Below are positions 1-64,000 of a stretch of 64,000 nucleotides of DNA, piece after piece. Numbering within the stretch: position 1 is the stretch's first letter; the number at the start of each line of letters is the position of its first letter. A program made the translations under genes and the position numbers. Where the stretch lies: positions 3,359,119-3,423,118 of the forward strand of contig NZ_MQWB01000001.1 of assembly GCF_002257665.1 (NCBI RefSeq), read 5' to 3'. The notes under the pieces are model-generated. The model was given only the letters and a program-made list of their open reading frames with translations. It made no database searches and had not been told where the DNA came from. Source of the stretch: Rubricoccus marinus (GTDB lineage: Bacteria; Bacteroidota; Rhodothermia; Rhodothermales; Rubricoccaceae).

Positions 1-43
1 GCGCCCGGAGCGCTTTCCCCTCGCCTCTGGCGACCCTAAACCC

Positions 44-1783
44 ATGACCTTCTCCCACGACATCGTCATCGTCGGCGCCGGAGGCGCCGGACTGATGGCC
101 GCGCTCTACGCCGCCGAAGGCGGCGCCGACGTCGCCGTCGTTTCCAAGCTCCACCCGCTCCGCTCGCACACGGGCGCCGCGCAGGGCGGCATCGGCGCCG
201 CGCTGGGCAACGAGGAGGAGGACAACTGGCTCTGGCACGCCTTCGACACCACGAAGGGCTCGGACTATCTGGGCGACCAGGACGCCATCGAGCAGATGTG
301 CCAGGACGCGCCGCGCACCATCATCGAGTTGGAGCACTACGGCGTGCCGTTTAGCCGCACCAAGGCAGGCAAGATCGCGCAGCGCCGTTTTGGCGGGCAC
401 ACGCGCAACTTCGGTGAGGCCCCCGTCCGCCGCGCGTGCTACGCGGCCGACCGCACCGGCCACATGATCCTGCACACGCTCTACGAGCAGTGCGTCAAGA
501 AAAACGTCAACTTCTACGACGAGTACCAGGTGCTCGATCTCATCCGCGACGGCGACGGTCCCGTGGCAGGCTGCGTGGCCTATGAGATCCTGACCGGCGA
601 GGTCCACACCTTCCACGCCAAGATCACCTGCTTCGCGACGGGCGGCTACGGCCGCGCGTTCAAGACGACGAGCAACGCCCACGCCGGAACCGGCGACGGC
701 TTCGCGATCGCGCTCCGCGCAGGCCTCCCGCTGGAGGACATGGAGTTCATCCAGTTCCACCCCACGGGCCTCTACCGCCTCGGCATCCTCATCACCGAGG
801 GCGCCAGAGGCGAGGGCGGCATCCTCCGCAACTCGGAGGGGGAGCGGTTCATGGAGCGCTACGCGCCGACGGTCAAGGACCTCGCGCCGCGTGACATGGT
901 GAGCCAGTGCATTTACAAGGAGATCCGCGAGGGCCGCGGCGTCAACGGCCGCGACCACGTCGTGCTCGACATGACGCACGTTGGCAAAGAAGTCCTGGAG
1001 CACAAGCTGCCCGAGATCAGCACCTTTAGCCGCGTCTACCTGGGCATCGACCCCGTTAAGCAGCCCATTCCGGTGGCGCCGACGTGCCACTACGCGATGG
1101 GCGGCATCCCGACCAACGTGGACGGGCAGGTCATGGCCTCTGGCGACCGCTCCGACGTTGTGGAGGGGATGTACGCCTGCGGCGAGTGCGCGTGCGTGAG
1201 CGTCCACGGCGCCAACCGTCTGGGCACCAACTCCCTGCTCGACCTCGTCGTCTTCGGACGACGCACGGGCATGGCGATGGCGAAGGCCATCAAGGAAGGC
1301 CAGGGCCACAACGCCATGACCGATGCGCCAGAGGCCCGCACGCGCGAGATGCTCGACGGCATCCTCTCGCGCACGAACGGCGAGCGCGCGGTGTCCATCC
1401 GCACGGACCTGCAGGAGACCATGATGAAGAACGTCTCGGTCTACCGCACCGACGAGACGCTCGGCGAGGCGCTGGACGACCTCCAGACGCTCCGCGAGCG
1501 CGCCGCGACGGTCACCTGCGACGACAAGGGCAAGCGGTTCAACACCGACCTCATGGACGCCGTCGAGATCCAGTTCATGGTGGACTACGCCGAGGCCATC
1601 ACGGTCAGCGCCCGCAACCGGACCGAGAGCCGTGGCGCTCACCTCCGCGAGGACTACTCGGACCGCAACGACGACCAGTGGCTCAAGCACACCATGTTCT
1701 GGAGCGACCAGAAGGGCGGCACCGAGCTCGGCTACAAGGACGTCATCATCACCCAGTTCCAGCCCAAGGAGCGGAAGTACTAG
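44..1783 (+). CDS. sdhA: Succinate dehydrogenase flavoprotein subunit
   Basis: Catalytic subunit of complex II; it oxidises succinate to fumarate and passes electrons through covalent FAD to SdhB. The 579-residue protein has the Rossmann dinucleotide motif GAGGAG at residues 11-16, the FAD-linking histidine at H42 in [10 protein letters not shown], a HYAMGG active-site segment with H349, and the C-terminal [20 protein letters not shown] block. Its size and motifs match the E. coli/mitochondrial type rather than the longer epsilonproteobacterial fumarate-reductase type. The ATG is the first in frame and leaves only 43 bases before it, so any sdhC/sdhD would lie upstream, outside the window. 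sdhB follows after 82 bases. Confidence 0.97.
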
Positions 1784-1792
1784 CCCAGGGAA

Positions 1793-1860
1793 TGGGGACT
1801 GGCGACTGGGGACTGGCAGAACACGCCCCCCGGTCCCCAACCCCTAGTCCCTAGTCCCCC
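1793..1860. repeat. Inverted 7-bp repeat array in the sdhA-sdhB spacer
   Basis: Three 7-base units of the type TGGGGAC/TGGCGAC at 1793-1816 face about four complementary units (GGTCCCC, AACCCCT, AGTCCCT, AGTCCCC) at 1830-1860. The arms can pair into an imperfect long hairpin just before the sdhB start. It is unrelated to the dispersed octamer. It could tune the sdhA/sdhB transcript ratio or be a remnant of a repeat element. Confidence 0.8.
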
Positions 1861-1865
1861 ACACA

Positions 1866-2657
1866 ATGGAAATCAAAGCTGCTGCTCCCACCGCTGCCGA
1901 TAAGGCCGCCAAAGCTGAGCGCACCCACAAGGCGCCAGAGGCCGAGATGACGCTCACCGTCAAGGTGAAGCGCTACGACCCCGAGAAGGACGCCCGCCCC
2001 CGCTGGCAGGAGTTCCAGGTCCCTGCGGACCCGATGGACCGCGCACTGGACCTCCTCCACTACATCAAGTGGCACCTCGACGGCTCGTTGTCCTTCCGCA
2101 AGAGCTGCGCACACGGCATCTGCGGGTCCGACGCGATGAAGATCAACGGCGAGAACAAGCTCGCCTGCTCGATCCTCGTCCAGGACATGGGCCTCAAGAA
2201 CGGTGACACGATCACGTTCGAGGCGCTGCCGGCTGCGCCCATCGTGAAAGACCTCGTCATCGATCAGAGCCGATTCTTCGACAAGTACCGCGCGGTCATG
2301 CCCTGGCTCATCCACGATGGCCCGACGCCGGAGAAGGAGCGCATCCAGAGCCCGGAGCAGCACGCCGTCATCGAGGACGCGACGAAGTGCATCATGTGTG
2401 GAGCGTGCACGCACTCGTGCCCGAGCACCTGGGCCGACCCGGACTACCTCGGGCCCGCGGCCATGCTCAAGGCGTACCGCTACGTCTTCGACTCCCGCGA
2501 TACGGAGTCCGAGGAGCGCCTCAAAGTCGTCGACTCCAAGGACGGCCTGTGGAAGTGCTACACCATCTTCAACTGCGTGCAGGCATGCCCCAAGGGCATC
2601 GACATCACGCGCTGGCTCTCTGCGCTCAAGCGCAAGTCCGTCACGACGCGCTACTAG
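1866..2657 (+). CDS. sdhB: Succinate dehydrogenase iron-sulfur subunit
   Basis: Electron-transfer subunit of complex II, bound to SdhA at the membrane. The 263-residue protein carries the plant-type [2Fe-2S] ligands C81, C86, D89 and C101 (the aspartate is the same substitution as in E. coli). The bacterial ferredoxin part has C173, C176, C179, C183 and then C229, C235 and C239 for the [4Fe-4S] and [3Fe-4S] clusters. The first ~28 residues are an extra Ala/Lys-rich extension, partly encoded by the dispersed octamer (APEA). It follows sdhA on the same strand and is closed by a strong terminator at 2683. Confidence 0.97.
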   Translation: MEIKAAAPTAADKAAKAERTHKAPEAEMTLTVKVKRYDPEKDARPRWQEFQVPADPMDRALDLLHYIKWHLDGSLSFRKSCAHGICGSDAMKINGENKLACSILVQDMGLKNGDTITFEALPAAPIVKDLVIDQSRFFDKYRAVMPWLIHDGPTPEKERIQSPEQHAVIEDATKCIMCGACTHSCPSTWADPDYLGPAAMLKAYRYVFDSRDTESEERLKVVDSKDGLWKCYTIFNCVQACPKGIDITRWLSALKRKSVTTRY

Positions 2658-2682
2658 CCCCTGGCGTCTGAGACAGGTTTAG

Positions 2683-2718
2683 CGCCCCGCTCGCTTCGGT
2701 GAGCGGGGCGTTTTGTTT
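2683..2718 (+). terminator. Rho-independent terminator of sdhAB
   Basis: A perfect 10-bp stem CGCCCCGCTC/GAGCGGGGCG (2683-2692 with 2701-2710) closes a loop containing CTTCGG and is followed directly by TTTTGTTT. It starts 26 bases after the sdhB stop. Confidence 0.95.
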
Positions 2719-2719
2719 G

Positions 2720-2737
2720 CGCCAGAGGCCTCTGGCG
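2720..2737. repeat. Tail-to-tail octamer palindrome
   Basis: Perfect 18-bp palindrome CGCCAGAGGCCTCTGGCG directly behind the sdhB terminator, made of two copies of the dispersed octamer in opposite orientation. Confidence 0.9.
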
Positions 2738-2768
2738 CGGGATCGGAATACGAGCTTTTGCGCTGTGC

Positions 2769-2890
2769 CTGGCAACAATCCCGCATCGCGCCGGTTAGCA
2801 CACCAGCACCGGCCCCGCCGGTGACTCTAACAACAGGGTCCTCCCTGCTTGCCAGCCCGCCCGCGACTCCGGTTGCGGGCGGGTCTGTTT
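2769..2890 (+). ncRNA. Candidate structured RNA with its own terminator
   Basis: Nested complementary segments suggest a folded RNA. Stem CTGGCAA (2769-2775) pairs with TTGCCAG (2849-2855). Inside it GTTAG (2794-2798) pairs with CTAAC (2827-2831) around a CACCGG/CCGGTG hairpin (2807-2823), and a CAGGG/CCCTG hairpin lies at 2834-2847. A GC-rich stem (2856-2864 with 2875-2883) then runs into TCTGTTTT, like an intrinsic terminator. It could be a stand-alone small RNA or a riboswitch/attenuator for the HAD gene that starts 47 bases later. I do not recognise a known family; the 7-bp closing stem mimics a tRNA acceptor, but no T-arm motif is present. Confidence 0.4.
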
Positions 2891-2936
2891 TAGGCCTCTG
2901 GCGCCATAGGTGGCGCGTAGATCTTCGCACGCTCGA

Positions 2937-3710
2937 ATGGCGTCTGAGCAGACCTCTTCTCCGCCGCCTGTGATCCGCCTGCTCGCCTTCGACCTCGACG
3001 GCACCCTTATCCGCTCCGAAGAACTCAAGGCGCAATCCTACGCCTGGGCCGCCGAGCAGCTTCGGCCGGGCATCGACCGCGGCGAGGTGGAACGCGCCTA
3101 CGGGCACCTCGTGGGGCACTCCCGCGAGGAGATCTCGCGCTCGCTCGTCGACACGTTCTCGCTCGCGCCAGAGGCCCGCGAGCACGCCTCTGGCGCGAGC
3201 CGAGAGCCGTGGCAGACGTACGTGGGCATCCGGCTGGAGCGCTACCGTGCGATGCTGGCGGACCGTGACCTCGTGCGCGCGAACACGTGGCCGGAGGCGG
3301 CCGCGCTGTTGGAACAGGCGCGAGAGGTCGCCGAGCGCGTGGCGCTGGTCACCACCAGCGAGTGCTGGGCCGCGACGGCGGTCCTAAACGCCCTGGACTG
3401 GCACGACCACTTCGACGCCGTGGTCACCGCGGACGACGTGCCGAGCGTAAAGCCGCACCCCGCGGGGTACGACCTCGCGATGGAGAGGCTAGGCGCACGG
3501 GGCGATCGCACGCTCGCGATCGAGGACTCGCCCGCGGGACTCCGCGCCGCCCTCGCGGCCGGGATCCAGCCTCTGGCGGTGCCCACCCATTACACACGTG
3601 CCCGCGTCGCGAAGATGGTGGAGGCGGGCGAAGTGGGGGCGGCGGCTGTCGTAGCGCCAGAGGCGCTCGCGGAGACGGTACACCGGAGGGTCTCGGAGAT
3701 GGCGGGCTGA
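2937..3710 (+). CDS. HAD-superfamily hydrolase, phosphoglycolate phosphatase-like
   Basis: Predicted cytosolic phosphatase or phosphomutase of 257 residues. Motif I is FDLDGT with nucleophile D19 and D21, followed by a helical cap. Motif II is VTTSE, motif III the lysine in VKPHP, and motif IV IEDSPAG, typical of the beta-phosphoglucomutase/phosphoglycolate phosphatase subfamily. The substrate cannot be told from sequence. An upstream in-frame GTG at 2910 exists, but the ATG at 2937 gives a normal N-terminus. The gene follows a terminator-like hairpin (2856-2890), so transcription may be attenuated there. It is convergent with the TPR gene; an imperfect octamer palindrome near 3719-3736 lies between the two ends. 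Confidence 0.85.
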   Translation: MASEQTSSPPPVIRLLAFDLDGTLIRSEELKAQSYAWAAEQLRPGIDRGEVERAYGHLVGHSREEISRSLVDTFSLAPEAREHASGASREPWQTYVGIRLERYRAMLADRDLVRANTWPEAAALLEQAREVAERVALVTTSECWAATAVLNALDWHDHFDAVVTADDVPSVKPHPAGYDLAMERLGARGDRTLAIEDSPAGLRAALAAGIQPLAVPTHYTRARVAKMVEAGEVGAAAVVAPEALAETVHRRVSEMAG

Positions 3711-3734
3711 TAGCCCCGCCTCTGGCGCCAGCGG

Positions 3735-5678
3735 CTACCCCCGACCTGCGAGGGCGCGCGCCTCGGCGGAGCGCCCGGCTTTGTGCAACGCCTCAATGGT
3801 GGCCTGCCGCAGCGGCTCGTCGTGGGCGGTCGTGCGGAGGCGGGCAAGCCAGCGATCCGCGAGAGCGCCAAGCGAGCCTCTTGCGCGGTGCACCCGGATC
3901 AGGCTGGCGTAGGCGGCGGGGCCGTCCAGCGCAGCCGCCCTTTCCCAGGCCAGTGCCGCAGCGTCCCACTCGCCCACGCTCTCGTACCACCGGCCCGCTT
4001 CTGCGTGGACGACGAACGCCTCTGGCGCGAGCCGAGCCGCGCGCGCAAAGGCGTCGCGGGCCCTATCGACTTGGCCGAGCGCCGCGAGGGCGCGGCCCTG
4101 AAACGCGCCGATCCACGCGCTTTCTGGATCCGATGCCTGGAGTTCCTCTAGCACCTCAAGCGCGCGCTGCGCGTCGAGATCGACCGCAAGAGCGAGGGCG
4201 TCTTCAGCCACGCGAGAAGCGGCCCGGGCGTCCAGGCCCGGGCGTTCGAGAGCGGGCGTGGCGTCGGTCTGAAGGCCGGAGCCGGCGAGGGCCGCCTGCG
4301 CGTCCGCGCGGCCTCTGGCGACCAGGGCGAGCGCGAGTCGCGCGGCGCGGATCGCCTGCGTGGGATCACGGTTCCATTGCGCGAGGCGTAGCGCGACCCG
4401 CGGATCGTCGCCAGAGGCCAGATCGCGCGTTGGCACGCGGGCCTCGGGAAGCGGCAGCGAGAGCGCGTACGCTGCGGCAGCCTCCGGCGAGGGCGCGCGC
4501 GCGCGCCAGAGGGCAGCGACGCGGCGCACCGCGTCCAGATCGTCTACGCGGTGGGCGGCTCGAACGGCTGCGCGAGCGTCTGCTGCGTCGCCAGAGGCTC
4601 CAAAGGCGGCTTCGTAGAGGCGAGCCGCATCAGTCCAGCGGTCGAGAAGCGCGTGGGCGCGGGCGGAGCGGCGGAGCGACCAGGCGGCGTTGCCGCCCAT
4701 CGCGCGGAGCGTGTCCAGAACGGCCTCGGCCTCCACGGGCCGCGCGCTCGCCGCGAGGGCGTCGCCCAGGCGGGAGACGACGGCCGTGTCCTCTGGCGCG
4801 ATCTCCCGCCATGCCTCCAGCACGCCGACAGCTGCGGGCGCGAAGCCGACCTGCTCGTACGCCGCCGCGACGCCGTCGTACGCGGCGGGCCTGTCTGCAA
4901 AGCGCTCCAGCACGTCCCCGAAGGTCTCGGCCGCACGCTCCGTCTCGCCAGAGGCCAGATAGGCGCGCCCGGCGAGCAAAGCGGCGCTGAGGTCTTCGGG
5001 CGCGGCCTCGGCCAGGCGAGCGGCGGAAACCGAAAGCGCCGCGGCATCGCCAGAGGCCGCATCGGCCTGGGCGACGAGGCGGAGCAGGACTGGATCTTCG
5101 GGCGCGAGGCGGAGCGCGGCTTCGGCGACCTCGCGGGCCTCTGGCGCGCGGTCCAACGCGAGCAGCGCCCCAGCTTCGAGGGTCCGCGCGTTCAGCATCT
5201 CCGGCGCGATCTCGCGCGCCTCGCGCGCCCAGGCGAGTTGCTGCTGGGGATCCGACGAGCGCACCGCGGCGACGAGCCGCACCTGTGCGGCGCGCTCGCG
5301 GGCGACCTCTGGCGTCATGCCGGGCGGCGGACTCCGACGCAGGGCGTCCAGCAGCGGAATCGCGTCCTCGAAGCGTTCGAGCGTGAGAAGGGCGTCGGCG
5401 CGGAGCGCCGTCAGGAGCGCATCGCCGGGGAAGCGCTGGAGCGCGGAGCGGGCGGCTTGCTCGGCGCCAGAGGCGTCGCCGGAGCGGAGGCGCGCGGAGG
5501 ACAGCGCGACGTGCGCCGACGCCAGGCCCGGCCTCTGGCGAACGGCGGTTTCGGCGTGGCGCGCAGCCTCGGCGTAGCGCCCGGCACGGTAGGCCTCGTC
5601 CGCCCGGGCCATCGGGTCCGAGGTCTGAGCGCTCGCGCCAGAGGCGAGCGAGAGAAGGAGGAAGACGAGGAAGCGCAT
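3735..5678 (-). CDS. Exported tetratricopeptide-repeat protein
   Basis: Protein of 647 residues starting with a signal peptide (MRFLVFLLLSLASGASAQ) and then consisting almost wholly of degenerate 34-residue TPR units, starting with DEAYRAGRYAEAARHAETAV. Such solenoids are protein-binding scaffolds, here probably periplasmic. An upstream ATG at 5696 would add six residues before the signal peptide; the ATG at 5678, preceded by AGGATGG, is preferred. It is the last gene of the four-gene envelope operon, 30 bases after the FN3 gene. It is rich in octamer-derived ASG/PEA tripeptides. A scaffold role for the giant protein upstream is inference. Confidence 0.8.
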   Translation of the reverse strand: MRFLVFLLLSLASGASAQTSDPMARADEAYRAGRYAEAARHAETAVRQRPGLASAHVALSSARLRSGDASGAEQAARSALQRFPGDALLTALRADALLTLERFEDAIPLLDALRRSPPPGMTPEVARERAAQVRLVAAVRSSDPQQQLAWAREAREIAPEMLNARTLEAGALLALDRAPEAREVAEAALRLAPEDPVLLRLVAQADAASGDAAALSVSAARLAEAAPEDLSAALLAGRAYLASGETERAAETFGDVLERFADRPAAYDGVAAAYEQVGFAPAAVGVLEAWREIAPEDTAVVSRLGDALAASARPVEAEAVLDTLRAMGGNAAWSLRRSARAHALLDRWTDAARLYEAAFGASGDAADARAAVRAAHRVDDLDAVRRVAALWRARAPSPEAAAAYALSLPLPEARVPTRDLASGDDPRVALRLAQWNRDPTQAIRAARLALALVARGRADAQAALAGSGLQTDATPALERPGLDARAASRVAEDALALAVDLDAQRALEVLEELQASDPESAWIGAFQGRALAALGQVDRARDAFARAARLAPEAFVVHAEAGRWYESVGEWDAAALAWERAAALDGPAAYASLIRVHRARGSLGALADRWLARLRTTAHDEPLRQATIEALHKAGRSAEARALAGRG

Positions 5679-5708
5679 GGGACCCATCCTACGCACGCGG
5701 CGCGGCGG

Positions 5709-7721
5709 CTAGCGCCTCGCGCGGACGGCCTCGCTCGGCGCGCCCTCGTTGCCGGACGTGTCCACGGCGCGGACGCGGAACCACGGCCCAAAGTCCGTCG
5801 GCACGCGCAGCGTCGTTTGGGTCAGAGGCTCGCCCACGGCCTGGAACACGCCGGTCGGGATGCTGGAGGATTCCACGACGTAGTGCGCGAGGTCTTCGGC
5901 CGGCACGGCGGGCCAGGTGAGCACCGTCACGTCGCGGTCCAGCCGCGCGCGGAGGTTGTAGACCGGGCGCGGCGGGTCGGGGTCGGGCCGCGCGAACGCC
6001 AGAGGCTCGGAGCGCGGGCCTTCGTTCGCGAGCGTGTCCACGGCGGCGACGGCGTACGTGTACCGCACCGCGGTGAGCGCCGTCGTGTCACGGAAGCTCA
6101 GCGCCACGTCGGACACCTCCGCCAGAGGCTCTGAATCACGGTAGACGATGTAGCGGCCCACGTCGCGCGAGGCCGAGGCCTGCCAGCGGAGAACGGTCTG
6201 GCGCGAGGCGTCGTCCACGAGTGCGGCGAGGTCCGTCGGCGGAGCGGGTGGCGTGCGGTCCGGGAGTTGGAGCACCACCGCGGCAGTATCGGCCGAGAGC
6301 GAGGACGTATCGCGGGCCACGACGGCGTAGCGGTAGAAGGCGCCTTCTTCGAGCGCGCCGGTCTCGCCCGTGTCGAGCCAGGAGGCCTCTGGCGTGGGCT
6401 CCGCGTTGAGCTGCACGTCGGCCTCGCCACCGTTGTAGGGCCCGCCGTCCGCGGCCACGCGGCGGCGCAGCACGAGCGCGCCCTCGTAATCCGCGGCCTG
6501 AGGTGCGGTCCACGCGATGCGCACGCTGCCGTCCGCCAGAGGCTCGGCGCTCAGGTTCGTGACCGCGGACGGCGGCGTCGTGTCTTCCACCGTCGCGGCC
6601 ACGGCGCCGCTCTGGCGGCTCTCGTTGCCCATCTCGTCTACCACCACGACGGCGTAGAAGTACGCGCCCGGCTCGGGCCGGTCGATGTAGACGGTTTCGA
6701 GGACCGCCAGAGGCTCGGCGTTGAGCCGCTCGTACGGGCCGTTGATGCGCTCGGCACGGAGCACCCAGTAGCCCGCCGCGTCGGAGACCACGCTGACCGG
6801 CCACGTCACGTCCACCACGTCGGCCCCGTCCTCGCGCCGCGCGTTCGCGCCGATGCCGTCCAGCGGCGGCGGCGGCTCTGCCGCCAGAGGCTGGTAGCGC
6901 GCCGTCTCGGTCCGGGCCTCTTGCGCCATCGCGTCCACCGCCGCGACCGCCACCGCGGCGGTTTCCTCTGGCGAGGCAAGCGTGATGACGGTGGAGTACG
7001 CCGTCTGGTTGTCCACGCGAAGGATCGCCGGGCCCCCGTCCACCGGCACCATCTCTCCGCCGGCCTCGCGGTAGAGCCGGAAGTGCACCACGCCGTCGTC
7101 CTCTCCCCCGCTCACCAGGGGGTTCGCCGGGTACTCCCAGGCCACGGTCACGCGCCGGCCCACATGATCCAGCGCGAGGGAGTCGGGCGCCAGAGGCCTC
7201 TGGCGCCGGATGGTGACGGTGGCCTCGGCGGCTTCACCATCCGGCCGGAGGTCAGCGTCGACGCGGGTCGCGCGGTACGTCACCGTCGCGCCGTCGGGCG
7301 CGGTCTCGTCGATGACCAGGCGGCCCAAGCCACGCGCTACGTCGGGCGAGAGAAATGCCGCGAGGCGGTTGGAGACGGGCCCGGTGCGGACGCGGAAAAA
7401 CGCCTCGGCGGGCGTCTCGTCGTCCTGAACGAGTGCTTCCAGCGCTTCTACGCCGGCCACGCGCACGAACGCGCTTGGCGAGACCGGCGCCGCCAGAGGC
7501 TCGGCGGTGAGCGTGTCGAGGATCCCGCCGCTCTCACGCGTGACCACCACGCCGCCATCGGGGCGGAGCGGCAGCGTGTGGTAGACGTGCGTCCGGCCCG
7601 CCTCGTCGGTCAGCACGCGGAGGCCTGCGCTGGCGAGGCCGCCCGAGGCGGATTGCGCCGAAGCCTCTGGCGCGAGAAGCACGAGGGCGAAGGCCAGAGA
7701 CAGGAAACGGGAGAGCGTCAT
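5709..7721 (-). CDS. Secreted fibronectin type III repeat protein
   Basis: Protein of 670 residues with a signal peptide (LSLAFALVLLAPEASAQ) and about five FN3-like beta-sandwich repeats. Each repeat has the pattern PP-x-A-x(T/N)L near its start, W in the B/C strand (for example RIAWTAPQAADYEGALVLRR) and a closing Y-x-Y/F-x-V-x-A-x-D. No enzyme domain, membrane anchor or T9SS sorting domain is seen. The gene lies 55 bases after the 4150-aa gene and 30 bases before the TPR gene, so it is probably co-transcribed. It is likely a surface or periplasmic adhesion or assembly partner of the giant protein, whose own C-terminal part also has FN3-like modules. Confidence 0.8.
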   Translation of the reverse strand: MTLSRFLSLAFALVLLAPEASAQSASGGLASAGLRVLTDEAGRTHVYHTLPLRPDGGVVVTRESGGILDTLTAEPLAAPVSPSAFVRVAGVEALEALVQDDETPAEAFFRVRTGPVSNRLAAFLSPDVARGLGRLVIDETAPDGATVTYRATRVDADLRPDGEAAEATVTIRRQRPLAPDSLALDHVGRRVTVAWEYPANPLVSGGEDDGVVHFRLYREAGGEMVPVDGGPAILRVDNQTAYSTVITLASPEETAAVAVAAVDAMAQEARTETARYQPLAAEPPPPLDGIGANARREDGADVVDVTWPVSVVSDAAGYWVLRAERINGPYERLNAEPLAVLETVYIDRPEPGAYFYAVVVVDEMGNESRQSGAVAATVEDTTPPSAVTNLSAEPLADGSVRIAWTAPQAADYEGALVLRRRVAADGGPYNGGEADVQLNAEPTPEASWLDTGETGALEEGAFYRYAVVARDTSSLSADTAAVVLQLPDRTPPAPPTDLAALVDDASRQTVLRWQASASRDVGRYIVYRDSEPLAEVSDVALSFRDTTALTAVRYTYAVAAVDTLANEGPRSEPLAFARPDPDPPRPVYNLRARLDRDVTVLTWPAVPAEDLAHYVVESSSIPTGVFQAVGEPLTQTTLRVPTDFGPWFRVRAVDTSGNEGAPSEAVRARR

Positions 7722-7776
7722 CGGGTGGGAGTGGATCGGTCGTCATTCTATACACCGAGAAAGCCGGCGCGGCGCG

Positions 7777-10700
7777 TCACCGGGCCGCGCGGCGCTGCTC
7801 CTCGGCGGCGACGGCGGCCTTGAGGTCGGGGTCGCTCAGGCGAGGCAGGCCCAGGTTTTCGCGGCAGGACCGGACGGCGTCGGCGGGGTCGAGCTCCAGC
7901 GAATTGTCCAAGCACCGCGTCAGGGCGGCGCTGGCGCCTCCGCCGCGGCGGCGCTCTTCTTCCTCCTGGATCATGCGGCGGAGTCCGTCCGCGTCCGGCC
8001 TGGGCATCCCTGCCCGCTCTACGCACTGCTGAACGGCCTCGCGGGCGCTCACGCCAGAGGCCTCAGCGTCGATCACGCACGCGCCGTACGCGTCCAGCAG
8101 GGCCTCTGGCGGTTGGTACGCCACCCACGCCGTGCGCGAGGACGTGCGGCCGACCCCGTTGCGAGCCTCAATGGTGATCGCGATGTCGGAGCCGGGAGCG
8201 GGCAGCCGTGCGGCCTCTGTCGCGGTCAGTCCAGCCGAGGCCTGTCCGTTCGGCGCCAGAGGCACCTCGATAACGGTCGTGGCGCCCACGAGCGAGCGGC
8301 CTCCAAAGCGCGGCACGCGCACCTTGACGGTTGCAGACACGACGCCGGTTTCCGGGTCCTGGGGCGGCGTCGCGCGGACCTGGGCGGTGATGCGGCCCGC
8401 GCGGTCTCTCTCGAACGAGACCGAGGCCTCACTCACGACGGGCGCCGTCGGGTCGTGGACGACGAGCGACGTGGTGGCGCGGCTCGCGACGCCCTGGCCG
8501 TTGATGGCGCGGACGCTGACCCACTGCTCGCCATCGCGGGCGTACCGCCATGTGAGGTGCTGCGCGGCCGGGCGCAGGGCGACGTCCTCCGGAACGGTCC
8601 AGTCCACACGGAGCGAGTCCCGCGGCCACGCGCGGAGGTCGTCCAAGCCCGGGGCGCTCCCGACGGCCACCTGGTAGCCCAGGATGCCGCTCTCGTTGTC
8701 CCGCGAAACGCGCGAGAGGGTTAGAACGGGCCCGCCGAGAGCCGGCCACACGCGGACGGTCGGCGTCGTGGGCCGCGTGGGGTCCGCGCGGCGGATGGGC
8801 TCGGTGACGACGGGCGCGCTCAGGCCACCCGCCTGGTTCTGCGCCCGCGCGATAATGCGGAACGAGCCCGTAAAGGGGAACGGGAAGGCCGCCGTCCGCG
8901 AGTTGAAGCGGCTCTGCTGGTTCCAACCCCACCCCTGGTTCGTGGAGTCGAACCGGGCGACGCCAGAGGCCGCGACCCACCCCAGGTCGTAGTGGCTGAT
9001 CCCGCTTTCCGGATCGCTCCCGTCCCACGTCACGTCAACGGTTTCCGCGTCGATGTCGCTCGTGTCGAACTCGATGCGCTGCGCGTCCCACTCTGCGCGG
9101 GCGCGGACCGCCGGGCGCTGCACCGCCGGCCCGGCGGGCGGGATCACAACCGGGGCCTCTGGCGCCACGCTCAGCGTCACCTCGGGCGGCGTCGCGTCGT
9201 GCGTGATCCCCTCGTAGCGGGTGTAGACCGAAGACACGGCGCCTGCGCCGTTGGTCGCGCGGACGGAGAGGTAGACCGGCGTGGAGCCGAGGTTGAGGCC
9301 GTACAAGGTTCCCGCGATGGCGTCGCCCGCGCCCCAGCCGCCCCAGCCCGTCGCCTGCGTGCTGGTGCTGCGGTCGCCCTGGAAAACCTCCCAGTTCCGC
9401 ACGTCTGTTCCGCCTCGTGTGGTGCCCAGCGCCACCTCCCATTGCGCGATGCCGCTCTCGGGATCGCGGGAGGACAGCACGAGGTCCAGGCGTGAGGAAT
9501 CCGGCGCCCACGTCGTGCCTGCGCGGCGCGTGTTGGGTAGGACGGCCGTCGGGACCGCTGGCGGCGTCGCGTCCGTGCCGTCCACCGATCCGCCTTGCCC
9601 CTGGGTAGACGTGCCGCCCTCCGCCAGAGGCACGGTTGCCTGCACGTAGCGGGTGGCCGTCACGCCGCCGGCGCTTCTGGCGCGGACGTAGAGCGTGGTG
9701 CGGGCGGCGGTCTGCGTGCGCGAGCGGCGCAGCATGGGGAACTCCTGGATCGCGATGTTCGCGTCGGGGAACCAGCCGTCTCCCGGAGACGCGGTGCCTG
9801 AGGTGAGGTACGGCACATCATCGTAGACCGACGCCAACGACGGGCCGTTGACGCGGAAGGCGTAGCTCAATTCCGGCACGCCAACCGGGTGCCCCACGCC
9901 CCAGATCACGCTGGCCATGCGCAGGCCGGCGTCGTCGGTATCGCCTTCCAGGCGGAGGTAGGCGATGTCCGGCGGCGCGAGCGCGTCCACCACGTCCGCA
10001 CGAGCGTTGCGCACGCCAGAGGCCGCGGGTAGGCCGGCGTCTGTCCGCCACGCCTCGTACTGCTCAATCATGCCGTATGTGGACACCAGCATCCCGGCCT
10101 TGAGGCCGTACATCTCGTCGATGGTGGACGTAAACGTGGCGTGCGCCGTTGTCAGCGCTGGCCGCTGCGCGTCGTACGCGGTCACGAGGCGTTGCACGGC
10201 CGACTCCGACGCGGTGACGACCTCGGCCAGCCCGCGCTTGGGCATCTCCAGCCAGAACTGGTCGGCGGCCTGGTTGAACGTGGCGCGGACGCTGTTGCGG
10301 AGCGTCGTGTTGTTCGGACTCTGGCGCAGATTGTTGACGCTCGCGATGAAGTCGTTGGCGCGCGAGGTGCCCTCGCTCACGTTGCCGTTGAACTTCCAGA
10401 TCGCGCGGAGCCTCTCCGCACCGGCCTCTCCAATTTCCTGGGCTTCGGTCGCAGAGAGTCCGTTGTTCATCCAGGCGTCCCTCCAGTGCGCGGCGTTGCG
10501 GACGGCTGTCCGCATCGCGCCGCCAGAGGCCAGCGGGAGTGAGGGCAGGAGCGCCTCGCGCGTGGAGGCCCACTCGCGGAGGTCCCACAGGCGCTGCACG
10601 GCGTAGGCGTAGTACCCGTCCAGGTCCAGCGATGCGTTCACAAAGCCGTAGCCGACGGCGTTGACCGCGGTGCCGGTCGTCTCCACGGCGCTGATGTCGG

Positions 10701-13700
10701 GGAGGCCGGCGCCCCAGTTGACCGCGCTCGCGCCGTCCAGCACGAGGTCCACGAGCTTGGCGCTCGCTGCCGCCGCTCCCAAAGCGTCGCGGTACGCCTG
10801 GTCGAGAGCGGCGAGGTCCGCGTCGAAGCCGTCGAGCGCGTCCGCGCCTGCGTCGTACGCGGCCACGTCGTAGGTGAAGCCGGGGCTTTGGAGCACCTGC
10901 CCGCCCGCGCCAACAACGGCAGGGCGGATCGCGGAGACGGGGTTCGGGACGTTGAAGGCCGCCGGGTCGCCAGAGGTCGTCGCGTCTCGGAGTTGGGTGG
11001 CGAGGGAGCCCAGCACGGTCCGGGCGGCCGCCAAGCGTTGCGCCACCTGATCGGCCTCGGCGCTCACAGCCTGGATCTTCTGCGCGACGGCGTCGGCGTC
11101 GGCCTGGGAGGCGCGCACGGCGGGCTGAGACTCCGAGTGCGCGTTGCCCGCAAACGGCGTGGACGCAGAGCGCTGGCCGTAGTAGCCGGACTGCTGGTCG
11201 GCGGTCGAGCCGCGCATCACGTTGGTATAGAGCCAGCCCTCATACGTGCCCGGGTCCGAGAACGCGGCGGTGCCGAACAGTGCGCGCTCGTCGGCGATCA
11301 CCGCGTCCAGGACCGGGCCTCTGGCGGCGGAGGCCGGGACATCCCACGGTCCCTTGTTGGCGAGGAGCATGTGCGTGCCCGCGAGGCGGATATCCGAGGC
11401 GGACACGCGGTAGTTGGCGGGGTTCGCCAGCTCGGCCGCGAGGGCCGCCTGCGCGGCTGCGAGCGCGTCCTTGGCTGCGGCCATCTCGCTCTGGGCCTCT
11501 TGCGCCTTGGTCTGCGCGCCAGAGGCGTCGGCGCGAGCCTGCTGGATGGCGGCGTCCAGGTCGGCGTTACGACCGGTGCCCCAGTCCACATCGCCGCGGG
11601 AGTCGCCCTTGACCCACCCCGCGATGGTGCCATCGAAGACGAAGGCGACGGTGACTGTGGCGCTGCCCGCGAGGTAGACCTCGTAGAGCGCGTCGCTCCG
11701 TTTCAGGAAAAGACCCTTCGCGTCGGCGCGGAGCGCGGCGAGGCCGCCGAGCACGTCGAAGCCGATGTAGAGCCCGGCGTAGGCGCCGAACGGGTTGGTG
11801 CCGTTCGGCAGGTTCCAGACAAGGAGGTCCATGCCTGCTTCTGCCGAGACGATGGCGAGGTCGCCGCTGACCTCGACGGTCAGGTCCAGCAGCATCCCGT
11901 CCGGGCCGGCCATGAAGTCGCCGTCGGCTTCGAGGAAGGAGAGCACGTCCGCCTCCAGGTAGCCGTCGATGCCCCAGACAGCGGGGCCGCTGCCCTGCTT
12001 GAGCGCGAAGAAGTCCAGCCCGGCCTCGGCGTCCAGCGCGGGGCCGAACTCGGCGTAGAAAGCCACGCCGCCCTCGACGCCAGAGGCGCCCGATCCATAG
12101 AGGACCGTGAGGTACATGTCGGCTGCGAGGAGGTTGGTGCCGGGGTTGCTCTGCCCGTACATCGTCGTGTTCACGTCTAGCTTGGTGAACTGGTCGGTGA
12201 CGGTGAGGAGCACGTGCCCCTTCAGCATCGCGGTGCCCATCGAGGGCTCTTTGATGACCGAGGCGCCCGCGTAGAGGAATGCCGCGAACTTCAAATCGCT
12301 GACCTCTGGCGTGGGCCCGACGAGCCGGAACGGGCGCCCGTTGGCGGTGGCGCCGGCAAGCGCGGTCTCGACGAGCCTGAAGTCGTCGATCTCAGGCCGG
12401 TAGAAGAAGCCGCCGCCGATGCCGTCCAACTCGATGATGACGGGGATGATGGGGATCGGGACCGTCGCGGCGGCGAAGATGCCGAAGCGGAGTTCGTCGT
12501 TGAGCGTCGAGATTTTGCCTGCGGCGCCGAAGCCCGTCTGACCGAAGGTGCCGCCACCGGCGACCTCGAAGAGGAAGCCCTCGTTCGGGACCTGGCGGTA
12601 GCGCATGGACGCCTTGAGGCTCGCGGCGTCGCTCATCGCCATCTCCACGTCGGTCAGCGCGATCTCGAAGGCGCCGTTGGTCTCCTCGTAGAACAGCACC
12701 TCGGCGATGCCGCCCACGAAGGCGTCCGTAAACGAGATCCGCAGCGCGGGGTTGGCGGCGCCGTCCCCGAAGCGGAGGTACTGCCGCACGGCCACGTCCA
12801 CCATCTCGGTCTCCGCGGAGCCTCTGGCGCCAGAGGCCCGGCGCTCCATCTGCAGCGTCTCGTTCTCGGCGTAGGTGAACTCGCCGACGGTGAGCGAGAA
12901 GATCTCCGAGAGCGTGAACGTGGCGCCGCCGGCGAAACGGCCGATGTTCTCGACGCCTTCGGTGGAGACGATGAAGTCCTCGAAGCCCGCCGAGCCCTCC
13001 ACGGCGTCCAGCGCGAAGCCGGCGCGGCCTCCGAGCGTGAGGCGGAACGGGAGGTTGCCCCCATTCGGCCGCTGCACGTTGGTCTCGATCTGGAGAGCCG
13101 TAAGGGCAAAGCGGAAGAAGTCGTACTCGAACTCCAGCGGGTTGCTCGTGGACACGCTGGACGACGACACGCGCCACGCGGTCTCGCCAGAGGCCGTGAG
13201 CCGCACGCCGTAGTCGGTCAGAATGTCGGCGGCCTGGCCGAAGTAGATGTGCTTGGTGGGGTCGCTCCGGTCGTTCTCGACGTAGAGGACGCCTGTGGCC
13301 AGCAGCGCGGACTGGGCGGGCTGCGCGATGTTGAGGTCGAGCGCGGCGGCGGTGAGCTTGAGCGTGCCGAAGTCGCCTGGGATGGCGAACTCCGTGTTGG
13401 GGTTGTTCGCGAAGTCGAACGTAGGGCCGGTAATCGTCGGGCGGCCGGTGCGGTCGATGCGGGCGGTCATGGACGCGCTGCTCGCGACGGGCGCGGGGAG
13501 CGTCGCCGTCGCGGCCAGCTTGAGCGCGAGGCCGCTGGCGACGTTCTGCCCGGCGACGATGCTGACCTCGTCCACGACGAAGGCGTCCGGGATGACGGCG
13601 ATGTCGCGGAACAGGACCGCCTCGCCAGAGGCTAGCGACACGTCTCCGTCGGAGCGGACGCGGAGGCCGTCGACCGTGAGCGTCTTGTCGAGGAGGACGG

Positions 13701-16700
13701 CGGAGCCGTCGAGTTCGACGGCCATGAGCACGCTCGCGCCGTTGACGTCTACGCTCGCGCCGATGTCGGTCGCGGTAAGGGCGAGAACGCCGCCGAAGAG
13801 GTCGAGCGCCTGCGGTGGGAGGTCGCCCTGGGCGGCAACGGTGACGTAGGGCGCCCGCGTGGTGAGCGTGAGATCGCGCACGGTAAGCGCGAAGCCGTCG
13901 CCCAGCAGGTCGGTTTTGAACAGGCCCGCGACGGAAAGCGACAGCTCCTGGTCGTTGAGCGTGAAGTCCCAGACCTTCTGCGGGTCGTTCGCGTCTGGGA
14001 TGGGCTCGAACGTCGCGAAGTCCATGTCCAGACCTTCGGCAGGGAGGTTGCCCGCATCGATCTCGCCGCCCCACGCGCCGCTCTCGTAGGCGAGGACGAC
14101 GTGAATGGGCTGTTCATCGCCGTTCTCGTCGGCGTAGAGCGAGGAGTAGACCTGGCCCGACAGGCGGAGCACGCGGCCGCTGGCGCCAGAGGCCACCTCG
14201 GCGCCGCGGAGGGCGACGCGGACGGGGCCGAAGGACTCCTCGTAGATGGGCGTGACGGCCTCTTGCGAGGCGTCGTAGGCGGCGGCGAACTGCCCCAGCG
14301 CGCCCGCGATGTTGTCGAGGCCGCTGGCGCTGACGCTCGCGGAGAGCGCGAAGTCGGCGCCGGTGAGCGCGTCGGGGAGGTCCGCCGTGAGCGAGGCGGA
14401 GAGCTGGCCGTTGGCGAAGGAGAGCGCCGTGAGCGTGACGGGCAGGCCGGTGGGACCGGAGAGGTCCGTCGCGCCCGTCAGCGAGAGCGAGGCGTTGCCG
14501 ACGTTGCCGAGGTCGTCCAGCGTGACGCTAAAGGCGGCCTGCACGACCGTCGCGCCCAGCGCGGGCAAGACGAGGTCGACGGTCTGGTTGGGCGCCGTGG
14601 CGACGGTCGTGCCGTTGCCGTCGCGGGTGACGACGAGCCGCGACTGCCCCTCGGCGTCGGGGCCGATGTCGAGGTAGCCGACGTCCTCGGTCGGTAGCGC
14701 GATGCGCTCGGGGATGAGCGCGAGCGCGGCGCCGATAAAGTCGGCGTGGAAGCCGCTGGCGTCGAGGTAGGCGATGCGGTTGCCGCCGTCCTCGAAGTCC
14801 ACCACGCCAGAGGCCACGCGGACGGGGTCCAGGCCGATCTGGAACTGGCGGAAGTCGAGGTCGAGGTTGCCGTACGTCTCGCCGTTGTACGCGATAAAGC
14901 CCGTCCCGCCCGCATTGAAGCCGACGCCCTGCGGCGTAATGGTGACCTGGCCGCTGGCGGCGAGGCGCGCCGCGGCGCCGACGGGCACGGGCGCCAGAGG
15001 CGAGACGACCGTCCAGTCGAGGGTGGCGTCGAGTTGGAGGTCCAGCGCGGCGGCGGCCTGGATGGTGGCGCTGCCGCCGACGACGTCGCCGGAGAAGCCG
15101 ATGGCGAAGTCAGTGAAGCTGACCGAGGCCGATGACGCATCGCCGGGCAGATCGATGGTGCCGCCGCCGGTGACCTGCACGCGGTCTTGCGTGAGCCGCA
15201 GGCCGTCCACGGTAAAGGCGAACAGCGGATCGGGCGAGCCGAACGGCACGCCGAGCGCCAGAGGCCCGGCGAAGTCGATAAAGCCGTTGTCCAGCTCGCC
15301 GGTGAGGAGGTTGACGGTTCCGCGCCCAACTGCGCGGAGGTCCGGGTCGTTTTCGCGCGCCCAGGTGCCGACGAGGATGCCATCGTAGACCGCGCTCGAC
15401 GCCGCTGGCGAAACGGTGATCGCGAGGGACGAGGTGACGGCGGGAGCCGCCGCATCGGTCGCGGCAAAGGCGACGGTCGCGGGGCCGAAGGCGAGCGAGC
15501 CGCACGGCACGAACGGGCTCGCAACGCCGTTGAAGTCACCCGCGGCGTTCAGCGTGAGCGTCACGTCGGCAGGGACGCAGGCGGCCTCTGGCGCGAAGAG
15601 GTCCGGCGGGTCGAGTTCGCCCGTCAGCGTGAGTTCGATGCCCTGCGCGTTGCCATCGCGGTAGAGGCGGCCGCTGGCGGTCTGGAACGCGAACGCGGCG
15701 CCAGAGGTCGGGTTGAGCGTGACGCTTGCGGCGTCGTCGAAGGTGTACGGCTCCATCGCGCCCACCCACACGCCGCCATCGTATCCGACGCCGTTGAGCA
15801 AGATGGTATCGTCGCCGAGCGCGGGCGCCGCGTCGGCGAGTTCGTCCAGGCGGAGGAGCAGGTCGGCGCGGAGCGCGGTGAGGTCGGGGACGCTGAGCGC
15901 CCACGGGAGCGTGAGGTCGCGCGTGATGTCCAGCGTGACGATCTCCAGCGAGAGCGGGCCGAACGCGACCGGCGGGACGCTGAGCGCGGGCTGGCCGCTG
16001 GCGGAGAGCATCTGCCGGGGCAGACGGAAGCCGCTGTTGGTGACCGTCGCGGACTGGAGCGGGACCGAGACCTTCTGCGTGGCGCCGTCCGGGCCTTCCA
16101 CGTCGAGGAGAAGCGTAAGGTCGAGCGCGACCTCGAAGGCGGGCGCCTGGCCCTGCCGCGGCGTGAGGCTGAGCGTTTTGAGGCTGTCCACGCGCAGCGC
16201 CAGAGGCCCGGCGTCCAGACGGCGGCCGTCGATGCTGGCGCGCGGCGTGAGGCTCGTGACCTGGAAAGAGGCGCCTCTGGCGACGGCTTCGAGGCCAACG
16301 CCCGCGAGCTCGTCGGCGTTGACGTCGCGCAGCGCGAAGTCGGCGCCGAGCGTGAGGGCGAGGCCCGGCTTGGGACCGAGCGCCAGCGGCACGTCGATCA
16401 GGGCGTCCAGACGGTCCACGGTCAGCGTCGCGCTCGCGCCAGAGGCGTCGCCCGCGAGCGTCACGTCGGCGCCGAGGTCGCGGAGCGCGAGGCCGCCGCG
16501 GATGCGGTTGGAGGAGAGCAACAGCGAGGCCGTGCCCGCGTCGCCCAGCGTTTGCTCAAACGCGATGGGATCGCCCGCGAGGTGGAGCCCCCACGTCGGC
16601 ACGCCCGCTACGTCCTGCTCGCCGTAGACGAGCTCGCGGACCTCGAAGGGCACGCCGTACGGCTCCAGCGAGAGCGTGGGCGAGAGCGCGGCGCGGACCT

Positions 16701-19700
16701 CGCCGGCCGAGACCTGGCCGCTGGCGTCCAGCGCGAGGTCGGTGAACTGAACCGCCACGCTCGGCGCCTGGCCTGTGGCCGCGCTTAGCGCCGGTACGGC
16801 GAGCGCCAGAGGCCCGCGCGTGGAAACTGCGATCCCGCCCGAGCCGAGCTCCTGCACGTCCACGAGCGCGTTGCCCTGCGGATCGCGCAAGACGACGTAC
16901 GCCACGTCCTGGGTCGGCAGACCCAGCGTGTCGGGCAAGAGGCCTTCGGCAAAGGCGGGGTCCAGGCGGAAGCCGCTGGCGTCGAGGACCGCGACGCGGA
17001 CGCCAGAGGCTGTGGAGAAGCCCGCCTCGCCTCTGGCGACGCCGAAGGGGAACAGGTCGAGCCCGAAGTCCTGGAAGTCCACGATGGCCTCGGCGTCGAT
17101 GGGGCCGGCCTGGACGGCGGCGCGGGCCTGCCCGCTGGTGCGGATCTGCCCGGCGGAGATCTCGACGCCCTGGCCGAGCGAGAGCAGCGCGCCCGGCGCG
17201 AGGTCCAGGCGGGCCGTATCCGGCACGGCGCGGAAGGCGGGCTCGGAGAACGAATCCAGCCCAGCCTGGAGCGCGAAGGGCGCGTCGAAGAGGATGCGGC
17301 CGTCCAGGCCCAGCCGGTCGAACGGCACGCGGACGGCGTCGAACGTGGCGCCGATCTCGGAGCCGTCGGAGAAGAGCAGCTTCTGGCGCTCGTCCATCGC
17401 GATGCCGCCCAGACCCAGCGTGGCGCCCTGAATCTCGAAGGTCAGCGCCGCGGCCTCTGGCGAAGGGACGGCCCACTGGAACGGCCCGGCGATGGTAGCG
17501 CTGAGCGTGTCGATGCGCGCCGCGTCCAGGTCGAAGCCCGCGAAGCCGACGGCGTTGTCCGTGTCGCTGAGGGCGATCTCGATGTCGCTCGCGAGGTACG
17601 CCTGCGTGCCGCCGCCAGAGGCCCGGTCGAAGGTCAGCGTGGCGCGTGTCACCCGCCCGTCCATCGGGCCGAGTGGGAACGGGCAGGCGAGCGCGGGGAG
17701 TTCAGCCACGCCCGCGATGCTGCCGTCTTGCAGGATGGAGAGATCCAGGTCGGCGCCAGCAGTGGCCGGGCCAGCGCAGCTAAAGGGCGCGCCGAGCTCG
17801 AGCTGCGCCGCGAGGTCCAGCGCGCCATCGCGCACGTCCAGGCTCTGGAGCGAGACGCCGGCGGTCAGCTCGCCGCCCAGACTCTCGATGACGACGGCCG
17901 TGCCGGGCGCGATCTCCAGGCGACAACCATTGAACGCCGTTCCCGCCAGAGGCAGCGTAAGCACGCCGTCGGCGTAGCCCGCCGAGCCCAGGTCCACCTC
18001 GCGGCCTCGGAGGCAGGCTGGCATCGCGGGCGTGTCGGGCATTTTCAGTTTGCTGCGCAGCGCGAAGCGCCACGCGCGGGCGGTGCTGTCGGCCTCTTGC
18101 GCGAGGCTGTCGGCGCTCGCGCGGATCCCGCCGAGCGACGGGAGAGGGATCGTGAGGTCCGGCAGCGTCAGTTCGGTCAGGTCCAGCCCGAAGCCGCCCA
18201 GGCGGACCGGCCGCGCGCCCAAGCTCACGCCAGAGGCCGTGATGGCGGGGACCTCCAGGCCTCTGGCGCTGATGCCGAGGTTCATCTGTGGCAGCGAGAC
18301 GCCGAGAGCCGGGAACGAGAGAGCGCCGTCGAGGTCGAGCGAGGCCAGTTTCCAGCCCGCGTCCTCTGGCGTGGCGGCGGCCGAGGCCGCGGTGTAGGCC
18401 AGGCCGCTCAGGTCGAGGCCCGCGAGGTCCAGCCGCGCGATGCCGAGGTCGAGCGTGCCCGCGTTGCAGCTCGGGCGGAGCTCGCGGGCGGTCGCGCCAG
18501 AGGCGCTGATATCGACCGTGGCGAGGGCGGAGCAGGCGGCCTGCGGGGCGTCGAGCGCGGCGGTCAGGTCGGCGCGGAGGGCGGGCGAAATGTCACCCGA
18601 GGCGAGGTTGCCGGTCAGCGTGCCGCGCACGCCGCCCACCGTGAGCGCGAGCGAGGCGAGCCCGCCAGAGGCCTCCCCAGTAAGCGCGAGCGTTTCGTTG
18701 ACCTCGCACGAGACCTGGGCGGTCAGCTCCGGGCCGGCAAGCGCGAGCCGGCCCAGGTCGCACTCGGGGCCGTTGAAGAGTTGGAGGCGGCCGTCCGCAA
18801 GCGTCTCGCCAGAGGGGAACGCGGCCTGGACGCGCGTGACGACAAGCGAGACGGGGTCCTCGCCCAGTTTGACGAGGCCGCTGGCGTCCTCGGCGACGAG
18901 CGTTCCCGCCACGCCGTTGCGCGTGAGCCGGACGGTGCCCGCTGAACGGATCGTCTGGCCCGCGATGACGAGCTGCGGGTCCGTCAGCGTGAACCCGCCG
19001 CCGACGGTCCACTCCACGGCGCGGAGGCGGAGCACCTCGTCCAACCCGTCGCCCAGTCCCGCCAGGAGCCCCTGGGAGACGCGCGCGCTGAGCCCGCCCG
19101 AGACGAGAACCGGCAGCTCATTGCCGACGCGCTGGATCTCCAGATCGTTGACCTGCACGGTTTGCGTGACCGCCCCGCTGGGCAGTTGCAGTTCGAGCGT
19201 GACCGCGCCGTCCAGCCGCGCGCCGAACTCGTCAACGTCGAGCGTGAGCCTCTGGCGCAGGATGGCGTCGCGCAGGCCGGTAAGGCGCGCGAAGCCAGGC
19301 TCCAGATCCAGAAAGTCGAGATCGGCGACCTGCCCGCCAGAGGCCGACGGGTCGTAGAGGAAAGTGCGGACCTCACTCGCGCCGCCCTCGGTAAAGGCGG
19401 TGAGCCGGTTCTCATCGCGCGCGACGACCTGCCACGCGTAGAGTTGGCCCGGCCGGAGCGCCTGCGGCAGCACGTCGCCCGCGGCGGGGAAGGACGTGGG
19501 CGGCGGCGTGTTCGCGAGGTACGTCAGCGACGAGCCACCCAGCGTGACCTGCGCCCACGGGCGGTTGGCGAGCAGCGCGTCCAGCGGGGTCTGCAGGCGG
19601 CGCACTTCGACGAGGCGGAACTCGTAGGTCACGTCCGCTCCCGGGGCCGCGCTCACGGCGGTCCACGCGAAAACGGGCGCGTCTTGCAGCACGGTCGTCT

Positions 19701-20229
19701 GCTCGGGCGGCGTGATGGGGACGGGCGGCTCGGCGTAGCGGACCGTAAAAATGGCCGTGCCCGGGACCGAGGTCACGAACTGCGCCGGGTCGGTCGGGAC
19801 GGCCTCGGCGGTGAGCTGGTAGAGCCCTTCGGGCAGCGCGCCGGTCTGGCGGATCGTCTCGCCGTCGGCGCCAGAGGCCGTCGCGAGGAGGGTTTCGAGT
19901 GGCGTATCGAACCGCACGTCGGGCCCCGCCAGGGGCAGCGTCGTCGCGCCGGGGCGGACCTCGAAGGGCGCGCTCTCGGCGTCCGCCAGAGGCCGGCCGT
20001 CGACGGTGATCGCGAGGCGCAGACGCACCTCCAGCGGCTCGGCGGTGGGCGCGGAGTAGAGGATCTGGAGCGGGTAGCGCCCGATCTCGACGTCGCGCAC
20101 GAGCTCGCTGAGGTACGGCGACGAGAGCGACGGCGGCACGCCGAGGATTTGCGTCTGGACCGTCCCCTGGGCGGCGGCCTCTGGCGCGGCGAGGGAGAGG
20201 AGAGCGAAAAGAGCGAGCAGTCGTCGCAT
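7777..20229 (-). CDS. Giant secreted protein with TANFOR-like N-terminus (4150 aa)
   Basis: One uninterrupted 4150-codon gene. Residues 1-21 are a signal peptide. Residues ~22-300 look like the Bacteroidota TANFOR domain: a PPSLSSPYLSELV-type start, VRLRLAITV, LPEGLYQLTAEAV, YEFRLVEV and LRPGQLYAWQVVARD in the expected order. Residues ~300-2880 are beta-rich with many LDLSGL/LDASGF-type strands and an internal duplication (~1080 and ~1820). Residues ~2885-2945 form an Ala/Gln coiled coil, followed by a helical part to ~3420 and FN3-like modules to ~4040. The C-terminus holds two ~45-residue copies of a two-cysteine motif. No T9SS sorting domain is visible. The stop of the beta-barrel gene is 3 bases upstream. 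Function unknown; an envelope-spanning fibre or passenger is inference. Confidence 0.85.
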   Translation of the reverse strand: MRRLLALFALLSLAAPEAAAQGTVQTQILGVPPSLSSPYLSELVRDVEIGRYPLQILYSAPTAEPLEVRLRLAITVDGRPLADAESAPFEVRPGATTLPLAGPDVRFDTPLETLLATASGADGETIRQTGALPEGLYQLTAEAVPTDPAQFVTSVPGTAIFTVRYAEPPVPITPPEQTTVLQDAPVFAWTAVSAAPGADVTYEFRLVEVRRLQTPLDALLANRPWAQVTLGGSSLTYLANTPPPTSFPAAGDVLPQALRPGQLYAWQVVARDENRLTAFTEGGASEVRTFLYDPSASGGQVADLDFLDLEPGFARLTGLRDAILRQRLTLDVDEFGARLDGAVTLELQLPSGAVTQTVQVNDLEIQRVGNELPVLVSGGLSARVSQGLLAGLGDGLDEVLRLRAVEWTVGGGFTLTDPQLVIAGQTIRSAGTVRLTRNGVAGTLVAEDASGLVKLGEDPVSLVVTRVQAAFPSGETLADGRLQLFNGPECDLGRLALAGPELTAQVSCEVNETLALTGEASGGLASLALTVGGVRGTLTGNLASGDISPALRADLTAALDAPQAACSALATVDISASGATARELRPSCNAGTLDLGIARLDLAGLDLSGLAYTAASAAATPEDAGWKLASLDLDGALSFPALGVSLPQMNLGISARGLEVPAITASGVSLGARPVRLGGFGLDLTELTLPDLTIPLPSLGGIRASADSLAQEADSTARAWRFALRSKLKMPDTPAMPACLRGREVDLGSAGYADGVLTLPLAGTAFNGCRLEIAPGTAVVIESLGGELTAGVSLQSLDVRDGALDLAAQLELGAPFSCAGPATAGADLDLSILQDGSIAGVAELPALACPFPLGPMDGRVTRATLTFDRASGGGTQAYLASDIEIALSDTDNAVGFAGFDLDAARIDTLSATIAGPFQWAVPSPEAAALTFEIQGATLGLGGIAMDERQKLLFSDGSEIGATFDAVRVPFDRLGLDGRILFDAPFALQAGLDSFSEPAFRAVPDTARLDLAPGALLSLGQGVEISAGQIRTSGQARAAVQAGPIDAEAIVDFQDFGLDLFPFGVARGEAGFSTASGVRVAVLDASGFRLDPAFAEGLLPDTLGLPTQDVAYVVLRDPQGNALVDVQELGSGGIAVSTRGPLALAVPALSAATGQAPSVAVQFTDLALDASGQVSAGEVRAALSPTLSLEPYGVPFEVRELVYGEQDVAGVPTWGLHLAGDPIAFEQTLGDAGTASLLLSSNRIRGGLALRDLGADVTLAGDASGASATLTVDRLDALIDVPLALGPKPGLALTLGADFALRDVNADELAGVGLEAVARGASFQVTSLTPRASIDGRRLDAGPLALRVDSLKTLSLTPRQGQAPAFEVALDLTLLLDVEGPDGATQKVSVPLQSATVTNSGFRLPRQMLSASGQPALSVPPVAFGPLSLEIVTLDITRDLTLPWALSVPDLTALRADLLLRLDELADAAPALGDDTILLNGVGYDGGVWVGAMEPYTFDDAASVTLNPTSGAAFAFQTASGRLYRDGNAQGIELTLTGELDPPDLFAPEAACVPADVTLTLNAAGDFNGVASPFVPCGSLAFGPATVAFAATDAAAPAVTSSLAITVSPAASSAVYDGILVGTWARENDPDLRAVGRGTVNLLTGELDNGFIDFAGPLALGVPFGSPDPLFAFTVDGLRLTQDRVQVTGGGTIDLPGDASSASVSFTDFAIGFSGDVVGGSATIQAAAALDLQLDATLDWTVVSPLAPVPVGAAARLAASGQVTITPQGVGFNAGGTGFIAYNGETYGNLDLDFRQFQIGLDPVRVASGVVDFEDGGNRIAYLDASGFHADFIGAALALIPERIALPTEDVGYLDIGPDAEGQSRLVVTRDGNGTTVATAPNQTVDLVLPALGATVVQAAFSVTLDDLGNVGNASLSLTGATDLSGPTGLPVTLTALSFANGQLSASLTADLPDALTGADFALSASVSASGLDNIAGALGQFAAAYDASQEAVTPIYEESFGPVRVALRGAEVASGASGRVLRLSGQVYSSLYADENGDEQPIHVVLAYESGAWGGEIDAGNLPAEGLDMDFATFEPIPDANDPQKVWDFTLNDQELSLSVAGLFKTDLLGDGFALTVRDLTLTTRAPYVTVAAQGDLPPQALDLFGGVLALTATDIGASVDVNGASVLMAVELDGSAVLLDKTLTVDGLRVRSDGDVSLASGEAVLFRDIAVIPDAFVVDEVSIVAGQNVASGLALKLAATATLPAPVASSASMTARIDRTGRPTITGPTFDFANNPNTEFAIPGDFGTLKLTAAALDLNIAQPAQSALLATGVLYVENDRSDPTKHIYFGQAADILTDYGVRLTASGETAWRVSSSSVSTSNPLEFEYDFFRFALTALQIETNVQRPNGGNLPFRLTLGGRAGFALDAVEGSAGFEDFIVSTEGVENIGRFAGGATFTLSEIFSLTVGEFTYAENETLQMERRASGARGSAETEMVDVAVRQYLRFGDGAANPALRISFTDAFVGGIAEVLFYEETNGAFEIALTDVEMAMSDAASLKASMRYRQVPNEGFLFEVAGGGTFGQTGFGAAGKISTLNDELRFGIFAAATVPIPIIPVIIELDGIGGGFFYRPEIDDFRLVETALAGATANGRPFRLVGPTPEVSDLKFAAFLYAGASVIKEPSMGTAMLKGHVLLTVTDQFTKLDVNTTMYGQSNPGTNLLAADMYLTVLYGSGASGVEGGVAFYAEFGPALDAEAGLDFFALKQGSGPAVWGIDGYLEADVLSFLEADGDFMAGPDGMLLDLTVEVSGDLAIVSAEAGMDLLVWNLPNGTNPFGAYAGLYIGFDVLGGLAALRADAKGLFLKRSDALYEVYLAGSATVTVAFVFDGTIAGWVKGDSRGDVDWGTGRNADLDAAIQQARADASGAQTKAQEAQSEMAAAKDALAAAQAALAAELANPANYRVSASDIRLAGTHMLLANKGPWDVPASAARGPVLDAVIADERALFGTAAFSDPGTYEGWLYTNVMRGSTADQQSGYYGQRSASTPFAGNAHSESQPAVRASQADADAVAQKIQAVSAEADQVAQRLAAARTVLGSLATQLRDATTSGDPAAFNVPNPVSAIRPAVVGAGGQVLQSPGFTYDVAAYDAGADALDGFDADLAALDQAYRDALGAAAASAKLVDLVLDGASAVNWGAGLPDISAVETTGTAVNAVGYGFVNASLDLDGYYAYAVQRLWDLREWASTREALLPSLPLASGGAMRTAVRNAAHWRDAWMNNGLSATEAQEIGEAGAERLRAIWKFNGNVSEGTSRANDFIASVNNLRQSPNNTTLRNSVRATFNQAADQFWLEMPKRGLAEVVTASESAVQRLVTAYDAQRPALTTAHATFTSTIDEMYGLKAGMLVSTYGMIEQYEAWRTDAGLPAASGVRNARADVVDALAPPDIAYLRLEGDTDDAGLRMASVIWGVGHPVGVPELSYAFRVNGPSLASVYDDVPYLTSGTASPGDGWFPDANIAIQEFPMLRRSRTQTAARTTLYVRARSAGGVTATRYVQATVPLAEGGTSTQGQGGSVDGTDATPPAVPTAVLPNTRRAGTTWAPDSSRLDLVLSSRDPESGIAQWEVALGTTRGGTDVRNWEVFQGDRSTSTQATGWGGWGAGDAIAGTLYGLNLGSTPVYLSVRATNGAGAVSSVYTRYEGITHDATPPEVTLSVAPEAPVVIPPAGPAVQRPAVRARAEWDAQRIEFDTSDIDAETVDVTWDGSDPESGISHYDLGWVAASGVARFDSTNQGWGWNQQSRFNSRTAAFPFPFTGSFRIIARAQNQAGGLSAPVVTEPIRRADPTRPTTPTVRVWPALGGPVLTLSRVSRDNESGILGYQVAVGSAPGLDDLRAWPRDSLRVDWTVPEDVALRPAAQHLTWRYARDGEQWVSVRAINGQGVASRATTSLVVHDPTAPVVSEASVSFERDRAGRITAQVRATPPQDPETGVVSATVKVRVPRFGGRSLVGATTVIEVPLAPNGQASAGLTATEAARLPAPGSDIAITIEARNGVGRTSSRTAWVAYQPPEALLDAYGACVIDAEASGVSAREAVQQCVERAGMPRPDADGLRRMIQEEEERRRGGGASAALTRCLDNSLELDPADAVRSCRENLGLPRLSDPDLKAAVAAEEQRRAAR

Positions 20230-20232
20230 GGG

Positions 20233-21984
20233 CTAGAAGCGGCGGCTGTAGGCGACGCGGGCGCGGACCTCCTGGAAGGACGGCGCGCCGGCGTCGGCAG
20301 CGGACGTGAAGCCGGTGACCTGGAGGCGCAGCGCGTCGCCAGAGGCGAGGCGGTAGGTGCCGGTCAGGGTGCCGGTGAAATGGGTCTGGGTAAAGCTGCC
20401 GACGGCGTAGTCGGCCGTCGTGCGCGCGACGCCCGCGCTCGCGGCGAGGTTGAGGGCGCGCTCGAGAAAGGCCTGCCCGGCGCCGAGCGTGAGGCCGGTG
20501 CGGAGCGAGCTGTTCTCGCCCAGCGCGGACCGGGCGGCGTCGGCGGTGGCGGTGAGCGTGAGGCCGGAGGGCGCGGCGAACGCGTAGCTGGCCGCGCCAG
20601 AGGCGTTGTCGGCCTCGGCGCCGGGGCGCGTGCCGTCCAGCACGTCGGCGGAGCGGTCGCGCGAGCGGACAAGCGTGGTGGCGAGCGTGGCGGTGTGGGT
20701 GAGGCCGGACTCGCGGCGGAGGCTCAGCGTCGGCGCGAGCGTAACGGTCTGGGTGGTCTGGAGCAGGCCGGGATCGGGCGTGGCCTGTGGCCCCGAGCCG
20801 AAGACGCCCGCCTCGCGCTCGTTGCGGAGCCCGTTGTAGGCGGCGGTCAGGCTCAGCCATTCGGTCGGCCGCGCGAGGACCGTCCCGCCGAAGCCCAGCC
20901 GCTCGCCAGAGGCGATCTCCTGGTCCGAGAGGTTGGTGGCCGTGCGCGAGAAGTCGCCGGTGAGCGCCAGGCGGCCTTCGAGCATCGTCGCGCGGGGGCG
21001 GAGGCGGAACGTCGCCTCGTCGTCGCGCAGGCGCGGCGCGCCAAGGGTCCGGTAGCCGGGGGCGACGCGGCTGTAGGAGGCGTCGAGCGCCAGGCCCAGG
21101 TCGCTCGCAAGGCCGAGCGCGGCGAGGTCGGCGAAGAGGTCGGCCTCGTAGGCGTTCTGCGCGAAGGCCCCGGCGCGCGAGACCGCCAGCGGGCGGAGGT
21201 AGCCGGGGATCTCGCCGTCGCCAGAGGCCGCGTCCAGATCGGGCGTGAACGCGCTCGTAGCTGCCAGGCCGCGCAGGCGGATCGCGCCGTCCAGCAAGGA
21301 GACGCCGGCCTCTGGCGCGAGCGTCGCGCTGGCGCGGGGGCGCAGGAGGAAGTCCTCGGCGTCGAGGCCAAACTCGTCGAGCGATCCTGCGACATCGCGC
21401 GCGACGGCGAGAGAGAGCCCCCCGAACGTGCCGCTCGGGTTGCCGACGCGCACGCGGCCCGCCCACAGGTACTGCTCGTAGGCCTGGAGCCCGGCGCCAG
21501 AGGCCGCGTTGCCCTCGGCGGTGATGCCGCTCTCGGCCTGACGCGTGCGCCCGCCTCCAGCGAGGACCTCGATGCCGGAGCGGCGGAGCTGAAGCAACCC
21601 GCCGCGCGGCGTGAGGCCGGAGAGCACGTACGGCGAAAGGGTCGGGGACACGTCGCCCAGTTCGGCCCCGCCCCAGGACCACCGCGTCGCGAGCCGGATG
21701 CGGTCGAGGTCTTGGCGAAACTCGGTCCCCTCGTCGCTGGACAGCGAGAGCGAGAGCCGCGTGCCGATGCCGAAAAGCGAGAACCGCGCGTTCGCGCCCA
21801 CGCGCCCCAGCAGCCCCGGCCGCCGCGCCTCGATGCCGCTGGCGCCGTAGGCCTCGCCAGAGGCCGTGACCGAGCCGCTGAGCTCCAGCGGGCCCAGCGA
21901 GGTCTGCGCGCGGGCGCCCGTCACGAGGGCCTCTGGCGCGAGGACCGCGAGGGTTAGGATCAGGAGAGGGAAGCGAAAAAGCAC
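20233..21984 (-). CDS. Outer-membrane beta-barrel protein
   Basis: Signal peptide (MLFRFPLLILTLAVLAPEAL) followed by alternating amphipathic strands and a C-terminal strand ending in RVAYSRRF, the terminal aromatic signature recognised by the BAM machinery. At about 583 residues it could form a large barrel; no plug or TonB box is seen, so it is not an obvious TonB-dependent receptor. The GTG at 21984 is chosen because the shared promoter-like element ends at 22012; a GTG at 22005, preceded by AGAGGGGG, would add seven residues. First gene of the operon with the 4150-aa, FN3 and TPR genes; the stop is 3 bases from the next start. It may anchor or export the giant protein (inference). Confidence 0.8.
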   Translation of the reverse strand: MLFRFPLLILTLAVLAPEALVTGARAQTSLGPLELSGSVTASGEAYGASGIEARRPGLLGRVGANARFSLFGIGTRLSLSLSSDEGTEFRQDLDRIRLATRWSWGGAELGDVSPTLSPYVLSGLTPRGGLLQLRRSGIEVLAGGGRTRQAESGITAEGNAASGAGLQAYEQYLWAGRVRVGNPSGTFGGLSLAVARDVAGSLDEFGLDAEDFLLRPRASATLAPEAGVSLLDGAIRLRGLAATSAFTPDLDAASGDGEIPGYLRPLAVSRAGAFAQNAYEADLFADLAALGLASDLGLALDASYSRVAPGYRTLGAPRLRDDEATFRLRPRATMLEGRLALTGDFSRTATNLSDQEIASGERLGFGGTVLARPTEWLSLTAAYNGLRNEREAGVFGSGPQATPDPGLLQTTQTVTLAPTLSLRRESGLTHTATLATTLVRSRDRSADVLDGTRPGAEADNASGAASYAFAAPSGLTLTATADAARSALGENSSLRTGLTLGAGQAFLERALNLAASAGVARTTADYAVGSFTQTHFTGTLTGTYRLASGDALRLQVTGFTSAADAGAPSFQEVRARVAYSRRF

Positions 21985-22011
21985 GTGGGGGCGCGGGCGG
22001 CTCACCCCCCT

Positions 22012-22094
22012 CTACATGGTTTTCCGCGGCACCTCGTCACGCGGCGCTCATTTTTTTTCGGTCAGGTGACGAGGTGGGCGCCAAATCCATGTAG
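22012..22094. promoter_or_regulatory. Symmetrical divergent promoter/operator between the two giant-gene units
   Basis: An inverted repeat with arms CTACATGG-N10-CACCTCGTCAC (22012-22040) and GTGACGAGGTG-N10-CCATGTAG (22066-22094); the N10 spacing is identical in both arms, with a T-rich centre (22051-22058). Read outward, each arm offers GTGACG, 17 bases, then ATGTAG, so each may be a promoter for its own side. It may also be a dyad operator. Left start codon at 21984/22005, right at 22153. Confidence 0.65.
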
Positions 22095-22152
22095 TGGGAA
22101 GTGACCGAGCCTCCCCGATGCCGCCGCTGGCGCGCCTTCGCCCCCCGACTCC

Positions 22153-25100
22153 GTGCTTCGTTTTCTCGTTTCCTCGCTCTTCTTCGTGCTCCTCGCGGGC
22201 GCGCCGCTGGCGCAGACCGTGACGTGGACCGGCGGTGGCGACGGCACCTCGTGGAGCGACGGCGCGAACTGGAGCACGGGCACAACGCCCGGCCCCAGCG
22301 CCGACGCGGTGGTCGACCTTCGGGACGCCGCGACCGTCGTGGACGAGCCGCTGACCATCGGCTCGCTCTCGCTGACGGCCATCAACGCGTCCATCGCGCT
22401 GAGTGCGCCTCTGGCGGTAAGCGGCGACGTGCGCTTCGACCACGCGAACGCACGCATCACCGGGCCCGAAGACCTCACCATCGACGGGCGCCTGCGCTGG
22501 AAGAGCGGCACCTTCCAGAGCGACGCCGCTGCGCCCGCCACCGTTCTCGCCAGAGGCGGCGCGACGTTTACAGGAGCCTCGGCATCATCCGGCAACGTCA
22601 AAAACCTGGACGGCTCGCGGCTCGTGCTCGCCTCCGGGACCGAAAGCGACTTCGCGGCCTGGTACTTTTATGGGCTCAACGGCGGCACCCTGGAGGTGCA
22701 GGAAGGCGCCACGCTGGAGTTCTCAGAGAGCGGGACTGTCAACGTGTTCCGCGTGGGCGCCGGCTCCACGCTCGCTCCTCAGCTTGTCGTGGACGGCACG
22801 CTCACGCGCTCGGCGGCGGGCTCGCCTTTGGAGATCCAATGGGGGGCGCGGGTCGCCGGCGAGGTCGCGGTGACGGCGCCAGAGGCCAAGCTGGTGTTCG
22901 AGGGCGCCTTCGAGGACCAGAACGCCACCTACCGCGCCGGGGCGGGCACGCTCGTGCTCGGGCCGTCGGACGACGTGCCGGTCGTCTTCGGCGAGGGGAG
23001 CCAGTTCCTCGTGGCCTCTGGCGCCACGCTCGGCCTCGCCAGAGGCGACCTCGAACTCCGTGGCCTGCTGGACAACGGCGGCACGCTCGCGCTCGGCACG
23101 GACGCCAACGTCGGCGGCAATGGCGTGGCCGTGACGCTTCCGGCATCGCTCTCGGTGGAGCGGCTCGGCGGCGACGCGCTCCGCATCGGGCAACGCGCGA
23201 CGGTCACGCTCGCGCGCACCGCGCCGCTTTCCGTCGCCTCGCTCTACATCGACTTCCAGGGCGTGCTCAACCTCAACGGGCCTCTGGCGGTAAGCGGGGA
23301 CCTCACGCTCTGGGACCAGTCCTCGCGGCTCTCGGCGCCAGAGGCCGTCACGGTGGGCGGGCGCCTGACGTGGCGCGGCGGGCGCATCGAGGGCGGCGGA
23401 ACGGTAGAGGCCAACGGCGGCGTCTCGTTTATCGGCGAGGGCGCGTCGGCGTCGTACACGAAGGCGCTGGACGGCACGAAGCTGGTGCTCCCCGGCGGCA
23501 CGAGCAACACCTACGAGGCGTGGTACTTCTTCGGCGCCAACGGCGCCGAGCTGGAGATTCAGGAGGGCGCCACGCTGGACCTCTCGGTCGGGCAGATGTA
23601 CCGCGGCTTCTGGGTGGAGGCGGGCAGCACCGCCCCGCCGGTCCTCGACGTCGATGGCACGCTGGTCCGCAGCGCGTCCTCGTTCCCGTCCTTCCGGCTG
23701 GATTGGGACAGCGAGATCAGCGGCACGCTGCAGCTAGAGACAGCGGACGAAGAGATCCAGATCCGCGGGGCGCTCACGGACGAAGGCGGCACCTACAGGG
23801 TCACGGCCGGAAGCCTGGTGTTCGGCACGCCCGACGGCACCTCGGTCCTTCTGACCCCGTCGAGCCAGATCCTCGTCAGCCCCGGCGCGACTCTGGGCGT
23901 GGCGCGCGGTGACGTCACGGCCTCTGGCGCGTTCGACGTCGGCGGAACGCTCGCGATCAAGGACGCCAGCGGCCTCGGGGGGGCGGGCGGCTCCCTCACC
24001 CTGCGCGAGGGCATCGGGCTGGAGCGCCTCGCGGGCGACGGCCTCATCGTGGGCGGCAACCGGGGAACGTTGATCCTGGAGCCGGGGCTGGCCTCGACGG
24101 TTCCCAGCCTCGCTATCGGCTTTGGAGGCACGCTCGACCTGAGATCGGACCTGACGGTAACGGGCGCGTTCGAGCACGCCAACTCCAGTGCCCGCGTGCA
24201 AGGCCCCCGCACGCTGACCGTTCGGGGGCTCACGACGTGGACGGGCGGGGTCCACGCGGGCGAGGGCGAAACGCGGTTCGAGGGTGGCCTGACAGCGCTC
24301 CAGAATGGTGGCTCGGCGAGCTGGTACAAGCGCATCGAAGGCCGCACCCTGACCGTCGCCTCTGGCGAGACCGCCGCGTGGCCCGGCTCGGCCCGGACGA
24401 CCGTGAGCGACGGCGGGCGCCTCGTGATCGAGCCCGGCGCGGCGCTGGACCTCTCGGCAGACGGCCCGGACTGGCGCACCGAAGGCACCGGGGGAACGCT
24501 GGACCTCCAGGGAGACCTCGTGTTTACGGGCGACTTCTCTTGGTCGATGGCCTGGGATGTGGAGAACACCGGCACGGCGAGCGTCTTGGGCGCAGGCACC
24601 CGCATCACGGGCACGTGGGACAACACGCCGGACGGGCGGCTCCAAGGTGAGGGCCAGATCGACCTGGACAACGGCACCGGCGCCCTCGTAAACCGCGGCG
24701 TCGTGGCGCCAGAGGACTCGGACGGCGGCACGGCCATCCTCCCCGTCCGCGGCAACTGGGCGGCCGGACCGGGCACGCTGGACATCGGGATCGGCGGGAC
24801 GGAGCCGGGGACGGGGCACGACCAACTCACGGTCACGCGCACGGCCACGCTCTCCGGCACGCTCCGCGTGCGCCTCGCCGACGGGTACGCGCCAGAGGCC
24901 GGGGCGGAGTACGCCATCGTGACGGCCAACGCGCTCGCGGGCTCGTTCGACGAGACCGATCTGCCGGCGGGCTTCGAGGTCGTCTACGAGCCCACGCGCG
25001 TGCTGCTGCGGGCCTCTGGCGCGGGCGGCCCCGGCCTCGCGGACTCGCCGTGGCCGATGCAGGGGGGCGACCTCGCCCACACGAACCAGGCGCCGGTGGA

Positions 25101-28100
25101 GGGCCCGACCGGCCTCGCGCTGGACTGGGAGTACGACGCGGGCGTCAGCTTCGCGCTCGTCAACCAGCCCGTCCTGGGCGAGGACGGCACGCTTTACACG
25201 TCCGACATCGGGGACTTCCTGTTCGCGGTCAACCCGGACGGGACCGAGCGGTGGCGGGCCGAAACCGGCGGCGTGCGCAACAGCGCTGCCGTCGCCGAGG
25301 ACGGCACGATCTACTCCGGCTCTAGCGACGGCGGCCTGTATGCCATCAATCCGGACGGCAGCCAGAAGTGGCGCTTCAACGCTGGGGATCGCGTCAACAC
25401 CTCGCCCGCCATCGCGCCCGATGGCACGGTCTACATCGCCTCCAACGCGCAGAAGCTTTTCGCGGTCAACCCGGATGGAACGCTCAAGTGGGAGCGCAAC
25501 CTGGGCGGCTTCGCGCTGTCCTCGCCCGCCGTGGCGGAGGACGGAACGGTGGTGACGGGAAGCTCCGCCGGCAACGTCGTCGCCTTCGCGGCCGACGGCT
25601 CGTTCCGGTGGAACGCGGCATTCGAGGGCGTCACCCGCTCCCCCACCCTCACGCCCGATGGGCGCGTGCTGGTGGGGCTGGACGAGCGCTTCGTCGCGCT
25701 CGGGCTGGAGACGGGCTCTCAGATCTGGGAGCGCGTCGGCGTGACGCAGGGTGAGACGCCCGGCTACCTCGCGGGGGCAACGCCGCTCACGTTCGCTCAG
25801 AGCGGAAACAGCCTGGTCGCGCTGAGCGTGGCCTCTGGCGAGACCGTGTGGGAGGTGGACCTCGGTGAGAACACGTTCCCGTCCGCCGTCACGCTTGACG
25901 CGCTGGGCAAGGCCTACGTGCTCCGCCGGTTTCCCGGCGAGACGGGCGCGCTCCTCGTCCTCGACGCCGCCTCTGGCGCCGTCCTCTCCACCACGCCCAT
26001 CGACGCCCGGCTGGAGCGGGCGCCGATCCTGGACGACCAGGGCCGCGTGATCGTGCCGACGTACGACGGGCTCCTGGCGTTTACCGCCGCGGGCGGTCCG
26101 GTCCTCAGCGTCTCGCCAGAGGCCCTCGGCTTTGGCGAGGTCGCGGCGGGCACGACGGAGACGCGCACGCTTCAGCTGAGCAACACCGGTGGCTCGCCGC
26201 TGACCGTGTTCGACGTGTACGAGGGCGGCGCCCAGCCCGCCTTTGCCGCCGCCTTCGACGACGCCGTCCTGATCGCGCCCGGCGCGAGCGTGGACGTAGC
26301 GATCACGTTCACGCCGCCAGAGGCCGGCGCCTTCGAGGGGCAGATATTCGTCGAGTCCGACTCCGAGGAGAGCAGCTTTGTAACCGTCCAGGTCACCGGA
26401 ACGGGCATCGAGAGCGCCACGCCGCCTCTGGCGCGCGACGACGAGGCGACCACGCCCGAGGACACGCCGGTCACCGTGCAGGTGCTGAACAACGACACGA
26501 GCACCGTCAGCGAGCCGCTGGCGATCACGGCGACGACCGCCCCCGCCAACGGCGCCCTCGCGCTCACCAACGGCGGCACGCGCATCCGTTACACGCCAGA
26601 GGCGGACTTCTTCGGGACGGACAACTTCACCTACACCATCACCGACTCCGGTGGCAGCGATACGGCAACGGTGACCGTCACGGTCTCGCCCGTGAACGAC
26701 GCGCCCGTTGCGCAGGACGACGAGGCCACGACCAATCAGGACACGCCCGTCACCATCGCCGTGCTCGCCAACGACGCCGACGTGGACAGCGGCACGCTGA
26801 GCGTGGCCGAGACGACGACGCCCGACAACGGCTCGGTCGAGATCATCGCCGGCGGCTCCGCCGTGCGGTACACGCCAGTGGCGGGCTTCTCCGGCACGGA
26901 CTCGTTCGCCTACACCGTCAGCGACGGCGAGGGCGGGACAGACACCGCCACCGTAACGGTGACGGTCACCGCTGTTGTCCTGCCGCCCATCGCGCGAAAC
27001 GACGCCGCGGCAACGCCCGAGGACACCGCCGTCCGCATCAGCGTGCTCGCCAACGACGAGAGCCGGGTCAGCGAGCCTCTGGCGATCACGGCCACGACCG
27101 CGCCCGGCAACGGCGCCGTGGAGGTGGACGGCGCAGCGATTCTCTACACGCCCGCATCCAACTTCTTCGGGACCGACAGCTTCACCTACACCATCACCGA
27201 CTCCGGCGGCAGCGATACGGCAACGGTCACCGTCACCGTCGCGCCCGTCAACGACGCGCCGCTGGCGACCGACGACGAGGCCGCGACCGACGAGGACACG
27301 CCGGTCACCGTTCAGGTGCTCGCGAACGATTCCGACATCGACAGCGAGACGCTCACGGTCGCGAGCGTCACCCAACCGGCCTCTGGCGCGGCCGTGATCG
27401 TGAGCGGCGGGACGCGCGTGCGCTACACGCCAGAGGCCGACTTCTTCGGGACGGACGCCTTCACGTACACCGTCGCCGACGGCGCGGGCGGGACCGATAC
27501 GGCCACCGTGACCGTGACCGTCGCGCCCGTCAACGACGCGCCGGTGGCGCAGAACGACGCCGTCGCAACGCAAGAGGACACCGCGGTCCGCGTCGACGTG
27601 CTGGCCAACGACGCGGACGCCGACGGCGACGCGCTGAACGTCGCGAGCGTGACCGCGCCGGCCTCTGGCGCCGCGGTGATCATCGAGGGCGGCGCGGCGG
27701 TCCGCTACACGCCCGCGCTAGACTTTGTGGGGACGGACAGCTTCACCTACACCGTCGCCGACGGCAATGGCGGGACCGATACGGCGACCGTGACGGTGCA
27801 GGTCGGCGGCACGAACGACGCGCCGGTGGCTGCCGACGACGCGGCGAGCACGCCAGAGGATCAGGCCGTCGAGATCGCGGTCCTCGCCAACGACTCCGAC
27901 CCGGATGGCGACGCCCTCACGGTCTCCGCGCTCGGCACTCCCGCCAGCGGCTCGGTCACGACCAACGGAACGACGGTCACGTACACGCCCGCTCCGGACT
28001 TCAACGGGACGGACCTCTTTACCTACACCATCACCGACGGCGTGCTCACGGCCTCGGCGGCGGTCACGGTCACGGTGACGCCCGTCAACGACGCGCCTCT

Positions 28101-31086
28101 GGCGGAGGCGGACGCCGCGACAACGGCCGAGGACGCCGCGATCACGATCGCCGTCCTCGCGAACGACGCCGACGCCGACGGCGACGCACTAGCGGTCTCC
28201 AGCCTTACCCAACCCAGCAACGGGACCGCCACCACGGACGGCGCGACGGTCGTGTACACGCCAGAGGCCGACTTCTTCGGCACCGACACGTTTGCCTACA
28301 CCGCGAGCGATGGCAACGGCGGAACGGACACGGCGACGGTCACGGTCACGGTCACGCCCGTCAACGACGCGCCTCTGGCGCAGGACGACGCGGCGTCGAC
28401 GAGCCCGAACGAGGCGGTCGAGATCGCGGTCCTCGCCAACGACTCCGACGTGGACGGCGACGCCCTGACCGTCACGGAGGCGACCGGCGCGGCCAACGGC
28501 ACGCTCGCGACCAACGGCGAGACGGTGACCTACACGCCCGCCCCCGGCTTCCGCGGGACCGACAGCTTTGCATACACGGTCTCGGACGGCGCGCTGACCG
28601 CGACGGCGACCGTCACCGTCACCGTCGGCGGCAACGCTCCGCCTCTGGCGGCCGACGACGACGCAACGACGCCAGAGGACCAGGCCGTAACGGTCGCGGT
28701 CCTCGCGAACGACAGCGACCCGGACGGTGACGCCCTGACGGTCTCCAGCGTGACGCAGCCCGCCTCTGGCGCCGCCGAGACCGACGGCGTGACCGTTACC
28801 TACACGCCCGCGCCGGACTTCAACGGCACGGACCGATTTACCTACACGCTCGCCGACGGCGCCGGCGGGAGCGCGACGGCCACGGTCACCATTACCGTCA
28901 CGCCCGTCAACGACGCGCCTCTGGCGAGCGATGACAGCGCCGTCACGCCAGAGGCCACGGCCGTCGAGATCGCCGTGCTGGCCAACGATTCGGACCCGGA
29001 CGGCGACGCGCTGAGCGTCGCGAGCGTCACGCCGCCCGCCTCTGGCGGCACGGCCACGACCGACGGCACCACGGTCACGTTCACGCCCGCGTCCGGGTTT
29101 AACGGCACGGTCGCGTTTACCTACACCGTCACGGACGGCGATCTCACCGATACCGCCGAGGTCACCGTAACGGTCAGCGGCGCCAACCTCCCGCCCATCG
29201 CGCGCGACGACGCGGCGCCCGTCCGCCCCGGCGACTCGGTCCTGATCGACGTGCTCGCCAACGACGAGGACCCCGAAGGCGGCGCGCTCACCATCGCGTC
29301 TGTCGGCACGCCCGCCTCTGGCGGCACGGCTGCGCCAGAGGCCGGGCAGATCCGCTACACCGCGCCCTCGGGCTTTAGCGACACGGACACGTTCACCTAC
29401 ACCGTCTCCGATCCGCAGGGCGCGACCGCGACGGCCACCGTCACCATCACGGCGCAGGCCTACCGCTTCGCGCTGACGGACCTGGGGACGCTTGGTGGCG
29501 CGCGATCCGCCGCGATGGCGGTCGCCGCCGACGGCCGCGTGGTCGGCACGGCGGAGGACGCCGGGGGCGCGCTCCGCCCCACGCTCTGGCGCACCGGAAC
29601 GGGCGCCGCCACGCCAGAGGCCCTCGGCCTGCCAGGCGCGCCCTCGGGCTTCGCGACGGCCATCGACGGGCAAACCGTAGTGGGCGTGCAGTACGGCGCG
29701 GGCGGCGAGGCCGAGGCGTTCCGCACGGGGACGGGCACGCTTCCCGGGCTGGGCGGCACGCTTACCAACGCCTACGGCGTGCGCGAGGGCGGCGCGACGG
29801 TGGGCTCGTCCGCTCCGGCCTCTGGCGGGATCGAGGCGCTGGCGTGGGACGAAGCCGGCGCGGCCACGCCGCTCGGCACGTTCGGGCTCGCGCGCAGCGA
29901 GGCGTTCGGCGTCTCCCCGCTTGGCCTCGTCGTCGGCTATGCGCAGTCTGACGTGGACGCCCGCGCCTTTGCCGGCGCAGACCTGCTCTCCGGCGCTGAC
30001 GGGCGCGCCTACGCCGCGAACGTCTCGGGCGTCGTCGTGGGCAGTATCGGCAACGGCACGGGCGACGTCAGCGCGGTCCGTTGGACCGGGGGAGGCGCGC
30101 CAGAGGTGCTGGACGGCCTCGGCGGCGGCTTTGCCGAGGCGTACGCCATCAACAGCGCGGGCTGGGTGGTAGGCGCCTCTGGCGCGGAAGCAGGCCCTGC
30201 TGCGAAGAGCGGCGGTGCGCCCGCGCGCGGGCCGCTCCCGCTGGGCGGGCGCCTGGCGCCAGAGGCCCAGACGCTGGGCGGCGGTGCGCCTGCCGAAACA
30301 TCCAGCATCAAGCGCTCCGCCAGAGGCGCGGAGGTGCAGAAGGCGGGAGCCTCTGGCGCGATCGAGACGCGCGCGGTGTTGTGGGTGGACGGCCAAACCC
30401 TCGACCTCGGGACGATCATCGACGTGCCGGGCTGGACGCTGCTGGAAGCGCGCGGCATCAACGACGCGGGCCAGATCGCCGGGACGGGGCTTTTCAACGG
30501 CCAGCCTCGCGCCTTCCTCCTCACACCGACTGACAACGCGGCGCCTCTGGCGGTGGCAGACCGCGCAGAAACCGCGATGGGGCAATCCGTTGAGATCGCG
30601 CTGGTCGCCAACGACCGGGACGACGACGGCGACGCGCTAACGGTGGCGGCGCTTCTCGCGCCTGAGCACGGCAGCGTCCAGGCAGCCGGGCCTCTGGCGG
30701 CGCGCTACACGCCCGCGCCGGGCTTCACCGGCGAGGACACCTTCGGCTACACCCTCGCCGACGGGCGGGGCGGATTGGCTCAGGCCGAGGTCCGCGTTCT
30801 GGTCCGCGCCGAGGCGCCAGAGCCCTTCGCGCTTCGCACGCCCGCGCCCAACCCCGCCTCTGGCGACATCGCGTTCGCGTTCACCCTGGACGCGCCCCAA
30901 GACGACGTGCGGCTGGACGTGACCGACCTGCTCGGCCGCTCCCTCGCCGTCGCAACGGAGGGCGCGCGAGACGCAGGCGAGCACACCGTTCGGTTCGACG
31001 TGCGCGGGCTCGCGCCCGGCACTTACGTCTGCCGCCTCCTCGTAGGCGGTCAGGCGCTGATGCGCACCTTTACCGTCGTGCGCTAA
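22153..31086 (+). CDS. Giant T9SS cargo: PQQ-type propeller, tandem Big_9/cadherin-like repeats, HAF repeats
   Basis: A 2977-residue extracellular protein. A signal peptide is followed by residues ~20-960 with a WTGGGDGTSWSDGANWS start and repeated beta-helix-like units (YFYGLNGGTLEVQEGATLEF and a diverged second copy). Residues ~966-1310 are a PQQ/outer-membrane-type beta-propeller (WPMQGGDLAHTNQ, YAINPDGSQKWRF). Residues ~1316-1419 are a HYDIN/choice-of-anchor-like module. Residues ~1424-2434 hold 11 tandem ~92-residue repeats with VLANDSDPDGD and FTYTV(A/S)DG. HAF-type repeats (DLGTLGG) follow, then a twelfth Big_9 unit, and from ~2890 a T9SS type A sorting domain with PAPNP, LLGR, LAPGTYVCRL and final FTVVR. 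GTG start with no Shine-Dalgarno sequence. It should be exported by T9SS and left on the surface or released. Confidence 0.9.
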   Translation: MLRFLVSSLFFVLLAGAPLAQTVTWTGGGDGTSWSDGANWSTGTTPGPSADAVVDLRDAATVVDEPLTIGSLSLTAINASIALSAPLAVSGDVRFDHANARITGPEDLTIDGRLRWKSGTFQSDAAAPATVLARGGATFTGASASSGNVKNLDGSRLVLASGTESDFAAWYFYGLNGGTLEVQEGATLEFSESGTVNVFRVGAGSTLAPQLVVDGTLTRSAAGSPLEIQWGARVAGEVAVTAPEAKLVFEGAFEDQNATYRAGAGTLVLGPSDDVPVVFGEGSQFLVASGATLGLARGDLELRGLLDNGGTLALGTDANVGGNGVAVTLPASLSVERLGGDALRIGQRATVTLARTAPLSVASLYIDFQGVLNLNGPLAVSGDLTLWDQSSRLSAPEAVTVGGRLTWRGGRIEGGGTVEANGGVSFIGEGASASYTKALDGTKLVLPGGTSNTYEAWYFFGANGAELEIQEGATLDLSVGQMYRGFWVEAGSTAPPVLDVDGTLVRSASSFPSFRLDWDSEISGTLQLETADEEIQIRGALTDEGGTYRVTAGSLVFGTPDGTSVLLTPSSQILVSPGATLGVARGDVTASGAFDVGGTLAIKDASGLGGAGGSLTLREGIGLERLAGDGLIVGGNRGTLILEPGLASTVPSLAIGFGGTLDLRSDLTVTGAFEHANSSARVQGPRTLTVRGLTTWTGGVHAGEGETRFEGGLTALQNGGSASWYKRIEGRTLTVASGETAAWPGSARTTVSDGGRLVIEPGAALDLSADGPDWRTEGTGGTLDLQGDLVFTGDFSWSMAWDVENTGTASVLGAGTRITGTWDNTPDGRLQGEGQIDLDNGTGALVNRGVVAPEDSDGGTAILPVRGNWAAGPGTLDIGIGGTEPGTGHDQLTVTRTATLSGTLRVRLADGYAPEAGAEYAIVTANALAGSFDETDLPAGFEVVYEPTRVLLRASGAGGPGLADSPWPMQGGDLAHTNQAPVEGPTGLALDWEYDAGVSFALVNQPVLGEDGTLYTSDIGDFLFAVNPDGTERWRAETGGVRNSAAVAEDGTIYSGSSDGGLYAINPDGSQKWRFNAGDRVNTSPAIAPDGTVYIASNAQKLFAVNPDGTLKWERNLGGFALSSPAVAEDGTVVTGSSAGNVVAFAADGSFRWNAAFEGVTRSPTLTPDGRVLVGLDERFVALGLETGSQIWERVGVTQGETPGYLAGATPLTFAQSGNSLVALSVASGETVWEVDLGENTFPSAVTLDALGKAYVLRRFPGETGALLVLDAASGAVLSTTPIDARLERAPILDDQGRVIVPTYDGLLAFTAAGGPVLSVSPEALGFGEVAAGTTETRTLQLSNTGGSPLTVFDVYEGGAQPAFAAAFDDAVLIAPGASVDVAITFTPPEAGAFEGQIFVESDSEESSFVTVQVTGTGIESATPPLARDDEATTPEDTPVTVQVLNNDTSTVSEPLAITATTAPANGALALTNGGTRIRYTPEADFFGTDNFTYTITDSGGSDTATVTVTVSPVNDAPVAQDDEATTNQDTPVTIAVLANDADVDSGTLSVAETTTPDNGSVEIIAGGSAVRYTPVAGFSGTDSFAYTVSDGEGGTDTATVTVTVTAVVLPPIARNDAAATPEDTAVRISVLANDESRVSEPLAITATTAPGNGAVEVDGAAILYTPASNFFGTDSFTYTITDSGGSDTATVTVTVAPVNDAPLATDDEAATDEDTPVTVQVLANDSDIDSETLTVASVTQPASGAAVIVSGGTRVRYTPEADFFGTDAFTYTVADGAGGTDTATVTVTVAPVNDAPVAQNDAVATQEDTAVRVDVLANDADADGDALNVASVTAPASGAAVIIEGGAAVRYTPALDFVGTDSFTYTVADGNGGTDTATVTVQVGGTNDAPVAADDAASTPEDQAVEIAVLANDSDPDGDALTVSALGTPASGSVTTNGTTVTYTPAPDFNGTDLFTYTITDGVLTASAAVTVTVTPVNDAPLAEADAATTAEDAAITIAVLANDADADGDALAVSSLTQPSNGTATTDGATVVYTPEADFFGTDTFAYTASDGNGGTDTATVTVTVTPVNDAPLAQDDAASTSPNEAVEIAVLANDSDVDGDALTVTEATGAANGTLATNGETVTYTPAPGFRGTDSFAYTVSDGALTATATVTVTVGGNAPPLAADDDATTPEDQAVTVAVLANDSDPDGDALTVSSVTQPASGAAETDGVTVTYTPAPDFNGTDRFTYTLADGAGGSATATVTITVTPVNDAPLASDDSAVTPEATAVEIAVLANDSDPDGDALSVASVTPPASGGTATTDGTTVTFTPASGFNGTVAFTYTVTDGDLTDTAEVTVTVSGANLPPIARDDAAPVRPGDSVLIDVLANDEDPEGGALTIASVGTPASGGTAAPEAGQIRYTAPSGFSDTDTFTYTVSDPQGATATATVTITAQAYRFALTDLGTLGGARSAAMAVAADGRVVGTAEDAGGALRPTLWRTGTGAATPEALGLPGAPSGFATAIDGQTVVGVQYGAGGEAEAFRTGTGTLPGLGGTLTNAYGVREGGATVGSSAPASGGIEALAWDEAGAATPLGTFGLARSEAFGVSPLGLVVGYAQSDVDARAFAGADLLSGADGRAYAANVSGVVVGSIGNGTGDVSAVRWTGGGAPEVLDGLGGGFAEAYAINSAGWVVGASGAEAGPAAKSGGAPARGPLPLGGRLAPEAQTLGGGAPAETSSIKRSARGAEVQKAGASGAIETRAVLWVDGQTLDLGTIIDVPGWTLLEARGINDAGQIAGTGLFNGQPRAFLLTPTDNAAPLAVADRAETAMGQSVEIALVANDRDDDGDALTVAALLAPEHGSVQAAGPLAARYTPAPGFTGEDTFGYTLADGRGGLAQAEVRVLVRAEAPEPFALRTPAPNPASGDIAFAFTLDAPQDDVRLDVTDLLGRSLAVATEGARDAGEHTVRFDVRGLAPGTYVCRLLVGGQALMRTFTVVR

Positions 31087-31093
31087 TCCACAA

Positions 31094-31122
31094 CTGGCGG
31101 GGGTGTGGTGGCCCCCCGCCAG
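31094..31122. terminator. Hairpin between the T9SS cargo gene and the converging small ORF
   Basis: A 10-bp stem CTGGCGGGGG/CCCCCGCCAG (31094-31103 with 31113-31122) begins 7 bases after the stop codon. No T-tract follows, so termination would need help. The right arm carries one copy of the octamer. Confidence 0.55.
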
Positions 31123-31130
31123 AGGCCGTG

Positions 31131-31262
31131 CTACATCAGGTGCCCGGACATGCCGAGCACGAGGATGAACACGATGCTGAGGACGATCAGTCCCAGGAAT
31201 CCAAACAGTGCCAGGTCGTCGGATGAAACGCGACGGGGCTGGCGGGGGGCAACAGGAGTCAC
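31131..31262 (-). CDS. Small single-pass membrane protein (43 aa)
   Basis: A short minus-strand frame from GTG 31262 to TAG 31131. It reads a polar Pro/Arg-rich head (TPVAPRQPRRVSSDD) followed by one clear hydrophobic helix, ALFGFLGLIVLSIVFILVLG, and ends SGHLM. The frame is closed by a TGA at 31314-31316, which limits the start to this GTG. It lies 111 bases downstream of the PD40 lipoprotein gene on the same strand and may share its transcript. No family recognised; the membrane segment in an otherwise gene-free 287-base gap is the main support. Confidence 0.45.
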   Translation of the reverse strand: MTPVAPRQPRRVSSDDLALFGFLGLIVLSIVFILVLGMSGHLM

Positions 31263-31373
31263 CGGCGTGTCCGCGGAGCGGACGGTGTGGAGGCGCGCAG
31301 TACCTCGCGGCTTTCAGCCGGTTGCCGCCAGAGGCGAGGTCGCGAAACGTTCACGCGCCGCTGGCGCCAGCGG

Positions 31374-32576
31374 CTACCGCGTCGTGAACGCCCGGTCCGC
31401 CGGTGTGGGCGTTTCCACCCAGTCCGCGACGAAGACGTTGGTGTCGCGGGAGTCGGCGCGGTCGCCGCGGCGGTTGCTGGCGAAGACCAGCTTCGTGCCG
31501 TCGGGCGAGAACATTGGGAAGGCGTCGAACGTGCCGGAGTAGGTCACGCGCTCCAGGTCGCCAGAGGCGATATCGATGAGGAAGAGGTCGAACTCGCGCC
31601 CGCCCTCGGCCATCGTGTGGTGGTTGCTTGCGAAGAGGATCTTCTCGCCGCTCGGGTGGAAAAACGGCGCCCAGTTGGCACCCGGGAGCTGCGTCACGCG
31701 GCGCTTGTTCGTCCCGTCGATGTTGGCGACGTAGAGGTCGAGCGCGCCGGGCTGCACGGCGTTCTGGCGCAAGAGGCTCCGGTACGTCTCGGCGTCCTCG
31801 CCCGTTGGGCGGCTCGCGCGCCACACGATCTGCTTGCTGTCGGGCGAGAAGAACGCGCCGCCGTCGTAGCCCAGCTCGTCGGTGAGCTGGATCGTCTCGC
31901 CAGAGGCCAGCTCGTAGCGGTACAGCTCTAGGTCGCCGCTGCGCGTCGAGGTGAAGATGACGTACTTGCCGTCGGGGCTGACCGTTGGCTCGGCGTCGTA
32001 ACCCTCGCCACCGATGAGGAGCTCCTGGCCCGTCCCGTCCGCGTTAGCGACGTAGATGTCGAACGTGGCGAACACGTCCCAGACGTAGGAGCGCGTACGC
32101 TCAGCCGCGGTCGTGGGGCAGGCGGGGCTGGCGGCGTGCGTGGAGGAATAGATCACGCGGCCGTCGGGCAGGAAGTAGCCGCACGTCGTCCGGCCCTGGC
32201 CGGTGGAGACGAGCTGGTACTTCTCGCCAGAGGACAGGTCCGAGCCGTCGGCGTTCATCACAAACTGCTGGTCACAGCCCTGGTCGTTGATCTGCTTCCA
32301 GTCGCTCTGAAAAACGAGCTGAGTGCCGTCGTAGCTCCAGTACGCCTCGGCGTTGTTGCCGCCGAAGGTGAGTTGCCGGATGTTGCGGAGGTGCACCTCG
32401 CCGGTGAACCGCAGGCTGTCCGTCGCGGGATCGTACGCGGTACGGGCGCCAGAGGCCGGCTCGGGCTGCTGGTCGGCGGATGCCACCTGGACGGCGCCCT
32501 GGACGGTGCGGCGGGCCTGGCCGCTGCACGCGGCGAGGGTGAGCGCGAGGGCGACAAGCGAGAGGGAGCGGAGCAT
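31374..32576 (-). CDS. PD40/TolB-like beta-propeller lipoprotein
   Basis: Lipoprotein of 400 residues; the leader MLRSLSLVALALTLAACSG ends in the lipobox LAAC. The rest consists of WD40-like PD40 repeats, each with a pattern like FSPDGTKLVFASNR, PTVSPDGKYVIFTSTR or FHPSGEKILFASNH, as in TolB propellers. Such proteins are periplasmic or outer-membrane binding platforms. The open frame continues upstream to 32900, but that part overlaps the divergent thioredoxin gene; the ATG at 32576 with its lipoprotein signal is the clear start. Shares a 115-base divergent promoter region with the thioredoxin-like gene. Confidence 0.88.
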   Translation of the reverse strand: MLRSLSLVALALTLAACSGQARRTVQGAVQVASADQQPEPASGARTAYDPATDSLRFTGEVHLRNIRQLTFGGNNAEAYWSYDGTQLVFQSDWKQINDQGCDQQFVMNADGSDLSSGEKYQLVSTGQGRTTCGYFLPDGRVIYSSTHAASPACPTTAAERTRSYVWDVFATFDIYVANADGTGQELLIGGEGYDAEPTVSPDGKYVIFTSTRSGDLELYRYELASGETIQLTDELGYDGGAFFSPDSKQIVWRASRPTGEDAETYRSLLRQNAVQPGALDLYVANIDGTNKRRVTQLPGANWAPFFHPSGEKILFASNHHTMAEGGREFDLFLIDIASGDLERVTYSGTFDAFPMFSPDGTKLVFASNRRGDRADSRDTNVFVADWVETPTPADRAFTTR

Positions 32577-32691
32577 GGCTGGAACTAGGATCGAGAGAAG
32601 CGGTGCGAAGGCGCACGGCGCGTTGAACCCTACCGCTTCTGGCGCGCAGCCGTACCCCATTTTACCCACTTTCGCCCCATCTTCCAGAGAC

Positions 32692-33534
32692 ATGTCTAGC
32701 ACACCGCCAGAGGCCCCGACGTACGACACCGATGACTTCGGCCGCGACGTGCTCTCGGCCTCTCGCGAGACGCCAGTCCTCGTCGACTTCTGGGCGCCGT
32801 GGTGCGGCCCCTGCCGCGTGCTCGGCCCCGTCTTGGAGCGCATGGCCGACGAGGAATCCGCCTCTGGCGAACCGCGCTGGCTGCTTCGCAAGGTCAACAC
32901 GGACCAGCACCCGGAGTTGATGGAGCGCTACGGCATCCGCGGGATTCCCGCGATGAAGCTGTTCGTGGACGGCGAGGTGATCGCCGAGCAAAGCGGCGCG
33001 CTGCCGGAGTACATGCTCAAGCAGTGGCTGGACGGCGTGCTTCCCACCGAGGCCGGGCGCCTGTTCGCCGAAGCCCGCCAGAGCCTGGACGACGGCGACC
33101 GGGGCGGCGCGCTCGAAGCGCTCGAAGCCTCCGTCACCGCTGCGGAGGCCTCTGGCGCCAGCGGCTCAGACGCGGAGGCGGCGCGCCTGCTCCTGGCCCA
33201 GTTGTCCGTCTTCGACGACCCCGCGCGGGCGCGCGATCTCGCCAGCGGCCTGCTCTCCACCGAGGCCGAGGCCATCCTCACGTTGGCCGAAAGCCTGTTG
33301 CGCGAGTCGTACCCCGAGGGCACGTGGCAGGAATCCTACGCCAACGCCCACACGGCGCTCGCCAGAGGCGACGTGGACGCCGCGCTCGGCACGCTTATCC
33401 ACATCGTCCAGAGCGACCGCGCCTACGACGACGACGGCGCGCGGAAGCTCATCGTGGCCGTCTTTCAGACGCTCGGCGAAAGCGATCCGGTCGTGAGGCA
33501 GCACCGCCCGGTGTTCAACCGCTCGCTGTACTAG
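32692..33534 (+). CDS. Thioredoxin-like co-chaperone, CnoX/YbbN type
   Basis: Protein of 280 residues. An N-terminal thioredoxin fold (~15-115) has the active site WCGPC (C38, C41) and the cis-proline region RGIPAMKLF. The C-terminal ~160 residues are helical TPR-like, ending in the region LIHIVQSDRAYDDDGARKLIVAVFQTLGE that is typical of the CnoX/YbbN family. Family members act in the cytosol as thiol-disulfide enzymes or as holdases that protect proteins from over-oxidation. Keeping both cysteines suggests redox activity. The ATG at 32692 follows AGAGA; octamer copies account for several ASG and ARG tripeptides. Confidence 0.9.
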   Translation: MSSTPPEAPTYDTDDFGRDVLSASRETPVLVDFWAPWCGPCRVLGPVLERMADEESASGEPRWLLRKVNTDQHPELMERYGIRGIPAMKLFVDGEVIAEQSGALPEYMLKQWLDGVLPTEAGRLFAEARQSLDDGDRGGALEALEASVTAAEASGASGSDAEAARLLLAQLSVFDDPARARDLASGLLSTEAEAILTLAESLLRESYPEGTWQESYANAHTALARGDVDAALGTLIHIVQSDRAYDDDGARKLIVAVFQTLGESDPVVRQHRPVFNRSLY

Positions 33535-33598
33535 GCGGCCTCACGCGCCAGAGGCCCGGAGAGCCTAACGGTCTTGCGGGAACCACTTTATGTAGGTC

Positions 33599-33611
33599 GT
33601 GTATATACAAC
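33599..33611 (+). promoter_or_regulatory. AT-rich palindrome upstream of the CsbD-like gene
   Basis: GTGTATATACAAC contains the perfect 8-bp palindrome GTATATAC (33601-33608) in an unusually AT-rich stretch (33585-33630) of this GC-rich window, 42 bases before the ATG. It may be an operator or a -10 element of a stress promoter; a TTGCGG lies at 33574. The regulator is unknown. Confidence 0.4.
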
Positions 33612-33652
33612 ACCGACGTACTATAACCCGGCGCTGAAGAGCGCGATTGAAA

Positions 33653-33847
33653 ATGGCTACCCCGAAGATGAACCGCGACTGGAGACAAGTTCGCGACCGC
33701 GTCAAAGCAACCTGGAGCGACGTGGAGTTCGACGACAAGAACATGAAGCGCGTGCGGGGCAGCCTCAAACAAATGGTGTCGCTGATCCAGTCCAAGACGG
33801 ACGAGAAGCGCGCCGACATCCGCCGCCGGGTCGTCGCGATCATGTAG
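33653..33847 (+). CDS. CsbD-like general stress protein
   Basis: A 64-residue basic protein whose body, NRDWRQVRDRVKATWSDVEF then DDKNMKRVRGSLKQMVSLIQ, follows the CsbD pattern of W-x2-(V/I)-(K/R)-x-K-x3-W followed by DD and a short amphipathic helix. CsbD proteins are abundant in stressed cells of many bacteria; their molecular role is unclear. The ATG at 33653 is preferred over the in-frame TTG at 33647; an ATG at 33668 is also possible. No octamer copy lies inside the gene. It has its own AT-rich upstream region and is followed by an octamer palindrome at its convergent end with the Rof-like gene. Confidence 0.65.
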   Translation: MATPKMNRDWRQVRDRVKATWSDVEFDDKNMKRVRGSLKQMVSLIQSKTDEKRADIRRRVVAIM

Positions 33848-33866
33848 CGCTCACCGCGCAGCTTCT

Positions 33867-33884
33867 GCCTCTGGCGCCAGAGGC
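33867..33884. repeat. Octamer palindrome at a convergent gene end
   Basis: Perfect 18-bp palindrome GCCTCTGGCGCCAGAGGC, 19 bases after the CsbD-like stop and upstream of the converging Rof-like stop. No T-tract follows. Confidence 0.9.
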
Positions 33885-33974
33885 GTTCAGCCCCATCGGT
33901 TCGGCCGGTGGGGCGTTGTTGTAGGAGGGTGGTGCGCCGCCTCCCCGCCTAGGCCTCTGGCGGGCGCCGAAGGC

Positions 33975-34214
33975 TCAACAGGCTTTCGCCAGAGGCACGC
34001 CGCCGACCGAGACCAGCGCATCGGCGCGGACAGTCTCACCGGTCCCGAGTCGCACCCAGTCCGCGCCGTCTTTCGCGAACACGTCCTCGATCGTCGTGCG
34101 TGCCGCGTGCTCGGCCTCTGGCGCCCGCCAGAGGACCTCGACGGCCTCGCGGCGGACGGCCCAGCTTTCCAGCCGGTCGTGGAAATCGCAGGCGATGGGG
34201 GTGTAATCCGTCAT
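33975..34214 (-). CDS. Rof-like protein (Rho-binding antiterminator family)
   Basis: A 79-residue cytosolic protein. The start MTDYTPIACDFHDRLESWAV and the later strand VRLGTGETVRADALVSVGGV match the Sm-like fold of the Rof/YaeO family, which in E. coli binds Rho and blocks termination. Its ATG overlaps the stop of the TspO-like gene (ATGA, 34211-34214), so it is translationally coupled to that membrane protein. Identification is from the pattern (P-I-x-C-D-x-x-D-x-LE and LVSVxG-P) and is moderate; a related Sm-like small protein cannot be excluded. Confidence 0.65.
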   Translation of the reverse strand: MTDYTPIACDFHDRLESWAVRREAVEVLWRAPEAEHAARTTIEDVFAKDGADWVRLGTGETVRADALVSVGGVPLAKAC

Positions 34215-34969
34215 GGCGAGGCGGGGAGCAACGTGCCGCCGCGCGAGAGGCCTCTGGCGGTGGCGGCGAGGAACAGGAGCGCGCCGAGCCCGAGCGCGCC
34301 CGTCAGCAGCGGTGCCGAGCCCAGCGGGAGCGCATTCTTGGCCAGGATGGCGGCAAAGGCCCACAGCAGAACCGCCGCGAAGGCCACGTCCCCGGTGCGC
34401 CAGAGGATGACCGCGCCGATGCCCGCCACGATCAGCACGAGCAGCGCGGGCCAGAACGCCGCTCCCGTCCACCCAATCGCGACGAGCGCGACGGTGATGT
34501 TGAGCGGCGTCGCCACGCAGAGCCACGCGAAAAACAGCGAGGTCGGCACGCCGAGCGCGAGCCGCTCGCTTTTGCTCATGCCCATCCAATCCAGGCGGAT
34601 GTACAGCCACACCAGGCTCGCGAGAATGCCACAGATCACGACCGCCGCGACGCCGAACAGCCGCGAGAGCCACGGGAGCTGCCACAGCCCGTTGAGCACG
34701 TTCGCCGCGATAAACGGTAGCGCGATGGCGTCGTACCGGGGGCCTCTGGCGTTGGGACGCGCCTGGTAGCCCGCGAACACGAGCACGCCGACAAAGATGA
34801 GGCTCCAGATCCCGAAGGCCCACCCGGCAGGCGTGATGCCGGTCTGGATGGAATCGGAGACCGCGCCCGTCTGCGTATCGAACAGGATGCCCGCGCCCGC
34901 GAGCGCGTTCATACCGACGTTGAAGAGGGCCGCGGCGACGACGGCGATCTGGCGAGTGGTTCCGGTCAT
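34211..34969 (-). CDS. TspO/MBR-related tryptophan-rich membrane protein
   Basis: Integral membrane protein of 252 residues with about seven or eight hydrophobic helices. The segment ITPAGWAFGIWSLIF followed by FAGYQARPN and NGLWQLPWLS has the proline- and tryptophan-rich character of the TspO/MBR superfamily, but the protein is about 90 residues longer than classical five-helix TspO. TspO proteins bind tetrapyrroles and modulate stress responses; the ligand here is unknown. It lies 92 bases after the MFS gene and overlaps the Rof-like gene by four bases, so the three may be co-transcribed. Confidence 0.7.
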   Translation of the reverse strand: MTGTTRQIAVVAAALFNVGMNALAGAGILFDTQTGAVSDSIQTGITPAGWAFGIWSLIFVGVLVFAGYQARPNARGPRYDAIALPFIAANVLNGLWQLPWLSRLFGVAAVVICGILASLVWLYIRLDWMGMSKSERLALGVPTSLFFAWLCVATPLNITVALVAIGWTGAAFWPALLVLIVAGIGAVILWRTGDVAFAAVLLWAFAAILAKNALPLGSAPLLTGALGLGALLFLAATARGLSRGGTLLPASP

Positions 34970-35061
34970 GGGCTCTCAACCGCCCGGCCCCGCCTGAGGA
35001 TCCGCCACGCGCCAGAGGCCACCCGGAGGGCGCTTGCAGGGGGCCATCTTGCTGTCTCTTC

Positions 35062-36276
35062 TTAGCCTGCACCCACTCGGTCAGGGTTCGGCGCTCCCAG
35101 GCGCAGGGCGAGGATCACCGCCGCCACCACCAGCGCCAGCGCGAGGCCGCTCCCCCACAGCGCCGCGTCGCCCAACTGCGCGAGGATGAGCCCGCCGAGC
35201 GCTGGGCCAAGCATTTTGGACAGCCCCCACCCCGACTGCTGCACGCCCTGGTACGTGCCCCGGAGCGCCTCTGGCGCCAGCCGAGCCACAATCGCGGGCA
35301 CGAGTGGGATAAACGCGATCTCCCCCAGCGACCAGACCGCGACCGCCGCCGCGTGGCCCCAGAACGAATCCGCGAGCGCGTGCATCCCCACGCCCACGCC
35401 GATGGTGGCTACGGCCGACGCCAGAAGCCCCGGGCCGAGCCGCGTCTCCGCCCACCGCGCAACGGGAAGGCTGAAGGCCACCACGACGAGGCCGTTCACC
35501 ATCACGGCGAACCCGTACAGCCTCTCGCTCAACCCGTCGGCCTCCATCGCCAGAGGCAGCGTTGCAAAGGCCTGCATAAACGCGATGCCGACGCCGAGCG
35601 TAGCGATGGCGAGGCCGAGAAGCGCCGGGTCCCGCAACGCGTCCGCCAGGCCTCTGGCGCGCGGCGCGGCTTCCAGCGTAGCCTCGTCCTCGGCGCCTCC
35701 CGCTTCCTCCGCCAGAGGCTTCGTCTCCGGCACGCCGAAAAAGATGGCGACGGCGTAGATCACCATCGAGGCCGCATCGACGGCGAACAGCGCCGTGTAG
35801 CCCACGCGCTCGGCCAGGACCCCGCCCAGCGCCGGGCCGAACGCCACCCCCAGGTTGATGGCCCAGTAGAGGAGCGAGAACGCCCGCGCGAACCGCTCCG
35901 GCGGCACCAGGTCCGAGACCGCCGCCGAGACCGCCGGGCGGTACATCTCGCCCACGAGCCCGAACGCGAGCACCAGCCCCGCCAGAGGCCAATAACCTTG
36001 CACCAGCGGCATCCCCGCCATCAGCGCCGCGCCGCCCACCAAGCTCCCGATCAACACCGCGCGTCGCCCAAACCGGTCCGAGAGCGCCCCGCCGATGGGT
36101 CCTGCCGCGAACGCTCCGGCGCCGTACAGGCTTACCACTAGCGTCGCCTGTTCAATGCTCGCGCCGCGCTCGCCCGTGAGGTACAGCGTCAGGAACGGCA
36201 GCACCACCAGCCCCAGCCGGTTGACGAACGTCCCGGCAAAGAGCACCCAGAAGGCACGAGGATACCCGCTCAGCAT
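35062..36276 (-). CDS. Major facilitator superfamily transporter
   Basis: Inner-membrane transporter of 404 residues with twelve predicted helices in two halves. The loop between helices 2 and 3 reads GPIGGALSDRFGRRAVLIGS, the MFS signature. The central cytosolic loop is acidic (EEAGGAEDEATLEAA), as is usual between the halves. The type suggests a drug or metabolite exporter; the substrate is not predictable. The frame is open up to 36345, but that extension would run through the terminator hairpin of the neighbouring gene, so the ATG at 36276 (MLSGYPRAFWVLFAGTF) is the start. Several loops contain octamer-encoded residues. Confidence 0.9.
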   Translation of the reverse strand: MLSGYPRAFWVLFAGTFVNRLGLVVLPFLTLYLTGERGASIEQATLVVSLYGAGAFAAGPIGGALSDRFGRRAVLIGSLVGGAALMAGMPLVQGYWPLAGLVLAFGLVGEMYRPAVSAAVSDLVPPERFARAFSLLYWAINLGVAFGPALGGVLAERVGYTALFAVDAASMVIYAVAIFFGVPETKPLAEEAGGAEDEATLEAAPRARGLADALRDPALLGLAIATLGVGIAFMQAFATLPLAMEADGLSERLYGFAVMVNGLVVVAFSLPVARWAETRLGPGLLASAVATIGVGVGMHALADSFWGHAAAVAVWSLGEIAFIPLVPAIVARLAPEALRGTYQGVQQSGWGLSKMLGPALGGLILAQLGDAALWGSGLALALVVAAVILALRLGAPNPDRVGAG

Positions 36277-36321
36277 GCCACGCACGACCCGTCGAGAAGC
36301 GAGGCGCCGCTGGCCTCTGGC

Positions 36322-36364
36322 GAGAAACAAGGCGCCCCGGCCCATGCGTGTGGACCGGGGCGCC
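36322..36364 (-). terminator. Terminator of the left LEA-like gene
   Basis: On the minus strand a 10-bp stem GGCGCCCCGG/CCGGGGCGCC (36331-36340 with 36355-36364) is followed by TTGTTT. It lies 22 bases after the stop at 36387 and just upstream of the MFS start, separating the two transcripts. Confidence 0.85.
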
Positions 36365-36386
36365 AGAGGCGGAGCCCTGCGCGGGC

Positions 36387-36620
36387 TCAGTCGAGCTTGT
36401 CCTTGACGCTGTCGAAGGCGCCCTTGGCGCTGTCCACGGCCTTGCCCGCGGCGTCTTTGACCTTGTCCTCGATATCGTCGGGGACGATGTCGGAAATCTT
36501 GTCGCCAGCGGCCTCGGCGAGGTCGCCCGCTTTGTCCGCGAGGTCGCCTGCGAGGTGGCCGGCTTTGTCGGCGAGATCCTTGGCGAAGTCGCCAGCCTGG
36601 TCTTTGAGCTTGTCGAACAT
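36387..36620 (-). CDS. LEA-like amphipathic helical protein, copy A
   Basis: A 77-residue protein made entirely of Lys/Asp/Ala-rich helical heptads (MFDKLKDQAGDFAKDLADKA, repeated LADKAG and KDAAGKAVDSAKGAFDSVKD). No cysteine, tryptophan or signal peptide. The composition resembles late-embryogenesis-abundant/YtxH-type desiccation and stress proteins, which stay disordered until dried or bound to membranes. It begins with the same nine residues (MFDKLKDQA) as the paralogue at 36742-36966, and each gene has its own terminator. No octamer occurs in the gene, although copies flank it. Confidence 0.7.
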   Translation of the reverse strand: MFDKLKDQAGDFAKDLADKAGHLAGDLADKAGDLAEAAGDKISDIVPDDIEDKVKDAAGKAVDSAKGAFDSVKDKLD

Positions 36621-36685
36621 AGAACGGAGGGGAGACGTGGGGCCGGAGGTTACGCCTCAGCCACGGTCCGGCGGCACCCCGGGAC

Positions 36686-36723
36686 GCAAAACGCCCCAGC
36701 CTGCGCAGAGCGGACCGGGGCGT
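36686..36723 (-). terminator. Terminator of the right LEA-like gene
   Basis: Minus-strand stem ACGCCCC/GGGGCGT (36691-36697 with 36717-36723) followed by TTTGCG, 18 bases after the stop at 36742. Its CGCCCCGGTCC side is shared with the terminator of copy A, as expected if gene plus terminator were duplicated together. Confidence 0.8.
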
Positions 36724-36741
36724 AGAGAGGGAGCGGGCGCT

Positions 36742-36966
36742 CTAGCTGCCCAGCTTGTCCTTCGCGCTGTCGAGGGCGCTCTTGGCCAGATCGGCCGCCT
36801 TGTCAGCGGCGCCAGAGGCGGCGTCTTTCAGCGCGTCTGGGGCGAGGTCAGCGGCCTTGTCGGCGGCGGCGTCGATCATCTCGCCGGCCTTATCGGTGAG
36901 GCCATCGGAGTTAGCGGCGAGGTTTTTGGCGAGGTCGCCGGCCTGGTCTTTGAGCTTGTCGAACAT
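36742..36966 (-). CDS. LEA-like amphipathic helical protein, copy B
   Basis: A 74-residue paralogue of the protein at 36387-36620: the same MFDKLKDQAGD start, followed by Ala/Lys/Asp heptads (ADKAADLAPDALKDAASGAA, ADLAKSALDSAKDKLGS). Probable stress-related disordered helix former, cytosolic. Unlike copy A it contains an octamer copy (the AASGAAD segment near 36810), so the insertion probably post-dates the duplication or was lost from copy A. It has its own terminator downstream. Separated from the BON-LysM gene by about 85 bases. Confidence 0.7.
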   Translation of the reverse strand: MFDKLKDQAGDLAKNLAANSDGLTDKAGEMIDAAADKAADLAPDALKDAASGAADKAADLAKSALDSAKDKLGS

Positions 36967-37051
36967 GGATGCGTGGGGGGTGAGAGCGAAGGATAACGTC
37001 TGCCAGGGCCGTTCTCTACGGGCCTCTGGCGCGTGGGTTCTCGCCAGCGGC

Positions 37052-37585
37052 TCAGCGCACGCGCACGCGCTGCCCGATGCGGATGTCGGTCGAGCGCAGG
37101 CCGTTGATCCGCACCAGTTCGTCCAGCGTCGTGTTGTACTCCCGCGCGATGCCGTAGAGCGTGTCGCCGCGGCGGACCGTGTGGGTACGCGGCTGCTCGG
37201 AGATCTGCACCGGCGCGGGAGCGGCCACGTCGCCAGCGGCCCCCTCGGCCGTCGCCCCCGCAGACCGGGCCTCTGGCGGGGCGGCGTTGAGGCCTGCGGC
37301 GCCGAGCCCCTGGAGGCCCCGAACGCGCGGGTTCGCCCGCGCGACCTGTGCCGCCACGGACTGGTACGCCTCGTCGTTGATGCCCGTGACGGTTACGACG
37401 CCATCGCGGGCGGCCACCTCCACGTCGAGCGTGCGCGTGCGGAGATCGGCCACGAGCGCGAGGCGGACGGCCGTCGCGAGGCGGAGATCGGCCATGCCGG
37501 CCTGCAGCGAACGCGCCGGCAGGCTCTGGGCAACGGCCGGAGCGCCAGAGGCGACGAGGAGCAGAAGCGTGAGGGTGCGGAGCAT
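37052..37585 (-). CDS. Exported BON-LysM domain protein
   Basis: A 177-residue protein with a signal peptide (MLRTLTLLLLVASGAPAVAQ). Residues ~30-95 form a BON-like domain (LRLATAVRLALVADLRT then GVVTVTGINDEAY), a Pro/Ala linker follows, and the last ~45 residues are a LysM domain (HTVRRGDTLYGIAREYNTTL then INGLRSTDIRIGQRVRV). LysM binds peptidoglycan and BON domains bind membranes or lipids, so it probably sits between the wall and outer membrane, like YgaU/LysM-BON proteins. The frame is open to 37660, but the signal peptide fixes the start at 37585. It is divergent from the arsenic cassette. Confidence 0.85.
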   Translation of the reverse strand: MLRTLTLLLLVASGAPAVAQSLPARSLQAGMADLRLATAVRLALVADLRTRTLDVEVAARDGVVTVTGINDEAYQSVAAQVARANPRVRGLQGLGAAGLNAAPPEARSAGATAEGAAGDVAAPAPVQISEQPRTHTVRRGDTLYGIAREYNTTLDELVRINGLRSTDIRIGQRVRVR

Positions 37586-37644
37586 GGGGCGGCAGGGGGG
37601 GCGCCTAAAAATACAGGCACGCCCGGAGCCTCTGGCGCGAGCAG

Positions 37645-37693
37645 TTGCAGGCCAGGACAAGATGTCTTATCGTTCATCGACGATGATCGATCA
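37645..37693 (+). promoter_or_regulatory. Promoter and ArsR-type operator of the arsenic cassette
   Basis: TTGCAG (37645-37650), 17 bases, then TATCGT (37668-37673) fit a sigma70-type promoter. Directly after the -10 lie two overlapping palindromes, TCATCGACGATGA (37674-37686) and TGATCGATCA (37684-37693). A repressor bound there would cover the transcription start. The product of arsR, two genes downstream, is the obvious candidate (inference). Confidence 0.6.
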
Positions 37694-37723
37694 CGTTCCT
37701 GTTTCACCAACACCCCCACTCCT

Positions 37724-37789
37724 ATGAAGACCTCCTGTTGCGGCTGCTGCGGCACCGATCTCTGCACGTGCGGAGGCGACTGCTGCTAA
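37724..37789 (+). CDS. Cysteine-rich metallothionein-like peptide (21 aa)
   Basis: A 21-codon frame from ATG 37724 to TAA 37789 with eight cysteines, at residues 5, 6, 8, 9, 14, 16, 20 and 21, arranged as CCxCC, CxC and a terminal CC. It is the first frame after the arsenic promoter/operator and lies 49 bases before arsR. A peptide with 38 % cysteine in an arsR-arsC transcript could chelate trivalent arsenic or another soft metal ion, like a miniature metallothionein. No known family is recognised, and translation is inferred only from composition and position. Confidence 0.6.
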   Translation: MKTSCCGCCGTDLCTCGGDCC

Positions 37790-37801
37790 CGCCCCGCCGG
37801 T

Positions 37802-37822
37802 GGGCCGGACCTGTTCCGGCCC
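37802..37822 (+). other. Intercistronic hairpin before arsR
   Basis: An 8-bp perfect stem GGGCCGGA/TCCGGCCC with a 5-base loop, between the cysteine-rich peptide and arsR. No T-tract follows, so it more likely stabilises or processes the mRNA than terminates it. Confidence 0.55.
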
Positions 37823-37838
37823 GCCGGCCCTGGTTTCC

Positions 37839-38141
37839 ATGACGACACCCCCCGAAACGCTCGCGCCTCTGGCGAAGGCCCTCGCCCATCCCGCCCGGCT
37901 CCGCGTGCTCGCGGCGCTCGGCGCCAGAGGCGAGTGCCTGTGCGGCGAGATCGTCGAGGTCGTCGGCCTCGCGCAATCCACGGTCTCGCAGCACCTGAAA
38001 GTGCTTCGCGAGGCCGGGCTCGTGACCGGGACCGTAGACGGCCCGCGCACCTGCTACTGCCTCTCCCCCGCCGGCATCGCGCACGCGAAAGACGCCTTCA
38101 CCTCCCTGTTCGACGACCTCCACGGCCATGCCTGCTGCTAA
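37839..38141 (+). CDS. arsR: ArsR-family metalloregulator
   Basis: A 100-residue winged-helix repressor. Helix-turn-helix residues VGLAQSTVSQHLKVLREAGL are preceded by GECLCGEIVE, where C33 and C35 correspond to the CxC of the classical ELCVCDL arsenite site, and the protein ends HACC, giving a second cysteine pair. In this family arsenite or antimonite binding releases DNA. The start at 37839 (MTTPPETLAPLAKALAHPAR) is preferred; the frame opens at 37800. It lies downstream of the operator at 37674-37693 and its end is close to arsC. Confidence 0.9.
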   Translation: MTTPPETLAPLAKALAHPARLRVLAALGARGECLCGEIVEVVGLAQSTVSQHLKVLREAGLVTGTVDGPRTCYCLSPAGIAHAKDAFTSLFDDLHGHACC

Positions 38142-38172
38142 CCCTGGCGCCTCGCCGGTCGCCTCTGGCGCG

Positions 38173-38622
38173 ATGTCCGCGCTAGAAGGCTCCGACCACC
38201 ACGACGTGTTTTCCGATGCGCGCCCGCTCGTCCTGTTCGTGTGCACGCACAACTCCGCGCGCTCCCAGCTCGCCGAGGGCCTCTTGCGCCAGAAGTACGG
38301 CGCCCGCTACCGCGCCGAGAGCGCCGGGACCGTCGCCAGAGGCGTCCACCCGCTCGCGGCCGAAGCGCTCCAGGCCGTCGGCATCGACGCGAGCGCGCAC
38401 ACGTCGAAAACGATTGAGAGTCTGGGAGACCTCACGCCCGACGTTGTCGTGACGGTTTGCGACAACGCGCGCGAGGCGTGCCCGTACATCCCGGCGGAGC
38501 GCAACCTCCACCACGCCTTCCGCGACCCCTCGGCGGTGGAGGGCACCGACGATGACCGGCGGCGCGCCTTTGCCGAGGTCCGCGAGGAGATCGCCGACTG
38601 GCTGGACGCCACCTTCGGATGA
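38173..38622 (+). CDS. arsC: Thioredoxin-coupled arsenate reductase
   Basis: Low-molecular-weight phosphatase-fold enzyme that reduces arsenate to arsenite in the cytosol. The P-loop CTHNSAR gives C24 and R30 (the CX5R motif), and C96 and C103, seven residues apart in VCDNAREACP, match the cysteine relay of the S. aureus pI258 type, which is recycled by thioredoxin. 149 residues from the ATG at 38173; an ATG at 38128 overlapping arsR would add 15 residues and would couple translation. The last four bases overlap arsN2 (ATGA). Confidence 0.92.
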   Translation: MSALEGSDHHDVFSDARPLVLFVCTHNSARSQLAEGLLRQKYGARYRAESAGTVARGVHPLAAEALQAVGIDASAHTSKTIESLGDLTPDVVVTVCDNAREACPYIPAERNLHHAFRDPSAVEGTDDDRRRAFAEVREEIADWLDATFG

Positions 38623-39074
38623 TCCGGCCCGCGGCCCCTGGCGAGTGGCCCGCCGTCCTCGCGCTCGTCGGCGCCAGCGGCCTGCCTACCGCAGATCTCA
38701 GGCCCGAGCACGTCGGCGCGTTCTGGGTCGCCAGAGGCGCCTCGGGCGAGGTCGCCGGGTGCGTGGCCATCGAGACGCATGGGGACCACGGCCTCTTGCG
38801 GTCGCTCGCTGTCTCGCCAGAGGCGCGCGGACAGGGGCTCGGTGGCGCGCTCGTGGACGCCGCGCTGGGGCGGGCGGCCGAGCGCGGCATCCGACGCCTG
38901 GTGCTTCTGACCACGACGGCCGAGGACTTTTTCCAGAGGAGAGGCTGGGCCCCGATCGCGCGAGAGGCGCTGCCTCTGGCGGTGCAACAGTCGAGCGAGT
39001 TCACCGGCGGGTGCTGCGCGAGCGCCGTGTGTCTGGGACGCGAGTTGCCCACGGCGAAGGGCGAACCGGAGTGA
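38619..39074 (+). CDS. arsN2: GNAT acetyltransferase, ArsN2 type
   Basis: A 151-residue N-acetyltransferase. The acetyl-CoA loop is SPEARGQGLGGALV, and the C-terminal segment LLTTTAEDFFQRRGW followed by SSEFTGGCCASAVCLGREL is the hallmark of ArsN2-type proteins found in arsenic operons. Some ArsN proteins acetylate organoarsenicals or analogues; the substrate of ArsN2 proteins is not firmly known to me. It starts inside the arsC stop codon, so the two are translationally coupled. No arsenite efflux gene (arsB or acr3) is in the cassette. Confidence 0.85.
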   Translation: MIRPAAPGEWPAVLALVGASGLPTADLRPEHVGAFWVARGASGEVAGCVAIETHGDHGLLRSLAVSPEARGQGLGGALVDAALGRAAERGIRRLVLLTTTAEDFFQRRGWAPIAREALPLAVQQSSEFTGGCCASAVCLGRELPTAKGEPE

Positions 39075-39144
39075 CCCGCGTGACGGGGCACGGGCACCCG
39101 GCGTCCTGACGTTCGTACGCCCTGACCTCTCTTCCCCCGCACGC

Positions 39145-39522
39145 ATGCGCCGCTTTCTCGCTCTTCCCCTCGTCGCCGTTGCCGCCCTCCTCGCCAGCGG
39201 CTGCTCCGGCACCATCGACAGCGCCTACGGCGTGCCAGACGCGACGCGGTGGACCTACTTCCAGGCCGACACCGAGGCCATCGCGAGCGCGATGGAGCGC
39301 GCGCTGAACCGCACCGGCTACCAGGTGGAGCGCGTCGGCCGCACAGATGCGGGCGAGGTGGCGCTCACGGTCTCCCTTGCCGGCGGCTCCGCGGACTTTA
39401 CCGAGGTGCTGATCCAGCCCTTCACGGACCCCGACGCCGTGTTCTCCTCGCGCGTGCAGACGCTCCCACGCCAGCGGCCGATTCCGGACGACCTCCGCGT
39501 GGCCGTCATGGCCGACCTGTAG
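39145..39522 (+). CDS. Hypothetical lipoprotein (125 aa)
   Basis: The leader MRRFLALPLVAVAALLASGC ends in a lipobox (LASGC), then comes an alpha/beta domain of about 100 residues: a helix (TEAIASAMERALNRTGYQVERV) and several strands (GEVALTVSLAGGSADFTEVLI). No family recognised. It lies 70 bases after arsN2 and 50 bases before the beta-lactamase gene on the same strand. Probably anchored in the outer or inner membrane facing the periplasm. Few octamer copies inside, but one follows the stop. Confidence 0.75.
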   Translation: MRRFLALPLVAVAALLASGCSGTIDSAYGVPDATRWTYFQADTEAIASAMERALNRTGYQVERVGRTDAGEVALTVSLAGGSADFTEVLIQPFTDPDAVFSSRVQTLPRQRPIPDDLRVAVMADL

Positions 39523-39572
39523 CCGCCGCGCGCCTCTGGCGAGACGCCGGAGGCGCGTCGTAGTCTCGGCGC

Positions 39573-40475
39573 ATGACCCGCGCCCTCCTCCTCTCCCTGG
39601 CGGTCCTGCCGCTAGCGCTCGCGGGCTGCCGCAGCACGATGCCCGCTACCGAGCCCGCCGAAACGGACGCGCTTCGCCAGAGGATCGAAGCCATCGCGGC
39701 GCGATATCCCGAGGCGACGGTTGCCGTGGCCGTGCGCGATGGAGAGACCCGGCTGGACATCGCCGCCGACCGGCCGTTCCATGCCGCGAGCACGATGAAG
39801 GTGCCGGTCATGATCGAGGCGTTTCGTCAGGTAGAAGCCGGGCGCCTCGCCTGGGACGATTCCATCGATGTCGTCAACCGCTTCACGTCCATCGTGGACG
39901 GCTCCCCGTTCTCCATCGGCGACGACTCCGACGACGGGCTCTACGAACGGCTGGGTACCCGGATGCCTCTGGCGGACCTCACGCGCCGGGCCATCACGAC
40001 CTCGTCCAACCTCGCGACGAACCTCATGATGGAGGTCCTGACGGCGGACTCCGTGCAAGCCACCACGCGCGCGCTCGGCGGCGAGGGCGTCCTCGTGCTC
40101 CGCGGCGTGGAGGATCTCAAAGCCTTCGACGCCGGGCTCAGCAACCTCGCCACCGCCAGAGGCCTGGCCGCGCTGATGCTCGCCATCCAAGACGGCCGCG
40201 CCGTCTCGCCCGAGGCCTCTGGCGACATGGTGGAGATCCTGCTGGCGCAGGAGTTCGGAGAGATGATCCCGGCAGGGTTGCCAGCCGGCGTCCGCGCCGC
40301 GCACAAAACCGGCTGGATCACGCACGTCCACCACGACGCCGCCATCGTCTACCCGCCAGAGGCCGCCCCGTACGTGCTCGTGATCCTGACCGAAGGCATC
40401 GACGATCACGGTCGCGCCGCCGCGCTCGGCGCCGAGATCGCGGCCGCGGTCCACGCCGCGTTGCGCGGCGCGTAG
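39573..40475 (+). CDS. Class A beta-lactamase-like serine hydrolase (lipoprotein)
   Basis: A 300-residue protein with a lipobox (LALAGC, C19). The class A motifs are in order: S73-T-M-K76, S144-S-N146 in the SDN position, E180 in a GVEDLKAFDAGLSN segment that resembles the omega-loop glutamate, and H-K245-T-G247. All key catalytic residues are present, so the protein could hydrolyse beta-lactams, though this subgroup also includes uncharacterised peptidase-like hydrolases. Lipid anchoring would keep it in the periplasm. Its stop codon overlaps the first base of an octamer palindrome. Confidence 0.87.
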   Translation: MTRALLLSLAVLPLALAGCRSTMPATEPAETDALRQRIEAIAARYPEATVAVAVRDGETRLDIAADRPFHAASTMKVPVMIEAFRQVEAGRLAWDDSIDVVNRFTSIVDGSPFSIGDDSDDGLYERLGTRMPLADLTRRAITTSSNLATNLMMEVLTADSVQATTRALGGEGVLVLRGVEDLKAFDAGLSNLATARGLAALMLAIQDGRAVSPEASGDMVEILLAQEFGEMIPAGLPAGVRAAHKTGWITHVHHDAAIVYPPEAAPYVLVILTEGIDDHGRAAALGAEIAAAVHAALRGA

Positions 40476-40492
40476 CCTCTGGCGCCAGAGGC
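40475..40492. repeat. Octamer palindrome at a convergent gene end
   Basis: Perfect GCCTCTGGCGCCAGAGGC beginning on the last base of the beta-lactamase stop, facing the proline dehydrogenase stop at 40533. Two further single octamer-like copies fill the 57-base gap. Confidence 0.9.
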
Positions 40493-40532
40493 GATTCGCG
40501 CCAGAAGCCGAGCGGCGGCGCCAGAGGCAGGG

Positions 40533-41405
40533 CTAGCCCTTGACGAGCGCCTTGAGCACGAAGAAGACGTTCTCCTTCCGCTCGCGCAAGCGGCGCGTGA
40601 AGTACGGGCCCCACTCCGTCCCGTAGGGGACGTAGGTGCGCATGTTGTAGCCCTGCCGCACGAGGTCGGTCTGCGTCTCCTCACGAAGGCCGTAGAGCAT
40701 CTGGAACTCGAAGCGGTCGGCGGTGATGCCTTCCTGCGTCGTGTACGCCTTGACGGCCTCGATGAGCTGGTCGTCATGCGTGGCGATGCCGGGGTAGCGG
40801 GCCGAGGTGAGCAGCGTGCGCGCGTGGTCCATGTAGGCCTCGCGGATGGCGGGCATGCCGGGGTACGCCAGCGTGGCCGGCTCCGCGTAGGCGCCCTTGC
40901 AGATCCGCACGCGAGCGTTGAGTTCGGCCATGCGGGCCACGTCGCCGTAGGTCCGCTTGAGGTACGCCTGCAGGACGGTCCCCACGTGGTCCGGGTACTC
41001 CGGGTACACGCGCTCAAAGATGTCGAGCGTGGACTGCGTGATGTCCGAGCCCTCCATGTCCAGCCGCACGAACAGGTCCGTCGCCTTGGCGCGGTCCAGG
41101 AGGTCGCGGAGGTTGGCCTCGCAGAACTCGGTGTCGATCACCTGCCCGATCATGGACAGCTTGATCGAGATGCCGACGGCCTCTGGCGGCGCGCCCCGCC
41201 GGTCGCGGTAGTCCGCGAGGGTTTCCACGAGGTCCCCGTACTCGGTCGCGAAGCCCTCGGCGCGCGAGCGCTCCGGGACGTGCTCTCCGAGGAGGTCCAG
41301 CGTGATAAACCGGCCGGAGCCCAGGATGGGGTCGAGCGCGGGGAGCGCGGCGTCAAGGGACTCGCCCGCGACGAAGCGTCGGGCCAGCGCGAAAGGGAGC
41401 TTCAT
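40533..41405 (-). CDS. Proline dehydrogenase (monofunctional)
   Basis: FAD enzyme that oxidises L-proline to pyrroline-5-carboxylate, first step of proline breakdown. The 290-residue length fits the stand-alone PRODH barrel rather than a PutA fusion. Conserved segments are FVRLDMEGSDITQSTLDIFE, RVRICKGAYAEP (substrate and FAD site), GIATHDDQLI and FEFQMLYGLREETQ, with the C-terminal RRLRERKENVFFV arginines that bind the proline carboxylate. No pyrroline-5-carboxylate dehydrogenase gene is adjacent. The ATG at 41405 starts at MKLPFALARRF, the usual N-terminus. Confidence 0.92.
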   Translation of the reverse strand: MKLPFALARRFVAGESLDAALPALDPILGSGRFITLDLLGEHVPERSRAEGFATEYGDLVETLADYRDRRGAPPEAVGISIKLSMIGQVIDTEFCEANLRDLLDRAKATDLFVRLDMEGSDITQSTLDIFERVYPEYPDHVGTVLQAYLKRTYGDVARMAELNARVRICKGAYAEPATLAYPGMPAIREAYMDHARTLLTSARYPGIATHDDQLIEAVKAYTTQEGITADRFEFQMLYGLREETQTDLVRQGYNMRTYVPYGTEWGPYFTRRLRERKENVFFVLKALVKG

Positions 41406-41570
41406 GGGTGCGGATCCGGGGCGCCAGAGGCGGCGCGCGGAAAGCTACGCGAGCGACGAGAGAAGAGGTCCGCGCCCGATGGAACGATATGTGCGCTTCC
41501 TTTTGAAAATGGCTCTACGGGGATTTACACCACCATCCCAGGACGATTTCTGCCGCTACCGCTACAATTC

Positions 41571-44183
41571 GTGACGCCCCCTCCCCCCCCTACCCCGGCG
41601 ACCCCACCGAGCCACCTCGACGGGTTTCTTCCTGAGGGCCTCTCCGCTGCAGAGGTCCGGCGCGGGCGGCTGGTGGTGAGCTTCGCGATGCTCGCCATCG
41701 TCGGCTACGCCGCGGCGATGCTCGCGCTGGGCTGGCTCGGATGGAGCCGGAGCTTCGCCGGCGTCGGGATCGCGGCGCTGGTCAACCTCCTCGCGCTCGG
41801 CGGCCTGCGCAAACAGACCTGGTCCCTCGGCGCGGCGGCCTGGGTCGTGTTCCCGATGCTCATCCTCACCGTGTTCGGCGTCGCGTGGGAGGACCTGGGC
41901 CTCGGCGCCCCGATCCTGATGTGGCTCGCGACGGTCCCCATCATCGCGGCCCTCGCCAGAGGCAAGCTCCTGGCGACGGTTTCGGCCATCCTGATCGCCT
42001 CTGGCGCGGTCGTGATGGCCGTGTGGGGCACGCTGAGCCCGTTCCCGCAAACGGCCCCCGCCCTCGTTACCACCATCGTCGCGATGATGAGCCTCGCGGG
42101 GGTTGCCGTGACCGGCGCCATTATCGGGCAGATCTACGAGCGCTCCGTGGGCGCGGCGTTGGAAGAGCAGGGCCGCTCCCTGCGCGACCTCGCGGATGCG
42201 CTGCGCATGAGCGAGACCCGGTACCGGCTTGCCCTGGAAAACGTGCCGGTCGGCGTGGTGCAGACCACGCCAGACGGCCGGTTCTTGCTCGCCAACCGCG
42301 CGATGGCGGACCTCCTCGGCTACGAGTCCGTGGAGGAGCTCTCCGCCTCTGGCCGCGGTGCCGCGGACTTCTACGCGGCGCCAGAGGCCCGTGAGCACTT
42401 TGTCGAGGCGCTCCACCGCGACGGCTCCGTCCGGCGCTTTCAGACGGAGTGGAAGGACCGCCACGGCAAAACCATCCACGTCCGCATCGACGCGCAGGGC
42501 AAGTTCGGCAGCGGGGGCTCCCTGCTCGGTATCGAGGGCATCGTGGAGGACGTCTCCGCCGAGCACGAGGTGCGAGAAAAGCTGCGCACGAGCGAGGCGC
42601 GCTTCCGGGCCCTCGTGCAGCGCTCGTCCGACGTCGTGGTGGTCGCCAACGCAGAGAGCCACATCAGCTACGTAAGCCCGTCGATCGAGCAGGTGCTGGG
42701 CTACACGGTCGGGCAGACTCTCGGCCGCCCCATCTTCTCGTTTCTCCACCCGGACGACGTACCCGGCGCCACGGCGCTCTTCAGCTCTGTGCGCCAGCAC
42801 GCGGCGATGGTGCCGCCCACGGAGTTCCGCCTGCGCCACGCCGACGGGCACTACCTCTTCGCCGAGGGCGTCGGGACGCCCCTGTTCGAGGACCCGGCGA
42901 TTCAGGGCCTCGTGATCAACTTCCGCGACATCACGGACCGCAAGCGCGCCGAAGCCGTGTTGGTGCACGCCAAGGAACAAGCCGAGGAAGTCGCGCACCT
43001 CAAGAGCACGTTCCTCGCCAACATGAGCCACGAGATCCGGACGCCGCTGACGGGCATCCTGGGCTTCGCGGACATCCTGGCCGACGAGGTGACTGACCCG
43101 CAGCAGCGGGAGTTCGTGCAGCTTATCGAGCAGAGCGGCAAGCGTCTGTTGGACACGCTCAACTCCGTCCTGGACCTCGCGCGGCTGGACGCCGGGCACA
43201 TGGACTTCACGACCGAGCCGGTGCTCCTCTCCGAGGCCGCGCGCCAGGCCGCGCAGTTGCTCGCGCCTCTGGCGCACAAAAAAGGCCTCACGCTGGAGGC
43301 CATCATCCAAGACGAGGACGCCAAAGCCGACCTGGACCGGAGCGCGCTGGACCGCATCCTGACGAACCTCGTCGGCAACGCGATCAAGTTCACCGAGAGC
43401 GGCGGCGTGCAGGTCATCGTGCGCGCGTCCGAGGACGAGGTGGCGCTCGATGTGGTCGATACCGGCGTCGGCATCAGCGAAGACTTTCTGCCGCGGCTGT
43501 TCGAGGAGTTCCAGCAGGAGTCCTCTGGCGCGCAGCGGAGCCACGAGGGGTCCGGCCTGGGCCTCGCGATCACGCGCCAGCTCACCGAGCGGCTGGACGG
43601 CAGCCTGACCGTTCAGAGCGTGCTGGGCGTCGGCACCACCTTTTCCGTGACGTTCCCGACGCGGCTCCGCAGCGACGCGGCGCCGGTGACCGCGCGCCGG
43701 CCACGCGTGCTGATCGTGGACGACAACACCCAAACGCTGCGCATGGCCGAGCGCATGGTGGAGTCCTCCTACCGCGTCGACACCGCCTCGTCGGCAGCGG
43801 ACGCCGAGTCCCTGGCGCAGAACGCGTCCGAAGCCTACGACCCTTACGACGTCCTCCTGCTCGACATCAATCTCGGCACGCTGGACACCGGCGAGGACCT
43901 CATGCGCCGCCTCCGCCAGAGGCCGCCCTACGACGACCGCCCCATCATCGCGTTTACCGCCTACGCGCTCCCAGGCGACCGCGAGCGCTTTCTCGCCACC
44001 GGCTTCGACGGGTACTTCTCCAAGCCGTTCACGCGAGAGACGCTGCTCGCCACCCTCGGCGACGCCAGCGGCCACGCCCCCGAGCCGGAGCCGCCGATGC
44101 CGCGCTTTATCGTGCGCAACCGCGACTTCGCCCCGGAGCAGGCCGTGACCGCCTCTGGCGAGGCGCTGCGCTTCGAGGACTGA
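41571..44183 (+). CDS. Hybrid sensor histidine kinase with two PAS domains and receiver
   Basis: An 870-residue membrane kinase. Residues ~30-210 hold six hydrophobic helices; two PAS domains follow (LENVPVGVVQTTPDGRFLLA and the segment around SHISYVSPSIEQVLGYT). The HisKA box NMSHEIRTPLTGILGFADIL has the phosphorylated histidine at about 487. The HATPase has N (NLVGNAIKF), G1 (DTGVGI) and G2 (GSGLGLAI) boxes. A C-terminal receiver domain has D about 765 in LLLDINLG and K in SKPF. The frame is open far upstream, but GTG 41571 begins a proline-rich stretch directly before the first helix and is the likely start. No partner regulator gene is adjacent. Confidence 0.9.
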   Translation: MTPPPPPTPATPPSHLDGFLPEGLSAAEVRRGRLVVSFAMLAIVGYAAAMLALGWLGWSRSFAGVGIAALVNLLALGGLRKQTWSLGAAAWVVFPMLILTVFGVAWEDLGLGAPILMWLATVPIIAALARGKLLATVSAILIASGAVVMAVWGTLSPFPQTAPALVTTIVAMMSLAGVAVTGAIIGQIYERSVGAALEEQGRSLRDLADALRMSETRYRLALENVPVGVVQTTPDGRFLLANRAMADLLGYESVEELSASGRGAADFYAAPEAREHFVEALHRDGSVRRFQTEWKDRHGKTIHVRIDAQGKFGSGGSLLGIEGIVEDVSAEHEVREKLRTSEARFRALVQRSSDVVVVANAESHISYVSPSIEQVLGYTVGQTLGRPIFSFLHPDDVPGATALFSSVRQHAAMVPPTEFRLRHADGHYLFAEGVGTPLFEDPAIQGLVINFRDITDRKRAEAVLVHAKEQAEEVAHLKSTFLANMSHEIRTPLTGILGFADILADEVTDPQQREFVQLIEQSGKRLLDTLNSVLDLARLDAGHMDFTTEPVLLSEAARQAAQLLAPLAHKKGLTLEAIIQDEDAKADLDRSALDRILTNLVGNAIKFTESGGVQVIVRASEDEVALDVVDTGVGISEDFLPRLFEEFQQESSGAQRSHEGSGLGLAITRQLTERLDGSLTVQSVLGVGTTFSVTFPTRLRSDAAPVTARRPRVLIVDDNTQTLRMAERMVESSYRVDTASSAADAESLAQNASEAYDPYDVLLLDINLGTLDTGEDLMRRLRQRPPYDDRPIIAFTAYALPGDRERFLATGFDGYFSKPFTRETLLATLGDASGHAPEPEPPMPRFIVRNRDFAPEQAVTASGEALRFED

Positions 44184-44187
44184 CGGG

Positions 44188-44205
44188 CGCCAGAGGCCTC
44201 TGGCG
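44188..44205. repeat. Tail-to-tail octamer palindrome after the kinase gene
   Basis: Perfect CGCCAGAGGCCTCTGGCG four bases after the kinase stop and 33 bases before the next gene on the same strand. Confidence 0.9.
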
Positions 44206-44238
44206 GAACCCGGCGCGGGCCGGGAGGATCATGCGGGC

Positions 44239-45327
44239 ATGACCACCCTCGCCATCGTCGGCGCTGGGGCTGCGGGCCTTGCGGCCGCTCACGCCCTGCG
44301 CGATTCCGACCTCGCCGTCACCGTTTTCGAGAAGAGCCGCGGCGTCAGCGGCCGCGCCGCCACGCGCTGGCGCGACGCGACCGATGCCTCTGGCGCCCCG
44401 TTCCGGTGGCGCTATGACCACGGCGCGCAGTACGCTTCGCCAGAGGCCGGCTCGCGCGTCCACACGCTGCTCACCGAAACGCTCGACGCCAGCGGCCTGA
44501 CCGACCTCAGCGGGACCGTCTGGCCGTTCGACGACGACGGCACGCTCCGGCCCGACCGCGCCCGCCAGGACCCCGGCCCGCGCCTCACCTACGAGGACGG
44601 TATCTCCTCGCTCGGTCGCCGCTTGCTGGACGCCGCACCAGGGGTGACGCTGCGCGGCAACACCCGCGTCGGCGCGCTCCACGTCGAGGGCGGCCTCTGG
44701 CGCGTGCACGCCGATAACGGCGCCGACCTGGGCGCGTTCGACGCCGTGTTGCTTACGCCGCCGGCGCCGCAGGCGGTCGAAATCCTCGGCGCGAGCACGA
44801 TGGCCGACGGCTTGCGCCAGAGGCTCGTGGGCGCGCTGGGCGAGGCCGAGTACCGGAGCCAGTTCACGGCTGTCCTCGCGTTCCTGGAGCCCGTCGCACG
44901 CCCGGAGCCGTACGCGCTCGTCAACGCCGCCGAGCACGGGGAAGCGGGCGGCGGGCACGCCGTGGCGTGGCTGGCCGTCGAGAGCGACAAGCCGGGCCGC
45001 GCGCCAGAGGGCGGGACGCTGCTCCTCGCGCAGATGAGCCCGGCGTGGACCCAGGCGCACTACGACGACGCGAAAGACCTCGTGATCGCCGCGGCCACGC
45101 GCGAGATCGAATCGCTGATGGACGCCTCGCTCCCCGCGCCCGACTGGGCCGATACGCAGCGCTGGAAGTACGCGCTCCCCAACGAGGGCGCCGACGCGGC
45201 TACGCTGGAGACCGGCGAGGACGAAGGCCTGTTTTTCGCCGGTGACGCCATCGCAGGCAAAGGCCGCGTGCACCTCGCGCTGGAGTCCGGGATCGCGGCC
45301 GCCGACCGCATCCGCGAGCGCCTCTAG
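44239..45327 (+). CDS. Renalase-like FAD-dependent amine oxidase
   Basis: A 362-residue flavoprotein. The N-terminal Rossmann motif is IVGAGAAGLAAAHALR, followed by VFEKSRGVSGRAATRW, the segment characteristic of renalase-like NAD(P)/FAD oxidoreductases, and DHGAQY. The C-terminal FAD motif is GLFFAGDAIAGKGRVHLALESG, with a following IAAAD helix. Related enzymes oxidise isomeric NAD(P)H; the bacterial substrate here is unproven. Contains octamer-encoded LRQRL, ASG and GLWR. Converges on the small membrane gene at 45355. Confidence 0.85.
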   Translation: MTTLAIVGAGAAGLAAAHALRDSDLAVTVFEKSRGVSGRAATRWRDATDASGAPFRWRYDHGAQYASPEAGSRVHTLLTETLDASGLTDLSGTVWPFDDDGTLRPDRARQDPGPRLTYEDGISSLGRRLLDAAPGVTLRGNTRVGALHVEGGLWRVHADNGADLGAFDAVLLTPPAPQAVEILGASTMADGLRQRLVGALGEAEYRSQFTAVLAFLEPVARPEPYALVNAAEHGEAGGGHAVAWLAVESDKPGRAPEGGTLLLAQMSPAWTQAHYDDAKDLVIAAATREIESLMDASLPAPDWADTQRWKYALPNEGADAATLETGEDEGLFFAGDAIAGKGRVHLALESGIAAADRIRERL

Positions 45328-45344
45328 CCTCTGGCGCCAGAGGC
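45327..45344. repeat. Octamer palindrome at a convergent gene end
   Basis: Perfect GCCTCTGGCGCCAGAGGC starting on the last base of the oxidase stop and ending 10 bases before the converging stop at 45355. Confidence 0.9.
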
Positions 45345-45354
45345 CCAGCGCTCG

Positions 45355-45642
45355 CTACTCCTCGTCCGCGTTGCGCGCCCGCCGGTCCGCCAGAACCGAG
45401 TGCTTCACGCCCTCGCCGAAAAGGCACAGCCCCGCGTTGAGCACGCACAGCGCGAGCGTGCCGTAGGCCACGTACGACTCGCCGCGGCCCTTGCGCAGCG
45501 TCGCCTCGCCCACGAGCGAGACGCCCAGCCCGACGCCCACGAGCCCTGCGGGCGCGAGGCGGATCCACTTCTCGCGGTGCCGCTGGCGGCGAGCTTCCTG
45601 GATGGCAAAGGTGGGATCGTAGGGCGCGTCGGGGAGCGGCAT
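45355..45642 (-). CDS. Small two-helix membrane protein (95 aa)
   Basis: The start MPLPDAPYDPTFAIQEARRQ is followed by a basic patch and two hydrophobic helices (LAPAGLVGVGLGVSLVGEAT and YGTLALCVLNAGLCLFGEG), ending in a charged tail RRARNADEE. No family recognised; probably an inner-membrane protein with both ends inside. The frame is open to 46458, but that part overlaps pdxH on the other strand; ATG 45642 leaves a 54-base divergent spacer with pdxH. Almost free of octamers apart from its 3' end. Confidence 0.7.
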   Translation of the reverse strand: MPLPDAPYDPTFAIQEARRQRHREKWIRLAPAGLVGVGLGVSLVGEATLRKGRGESYVAYGTLALCVLNAGLCLFGEGVKHSVLADRRARNADEE

Positions 45643-45696
45643 CGGAGGTGGGGCGTTGAGCAGGCGTTCCCAACCGCCCACCTGCTCCCCCGTTCC

Positions 45697-46368
45697 GTGC
45701 CCGACCCGCTCGCCTCCGGCGCCATCGCCGACCTCCGGCAGTCCTACGAGAAAGGCGCGCTGGACCGCGCCGACCTGCCCGACGACCCGATGGCGCTGTT
45801 CCTCGCGTGGTTCGAGGACGCCCGCGAGGGCGGCGTCGCCGAGCCCAACGCGATGACGCTCGCGACCGTCAGCGCCTCTGGCGAACCGTCGGCCCGCGTC
45901 GTGCTCCTCAAGGGCGCCGACGCCAGAGGCTTCGCGTTCTACACCAACCTGGAAAGCCGGAAATCGCGCGAGGTGAAGGCGACGGGCCGCGCCGCGCTCG
46001 TGTTCTGGTGGGAGCCGCTGCAGCGCCAGGTCCGCGTCGAGGGACCCGTCGAGCCTGTGCCGGCGCCAGAGGCCGACGCGTACTACGCGAGCCGCCCGCG
46101 AGGCAGCCGGCTGGGCGCGTGGGCCAGTCCGCAGAGCGAGGTGATCCCCTCGCGCGACGTGCTGGAAACGCGCCAGGCCGAGGCCGAGGCGCGCTTTGAG
46201 GGCGAGAGCATCCCGCGCCCGGATTTTTGGGGCGGCTGGCGCGTCGTCCCCGAGCGCGTGGAGTTCTGGCAGGGCCGCCCGAGCCGCCTCCACGACCGCT
46301 TCCGCTACACGCGCGACGCCGCCTCTGGCGACGGCGGCCTCTGGCGCGTCGACCGCCTCGCGCCCTGA
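45697..46368 (+). CDS. pdxH: Pyridoxamine 5'-phosphate oxidase
   Basis: FMN enzyme that makes pyridoxal 5'-phosphate from pyridoxamine or pyridoxine phosphate in the cytosol. The 223 residues carry the family landmarks: DPMALFLAWFEDA, PNAMTLATVSASGEPSARVV, VLLKG with GFAFYTNLESRKSREV, then RQVRVEGPVEPV, SRPRGSRLGAWASPQSEVI and the C-terminal WGGWRVVPERVEFWQG and RLHDRFRYTR. The GTG at 45697 is the only sensible start before DLRQSYEKGAL; the longer open frame upstream is read-through of the spacer. Confidence 0.93.
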   Translation: MPDPLASGAIADLRQSYEKGALDRADLPDDPMALFLAWFEDAREGGVAEPNAMTLATVSASGEPSARVVLLKGADARGFAFYTNLESRKSREVKATGRAALVFWWEPLQRQVRVEGPVEPVPAPEADAYYASRPRGSRLGAWASPQSEVIPSRDVLETRQAEAEARFEGESIPRPDFWGGWRVVPERVEFWQGRPSRLHDRFRYTRDAASGDGGLWRVDRLAP

Positions 46369-46406
46369 GCGTCCGGCGCCCTGAGCGTCCGGCGGAGATC
46401 GCCGGG

Positions 46407-46424
46407 CCTCTGGCGCCAGAGGCA
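46407..46424. repeat. Octamer palindrome after pdxH
   Basis: Perfect GCCTCTGGCGCCAGAGGC, 38 bases after the pdxH stop. A 13-base direct repeat (gCCCTGAGCGTCCG, near 46363 and 46379) lies just before it. Confidence 0.85.
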
Positions 46425-46524
46425 GAGCATTCGGGCTAGGCTGAGCGGTGCGGAGCAACTATCGTAGCAGGGCTCCGTCTCGGACGAGACCCCTCGTGCA
46501 CTGCCCGCTCCGCCTTCCCGCTTT

Positions 46525-48225
46525 ATGACCCGGTTCCTCCCCGTCGCGCTCGCGCTTCTCCTCGCCCCCGCGGCGCTCGCCCAAGACGTCCTCGAGCGCG
46601 TCGACGCGTTCCTCACCGCCGCTCACGAGGCGGGCCAGTTCGACGGCTCCGCACTCGTCGCCAGAGGCGACGAGATCGCGTACGAGCGGGGCTTCGGCCA
46701 GGCCGAGCGGTCGTGGGGCATACCCAACGCGCCGGACACGCGGCACCGCATCGGCTCCGTCACCAAGCAGTTCACGGCCGCGCTCGTCTTGCAGCTCGTC
46801 GAGGCGGGCGAGATCGAGTTGGACGCGCCCATCACGCGCTACCTCCCGGACTACCCGGCGGCGCAGGGCGCCGTGACGGTCCACCAGCTTCTCTCGCACA
46901 CCGGCGGGATCCCGGAGCACACCAACCGGCCCGACTTTGTGGACATCATGCGCGACCCGGTCGCGCCAGAGGCCTTTCTGGAGGTCTTTTCCGGCGAGCC
47001 GCTCGACTTCGAGCCGGGCAGCGACTACCGCTATTCCAACTCGGGCTACTTCCTGCTCGGCGTCATCATCGAGCGCGTTACAGGGCAGCCGTACGCCGAG
47101 GCGCTCCGCCAGAGGCTCCTCGAACCGCTCGGCCTCTCGGACACCGTGTACCAGGACAACACGACGGTCCTGGACCGGATGGCGAGCGGCTACGACCGCG
47201 TGGGCGCCGACGTCCGCCACACGGCGTACATCGACACGGGCATCCCGTACGCGGCGGGCATGATGGTCTCCACCGTCCGCGACCTCCACACGTGGACGCG
47301 TGCGCTCCACGCCGCCCGGCCGTTCGGGAGCGCCGAAACGCTTACGCGCATGACGACGCCCGTGATGAACAGCTACGCCTACGGCATCGACAACAGCATG
47401 ATGCCCATGGGCGGGGAAATGGTGCGGGCCATCGGCCACAGCGGCGGCATCCCGGGCTTCCGCTCCATGCTCATCTACTTCCCCGAGAGCGAGGAGACCG
47501 TCGCGCTCGTCAGCAACACCAGCGACGAGGCCGGGGCTCTGGCGCGCTCCGTCGGCCAGATCCTCCACGGCGGCGACGTGCCGCTCCCCATGCGGCCTCT
47601 GGCGCTCACGCTCTCCGAGATCATCGGGACCGACGGCGTGGACGCCGCGCTGGCGCGGGCTCGCGAGGCGCGGGCCTCTGGCGAGCGCTTCGACGAGAAC
47701 CAGCTCAACCAGGTCGGCTACGCGCTTCTCGGCGAGGGCGAGGTACAAGACGCGATCCGCGTCTTCGCGCTCAACGTCGAGCTGTTCCCCGACGCCGCGA
47801 ACCCCTACGACAGCCTCGGCGAGGCGTACGTCGCCGCGCGCGACCCCGAGAACGCGAGCGCCAACTACCTCCGCTCGCTCGAACTCGACCCGAGCAACGA
47901 CAACGCGCGCGAGATGCTGCGCCGCATCGGCGTGGAGCCGCCAGAGGCCGAGGCGGTCGCGCTCACGCCAGAGGCGCTGGAGCCCCTCGTCGGCCGCTAC
48001 GCGCTCGCGCCGACGTTCGTGATCGAGATCACGCGCGAGGGCACCCAGCTCTACGGCCAGCCCACCGGCCAGCCGCGCGTCGCGCTCACACCGCTGACCG
48101 CGACCCGGTTCGAGGTCGTGGGCGTGGACGCGCAGGTCTCGTTCACGCTGGAGGGCGCGGGCCCCGCCACCACGCTCACGCTGCACCAGAACGGCCGCAA
48201 CCAGCCCGGCGCGCGCGTCGAGTAG
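46525..48225 (+). CDS. Exported serine hydrolase (beta-lactamase/DD-peptidase fold) with C-terminal TPR
   Basis: A 566-residue protein with a signal peptide (LPVALALLLAPAALAQ). The class C/esterase-type active site has S78-V-T-K81, Y170-S-N172 and H305-S-G-G308 with conserved spacing. Residues ~355-470 form a TPR-like region (AIRVFALNVELFPDAANPYD then AREMLRRIGV), and the last ~90 residues resemble the small beta-barrel that follows many such hydrolases (LVGRYALAPTFVIEITREGT). Substrate unknown: peptidoglycan stems, esters or D-peptides are all possible. Periplasmic by signal peptide. Confidence 0.87.
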   Translation: MTRFLPVALALLLAPAALAQDVLERVDAFLTAAHEAGQFDGSALVARGDEIAYERGFGQAERSWGIPNAPDTRHRIGSVTKQFTAALVLQLVEAGEIELDAPITRYLPDYPAAQGAVTVHQLLSHTGGIPEHTNRPDFVDIMRDPVAPEAFLEVFSGEPLDFEPGSDYRYSNSGYFLLGVIIERVTGQPYAEALRQRLLEPLGLSDTVYQDNTTVLDRMASGYDRVGADVRHTAYIDTGIPYAAGMMVSTVRDLHTWTRALHAARPFGSAETLTRMTTPVMNSYAYGIDNSMMPMGGEMVRAIGHSGGIPGFRSMLIYFPESEETVALVSNTSDEAGALARSVGQILHGGDVPLPMRPLALTLSEIIGTDGVDAALARAREARASGERFDENQLNQVGYALLGEGEVQDAIRVFALNVELFPDAANPYDSLGEAYVAARDPENASANYLRSLELDPSNDNAREMLRRIGVEPPEAEAVALTPEALEPLVGRYALAPTFVIEITREGTQLYGQPTGQPRVALTPLTATRFEVVGVDAQVSFTLEGAGPATTLTLHQNGRNQPGARVE

Positions 48226-48307
48226 CCGCTGGCGCCAGAGGCGCCGCACACGGAGTAGGTTCAGATTCGCCAGAGGCGCTCTCGCCTCTGGCTCCCAATC
48301 CGCTTCG

Positions 48308-48706
48308 ATGGACGCACCGCTTTACTCCTGCCTCACCAAAGCCAGCAATCGCGAGTCGGGCGTGCCGCGTGCGTCGGCAAACTGGGTAGTCTCGCGCCGG
48401 GGACGCTTTGTAGTGTTCCCCGACCGCATCCGCGTCGGCGACTGGGTGATCCCGTTCGAGGAGGTGAGTCACGCCGTGCTCTACCGGATTCCCTACTTGC
48501 CGTTTGTGGATGCCAGCGTTCTGGAACTCAGCGACGGGGAGACCACCTACCAGTTTGGGTTCAATCCCTGGGCGCATCCCGAGCGGCACTTCCCAATCCC
48601 TGTAGAGGAGAGGCGGGAGACGATGCGGTACTCCGCATTTAGCGTCGGTATTCGCGTCGCGGCAGTGGCCTATGGGCTCTACTTGATCTGGGAATGGGCC
48701 ACATGA
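48308..48706 (+). CDS. Hypothetical protein with C-terminal membrane helix (132 aa)
   Basis: No family recognised with confidence. Residues ~25-100 alternate strands (VVSRRGRFVVFPDRIRVGDW, then SVLELSDGETTYQFGFNPW) in a way that recalls small PH-like domains; the last ~25 residues form one hydrophobic helix (SAFSVGIRVAAVAYGLYLIW). The gene holds no copy of the octamer, and its codons are visibly less GC-biased than those around it (for example TTTGTAGTG and GTTCTGGAACTC), so it may be a recent arrival. Its stop overlaps the GNAT gene start (ATGA), so the two are probably co-translated. Confidence 0.65.
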   Translation: MDAPLYSCLTKASNRESGVPRASANWVVSRRGRFVVFPDRIRVGDWVIPFEEVSHAVLYRIPYLPFVDASVLELSDGETTYQFGFNPWAHPERHFPIPVEERRETMRYSAFSVGIRVAAVAYGLYLIWEWAT

Positions 48707-49215
48707 CAGACGCCGTCACCACCATCCGCCCCGAGGCCTCTGGCGACCGCGCCGCCGTCCACGCGCTCAACGCCGACGCGTTCGAGACGCGCGCCGAAGC
48801 CGACCTGGTAGACCGCCTCCGCGAGCAGGCCGAGGGGTACGTCGGTCTCATCGCGGAGGCGAGCGGCGAGATCGTCGGACACATCGCGTTCTCGCCCGTC
48901 ACCCTCGCGCCCGCGCACCCGCACCTCGACGTGCGCGGCCTCGCACCCATGGCCGTCGCGCCGGGGCGCCAGAGGCAGGGCGTCGGCTCCGCGCTCGTCC
49001 GCGCCGGGCTGGCAGCCTGCCAAGCCTCTGGCGCCGACGCCGTCGTCGTGCTCGGCCACCCCGCCTACTACCCGCGCCTCGGGTTCGCCTCTGGCGCGCT
49101 CGCGTGCGCCTACGACGTGCCGCCAGAAGCGTTTATGGCGCTCGCGCTCACGCCGGGCGCGCTGGAGGGCGTGGCGGCGACGGCGCACTACCACCCGGCG
49201 TTCGACGAGCTGTAG
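48703..49215 (+). CDS. GNAT-family N-acetyltransferase (YhbS-like)
   Basis: A 170-residue acetyltransferase. Acetyl-CoA-binding segment LAPMAVAPGRQRQGVGSALV (the Q/RxxGxG loop, partly written by an octamer), preceded by EIVGHIAFSPV and followed by VVLGHPAYYPRLGFASG, the pattern of YhbS-type GNATs. Substrate unknown. The ATG at 48703 overlaps the preceding stop; a GTG-less alternative ATG at 48694 would add three residues. Converges on the glucosidase gene with only 9 bases between the stops, containing one octamer. Confidence 0.85.
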   Translation: MTDAVTTIRPEASGDRAAVHALNADAFETRAEADLVDRLREQAEGYVGLIAEASGEIVGHIAFSPVTLAPAHPHLDVRGLAPMAVAPGRQRQGVGSALVRAGLAACQASGADAVVVLGHPAYYPRLGFASGALACAYDVPPEAFMALALTPGALEGVAATAHYHPAFDEL

Positions 49216-49224
49216 CGCCAGAGG

Positions 49225-51894
49225 CTACCGCCTCTTTTTACGCGTGCCGCCGCTCTGCTGGATCAGCTTGGCGACGAGCGCCGTCCAGCCCGTCTGGTGG
49301 CTCGCGCCCAGCCCGGCGCCGGTGTCGCCGTTGAAGTACTCGTAGAAGAGCACGCGGTCCTCTCCCTGAAGCATGTCCACGCCGCCGTGGACGGGGCGCT
49401 GGCCGCTGGCGTCCTGCAGGAACAGCGCGGTGAGGCGCCGCGAGAGGTCGCCGGCTACGTCCCAGAGGTTCTGTGTCTCGCCAGAGGCCGTCGGCATCTC
49501 CACCTGCAGGGCGTCGCCGTAGTAGTAGTCGTACTTCTGCAACGACTCGATCATGAGGTAGTTGAGCGGAAACCAGATCGGGCCGCGCCAATTCGAGTTG
49601 CCGCCGAACAGGCCGGAGGTGGACTCGGCGGGCTCGTAGGCCACGGTGTGCGTCTCCCCGTTCGCGCTAAAGCTGTACGGGTTGGCCTCGTGCTCCTTGG
49701 AGAGGCTGCGCAGTCCGAACTCGCTCAGGAACTGGTCCGAGTCCAGCAGGCGCGCCAGGATGCGGCGCAGGCGCGTCTCGTCCACGATGGAGAGCAGGCA
49801 CCGGTCGCCGCGGCCGTGCTCGCGCAGGAACGTGAGGTTCTCCATCAGCTCCGGGCGGTTCTCGATAAACCAGCGCATCCGCCGCGCGAACCGCGGCAGC
49901 GCCTCGAACACGTCCGGCTCCAGCGTCTCGATCGCGAAGAGCGGGATGAGCCCCACGAACGAGCGGATCTTGAGCGGCGTCTGCCGCCCGTCCGGCGTCT
50001 CGATCGCGTCGTAGTAGAAGCCGTCGTCCTCGTCCCAGAGGCCGGGGCCGCCCTCGTCGTTGATGGCCTTGGCGATGTAGACGAAGTGCTCGAAGAACTT
50101 GGTGGCCACGTCCTCATAGGCCGGGCGCGTGCGGGCGAGTTCGATCGAGATGGCGAGCATGTTGAGGCAGTACATCGCCATCCACGCCGTGCCGTCGGCC
50201 TGGTCCAGGTGGCCGCCGGTGGGCAGCGGCGCGCTCCGATCGAACACGCCGATGTTGTCCAGCCCGAGAAAGCCGCCCTGGAAGACGTTGTTGCCCTCGT
50301 CGTCCTTCTGGTTGACCCACCACGTAAAGTTGAGCAGCAGCTTGTGGAAGGCGCTCGCGAGGAAGTCCGTGTCCGGCCCGCCGTTGTGGTCGCGGTCGAT
50401 CTGGTAGACGCGCCACACGGCCCAGGCGTGGACGGGCGGGTTCACGTCCCCGAAGTCCCACTCGTAGGCCGGAAGCTGCCCGTTGGGGTGCTGGTACCAC
50501 TCGCGCATGAGCAGCGTGAGCTGCCGCTTGGACCACTCCGGGTCCAAGAGCGCCATCGGGATCATGTGAAAGGCGAGGTCCCAGGCGGCGTACCACGGGT
50601 ACTCCCACTTGTCCGGCATGGAGAGCACGTCCAGGTTGTAGAGGTGCGTCCAGTCGTGGTTGCGGCCGTGCCGGCGGGCCTCTGGCGGGGGCGGGAACGC
50701 GGGGTCCCCGTCGAGCCAGAGCTTGGGGCTGTAGTGGTAGAACTGCTTGCTCCAGAGCAGCCCGGCAAACGCCTGGCGCTGCACGTTGCGCTCGTCGTCG
50801 CTCAGGCCGGGCGCCTGGAGCGCGTCGTAAAAGGCGTCGGCCTCGTGGATGCGGGTGCGGAACGTGGCGTCGAAGTCCGCGAACGGGTCGGCGTGGTCCT
50901 CTGGCGCGTAGCGCACCTCGACGACGAGCGACTCGCCGGGCGCGACCGTCGCGTGGATGTGGGCGGCCGCTTTGGTGCCGCGCCGCTCCGGGTTGACCGC
51001 GTCCGCCTCGCCGTCCACGATCGCACGGTGGAACGCGTCCTTGACGTAGGGCGAGAGGCTGGGCGAGCCGAACAGCCGCTCCCGGTTCGTCTCGTTCTCG
51101 GTAAACATCAGCGCCGCCGACTCGGCGCCAGAGGCCCGGACGGACCACCACCGGTCGCCGAGGTGGCGGTGCTCGCCGTGCACGCGCAAAAGACCTCTGG
51201 CGCCAGAGGCATCGCGGAGGGTCGGCTTGGGGCGGTCGTCGTAGCCCCAGGACCACGTGTTGCGGTACCAGACGTGCGGCAGGAGGTGGAGGGGAGCCGC
51301 CTGGGGTGCGCGGTTGGTGGCGGTGATGCGGCACAGGATGTCGTTCTCCCCCGCTTTCGCGTACTCGATGCCTACATCGAAGTAGCGGCCCTCGGCGAGC
51401 GCGTCTCCGATGGCGTCCGTCAGTTCGTACTCCGGGTCGTGGTAGCCTCGCGCCAGGTTTTCCCGGACCAGCTGCTCATACGGGTAGGCCACCTGCGGGT
51501 AGGCGTAGTGCATCCGCATGTAGCTGTGCGTCGGCGTGCCGTCTACGTAGAAGTAGTGCTCCTTGACGTCCTCGCCGTGGTTGCCCTGCGGCCCGCTGAC
51601 GCCGAAGAACCGCTCCTTGAGGATGGCGTCCTGCTCGTTCCACATCGCGACGCCGAGGCAGACGTTCTGCATCCGGTTGCAGAAGCCCGCGATGGCGTCC
51701 TCGTTCCAGCGGTAGGCGCGGCTGTGCGCGTGCTCGTGCGGGAAGTAGTCCCACGCGTCGCCAGAGGCGCTGTAGTCCTCGCGGACGGTCCCCCACGCAC
51801 GGTCGGCGACGTACGGCCCCCAGTTTTTCCAGTCGGCCTCGCGGGCTTCGGAGGTGGCGAGCCGCTGGTGTTCGGCGGTATCGGGACGGGGCAT
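49225..51894 (-). CDS. GH63-like (MGH1-type) glucosidase
   Basis: An 889-residue protein without a signal peptide, so probably cytosolic. An N-terminal beta-sandwich ([20 protein letters not shown], then [20 protein letters not shown]) is followed by an (alpha/alpha)6 catalytic barrel with [20 protein letters not shown]-type residues (here [16 protein letters not shown]), [20 protein letters not shown] and a C-terminal [20 protein letters not shown]. These are typical of bacterial GH63/mannosyl-glycerate-hydrolase-like enzymes, which cleave alpha-glucosides such as glucosylglycerate. The exact substrate and catalytic acids cannot be fixed from sequence alone. An N-terminal region (1-40) is polar. 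Confidence 0.85.
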
Positions 51895-52027
51895 ACGAGC
51901 GGGCGGGAATGTCGGCGGGGGCCTCTGGCGAGGGCGCGGAAAGCCTCAGACCGCCAGAGGCGGGCGCGGTTCGGGCCGCTGGCGCGAGAGGCGGGAACGT
52001 CCGGACGCGCGCGAGGTCGGAGCGCGC

Positions 52028-52408
52028 ATGATGCGACCCCGGCGGTGGCTCCTGTTCAGCGCGCTCGCGCTTCTCCCATCCGCGGCGCACGCGTCGGACT
52101 TCTCCGGCGTCGTGACCATCGTGTTCGGCATCCCGGGTTTGCTCGTCGCCACCGTCGCCGCCTCCGCGTTCCTGTTGGTTGAGCCGAGCCGCGTGCAGAA
52201 GGCTTCGGCGGCCGCTCTCTTCCTGCCGGTCCTCGCCGCCGCGGCGTGGGTCTTCGTAGGGGACACCGCCCGGATGATGCGGCGTGGCCTGCCCGACGAC
52301 CTCCTGATCAGCGCGGGGTACGTGCTGCTGCTCCTCGTTCTGGCCGCCCTCGTCGCGCGGATCCTCCTCCGGCCTCTGGCGCCAGAGGCTCGGGGCCGAA
52401 CGGAGTAG
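52028..52408 (+). CDS. Small integral membrane protein (126 aa)
   Basis: Starts [20 protein letters not shown], a signal-like or first helix, then hydrophobic segments [21 protein letters not shown], a middle helix around [18 protein letters not shown] and a last helix [20 protein letters not shown]. Probably four helices in the inner membrane. No family recognised. The C-terminal residues [11 protein letters not shown] are almost wholly encoded by an octamer palindrome (52372-52389), so the reading frame has taken up the repeat at its end. Divergent from the glucosidase gene. Confidence 0.7.
52372..52389. repeat. Octamer palindrome inside the 3' end of a gene
   Basis: Perfect GCCTCTGGCGCCAGAGGC just before the stop of the small membrane protein gene, encoding its final Pro-Leu-Ala-Pro-Glu-Ala. 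Confidence 0.9.
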
Positions 52409-52584
52409 CGCGCGAGCCGCCGCGCTGGTCACGCGGGAACCCACTTCTGGCGGCCGCGCTGCTGTCCACCGCGTCAGCACGGTCCGATACCACCCCACGT
52501 GCGCGGGCGTTTAGCGCGGATCCCTGCCGCTTCTGGCGGCTAGAATCGCCCTAGCCCACCGCTTCCGCCTCTGGCGGACCTCCG

Positions 52585-53055
52585 ATGCCTGCGCTCCCCG
52601 CCGTCCTCGCTGTTTTGCTCCTCGCCTGCGCCTCTGGCGCGCCGGCCTCTCCTGATCCCGTGCCCTCGCCGGACCTCGCGCCAGAGGCCGTGGTCAAGAT
52701 CGTCGTGGGGGCGCTGCAACAGAACGACGAGCCGGCGGACGACGCGGGCATCGCGACGGCTTTCCGCTTCGCCTCGCCGGGCAACCAGGCCGCGACGGGG
52801 CCTTTGGCGCGGTTTACGGCCATGATCCGCGGCGGCTACAGCGACATGCTGGACTTCGAGCGCGCCACCTACGGCCGCATGGTGTTCCAGGGCGACGAGG
52901 CGGCGCAGCGCGTCACGCTCGTCCAGGCCAACGGGCGCCGCAGCACGTACGTGTTCGCGCTCTCGAAGCAGGTCGGCGGGGAGCGCGACGGCTGCTGGAT
53001 GACGGACGCCGTAGTGCCGGTCGCGCCACAGGACGACGGATTGATCCGGACGTAG
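52585..53055 (+). CDS. DUF4864-like lipoprotein
   Basis: A 156-residue protein with a short leader ending LLLAC (lipobox). The body matches the DUF4864 pattern: VVKIVVGALQQND, then AGIATAFRFASPGNQAATG, FTAMIRGGYSDMLDFERATY, GDEAAQRVTLVQANGRRSTY and DGCWMTDAVVPV. The family has a cystatin/NTF2-like small fold of unknown role. Octamers encode the linker residues ASGAPAS and LAPEAV. Converges on the SDR gene. Confidence 0.8.
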   Translation: MPALPAVLAVLLLACASGAPASPDPVPSPDLAPEAVVKIVVGALQQNDEPADDAGIATAFRFASPGNQAATGPLARFTAMIRGGYSDMLDFERATYGRMVFQGDEAAQRVTLVQANGRRSTYVFALSKQVGGERDGCWMTDAVVPVAPQDDGLIRT

Positions 53056-53072
53056 CCTCTGGCGCCAGAGGC
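53055..53072. repeat. Octamer palindrome at a convergent gene end
   Basis: Perfect GCCTCTGGCGCCAGAGGC starting on the last base of the DUF4864 stop. A second, 16-base imperfect copy lies at about 53136-53152 next to the SDR stop. Confidence 0.9.
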
Positions 53073-53090
53073 CGCACAGTGTCGCTTACG

Positions 53091-53125
53091 CAAAAGAAGG
53101 CCTCGCCGCGGAGAACGGCGAGGCC
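53091..53125 (-). terminator. Intrinsic terminator of the SDR gene
   Basis: On the minus strand the stem GGCCTCGCCG/CGGCGAGGCC (53099-53108 with 53116-53125) runs into TTCTTTTG. It lies 34 bases past the SDR stop. Confidence 0.88.
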
Positions 53126-53158
53126 TCGTAGATAGACTCTGGCGCCAGAGGCCCGCGC

Positions 53159-54058
53159 TCAGGTCGGGTCGCCGCCCGTCACGCCGAAGACCTCGCCGCT
53201 GATGTAGCCGGACTCCTGCGTGGCGAGGAACACGAACGTCGGCGCGATCTCCGCCGGCTGGCCGGGGCGGCCCATCGGCACCTGCTCGCCAAACGTCTCG
53301 ATGGAGTCCTGCGGCTGGCCGCCAGAGGGCTGCAGCGGCGTCCAGAACGGGCCGGGCGCGACGGCGTTGACGCGCACGCCGCTCTCGATGGCCTGCTTCG
53401 CGAGCGCCTTCGTGAACCCGATGATGGCCCACTTGGTGGAGGCGTAGTCCAGCAAGTTGGCAGACGGCTTGTAGCCCTGAACCGAGGTCACGTTGATGAT
53501 CGTCCCGCCCGCCGGGATGTGCGGCAGCGCCGCCTTGGAGAGCCAGAACATGGCGTAGACGTTCGTCTTGTACGTCCGGTCGAACTGCTCCGTCGTGATG
53601 TCCTGGATGGACTCCTGCGCGGTCTGGTTGCCCGCGTTGATGACGAGCACGTCCAGCCCGCCCAGCTTCTCGCGCGCGTCCTCGACGAGTTGCACGCAGA
53701 ACGATTCGTCCTGCAGATCACCGGGGAGCCGCACGAGCGTGCCGCCCTCGCCTTCGATGAGGTCCGCGAGCGACTGTGCGTCCTTCTCCTCGCTCGGCAG
53801 GTAGTTGATCGCGACGGCCGCGCCTTCGCGGGCGTACGCAATCGCCGTCGCGCGGCCGATGCCGGAGTCGCCGCCGGTGATGAGCGCCTTGCGGCCCTCC
53901 ATGCGGCCGAAGCCGCGGTAGGAGGTCTCGCCGTGGTCCGGCTCGGGCTCCATCTTCGTGGTGAGGCCGGGGGCCTCTTGCGGCTGGCGGGGGAACGGCG
54001 GGCTCGGGTACTGCGAGCGCGGGTCCTGCATCGCGTACTGATTGGGGGTGTCGGACAT
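53159..54058 (-). CDS. Short-chain dehydrogenase/reductase (YghA/general stress protein 39 type)
   Basis: A 299-residue NAD(P)-dependent oxidoreductase. The first ~50 residues are the proline-rich head typical of the YghA/YdaD group (SQYPSPPFPRQPQEAPGLT, then MEPEPDHGE). The cofactor motif is TGGDSGIG (61-68), NAG follows at 141-143, and the catalytic residues are S192, Y205 and K209 (YASTK). The C-terminal GYISGEVFGVTGGDPT is conserved in the group. Family members are stress-induced aldehyde reductases of uncertain substrate. The ATG at 54058 (MSDTPNQYAM) is chosen over an upstream frame opening. Confidence 0.9.
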   Translation of the reverse strand: MSDTPNQYAMQDPRSQYPSPPFPRQPQEAPGLTTKMEPEPDHGETSYRGFGRMEGRKALITGGDSGIGRATAIAYAREGAAVAINYLPSEEKDAQSLADLIEGEGGTLVRLPGDLQDESFCVQLVEDAREKLGGLDVLVINAGNQTAQESIQDITTEQFDRTYKTNVYAMFWLSKAALPHIPAGGTIINVTSVQGYKPSANLLDYASTKWAIIGFTKALAKQAIESGVRVNAVAPGPFWTPLQPSGGQPQDSIETFGEQVPMGRPGQPAEIAPTFVFLATQESGYISGEVFGVTGGDPT

Positions 54059-54115
54059 GGGGGTGGAAGGGTGTTGAGAAAGGACCGGTCCAACCGTTTG
54101 CCCGCCCCGAGGTTC

Positions 54116-54133
54116 GCCTCTGGCGCCAGAGGC
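54116..54133. repeat. Octamer palindrome in a divergent spacer
   Basis: Perfect GCCTCTGGCGCCAGAGGC between the divergent SDR gene and the small membrane gene; one of the few palindromes in a 5' rather than a 3' spacer. Confidence 0.9.
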
Positions 54134-54182
54134 GCGCACTGGAGACCTCCATCCCTTGCTGCCCAATCAGCGCGGTTCATCC

Positions 54183-54530
54183 ATGAGCACGACGCCTCAT
54201 CCCGCCCGCCACAGCTTGTACCTCGCGCTCGGAGCAGTAGGCCTCCTCCCCACTGCGCTTGCTGCGCTCGCGGTAAGTGATTTGGCGTTTAGCGCGATCG
54301 GGGTTGAACTCCCTGCGGTGCTGGGAGGCCTCGTCGGGTCCATCGCGCTCGTCGCTCTCCTCGGCTCCGTCATCTCCGTGCCCGTTGGTCTGGCAGCGCT
54401 CGGGAGCTACCGACGCAGAACGCCGCCGTCGCGCTCCCGAACGGCGTGGACGGCCGTGGTGCTCGCGTTGATGTCGCCGCTGGCGTGGGCCGCGGGCGTC
54501 CTCCTCTGTGAGGTCGTGTTCGCGATGTAA
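54183..54530 (+). CDS. Small membrane protein with three hydrophobic helices (115 aa)
   Basis: Starts MSTTPHPARHSLYLALGAVG, with helices around LYLALGAVGLLPTALAALAV, LGGLVGSIALVALLGSVISV and TAWTAVVLALMSPLAWAAGV, and a basic loop GSYRRRTPPSRSRT between the last two. No family recognised. Inner membrane by composition. No octamer inside the gene; the octamer palindrome follows it at 54555. The upstream in-frame TTG at 54156 is less likely than the ATG. Confidence 0.6.
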   Translation: MSTTPHPARHSLYLALGAVGLLPTALAALAVSDLAFSAIGVELPAVLGGLVGSIALVALLGSVISVPVGLAALGSYRRRTPPSRSRTAWTAVVLALMSPLAWAAGVLLCEVVFAM

Positions 54531-54554
54531 ACGCTCTGGTTTGTTTCGGTAAGA

Positions 54555-54572
54555 GCCTCTGGCGCCAGAGGC
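54555..54572. repeat. Octamer palindrome at a convergent gene end
   Basis: Perfect GCCTCTGGCGCCAGAGGC between the small membrane gene and the ftsZ terminator. Confidence 0.9.
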
Positions 54573-54587
54573 AGACCGTCGCGCCCA

Positions 54588-54627
54588 GACAGAATGAGGC
54601 CCCGCCGCAGAGAAGTGGCGGGGCCTC
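54588..54627 (-). terminator. Terminator of the division gene cluster
   Basis: Minus-strand stem GAGGCCCCGCC/GGCGGGGCCTC (54596-54606 with 54617-54627), then ATTCTGTCT. It lies about 150 bases past the ftsZ stop and would end the long minus-strand transcript. Confidence 0.75.
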
Positions 54628-54748
54628 GTGGACAGCCCTGGCGAAGCCGTCCGGGGGGACAGCGCGAGAGTACGGCCTGGGAGTGACACGGGTGCGTCAC
54701 CCACCCCGTCGCGGGCCGTCCGGAAGCGCGAGCGCATCGCCTGCCGGA

Positions 54749-54766
54749 CGCCAGAGGCCTCTGGCG
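54749..54766. repeat. Tail-to-tail octamer palindrome after ftsZ
   Basis: Perfect CGCCAGAGGCCTCTGGCG, nine bases past the ftsZ stop. Confidence 0.9.
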
Positions 54767-54774
54767 CTGCCTGC

Positions 54775-56058
54775 TCAGTCCATCATGCGGCGCAGGAACG
54801 CCGGCACGTCGGGGTCGCCTCCCTTCTTGATCCGCTCGCCGGGCTCGGCGGGCAGCTCGCTGATGCGGAGGCGCTTGACGTTCTTGAGCGGGACGGCGCT
54901 CGGGCTCTCCTCCACCTCGCGGGACTTCTCCGACGGGGGTGCCACGCGCGAGCGGCGCTCGTACGCTGGCTTGTCGAGGTCGCGGAGGTTCGTCTCGCCC
55001 TTGTAGTGTGGCGAGACGTGGTGGTCGAGGTTGAGCGGGATGGAGCGCTGGATGACCTCTGGCGCCTCCTCGGGCGCGCCCTGGTTGGCATCGAAGCCCG
55101 TCGCCATGACGGTCACGCGGAGGTGGTCGCCCATCTCGGGGTCGATGACCGTTCCGAAGATGACCTCGGCCTCGTCGCCGGCCTGCTGCTGGATCACGCT
55201 CATGCCGTGCGTGGCCTCGCGGATGGAGAGGCTCGGCCCGGCGGTGATGTTGACGAGCACGTTGCGCGCGCCGTCGATGGAGATGCCATCGAGGAGCGGG
55301 CTCTCCAGCGCCTCGCGGGCGGCGCGCTCGGCGCGCTTGTCGCCAGAGGCGATAGCGGAGCCCATCAGCGCCGTACCACCGTCGAGCATCGTCGTGCGGA
55401 CGTCGGCGAAGTCGAGGTTGATGAGGCCGTGGACGGTGATAAGCTCCGAGATGCCGCGGACGGCGTTGTAGAGCACGTCATCGGCCATTACGAAGGCGTC
55501 CACGAGCGTCGTGTCGTCCTCGGCGATGTCGAGCAGGCGCTCGTTGGGCACGATGACGAGGGTGTCGACGGTGTCGCGCAGGTTCTGAATCCCCTGCTCG
55601 GCCATGCGGAGGCGCTTTTTGCCCTCGCAGACGAACGGCTTGGTGACGACGGCCACCGTGAGGATGCCCATCTCCTTGGCGATGGCCGCGATGACGGGCG
55701 CGGCGCCCGTGCCGGTCCCGCCGCCCATGCCCGCGGTCACGAAGACCATGTCGCAGCCCTGGAGGGCGGCTTCGATCTCCTTGTGGCTTTCCTGCGCGGC
55801 CTCGGCGCCTACGCTGGGCCGGGCGCCTGCGCCGAGCCCGGACGTGCGCTCGCGGCCGATCTGAATCTTGAGCGGCGCCAGGTTGACCTGGAGCGCCTGC
55901 GCGTCGGTGTTCACGGCCGTGAACTCCACGCCGTGGATGCCCTTGGCGAGCATGTTGTTGACGGCGTTACCGCCGCCGCCGCCGCAGCCGATGACGCGGA
56001 TGTTGGCGTCTGTGGGAGCGTCGTCGTCGAATGCGAATCGTGTGCTGAAATCTTCCAT
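54775..56058 (-). CDS. ftsZ: Cell division protein FtsZ
   Basis: Tubulin-like GTPase that forms the Z ring at midcell. The 427 residues carry the N-terminal IRVIGCGGGGGNAVNNM nucleotide site, the tubulin signature GGGTGTG at 112-118, the NLDFADVRTTM loop with the catalytic T7 aspartates, and the C-terminal peptide DVPAFLRRMMD that binds FtsA. The C-terminal linker is short and acidic. Final gene of the cluster, 61 bases after ftsA. It holds only a few octamers, for example in IASGDKRA and APEEAPE. Confidence 0.98.
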   Translation of the reverse strand: MEDFSTRFAFDDDAPTDANIRVIGCGGGGGNAVNNMLAKGIHGVEFTAVNTDAQALQVNLAPLKIQIGRERTSGLGAGARPSVGAEAAQESHKEIEAALQGCDMVFVTAGMGGGTGTGAAPVIAAIAKEMGILTVAVVTKPFVCEGKKRLRMAEQGIQNLRDTVDTLVIVPNERLLDIAEDDTTLVDAFVMADDVLYNAVRGISELITVHGLINLDFADVRTTMLDGGTALMGSAIASGDKRAERAAREALESPLLDGISIDGARNVLVNITAGPSLSIREATHGMSVIQQQAGDEAEVIFGTVIDPEMGDHLRVTVMATGFDANQGAPEEAPEVIQRSIPLNLDHHVSPHYKGETNLRDLDKPAYERRSRVAPPSEKSREVEESPSAVPLKNVKRLRISELPAEPGERIKKGGDPDVPAFLRRMMD

Positions 56059-56119
56059 GGTGTGTCCCTCCGGAATGAATGCTAAGGGTTGCCCGTCCTG
56101 TAGTGAATCGTGGTGAAGT

Positions 56120-57499
56120 CTAGAGCTCGTCGAACCAGTCCTTCATGCGAGCCGCGATGCGGTCCATGAGGCCCCGGCTGTCGTCGGCGTGGCCGACGTC
56201 ATCGGTGACGAGGCTCGGCTCGGGATCGCTGAGGACGGGCGTGCCGCCCTGTCCGTCTCCGTTCCCGATGCTGCCGTCGCCGCTGCCGGAGATAGCCGCA
56301 GGCGCCTCTCGCGGTTGCGGATTCTGAGCGAGGAGCGACGCGCCAGAGGCGGACCCCGCTCGGAGGGCGTGCAGCACGAGGCCGACGCCGGTTGCGTACT
56401 TCGGGCTCGCGACTTCCTCGGCGAGGCCGCCGGTCAGCCCGATGGGGCGACCGATGCGGGCTTCGAGCCCGAGGATTTCGGAGGCCAGTTCGGCGGTGCC
56501 CGGGATGAGCGCGCCGCCGCCGGTCAGGACCACGCCTGCCGAGAGGTGGCGGCCGTAGCCGGAGCGCTTGATCTCGATCGCGGCGATCTCCAGGATCTCC
56601 TCGATGCGCGGCTGGATGATCTGCGCGAGCGCCGACTGCGAGATCGACTTGTCCGGGCGCCCACCGATGCCGGGAATCGTGATCTCTTGGTCGGTGTCCA
56701 CGAGCCCCACGAGGGCGGAGCCGAACTGGTGCTTCAGGCGCTCAGCCTGATCTTCCAGCACGCCGAGGCCCTTGCGGATGTCGTGCGTCACCATGTCGCC
56801 GGCGACGGCGATCACGGCGGTGTGGCGGATCGTGTTGTCCTCGAACACGGCCACGTCGGTCGTGCCGCCGCCGATGTCGATCAGGACGACGCCGACCTCT
56901 TTCTCGTCCTCGTGGAGCACGGCGTACGAGGACGCCAGAGGCTCCAACACGATGTCGTCCACGCGGTTGCCGGCCTTCTCGATGCAGCGGTAGATGTTCT
57001 TCGCGGCCGAGACGAGTCCGGTGATGATGTGGACGTTGGCCTCCAGGCGGACGCCGCTCATGCCGATGGGGTCGGCGACGCCGTCCTGGCCGTCCACGAT
57101 GAACTCCTGCGGGAGCACGTGGAGGATCTCGCGGTCGGCGGGCATGGCCACGTGGCGCGTGTCCTCCAGGAGGCGCTGCACGTCCTCGCGGTCGATCTCG
57201 CCGCCGGTGACGGTGATGACGCCGCGGCTCTGGAAGCTCTGGATGTGGTCGCCAGCGATGCCGACGACGGCGCTCTCGACGCTCACGCCGGCGGCGCGCT
57301 CGGCTTCGGAGACGGCCGTCTTGATGGCGTGGACGGTCTTGTCGATGTTGACGACGACGCCGCGGTTGACGCCGTTGCTCTCGGCGACGCCGACGCCGCG
57401 GATGCGGATTTGGTCTTGGTCGTCCGAACTGGCGACGACCGCACAGATTTTACTGGTCCCGATGTCGACTCCGACAACGATGCGCTCGTTCTCGATCAT
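56120..57499 (-). CDS. ftsA: Cell division protein FtsA
   Basis: Actin-like ATPase that tethers FtsZ filaments to the membrane. The 459-residue protein shows the ATPase segments GVDIGTSKICAVV (phosphate 1), LIDIGGGTTDVAVF (phosphate 2) and GVVLTGGGALIPG (adenosine). The C-terminal amphipathic helix IAARMKDWFDEL is the membrane-targeting sequence. Between the core and this helix lies an ~80-residue Ser/Gly/Pro-rich disordered linker (SGSGDGSIGNGDGQGG). Its ATG overlaps the ftsQ stop by four bases. Confidence 0.97.
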   Translation of the reverse strand: MIENERIVVGVDIGTSKICAVVASSDDQDQIRIRGVGVAESNGVNRGVVVNIDKTVHAIKTAVSEAERAAGVSVESAVVGIAGDHIQSFQSRGVITVTGGEIDREDVQRLLEDTRHVAMPADREILHVLPQEFIVDGQDGVADPIGMSGVRLEANVHIITGLVSAAKNIYRCIEKAGNRVDDIVLEPLASSYAVLHEDEKEVGVVLIDIGGGTTDVAVFEDNTIRHTAVIAVAGDMVTHDIRKGLGVLEDQAERLKHQFGSALVGLVDTDQEITIPGIGGRPDKSISQSALAQIIQPRIEEILEIAAIEIKRSGYGRHLSAGVVLTGGGALIPGTAELASEILGLEARIGRPIGLTGGLAEEVASPKYATGVGLVLHALRAGSASGASLLAQNPQPREAPAAISGSGDGSIGNGDGQGGTPVLSDPEPSLVTDDVGHADDSRGLMDRIAARMKDWFDEL

Positions 57500-58476
57500 G
57501 AGTTTGGGGGTGTGGGGGTAGGGGATGCGACGGGTGTGGAGCCTGAGCCAGGTCCCTCGGCGGCAGGCTCCAAAGCCTCCGAGGGAGTGGTGCCCGCATC
57601 GCCAGAGCCTCTGGCGGGAGCGGGAGTTGGGGTGTCGCCAGAGGCCTCTGGCGAGGTGCCGCCCGCGGAGCGCGTCGGCGGCAGGATCTCCTGCGCGACG
57701 ACTTGCCCGGCAAAGCGGAGGTCGACGAGCCGCAGCGGCACGTCGGGGCGGGTGAGGACGGCCTGCTCCCAGAAGGCGCCGAGGCGCGTGAGCGCGTCGG
57801 CGTGGCCGGTGCGGCCGAGCCGGACAGGGATCGTCCCCCGGCCGGCGACGGGCTCGGTGTAGAGCGTCGCGCCCGATTCGGACCAGACGACTTCGCTGAT
57901 GAGCGCGTCCACGCCATCGTCCGCGCTGGCGAGCGCGCCGAGGAGTTCGCGGATGCCCGCGTTGCGGATGGGCTGCGTCGGGTGGTAGGCGGGAAGGCGG
58001 CCGCGCAGCAGCGGCACGTCCTCGGTCTCAGCGCCAGAGGCGGGCACGGGCATCGCAAAGCCCACTGCGTCGAGGTAGTGGTGCGGGCGGCCGTCGGCGT
58101 CGAGCACGAGCGCGACGGGGGTGCGCTCCTCCACGGCGATGCGGAGCGAGCCGGTGGGCAGGCGGCGCAGGCGCGCCTCGCGTACCCACGGGTGGCGGCG
58201 CACGCGGTCGGCGACGAGCGCGAGGTCGATGCCGTAGAGCGCGACCGGGACGGCCTCATCCGGCGCGACGCCCGCAAGCGTGGACACGTCCTCTGGCGCC
58301 GCGCGGTGCGTGCCGACCACCCGGACCTCTTCCAGCGGGAGCGTGCGGTGCCACACCCACGCGGCCACGAGGCCGACGCAGAGCGCGACCAGGCCGAGGG
58401 CGCGGCCGATCTTGCGCAGCTTGCGGCGGCGGTCCTGCTGCTGTGCGGTGAGCGTTTTCGAGGTGCGCTTAGCCAT
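57496..58476 (-). CDS. ftsQ: Cell division protein FtsQ/DivIB
   Basis: Bitopic divisome protein of 326 residues. A basic cytosolic head (KRTSKTLTAQQQDRRRKLRK) precedes one transmembrane helix (ALGLVALCVGLVAAWVW), a POTRA domain (EEVRVVGTHRAAPEDVSTLA) and the beta domain. The final ~60 residues are an unusual Pro/Thr/Ser/Gly/Ala-rich tail that contains two octamer palindromes (57600-57616 and 57636-57653), encoding SPEASGD and APARGSG. Normal family members end shortly after the beta domain, so the tail looks like a repeat-driven extension. Overlaps murC by 8 bases. Confidence 0.93.
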   Translation of the reverse strand: MAKRTSKTLTAQQQDRRRKLRKIGRALGLVALCVGLVAAWVWHRTLPLEEVRVVGTHRAAPEDVSTLAGVAPDEAVPVALYGIDLALVADRVRRHPWVREARLRRLPTGSLRIAVEERTPVALVLDADGRPHHYLDAVGFAMPVPASGAETEDVPLLRGRLPAYHPTQPIRNAGIRELLGALASADDGVDALISEVVWSESGATLYTEPVAGRGTIPVRLGRTGHADALTRLGAFWEQAVLTRPDVPLRLVDLRFAGQVVAQEILPPTRSAGGTSPEASGDTPTPAPARGSGDAGTTPSEALEPAAEGPGSGSTPVASPTPTPPNS

Positions 58477-60022
58477 CGGTCTCGGCGCCGGAGGCGGGAT
58501 CGTGGCTGGGGTCGTTCGGGGCCTCTGGCGTCTCGCCAGAGGATGCGGCTGCGCCAGAGGCCTCTGGCGACGACGGCAGCGCGTCGAGAAAGGCCTGGCC
58601 GTAGCGCCACACGTCGCCCGCGCCCATCGTGACCACGAGGTCGCCGGGGCGGGTGAGCATCTTGAGCGAGAGCGGGAGGTCGTTCTTGTCCTGCACGTAG
58701 TGCACGTCGCGGTGGCCGTACTGGCGCGCCAAGCCGGCGATCAACTCGCCGGTGATGCCCTCGATGGGCTCCTCGCGGGCGGGGAACACGTCGGTCAGGA
58801 CCAGCACGTCGGCGTCGTAGAACGCCCGCGCGAACTCCTCCTGGAGGTCCCGGGTGCGGCTGTACAGGTGCGGCTGGAAGACGGCCACGACGCGGCGCTC
58901 GGGCCAGCCCTTCGCGGCGGCCTCTAGCGTGGCCTCCACTTCGGTGGGGTGGTGCGCGTAGTCGTCCACGACGAGCACGCTGCTCTCGCCAGAGGCCTCG
59001 GCGTCGCGGGTGTAGCCCTCGCCCTTGATCTGGAAACGGCGCTCGACGCCCTCGTAGGCCGCGAGCCCTTCGGCGATGGTGGAGAACGGCACGTCCAGTT
59101 CCAGGCCGACACCGATGCACGCGAGCGCGTTGCGCACGTTGTGCAGCCCGGGCGCGTGGAGCGTGATGCGGCCCATGCGCTCGGAGTTGAACATGACGTC
59201 GAACTGCGTCGCGGCGCCGATCTGCTCGATGTTCTCGGCGCGGAGCGTGGCCTGCCGGCTCGTGCCGTAGGTGATCACGCGGCGGTGGATGTCGCCCACG
59301 ACCGAGCGCACGTTCTCGTCGTCCAGGCACAGAATGGCGGCGCCGAAGAACGGGACGCGGTTGGCGTACTCCACGAACGTCTCCTTGATGTCCGCGAGGT
59401 CCTTGTACGTGTCGAGGTGGTCTTCCTCGATGTTCGTAATGACCGCGATGACGGGCGTGAGCCGGAGGAACGTGCGGTCGTACTCGTCGGCCTCGACGAC
59501 GATCACGTCGCCGTCGCCGCTGACGGCGTTGGCGCCAAAGGAGGCCACCTTTCCGCCGACGATGATCGTCGGCTCCAAGCCTGCGTGCTTGGCCATCATG
59601 CCGACCATCGTCGTCGTGGTCGTCTTGCCGTGCGTGCCCGCGATGCCGACGCCCTGGCGCATCCGCATGAGCTCGCCGAGCATCTCGGCGCGCTTGATGC
59701 GCGGGATGAGGCGCCGCTTCGCCTCCACCGTTTCCGGGTTGAGGTCCGCCTTGACCGCTGACGAGTACACGACGACGTCCACGTCCTGCACGTTTTCCGC
59801 CTGGTGCCCCTCGTAGATCGTCGCGCCGAGCGTTTCGAGCCGCGCCGTCGTGTCGCTCTTCTTGAGGTCCGAGCCCGTGATCTCAAAGCCTCTGGCGATG
59901 AGCACCTCGGCGATGGAGGACATGCCGATCCCGCCGATCCCCACCATGTGGATGCGGCGCACGCGTCCCATCTGGTCGCGGGAGCGGCCTCTGGCGTCGG
60001 AAGCGGGGCGGGAGTCGGTCAC
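58469..60022 (-). CDS. murC: UDP-N-acetylmuramate-L-alanine ligase
   Basis: ATP-dependent ligase that adds L-alanine to UDP-MurNAc in the cytosol. The 517 residues show the N-terminal GIGGIGMSSIAEVL nucleotide fold, the ATP loop GTHGKTTTTTMVG, EADEYDRTFLRL, and the C-terminal VVDDYAHHPTEVEATLEAA and VFQPHLYSRTRDL typical of MurC. The GTG at 60022 gives 17 extra polar residues; the ATG at 59971 (MGRVRRIHMVGIGG) is an equally good start. The last ~35 residues are a low-complexity Ser/Pro/Glu/Ala tail containing an octamer palindrome (58552-58569). Confidence 0.95.
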   Translation of the reverse strand: MTDSRPASDARGRSRDQMGRVRRIHMVGIGGIGMSSIAEVLIARGFEITGSDLKKSDTTARLETLGATIYEGHQAENVQDVDVVVYSSAVKADLNPETVEAKRRLIPRIKRAEMLGELMRMRQGVGIAGTHGKTTTTTMVGMMAKHAGLEPTIIVGGKVASFGANAVSGDGDVIVVEADEYDRTFLRLTPVIAVITNIEEDHLDTYKDLADIKETFVEYANRVPFFGAAILCLDDENVRSVVGDIHRRVITYGTSRQATLRAENIEQIGAATQFDVMFNSERMGRITLHAPGLHNVRNALACIGVGLELDVPFSTIAEGLAAYEGVERRFQIKGEGYTRDAEASGESSVLVVDDYAHHPTEVEATLEAAAKGWPERRVVAVFQPHLYSRTRDLQEEFARAFYDADVLVLTDVFPAREEPIEGITGELIAGLARQYGHRDVHYVQDKNDLPLSLKMLTRPGDLVVTMGAGDVWRYGQAFLDALPSSPEASGAAASSGETPEAPNDPSHDPASGAETDG

Positions 60023-60077
60023 AGGTGGCGTTGGGATTCGGGTGGTGTGGGGGCGCAGTGCACTGCGCCCGGAACGG

Positions 60078-61259
60078 CTAGGCGCCAGAGGCCCCTGGCG
60101 GGGGCGCGAGCGCGATCACGGCGCGGGCGATCTCGTCGGCGGCGTCGGGCCGCGCGATGGCGAGGGCCTTGCGGCGCATCTGGTCCAGGAGGTCCGGCGC
60201 GTCCAGCAGCGCGATCACGTCGTCGTCGAAGCGCGCGTCGAGGTCGGCCTCGGGGAGGAGGATGGCGGCGCCGGCGTCGGCGAGGGCGCGCGCGTTCTTG
60301 GTCTGGTGGTCCGCGGTCACGTTCGGGCTCGGGACGAGGACCGACGGCGTGCCGGTAACAGCCAGTTCGGAGCACGTGATGGCGCCCGAGCGGCAGAGCA
60401 CCAAGTCGGCGGCCTCGTAGGCGAGGTCCATCCGGTCGAGGTACGGGACCAGCTTGAGCCGCTCGTGCGCGGGCACGGCGGCGTTCAGCGTTTGGTAGTA
60501 GCGCTTGCCCGCGGCCCAGATCACGAACGTCTCGCCAGAGGCCAGCACCTCTTTGAGGTGCACCTTGAGCGCGCCGTTGATGGGCCCGGCGCCGAGCGAG
60601 CCGCCCATCGCGAGGAGGACGCGCGCGCCCTCGGGGATGCCGAAGTGCTCGCGCGCCTCGGTAGCGGAAGCCTCGGTGAGGTCCTGCCGGACGGGGTTGC
60701 CGGCAACCGTCGCGGGCGTGTCCTCGGGGAAGAAGGCGCGCGCGGCGTCGAAGGCGAGGAAGACGTGATCGGCGCGCGGCGCCAAGAGTTTGTTCGTCGC
60801 GCCGGCGTAGGCGTTCTGCTCCTGGATGACCATCTTTTTGCCGCGCAGCGAGGCCGCGAGCCCGACGGGGCCGCTGGCGTAGCCGCCCGTCCCCACAACG
60901 ACGTCCGGGTCGAAGTTGCCGATCAGGCGCAGGCTCTCCCACAGCCCCTTGGCCAGCTTGAACGGGAACGCCGCGTTGCGCGCGAGGGCCTCTGGCGAGA
61001 GGCCGCGCTGGAAGCCGCTGACCGTGATGGGGTGGATGGCGTAGCCCGCCTTGGGCACGGCTTCCCACTCCATGCGGTCCTTGGTGCCGGCAAACGCGAT
61101 AGCCGCCTGCGGGATGCGCGCGCGGATGGCGTCCGCGATGGCGATGGCCGGGTAGACGTGCCCGCCCGTGCCGCCGCACGCGAAAAGGACGCGCGGCGTG
61201 CCGGGCGCGCGCTTGAGCGCGCCAGCGGCGGGGGCTTGGTGGAGGGCTTCGGGCATCAT
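60078..61259 (-). CDS. murG: Undecaprenyldiphospho-muramoylpentapeptide beta-N-acetylglucosaminyltransferase
   Basis: Peripheral membrane GT-B glycosyltransferase that converts lipid I to lipid II. The 393 residues include the glycine loop GGTGGHVYPAIAIAD (29-43), GTGGYASGPVGLAA, IQEQNAYAGATNKLLA, GGSLGA, and the donor-site segment RSGAITCSELAVTGTPSVLV followed by DHQTKNARAL. The ATG at 61259 overlaps the ftsW stop by four bases (ATGA), which fixes it against the longer open frame to 61424. Ends 55 bases before the murC start. Confidence 0.96.
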   Translation of the reverse strand: MMPEALHQAPAAGALKRAPGTPRVLFACGGTGGHVYPAIAIADAIRARIPQAAIAFAGTKDRMEWEAVPKAGYAIHPITVSGFQRGLSPEALARNAAFPFKLAKGLWESLRLIGNFDPDVVVGTGGYASGPVGLAASLRGKKMVIQEQNAYAGATNKLLAPRADHVFLAFDAARAFFPEDTPATVAGNPVRQDLTEASATEAREHFGIPEGARVLLAMGGSLGAGPINGALKVHLKEVLASGETFVIWAAGKRYYQTLNAAVPAHERLKLVPYLDRMDLAYEAADLVLCRSGAITCSELAVTGTPSVLVPSPNVTADHQTKNARALADAGAAILLPEADLDARFDDDVIALLDAPDLLDQMRRKALAIARPDAADEIARAVIALAPPPGASGA

Positions 61260-62395
61260 GCTGGGTCCGCGTGGCGCGAGATGTTGAGCAGGATGCCGAC
61301 CATGATGCCGGTCATGAGCAGCGACGTGCCGCCAAAGCTGACGAACGGCATGGCCAGCCCGGTCACGGGCGCGAGGCCACAGGCCACCGCCGCGTTGACG
61401 AAGCCGTAGAGCACGACGGCGCACGTGATCCCCACCGCCAGGAACAGCCCCAACGGGTCCGCCGCCCCGCGCGCGATGCGCAAGAGGCCTCTGGCGAGGA
61501 CGTAGACGAACACGAGCAGGAGCGAGAGCGCGCCCACGAGGCCGTACTCCTCAGCCACGATGGCGAAGATGAAGTCGTTGTAGGGCGCCGGGAGGAAGTC
61601 GCGCTGGACGCTCTTGCCGGGGCCGCGGCCGGTCACGCCCCCCATCGCGAAGGCGATGCGGGCCTGGCGGGCCTGGTAGCCTTCGGCCTGGTCCGAGAAG
61701 GTGGCCTCGGCCTCGGCTTCCGAGGTGAAGATGCTCGTGTTCAGCCACGCGTCCACGCGCGCGGCGCGCTGCGGGTTGGCCGCGAGGAACGCCGACGCGA
61801 GGACCAGCGCCACGAGCGCTGTCCCGAGCAGGTGGCCCACACGCACGCGGCCCACGAACATCATCGCCGCGAGCGTGATGAGCAGGATCGCCGCCGTCGA
61901 GAGGTCCTCCATGCCGATCAGGAGCAGCGTCGGCCCGATCCAGAACAGCAGTGGCAGGTAGCCTCTGGCGAAGCTCTCGATGTACGGCTGCTTTTTGGTG
62001 AGCAGGACGGCCGTATGGAGCAGGATCGCCACCTTCGCCAGGTCTGACGGCTGGAAGGTCACGAACCCGAGGTCGATCCAGCGCTGCGCGCCGTTGGTCA
62101 CCACGCCCATCACCTGCACCGCGACCAAGAGCCCGATGGCGACGATCATGAACGCCTTCGAGAAGCGCGCCAGCTTCCGGTAGTCCACGAGGGACGCCGC
62201 GCCCATCGCCAGAAGCCCGAGGCCGACGTGGAGGACGTGCTTGAGCAGGAACCTCTCTGTATCGCCGCCTGCCTTCGTCTCCGCGAGGAACGAGACGGCC
62301 GAGTACACCGCCACCACGCCCGCTGCGGCGAGCAGCAGGACAGCGCCGATGATGGCGGGGTCCGGGCGGCGGGAAACGGTGAGGGCCTTGGGCAT
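61256..62395 (-). CDS. ftsW: Lipid II polymerase FtsW
   Basis: SEDS-family integral membrane glycosyltransferase of 379 residues and about ten helices. Conserved segments are KHVLHVGLGLLAMGAASLVD, GAQRWIDLGFVTFQPSDLAK, PYNDFIFAIVAEEYGLVGAL and VTGLAMPFVSFGGTSLLMTG, which identify FtsW/RodA; the division-cluster position favours FtsW. The loop between helices 7 and 8 contains the catalytic aspartate region EATFSDQAEGYQARQARIAF. Start at ATG 62395; 77 bases separate it from murD. Confidence 0.95.
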   Translation of the reverse strand: MPKALTVSRRPDPAIIGAVLLLAAAGVVAVYSAVSFLAETKAGGDTERFLLKHVLHVGLGLLAMGAASLVDYRKLARFSKAFMIVAIGLLVAVQVMGVVTNGAQRWIDLGFVTFQPSDLAKVAILLHTAVLLTKKQPYIESFARGYLPLLFWIGPTLLLIGMEDLSTAAILLITLAAMMFVGRVRVGHLLGTALVALVLASAFLAANPQRAARVDAWLNTSIFTSEAEAEATFSDQAEGYQARQARIAFAMGGVTGRGPGKSVQRDFLPAPYNDFIFAIVAEEYGLVGALSLLLVFVYVLARGLLRIARGAADPLGLFLAVGITCAVVLYGFVNAAVACGLAPVTGLAMPFVSFGGTSLLMTGIMVGILLNISRHADPA

Positions 62396-62472
62396 TGTGA
62401 ACTGCGCGATGCGTGAGGGAGCGATGGGCGAGACCCGCGCATCACGGCTCTCGCATCATGAGAGGTCGCCTG

Positions 62473-64000
62473 TTAGAGCGTCTGGACGGCCTGCTTGAAG
62501 GCGTCGCCGCGGTGCTCGTAGTTGTCGAACTGGTCGAAGGAGGCGCAGGCGGGGCTGAGCAGGACGGTGTCGCCCTCCTCGGCCATGAGGCTCGCGAACT
62601 GCACGGCCTCCTCCATGCTGGCGGCGTGGGCCGTGTGCGGCGCCAGAGGCCCGAGCTCCTCCAGGATCTTGTCGGCGCCCTCGCCGATCGCGACGATGCC
62701 TTTCACCTTGTCCGAGACGAGGCGGCGGAGCGGGCCGTAGTCGTTGCCTTTGTCGCGCCCTCCGGCGATGAGGACCACGCTGGGGCTGCCGTCGTCGTGC
62801 GCGGCGAAGGACTCCAGCGCGTACCAGACGGCGTTGACGTTGGTGGCCTTGGAGTCGTTGATGTAGGTGGCGCCGCGCACGGAGCGGACGCGCTCCAGGC
62901 GGTGCGGCACCCCCTCGAAGCTTGTCAGGCTCTGGCGCACCACGTCGCTCCGGATCTCCATCGCGCGGGCGACGATGGCGCTCGCGAGGGAGTTGTAGAG
63001 GTTGTGGCGCCCGCGGAGGGCGAGGTCGGAGGTGGGCATGAGCTCTTCGTAGCGAAGAAGGAAGTCGGCCGGGGTCAGGGTGCCCCGGTCTTCGATGGGT
63101 GCGCCAGAGGCCTCTGGCGGGGCTGCCGCAGGGGCGAGGCTTGCCTCGCCCTCGCTCGGAGCGCTGTCGGCGGGCGAAGCAAGCCTCGCCTCTACAGGGT
63201 GCGAGTCGGCCTCTGGCGACCCCGGATCGGCGTCCGGAGTAGGCGCTGGCGCCTCGGCAGGCGGCGTAACCGGGATGGCGCGGCGGGGCGCGTTGCCGCG
63301 GCTGGGCAGCGAGAGCGTGATCACGTCGCCCGAGATATGCGCGGCGCCGTCGCCGCGGTGGCGCACGAAGCCGCCGAGCGCCAGCGGCTCGTCGATGGAG
63401 AACGGGACGGGCGTGAGCCCGGCGCCAGAGGCCCAGCGCTCCACGTGGTCGGCCACGGCCTCGTCGTCCTTGTTGTAGATCAGCCAGTCGCCGGGCTGCT
63501 GCGCGGCCTCGAAGAGGCGGTACTTCGCCGCGGCGTACTTCTCCATCGAGCCGTCGTAGCGGTCGAGGTGGTCCGGCGTGACGTTGAGGAGCACGGCGAC
63601 GTGCGGGCGGAACGTGGCGACGTGGTCCAACTGGAAGCTGGAGACCTCGAGGATCACCGCCGTGTCCTCGTCGATCTCATCCACGTAGTCTGAGAACGCC
63701 GTCCCGATGTTGCCCGCCACGACGTGCTTGCGCCCGGCAGTTTCGAAGATGTGCGCGATGAGGCTCGTCGTGGTGGTCTTGCCGTTGCTGCCGGTCACGG
63801 CCACGATCGGCCCGCGGCAGAACCAGCTCGCCACCTCGATCTCGCTCGCGACGGGGATGCCGCGGGCCTGGGCTGTCTGCACCGGCCCGATCGTGCTGGG
63901 CACGCCGGGGCTCACGACGATCAACTCGGCCTCCAGCGCGCGGTCGGTGTGGCCGCCCATCTCGAACGCGACGCCAGAGGCTTCGAGGTCTGCCTGGGCA
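62473..64000 (-). CDS. murD: UDP-N-acetylmuramoylalanine-D-glutamate ligase, partial
   Basis: C-terminal ~508 residues of MurD; the N-terminus lies beyond the right edge (the frame is open to 64000, reading AQADLEASGVAFE into MGGHTD). It shows the ATP loop VTGSNGKTTTTSLI, EVSSFQLDH, NVTPDHLDRY, then after an insertion RGRHNLYNSLASAI, PHRLERV, YINDSKATNVNAV and LSPACASFDQFDNYEHRGD. Between the central strands and LRGRHN it carries an unusual ~65-residue Ala/Pro/Glu/Ser-rich insertion (about 63085-63290) built from octamers and a separate inverted repeat. First gene of the cluster within the window. Confidence 0.95.
   Translation of the reverse strand, partial: AQADLEASGVAFEMGGHTDRALEAELIVVSPGVPSTIGPVQTAQARGIPVASEIEVASWFCRGPIVAVTGSNGKTTTTSLIAHIFETAGRKHVVAGNIGTAFSDYVDEIDEDTAVILEVSSFQLDHVATFRPHVAVLLNVTPDHLDRYDGSMEKYAAAKYRLFEAAQQPGDWLIYNKDDEAVADHVERWASGAGLTPVPFSIDEPLALGGFVRHRGDGAAHISGDVITLSLPSRGNAPRRAIPVTPPAEAPAPTPDADPGSPEADSHPVEARLASPADSAPSEGEASLAPAAAPPEASGAPIEDRGTLTPADFLLRYEELMPTSDLALRGRHNLYNSLASAIVARAMEIRSDVVRQSLTSFEGVPHRLERVRSVRGATYINDSKATNVNAVWYALESFAAHDDGSPSVVLIAGGRDKGNDYGPLRRLVSDKVKGIVAIGEGADKILEELGPLAPHTAHAASMEEAVQFASLMAEEGDTVLLSPACASFDQFDNYEHRGDAFKQAVQTL
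63102..63119. repeat. Octamer palindrome inside the MurD insertion
   Basis: Perfect CGCCAGAGGCCTCTGGCG within the low-complexity insertion of murD, encoding part of PPEASGAP on the minus strand. Confidence 0.9.
63134..63189. repeat. Inverted repeat inside murD
   Basis: GCGAGGCTTGC (63134-63144) is the exact reverse complement of GCAAGCCTCGC (63179-63189), giving an 11-bp stem with a 34-base loop in frame within murD. It is unrelated to the octamer and may mark a small palindromic element that inserted and is translated, as known for RPE elements in Rickettsia (analogy only). Confidence 0.75.

Follow-up and report, generated by a model that had tools for sequence, protein, structure and literature searches.

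Rubricoccus marinus carries a densely iterated 10-nt word, a candidate DNA uptake sequence with different dialects in related genomes

Results

A 10-nt word recurs throughout the window

The window analysed here is a 64,000-nt stretch of the Rubricoccus marinus genome (positions 1–64000). The octamer CTCTGGCG/CGCCAGAG occurs in it 280 times, 125 times in forward and 155 times in reverse orientation, beginning with a forward-strand copy at positions 25–32; an example on the opposite strand lies at 802–809. A sequence-only reading of this DNA had claimed that the octamer saturates the window, and the excess is larger than that reading stated. In 100 dinucleotide shuffles of the window the octamer appeared 7.27 times on average and at most 17 times, and a third-order Markov model gave an expectation of 25.4, itself an overestimate because the octamer contributes to its own tetramers. 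The earlier hand count of 44 copies in the first 10 kb was correct in total, with a strand split of 20 and 24 on recounting in place of the 19 and 25 given. That reading was also right about the excess of the octamer but took the core for the whole: the full unit is the 10-mer GCCTCTGGCG/CGCCAGAGGC, which contains CTCTGGCG as its core and is present in 246 copies against 4.75 expected (52-fold). The excess stands after Markov correction.

The edges of the 10-mer are sharp, with flanking information near background and a slight preference for G before and C after the word. Within the window, 196 of the 246 copies lie in called genes, where all six frames are used, and the other 50 fall in 4.8 kb of intergenic DNA. 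The largest gap without a word spans 1.2 kb (49479–50678), inside an 889-aa glycoside-hydrolase-like gene, and 92% of random 1-kb fragments contain at least one word. Overlapping inverted pairs form 18-bp palindromes, of which the window holds 16. The form CGCCAGAGGCCTCTGGCG lies at 2720–2737, 7188–7205, 44188–44205, 54749–54766, 57636–57653, 58552–58569 and 63102–63119; the form GCCTCTGGCGCCAGAGGC lies at 12820–12837, 33867–33884, 40475–40492, 45327–45344, 46406–46423, 52372–52389, 53055–53072, 54116–54133 and 54555–54572.

The word covers both strands of the chromosome and is scarce on plasmid-like scaffolds

The assembly of R. marinus SG-29T comprises 15 scaffolds with 4,430,441 bp and 69.0% GC (PMC5609423). 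Across these 4,430,441 bases in 15 contigs, GCCTCTGGCG occurs 14,176 times (7049 forward, 7127 reverse), or once per 312 bp (3.2/kb), so that the excess extends far beyond the window; the same word read backwards, used as a control, occurs 61 times genome-wide. These genome-wide figures are pattern counts, whereas the distribution statistics were derived from ~484 kb of chromosome together with scaffold samples. No strand polarity was found along the chromosome (χ2 = 9.2, df = 22, p = 0.99), which upholds the earlier argument that near-equal orientations speak against Chi- or KOPS-like signals. Equal use of both strands, the lack of local polarity and the use of six frames indicate that the word marks double-stranded DNA and is neither a codon signal nor a polar one. 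Codon usage was rejected as its cause, as every frame is used and the density is higher between genes.

Two plasmid-like scaffolds, C14 (90 kb) and C15 (65 kb), carry 0.4 and 0.2 words per kb, compared with ~3.5/kb on the chromosome, an 8–17-fold scarcity. By eye, C14 contains T4SS-like and ParA-like genes. Sampled pieces of C10 and C11 showed intermediate densities of 0.45–1.75/kb. Perfect copies outnumber one-mismatch copies by 1747 to 800. A depletion of near-matches by conversion was unsupported: several hundred near-matches occur in 404 kb, and they are already rare in relatives.

Words are enriched at gene ends and pair in inverted orientation

In the ~484 kb of chromosome, the density of GCCTCTGGCG is 2.76/kb in genes, rising to 6.1/kb in divergent, 9.0/kb in codirectional and 12.2/kb in convergent gaps, with a peak 0–10 nt beyond stop codons; gene boundaries were set by a simple purpose-made GC-frame gene caller, which makes the coding/intergenic division approximate. 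About two thirds of the copies in 404 kb are nonetheless genic (926 of 1440). Neighbouring words less than 60 nt apart are inverted in 297 cases and direct in 53, and the same 404 kb contain 127 of the 18-bp palindromes. In-gene words read mainly as Ala-Ser-Gly, Pro-Glu, Pro-Leu-Ala and Ala-Arg-Gly. The word visibly shapes proteins, with half of TCT and two thirds of AGA codons lying inside words (51% and 67% in the sampled genes).

Related genomes carry different words

Comparison with related genomes, which the sequence-only reading had proposed, set R. marinus apart. In an FtsA search, the nearest named relatives fall in Rubrivirga/Rubricoccaceae. Among 59 relatives, GCCTCTGGCG occurs in 2–99 copies, near the controls, with the maximum of 99 in a congener (G001); other genomes of the phylum sample hold at most 25. 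Some relatives carry GCTGGCGG or CCGAGGCGG instead. The word GCTGGCGG is present 8020 times in the congener (control, 1599) and 7454 times in G007, an uncultured Rubricoccaceae-family bacterium of another genus whose genome includes the L050 contig (control, 2023), compared with 1111 times in R. marinus (control, 1125). It was also found in the contig of UWMA-0293, a close relative of R. marinus. In the two genomes rich in GCTGGCGG its density is 3.5–3.8/kb between genes and 1.9–2.0/kb within them, the opposite of G004 and G006 (0.1–0.3/kb intergenic, below the 0.5–0.6/kb in genes), so that GCTGGCGG is not codon-driven in the former pair. It shows no strand polarity (p = 0.53 in G007 and 0.44 in the congener). 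A second conserved element, N6-TCGGCG, follows GCTGGCGG downstream in both genomes and recalls the extended uptake signal sequence (USS) of Pasteurellaceae.

A weaker word, CCGAGGCGG, occurs in G004, G006 and G008, mainly in intergenic DNA (1.4–2.7/kb versus 0.5–0.7/kb in genes). The motif CTGGCG is common to GCCTCTGGCG and GCTGGCGG and absent from CCGAGGCGG. No comparable word was found in two genomes of lower GC (G002 and G005), on both of which the gene caller fails. A ComEC tree, built from proteins extracted by tblastn, groups R. marinus with its congener (100/100) and G007 with G004, G006 and G008 (100/100). With the two GCTGGCGG genomes in separate groups, this tree indicates that the words changed at least twice. 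By this sequence comparison, the words behave as dialects with at least two switches.

Copies arise in place by substitution

Codons under words matched those of orthologues in 50–63% of cases, compared with 64–81% elsewhere, and gaps were commoner under words; the alignments place GCCTCTGGCG at tolerant, permissive protein sites. At the same place in aligned orthologues the sequence is mostly several substitutions away from GCCTCTGGCG and mostly ungapped, and the alignments indicate that copies were made in place, by substitution. A mobile repeat of the REP or MITE type was rejected, because conservation stops at the word edge and orthologous sites are mostly ungapped and differ by substitutions. 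Inheritance from the word of a relative was likewise rejected: the sites coincide in only 2 of 31 comparisons with the congener, 3 of 57 with G007 and 0 of 12 with UWMA-0293. At the two T positions of GCCTCTGGCG, G or C is what relatives mostly have; both transversions and transitions are therefore required, and no single type of lesion, such as deamination, suffices.

Competence genes are present in R. marinus and in its relatives

R. marinus has genes for ComEC, for a ComEA-like protein and for a retractable type IV pilus, competence functions that the earlier reading had singled out for a check, and for DprA as well. One locus (L010) encodes PilC and PilB, another (L179) a PilQ-like secretin and pilin-like proteins, and a third (L178) ComEC, the gene of which itself contains 15 words. 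A PilT-family ATPase (TIGR01420) scored 317.7 bits against a cut-off of 319.1, and an HHH_3 ComEA-like protein and DprA were also identified. The pilus genes form one unbroken cluster in G004, G006 and G007; no PilB/PilT match was obtained in the congener, whose assembly is 91% complete and in 300 pieces. Since competence genes are equally present in relatives with weak words or none, they do not discriminate between word-bearing and other genomes.

A search of R. marinus for a ComP homologue or a word-binding pilin found neither, but returned two candidate minor pilins without a family match. Their models are weak (pLDDT 69 and 59), and a Foldseek fold search with the better of these weak models gave no match. 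Divergence of the candidate pilin does not track the dialects: its versions in G007 and G008 are 59% alike, although the words of these genomes differ.

Discussion

We propose that GCCTCTGGCG is probably a species-specific DNA uptake sequence of R. marinus, spread by biased transformation. The closest known parallels are the DNA uptake sequences (DUS) of Neisseriaceae, likewise non-palindromic 10-nt words present on both strands in thousands of copies, with dialects among relatives (PMC3630211, PMC2397512). Neisserial dialects share a CTG core, form inverted pairs at terminators, occupy permissive sites and are missing from recently acquired genes (PMC3630211, PMC2397512). The present words resemble them: a CTG-containing core is found in both strong dialects, GCCTCTGGCG and GCTGGCGG; inverted pairs occur at gene ends, some of them overlapping as dyads, an arrangement also reported for Simonsiella muelleri (PMC3630211, PMC2397512); placement is permissive; and words are scarce in acquired DNA, here the plasmid-like scaffolds. 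From this shared constellation we infer an independent uptake-sequence system that would be maintained by biased transformation. Permissive placement and plasmid depletion are equally expected of any slow drive.

The differences from DUS are also clear. The word is unrelated, the host belongs to another phylum (Rhodothermota/Bacteroidota), and ~14,200 copies compare with at most ~6,000. Perfect copies exceed one-mismatch copies in R. marinus, whereas the neisserial ratio is 1:1.15 (PMC3630211). Neisserial dialects are read by the minor pilin ComP, the homologue of which we did not find in R. marinus. The earlier claim that the word is denser than its known parallels holds modestly for uptake words, at 3.2/kb versus ~2.5/kb in the densest neisserial dialect (PMC3630211). 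The USS of Pasteurellaceae (AAGTGCGGT, with a second version ACAAGCGGTC) is similarly short, asymmetric and strongly over-represented, and its form varies from genus to genus (PMC1939737), but both word and host are unrelated, and GCCTCTGGCG has no flanking element.

For an uptake sequence, a plausible course of events would be as follows. A retractable type IV pilus, probably acting through a minor pilin as receptor, would favour double-stranded DNA bearing the word, which ComEA and ComEC would import and DprA and recombination would install. Alleles gaining a word by chance would be taken up more often and copied into other cells. Through this molecular drive, words would build up wherever protein or intergenic sequence permits, until nearly every fragment has one. 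A shift in receptor preference would let the old word decay and a new one spread, giving rise to the family dialects GCCTCTGGCG, GCTGGCGG and perhaps CCGAGGCGG. The inverted pairs at gene ends were probably co-opted as terminators. Of the three readings that had been offered on the sequence alone, the uptake sequence and the drive-like repeat are thus favoured jointly; the third, a methylation or mismatch-repair footprint of the HIP1 methylase type, fits poorly with the missing palindromic core, the near absence of the three methylase families searched and the mixture of mutational types.

The main rival is a HIP1-like or recombination- or repair-driven word, the target of an intracellular DNA-binding, methylating or repair protein. 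Such a word would have no part in uptake and would spread inside the cell through biased gene conversion or selection. Cyanobacterial HIP1 (GCGATCGC) is an extremely frequent genome-wide word that is swapped for others in some relatives (PMC4390886), GCCTCTGGCG holds the quasi-palindrome GCC-TCT-GGC and often lies in true palindromes, and the intermediate densities on C10 and C11 would suit any slow drive. We consider this rival unlikely. HIP words are palindromes linked to core GATC/CGATCG methylases (PMC4390886), whereas GCCTCTGGCG is asymmetric, in its mismatch tolerance as well, and has no palindromic core. Matching methylases are almost absent: of three families searched in R. marinus, PF00145 and PF01555 were absent, and PF02384 was represented only by a fragment on the plasmid-like scaffold C15. 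The changes that create words also span more than one mutational type, which speaks against a methylase footprint. Somewhat less likely still is an alternative drive, unlike a HIP1-like methylase, a Chi-like signal or biased uptake, in which an intracellular protein or conversion process of a kind not known so far would fix near-matches to one 10-mer and shift its preference between sister species.

The word might instead be the binding site of another abundant chromosomal protein, involved in nucleoid structure, segregation or condensin loading, and selected for high density. A chromosome-specific mark of this kind would fit the even spread of the word along the chromosome and its low densities on the plasmid-like scaffolds. 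We nevertheless regard it as improbable: segregation signals are polar or regional, and GCCTCTGGCG is neither; the quick turnover of words between congeners is hard to square with a conserved housekeeping protein. Intrinsic terminators or other RNA hairpins, with the word as a favoured stem, would account for the marked enrichment past stop codons, the enrichment of palindromes in convergent gaps and the mostly intergenic CCGAGGCGG. The coding majority of copies, in every frame and both orientations, excludes terminators as the whole cause, and we judge this explanation very improbable. A Chi-like hotspot of recombination, recognised by an enzyme of the RecBCD/AddAB type, is hardly credible: Chi and KOPS/AIMS are also short, frequent words, and GCTGGCGG is one base from Chi of E. 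coli (GCTGGTGG), but GCCTCTGGCG is unlike Chi, polarity is absent in R. marinus, G007 and the congener, and Chi is not known for inverted pairs, enrichment between genes or a density of 3/kb.

Some bacteria mark their DNA with species-recognition tags that guide uptake towards DNA from their own species. Such uptake words are, to our knowledge, established in just two families, Neisseriaceae and Pasteurellaceae. Our search of the available literature found no report of them in Bacteroidetes or Rhodothermota, and the papers listed by a search for GCCTCTGGCG itself all look unrelated. If GCCTCTGGCG is indeed an uptake sequence, Rhodothermota/Bacteroidota would supply a third case, independent of the other two, and its 3.2 words/kb would exceed the neisserial dialects surveyed in PMC3630211. 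The host is a cultured and apparently harmless type strain from the sea, and its sister species have switched words. The origin of such words, their reader, their selfish or adaptive nature and the isolation of species by dialect change would then become testable.

The iterated word in related genomes

In the congener G001 (loci L029–L036 and L129–L132) and in G007, a member of another genus of the same family (L043–L045 and L133–L137), the flanks of the iterated word GCTGGCGG contain additional conserved positions: C at −6, CC preceding the word and, downstream, spaced by 6 further bases, TCGGCG. These positions surround both genic and intergenic copies, and together with the word they possibly constitute a bipartite recognition site. 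Three further relatives carry a weaker, intergenic word, CCGAGGCGG/CCGCCTCGG (G004 and G006, L037–L042 and L138–L148; G008, L231–L236), which may represent a third dialect or else a terminator stem.

Large reading frames and pilus genes of R. marinus

Within the window, the 4150-aa open frame (7777–20229, − strand) had no Pfam match. The 2977-aa protein (22153–31086, + strand) contains 12 Big_9/cadherin-like domains with a repeat length of 276–282 bp, and part of the R. marinus words in its gene are duplicated along with the repeat.

Scaffold C11 (L180, 10001–30000) carries a second set of genes of the type II secretion/type IV pilus kind, comprising T2SSE, prepilin-peptidase-like and pilin-like genes. 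A transposase-like gene adjoins this set, and word density on this scaffold piece is only 0.45 words/kb; the set is probably a recent acquisition. Within the pilus cluster L179, two proteins, of 550 aa (7737–9389, + strand) and 741 aa (11180–13405, + strand), matched no Pfam or NCBIfam family, the latter showing 48–55% conservation in G004, G006 and G007. Both are possible candidates for a receptor or for PilN/P-like parts.

Follow-up and report, generated by a model that had tools for sequence, protein, structure and literature searches.

A predicted wide β-barrel and a TANFOR-family giant form a conserved envelope module in Rubricoccus marinus and may serve the export or display of giant proteins

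The 64,000-nucleotide stretch of Rubricoccus marinus DNA analyzed here (the window) encodes a putatively secreted protein of 4150 residues directly behind the gene of a β-barrel, raising the question of whether such a giant leaves the cell through a barrel of its own or by the T9SS. Four genes run head to tail on the minus strand, encoding the barrel P0001 (20233–22005, 590 aa), the TANFOR-family giant P0004 (7777–20229, 4150 aa), the multi-FN3 secreted protein P0002 (5709–7721, 670 aa), and the TPR protein P0003 (3735–5696, 653 aa). Only 3 bp lie between the barrel stop and the giant start, 55 bp between the giant and FN3 genes, and 12 bp between the FN3 and TPR genes. The gene for a divergent repeat protein, P0005 (22153–31086, plus strand, 2977 aa), starts 147 bp from this operon on the opposite strand. 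The ORF list and translations confirm these five positions and lengths, together with the close spacing, as the original prediction gave them, and by inspection all five translations have a hydrophobic, signal-peptide-like N-terminal stretch. In the flanks of the window, segments 44–2657 and 54775–57499 correspond by Pfam to succinate dehydrogenase/fumarate reductase-type genes and ftsZ/ftsA.

P0004 comprises a signal peptide, a TANFOR/Ig-like N terminus (residues ≈1–300), ≈2600 residues of strand-rich and partly modeled sequence, and a C-terminal part made up of a helical stretch from residue ≈2890, Ig-like repeats, and a short helical tail; domain boundaries outside the modeled residues 1790–2930 are read from the sequence. 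Neither Pfam nor NCBIfam matched the protein, and these searches revealed no T9SS sorting domain and no toxin domain. The missing sorting domain had been part of the original prediction and is also missing in the genome scan. That prediction further called the giant TANFOR-like, which holds as remote homology but not as a direct family match: TIGR02542 (TANFOR; cut-off 67 bits) does not match P0004, whereas a profile built from ten P0004 relatives matches all eight TIGR02542-detected Bacteroidota loci tested (L059–L065 and L067), with E values of 1e-16 to 1e-46. Judged by this N-terminal homology, P0004 is a divergent TANFOR-family protein. The giant at L042/L043 (G011a) measures 6397 aa, and phmmer matches to P0004 from residue ≈430 recur along its length.

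TANFOR proteins have been described as a polymorphic-toxin class, with an export route that is only hypothesized. In its opening and neighborhood sections, the study of Jana et al. 2020 (PMC7073777) describes TANFOR neighborhoods as enriched in FN3, SprB repeats, PKD, and T9SS tails, proposes export by the T9SS, and makes no mention of a barrel beside the TANFOR genes; a full-text literature search for TANFOR together with a β-barrel found no paper. In our analysis, two of the TIGR02542-detected TANFOR genes (L061 and L062) have a barrel gene directly upstream. As far as those sections describe the TANFOR proteins of Bacteroidetes, the R. marinus locus shares with them the homologous N terminus, an FN3 protein and a repeat protein with a marginal T9SS tail nearby, and a T9SS in the genome. 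It differs in the 4150-aa length of P0004, in the conserved barrel partner, in that no toxin or immunity gene was found, and in that Gemmatimonadota genomes with no T9SS tail detected carry related modules.

The structural model bears out the β-barrel that had been proposed for P0001. Following the signal peptide, ≈26 predicted strands occupy residues 40–589, and the protein ends in RF; the lumen of the model (pLDDT 76.8, pTM 0.66) contains no plug. No POTRA domain precedes the barrel, as the modeled strands begin at residue 40 and Pfam gave no match. Searches of Pfam and NCBIfam returned 0 matches at E 0.1, PorP/SprF models included, on which ground membership in the PorP/SprF family was rejected, and comparison by sequence with solved structures gave no match either. 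Matching no described family, the barrel is also absent from the literature on TANFOR loci as far as the sections cited above extend. The closest solved folds to the model are MtrB (6r2q_B; E 1.5e-9, TMq 0.46) and the FimD/PapC ushers, matches of low TM-score that are common to many barrels and indicate a wide barrel rather than a specific homolog. The P0001 model is similar to wide barrels in which proteins sit or through which they are threaded, such as MtrB, FimD, and PapC, but P0001 differs from them in that it lacks a sequence match to any solved structure and no pilus chaperone or cytochrome partner was identified. Two-partner secretion (FhaB/FhaC) likewise places a barrel gene next to that of a giant secreted protein; unlike that system, the P0001 model has no POTRA, the giant has no TPS-domain match, and the ≈26 predicted strands compare with 16 in the FhaC barrel. 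Longer relatives of the barrel also occur: in many phylum-sample genomes, listed barrel matches fall in frames of 800–930 aa, and those at L121:7391–9784 (797 aa) and L122:7745–10465 (906 aa) directly precede a CHASE2/nucleotide-cyclase gene, with an FecR protein upstream in L121 and a 249-aa gene upstream in L122.

A conserved neighborhood in relatives had been named in the original prediction as its check, and one was found. Of 99 related genomes, 20 contain the P0004 N terminus. The search turned up no giant in the eight further genomes of the family, one of which belongs to the same genus. Barrel, giant, and FN3 genes stand in a row in several Rhodothermales families, in a second order of this class, and elsewhere in Bacteroidota, and they also occur together in Gemmatimonadota. 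At most loci the barrel gene adjoins that of the giant, usually within 100 bp or overlapping, and among barrel-search loci with a short barrel, a TANFOR N terminus or giant core is present in 15 of 17 from the phylum sample and in 5 of 8 from Gemmatimonadota, counted within the fetched stretch, with some giant-less loci lying at contig ends. The order is giant-FN3-(TPR)-barrel in L112 and L116 and barrel followed by FN3 and TANFOR in L119, and it is also permuted in L113 and G063; because gene order changes in this way, the co-location is not mere synteny. In G063:C9 (L048/L049), the giant is apparently split into a 406-aa TANFOR N terminus and a 3790-aa body that flank the barrel and FN3 genes, and G011a carries giant and FN3 genes with no adjacent barrel. 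Over 18 modules, distances among barrels correlate with those among giant N termini (r 0.81, permutation p 5e-4) and among FN3 proteins (r 0.57), values that, lacking species-tree control, indicate co-inheritance at most. Together, these data strongly support a barrel–giant–FN3 module conserved over three phyla, with the TPR gene in part of the loci.

The FN3 and TPR proteins are also as originally described. P0002 matches fn3 at 25.4 bits against a Pfam cut-off of 25, and its relatives adjoin the giant in Rhodothermales, Bacteroidota, and Gemmatimonadota. P0003 matches TPR_19 with an E value of 4e-22; full-length relatives lie near the module in G015, G034, L110, L112, and L113, and weaker ones in L105, G367, and G368, so that the TPR gene is present in fewer module loci than those of the barrel, giant, and FN3 protein. 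P0005 contains Big_9/cadherin-like arrays, a PQQ propeller, and a C-terminal Por_Secre_tail match of marginal score. It had been called a divergent T9SS cargo of 2977 aa; the divergent position stands, whereas the T9SS tail is marginal: it barely passes the 27-bit cut-off of the genome scan with 27.3 bits, and it scores 20.5 bits for the whole protein and 18.2 bits for TIGR04183. P0005 is the largest of three Big_9 genes among the matches listed for the R. marinus genome. A Big_9 gene is found at the module in five compared Rhodothermales genomes (G011, G015, G016, G028, and G063), and the large downstream genes in the Gemmatimonadota examined carry Big_1/Big_2, PKD, or RCC1 repeats. A P0005-type gene is thus a frequent but not constant neighbor of the module.

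The region between the divergent genes contains two mirrored promoter-like elements. One copy of TGACGAGGTG-N10-CCATGTAG, with a spacing like that of a sigma-70-type pair, faces the barrel operon (22012–22039, minus strand), and its mirror image faces P0005 (22067–22094, plus strand). Allowing up to three mismatches, the 4.43-Mb genome holds these two exact copies and two others, each at three mismatches. The whole mirrored arms span 39 nt and are 74% complementary, and the best 28-nt arms have 21 matches versus a maximum of 19 in 100 shuffles. In Roseithermus sacchariphilus (Rhodothermales, G015), the barrel and repeat genes are also divergent, and between them lies a mirrored arrangement of 28 nt whose sequence differs. 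The co-regulation suggested in the original prediction thus gains support at the level of DNA sequence, the elements here and the Roseithermus arrangement both pointing to probable shared control of the barrel operon and P0005.

One explanation of the module makes the giant a T9SS substrate that lacks any recognizable sorting tail, with the barrel anchoring it at the surface as SprF does for SprB. All 26 barrel-bearing genomes that were tested, drawn from the sample of the window's phylum or from a Bacteroidetes record, have SprA, and the T9SS may therefore take part in these genomes. The enrichment of T9SS substrates and FN3 proteins around TANFOR genes, as given in the cited sections of PMC7073777, the binding of SprB by the PorP-like SprF (PMC9143113), and the marginal T9SS tail of the neighboring P0005 are consistent with this explanation. 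In type B T9SS systems (PMC9143113), a large surface protein is likewise the cargo paired with an outer-membrane barrel, one of the PorP/SprF-like kind; P0004, however, has no sorting tail that we could find, and P0001, with its ≈26 predicted strands, matches no PorP/SprF model in Pfam or NCBIfam. Further evidence against it comes from Gemmatimonadota, where SprA was not detected in five of seven barrel-bearing genomes and a Por_Secre_tail match in none of the seven (the tail search covered this family only, and genome completeness was not given). In four of the five genomes without SprA (G367, G373, G377, and G401), giant, FN3 protein, and barrel nonetheless occur together. These modules argue against a strict T9SS requirement, though the T9SS may help where it exists, and on balance we regard a tail-less T9SS substrate as somewhat unlikely. 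SprA homologs without a Por_Secre_tail match were observed in the Gemmatimonadota genomes G392, G399, and G429. The co-occurrence of barrel and TANFOR giants, together with the Gemmatimonadota modules in genomes with no T9SS tail detected, most of them also without SprA, lends weight to the original suggestion that the giant may rely on a barrel of its own.

Instead of forming a surface fiber, the giant could be a scaffold that spans the periplasm or associates with the membrane, its amphipathic β region acting with the barrel to move lipid or glycan. The model of residues 1790–2930 (pLDDT 79, pTM 0.45) is all-β and elongated, with many strands of 10–15 residues and a helix at its end, and alternating hydrophobicity exceeds that of shuffles in several stretches of the giant. 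The model weakly matches ApoB100, LptD, and ushers, but with TM-scores of ≈0.10–0.16 by query length, which we read as "amphipathic β" in the modeled region rather than as a specific homolog. An AsmA/TamB-type lipid bridge was rejected, since none of 17 relatives had a Pfam match of this type, and the Ig-like C-terminal repeats and nearby large repeat proteins point to the surface. A scaffold of this kind therefore appears improbable.

The TANFOR-family N terminus of the giant would also fit a polymorphic toxin, an explanation that we set aside as very improbable because Pfam and NCBIfam detect no toxin domain, the C terminus consists of Ig-like repeats and a short helical tail, and the genes downstream encode FN3 and TPR proteins with no recognized immunity gene. 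Chance adjacency of unrelated envelope genes, with which the missing giant in the eight other genomes of the family would agree, is refuted by the recurrence of the cluster in three phyla and in permuted order, and we give it almost no weight.

For P0001, our preferred reading is a dedicated outer-membrane translocon or anchor of the TANFOR-family giant, for and against which we consider the balance to be even; export of the giant through the barrel itself stands at about the same level. In such a mechanism, the TANFOR/Ig N terminus would dock at the barrel, which would translocate or anchor the giant so that its long β region and Ig-like C terminus are exposed at the cell surface. The FN3 and TPR proteins may help assembly. 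The mirrored promoter would probably drive co-expression of P0005, which in genomes with a T9SS would probably be exported by that system to the same surface layer, where the module could have a role in adhesion. More tentatively, and with somewhat less than even confidence, we propose that plug-less barrels of ≈26 strands constitute a new outer-membrane route of secretion or display, by which TANFOR giants are exported without the T9SS in Gemmatimonadota, Rhodothermota, and Bacteroidota. If this is true, the T9SS route proposed for TANFOR proteins would need to be corrected or completed. That the core persists in three phyla, and also in genomes where neither SprA nor a Por_Secre_tail match was detected, suggests that it may represent an unrecognized means of exporting or displaying giant surface proteins; export through their own barrel would give some of the largest bacterial proteins an additional path of secretion or display.

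Follow-up and report, generated by a model that had tools for sequence, protein, structure and literature searches.

A mirrored, promoter-like sequence pair between two divergent giant-gene units of Rubricoccus marinus

Introduction

Two transcription units that contain very large genes diverge from a 168-bp intergenic region in Rubricoccus marinus, and the locus raises the question of whether both are read from a single mirrored element, and by what kind of factor. The window analysed here is the whole 64-kb stretch of DNA that surrounds this region. On the minus strand, the leftward unit begins with a gene for a 583-aa outer-membrane-barrel-like protein (20233-21984), for which no Pfam or NCBIfam family was matched. 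The second gene encodes a 4150-aa giant protein (7777-20229) without a match to any Pfam family. Next come genes for a 670-aa protein, which weakly matches a fibronectin-type model, and for a TPR protein. On the plus strand, the rightward gene (22153-31086) encodes a 2977-aa secreted protein with tandem-95/Big_9/cadherin-like repeats; 12 stretches match models of these types, and the tail gives a weak Por secretion match below the cut-off.

The start of the barrel gene sets the left edge of the intergenic region. A start at 21984, as suggested in the first-pass annotation, is likely: this GTG is the choice of a simple codon-usage caller and yields a signal peptide beginning VLFRFPLLILTLAVLAPEA. 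An in-frame GTG at 22005 is retained as the alternative, although it lies on or beside a predicted transcription start.

Results and discussion

Sequence and geometry of the arms

The intergenic region contains two mirror-image arms of 39 nt each (22002-22040 and 22066-22104), which face outward, one towards each divergent gene, as GTGACGAGGTG-N10-CCATGTAG. The core of the left arm (22012-22040, minus strand) reads GTGACGAGGTG CCGCGGAAAA CCATGTAG, and that of the right arm (22066-22094, plus strand) reads GTGACGAGGTG GGCGCCAAAT CCATGTAG, the blocks being identical in the two arms. The match widens to 39 nt through AAA ahead of CCATGTAG and GGG and GTGA behind it. Hence, the full left arm, directed towards the barrel/4150-aa operon, is GTGACGAGGTG-CCGCGGAAAA-CCATGTAG-A-GGG-GG-GTGA, the full right arm, directed towards the 2977-aa gene, is GTGACGAGGTG-GGCGCCAAAT-CCATGTAG-T-GGG-AA-GTGA, and the consensus of both, from the centre to the outside, is GTGACGAGGTG-N6-AAA-N-CCATGTAG-N-GGG-NN-GTGA. 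The gap between the arms (22041-22065), read directly from the sequence, is 25 bp and includes a T8 tract at 22051-22058.

Within each 11-nt inner block (22030-22040, minus strand; 22066-22076, plus strand), the hexamer GTGACG occupies a position like that of a -35 box (22035-22040 and 22066-22071, respectively). The 8-nt outer blocks (22012-22019 and 22087-22094) include ATGTAG as a -10-like hexamer at 22012-22017 on the minus strand and at 22089-22094 on the plus strand. In both arms the hexamers are separated by 17 nt, and the blocks lie about two helical turns apart. From outer box to preferred start codon the distance is 27 nt on the left and 58 nt on the right, and these two boxes account for all TA steps of the 168-bp region, with one step each.

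The mirrored arms with identical internal spacing, a 25-bp separation and differing N10 had been described before, and this description was borne out: as reverse complements the arms match at 29 of 39 positions, a value reached by none of 60 dinucleotide shuffles of the intergenic region (best shuffle, 23). The arm pair is the longest close inverted repeat in the window, and the pattern GTGACG-N16..18-ATGTAG occurs there twice, against an expectation of 0.01. The arms gave the top inverted-repeat score (z 4.7) in a sample of 31 divergent intergenic regions that came from the window and from twenty 20-kb stretches of the same genome; the runner-up (z 3.5) is built on a genome-wide repeat. The differences between the arms concentrate in the spacer (permutation P about 0.01-0.03). 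However, a gapped alignment reduces the N10 differences to a single insertion offset by a single deletion, and the clustering is therefore modest evidence.

Likeness between the two gene starts was also considered as the remnant of a larger inverted duplication that includes the leaders and signal peptides. The local score was reached by only 3 of 500 shuffles, yet the leader similarity of the two genes ranked 12th among 364 gene 5' ends, as for other signal-peptide genes. It is therefore attributed to generic signal-peptide similarity, and the larger duplication was rejected.

Search for further copies

The 19-base motif is present in exactly two copies in the 4.43-Mb genome, both at this locus. 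When three mismatches were allowed, seven other sites were found against nine for the control, and the loose form GTGACG-N17-ATGTAG with up to two mismatches gave 145 genome matches against 158 for reversed controls. No copy was found in 59 relatives or in about 85,000 species genomes of another collection, in which the own genome is perhaps not included. In 225 sampled upstream regions, CCATGTAG was found only at this locus (two sense and two antisense counts). With two copies, a loose form at control level and relatives without it, the motif is not a common promoter or regulon motif. The expectation that a genome search would uncover a regulon, with one regulator acting on many targets, thus failed. 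The mirrored, promoter-like pair is real, statistically strong and private to the locus.

A strand-polarised (KOPS-like) role of GTGACGAGGTG was likewise rejected, as the bias seen among the matches listed was absent in sampled DNA. Separately, in sampled stretches of G000:C1, the strand preference of GGGNAGGG flips near 1.9-2.1 Mb, where counts are small; this switch resembles, and might be, a chromosome-segregation (KOPS-like) signal. A further repeat, the 10-mer CGCCAGAGGC, is a species-specific, highly iterated motif, with 14,176 copies in the 4.43-Mb genome (about 3 per kb) against 61 for the reversed control. It is about three times denser between genes than within them, occurs in the window at, for example, 21855-21865 and 21928-21938, and has 99 copies in one genome of the same genus and 8-77 in others. 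In its high iteration it resembles the HIP1 repeat of cyanobacteria.

Promoter class

The region was compared with known promoter types. No housekeeping Bacteroidota-type -10 (TAnnTTTG) was recognised, TAnnTT and TAnnnT being absent from both strands of 21985-22152, and no E. coli-type sigma-70 site (TTGACA-N16..18-TATAAT) was found in 21000-23000. GTGACG fits the sigma-70 consensus at 4 of 6 positions and ATGTAG does not fit. In the 225 upstream regions the enriched words, the genome-wide repeat aside, were TAGCTT, TATCTT, TAGGTT and TAGCTTG, and TA[GT][CG]TT occurred upstream of genes 31 times in sense, 16 times in antisense and 8 times in reversed orientation, a sense bias that is consistent with a Bacteroidota-like -10. 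The arms are unlike this TAGCTTG-type -10 of their own genome; if promoters, they would therefore belong to another class or depend on an activator.

In sequence layout the arms fit a back-to-back divergent promoter pair. As in known pairs that control functionally linked genes, two outward-facing elements, here promoter-like, lie between divergent genes at a distance short enough for common use of upstream DNA and of regulators; unlike in those pairs, the elements here are near-identical over 29-39 nt, locus-private and different from the common -10 of the genome. In the bidirectional promoters of E. coli with a symmetrical -10, the -10 elements overlap and the starts are 10-23 bp apart, most commonly 18 (PMC12825309). 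The common feature is sequence symmetry, which drives divergent transcription there (PMC12825309) and would do so here, but a distance of about 97 bp is predicted between the starts in this region, where the -35-like boxes rather than the -10 boxes are central. An overlapping arrangement was not found, as 82 bp separate the outer ends of the two outer boxes (22012 and 22094), with the predicted starts outside them.

Comparison with relatives

By profile, the barrel family was detected in 26 of the 114 order genomes and in 114 of the 244 class genomes, with weak and partial matches among the latter; at order and class loci the barrel gene is often followed by a giant gene. This barrel-like family, which has no Pfam or NCBIfam model, is thus seen in about half of the class, usually with a next gene of 2100-4150 aa, and its profile also weakly touches proteins of about 910-930 aa. 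A second scan of genome contigs with the barrel protein returned no relative.

In order- and class-wide searches the divergent partner was found only in G015, a genome from another family of the same order, which is the only other examined locus with the same divergent gene pair. Identities to the proteins of R. marinus are 39% for the barrel, 31.5% over 3088 aa for the barrel-adjacent giant and 34% over 901 aa for the partner, the last corresponding to the N-terminal region of the 2977-aa protein. The G015 intergenic region also contains a mirrored, outward-facing bipartite pair, although with other letters, TGTCCGGTC-N7-GGTTTT-N-CGTTT. This pair was equalled by none of 60 shuffles, ranked first among 25 divergent regions sampled there (z 5.6), and has two matches in its genome at zero mismatches and none further up to three. 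Between the genomes the arms align at shuffle level; within each genome their score exceeds that of all 200 shuffles. Hence, the layout recurs with the gene pair and the letters do not. The first-to-last box offset is 23 nt in both genomes, equal to 17 nt between hexamers, but as the letters differ, there are just two cases behind the common spacing of the boxes. The earlier expectation of a motif conserved in relatives and shared with other promoters accordingly held for the architecture, in G015, and not for the letters or for other promoters. The best reading of these alignments is that the arms co-diverge within each lineage, which would point to one factor reading both.

Upstream of barrel genes with other neighbours, mirrored arms were mostly absent; the exception is a repeat conserved among three species of a single genus (family f4), at a site with no called divergent partner gene. 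In genus g7, three species have a second copy of the barrel gene with a conserved 30-nt inverted repeat roughly 160-270 nt upstream of it (loci L120-L122; L092, about 1190-1275) and no divergent partner gene called there. A homologue of the partner in G006, from the same family as R. marinus and without a barrel, had no such element in its upstream DNA, as judged by eye.

Interpretation of the arms

We lean towards the view that the arms are two back-to-back promoters of the same class, read by one holoenzyme for joint production of the surface units; such a pair is the simplest account. Each arm would be a bipartite promoter of 28-39 nt, with inner box GTGACGAGGTG, outer box CCATGTAG and 17 nt between the hexamers. 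The promoters would point outward, to the barrel and 4150-aa operon on one side and to the 2977-aa repeat protein on the other. Both arms would be read by a single holoenzyme, which would most likely contain a non-housekeeping sigma factor or work with an activator dedicated to them, so that the two units would be made together. Transcription would start about 7 nt past ATGTAG, near 22005 and 22101, and the central T8 tract may serve as a shared UP-like upstream element.

In favour of promoters are the identical blocks with the same spacing and outward orientation, the restriction of TA steps to the outer boxes, and the fact that the similarity of the arms ends near the arms themselves. Against them, the boxes fit no tested promoter consensus and the motif is not enriched genome-wide; furthermore, a purely regulatory element or one of duplication origin would look alike. 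The proposal in the first-pass annotation of two promoter copies or one operator therefore survives in part, in that spacing, orientation, start distances, TA steps and the G015 layout favour two outward promoter-like copies, while its wider regulon does not. On this evidence the arms are probably promoters, or activator sites that overlap promoters, of a non-housekeeping class. Given a distant relative with the same layout in other letters, it is probable that something specific to this locus activates both units jointly.

A tentative alternative is that each arm is a site for the same asymmetric DNA-binding regulator, an activator or repressor, and is placed over or just upstream of an otherwise weak promoter; the mirror symmetry would then mean that one regulator controls both units. 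Blocks of 11 and 8 nt, about two helical turns apart, exceed typical sigma boxes, and retention of each genome's own letters in both arms is expected from co-evolution with a locus-specific regulator. However, no regulator gene was found among the locus neighbours checked, the intergenic region has no second promoter-like -10, and outward polarity with 17-nt hexamer spacing in both genomes fits promoters directly. We consider it improbable that the second arm is instead a local inverted copy, made by replication template switch and kept alike in each lineage by hairpin-templated correction, with shared recognition incidental. The DNA hairpin, at -29.2 kcal/mol (z -6.3), is far better than those of shuffles, and arms that are alike within a genome and at chance level between genomes would follow, as would N10 spacers that differ by a single insertion and a compensating deletion. 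Against such copying are the clustering of differences in the spacer and the exactly restored spacing; in addition, the layout would have to have originated on two occasions at one homologous gene pair and seldom at other loci. The hairpin potential could also suggest that the repeat acts as a structure, whether an RNA or DNA hairpin, a bidirectional terminator, an invertible segment or the end of a mobile element. This is very improbable, as predicted transcripts begin at the outer edges and would exclude the hairpin, Rfam and terminator scans at the locus gave no match, a typical invertible promoter segment is longer than 25 bp and, unlike for a mobile element, there are no further copies.

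A more specific, and rather doubtful, form of the promoter-pair reading is a promoter class private to each lineage that keeps this gene pair and confined to one locus, with a sigma factor or an activator of its own, perhaps of the kinase-linked ECF type. The recognition letters would have been fully turned over with the mirror layout and 17-nt spacing kept, and both arms would have to change together.

Candidate sigma factors

In families f4 and f16, both from elsewhere in the class, the barrel-giant operon was observed to diverge from a kinase-linked ECF-type sigma gene (L086:13498-16705, L087:13210-16411, L088:4563-7770, L183 and L186). In f4 an ECF sigma factor gene (PF07638) and a Ser/Thr kinase gene diverge from the barrel; in f16 there is a similar sigma-like gene, the kinase itself having been seen in f4. 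ECF43-type sigma factors are activated by Ser/Thr kinases, as in EcfP/PknT and EcfK/PknS (PMC8999054, PMC13147305), and members of this group carry QTTA or STTA (PMC13147305, PMC8999054). The two ECF sequences that were read have NTTA or QKTA in this place. The genome of R. marinus has 14 PF07638 matches, at least eight of them good, with a kinase-like motif near nine of the ten best, seven of the typical HRD type. The likeness to ECF43/kinase systems is that such sigma genes adjoin barrel-giant operons divergently elsewhere and occur in this genome. The difference is that there is no ECF-type sigma gene at this locus; arm-like motifs near the ECF genes of R. marinus were at background. A kinase-linked ECF sigma factor as the reader of the arms is therefore a lead only.

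Significance

If the promoter-pair reading is true, two very large secreted proteins and a barrel partner would form one regulated surface programme, and the locus would be a clean case of a private promoter pair that changes its recognition letters in step. It also supplies two predicted transcription starts that can be tested, in a phylum for which few promoters have been mapped.
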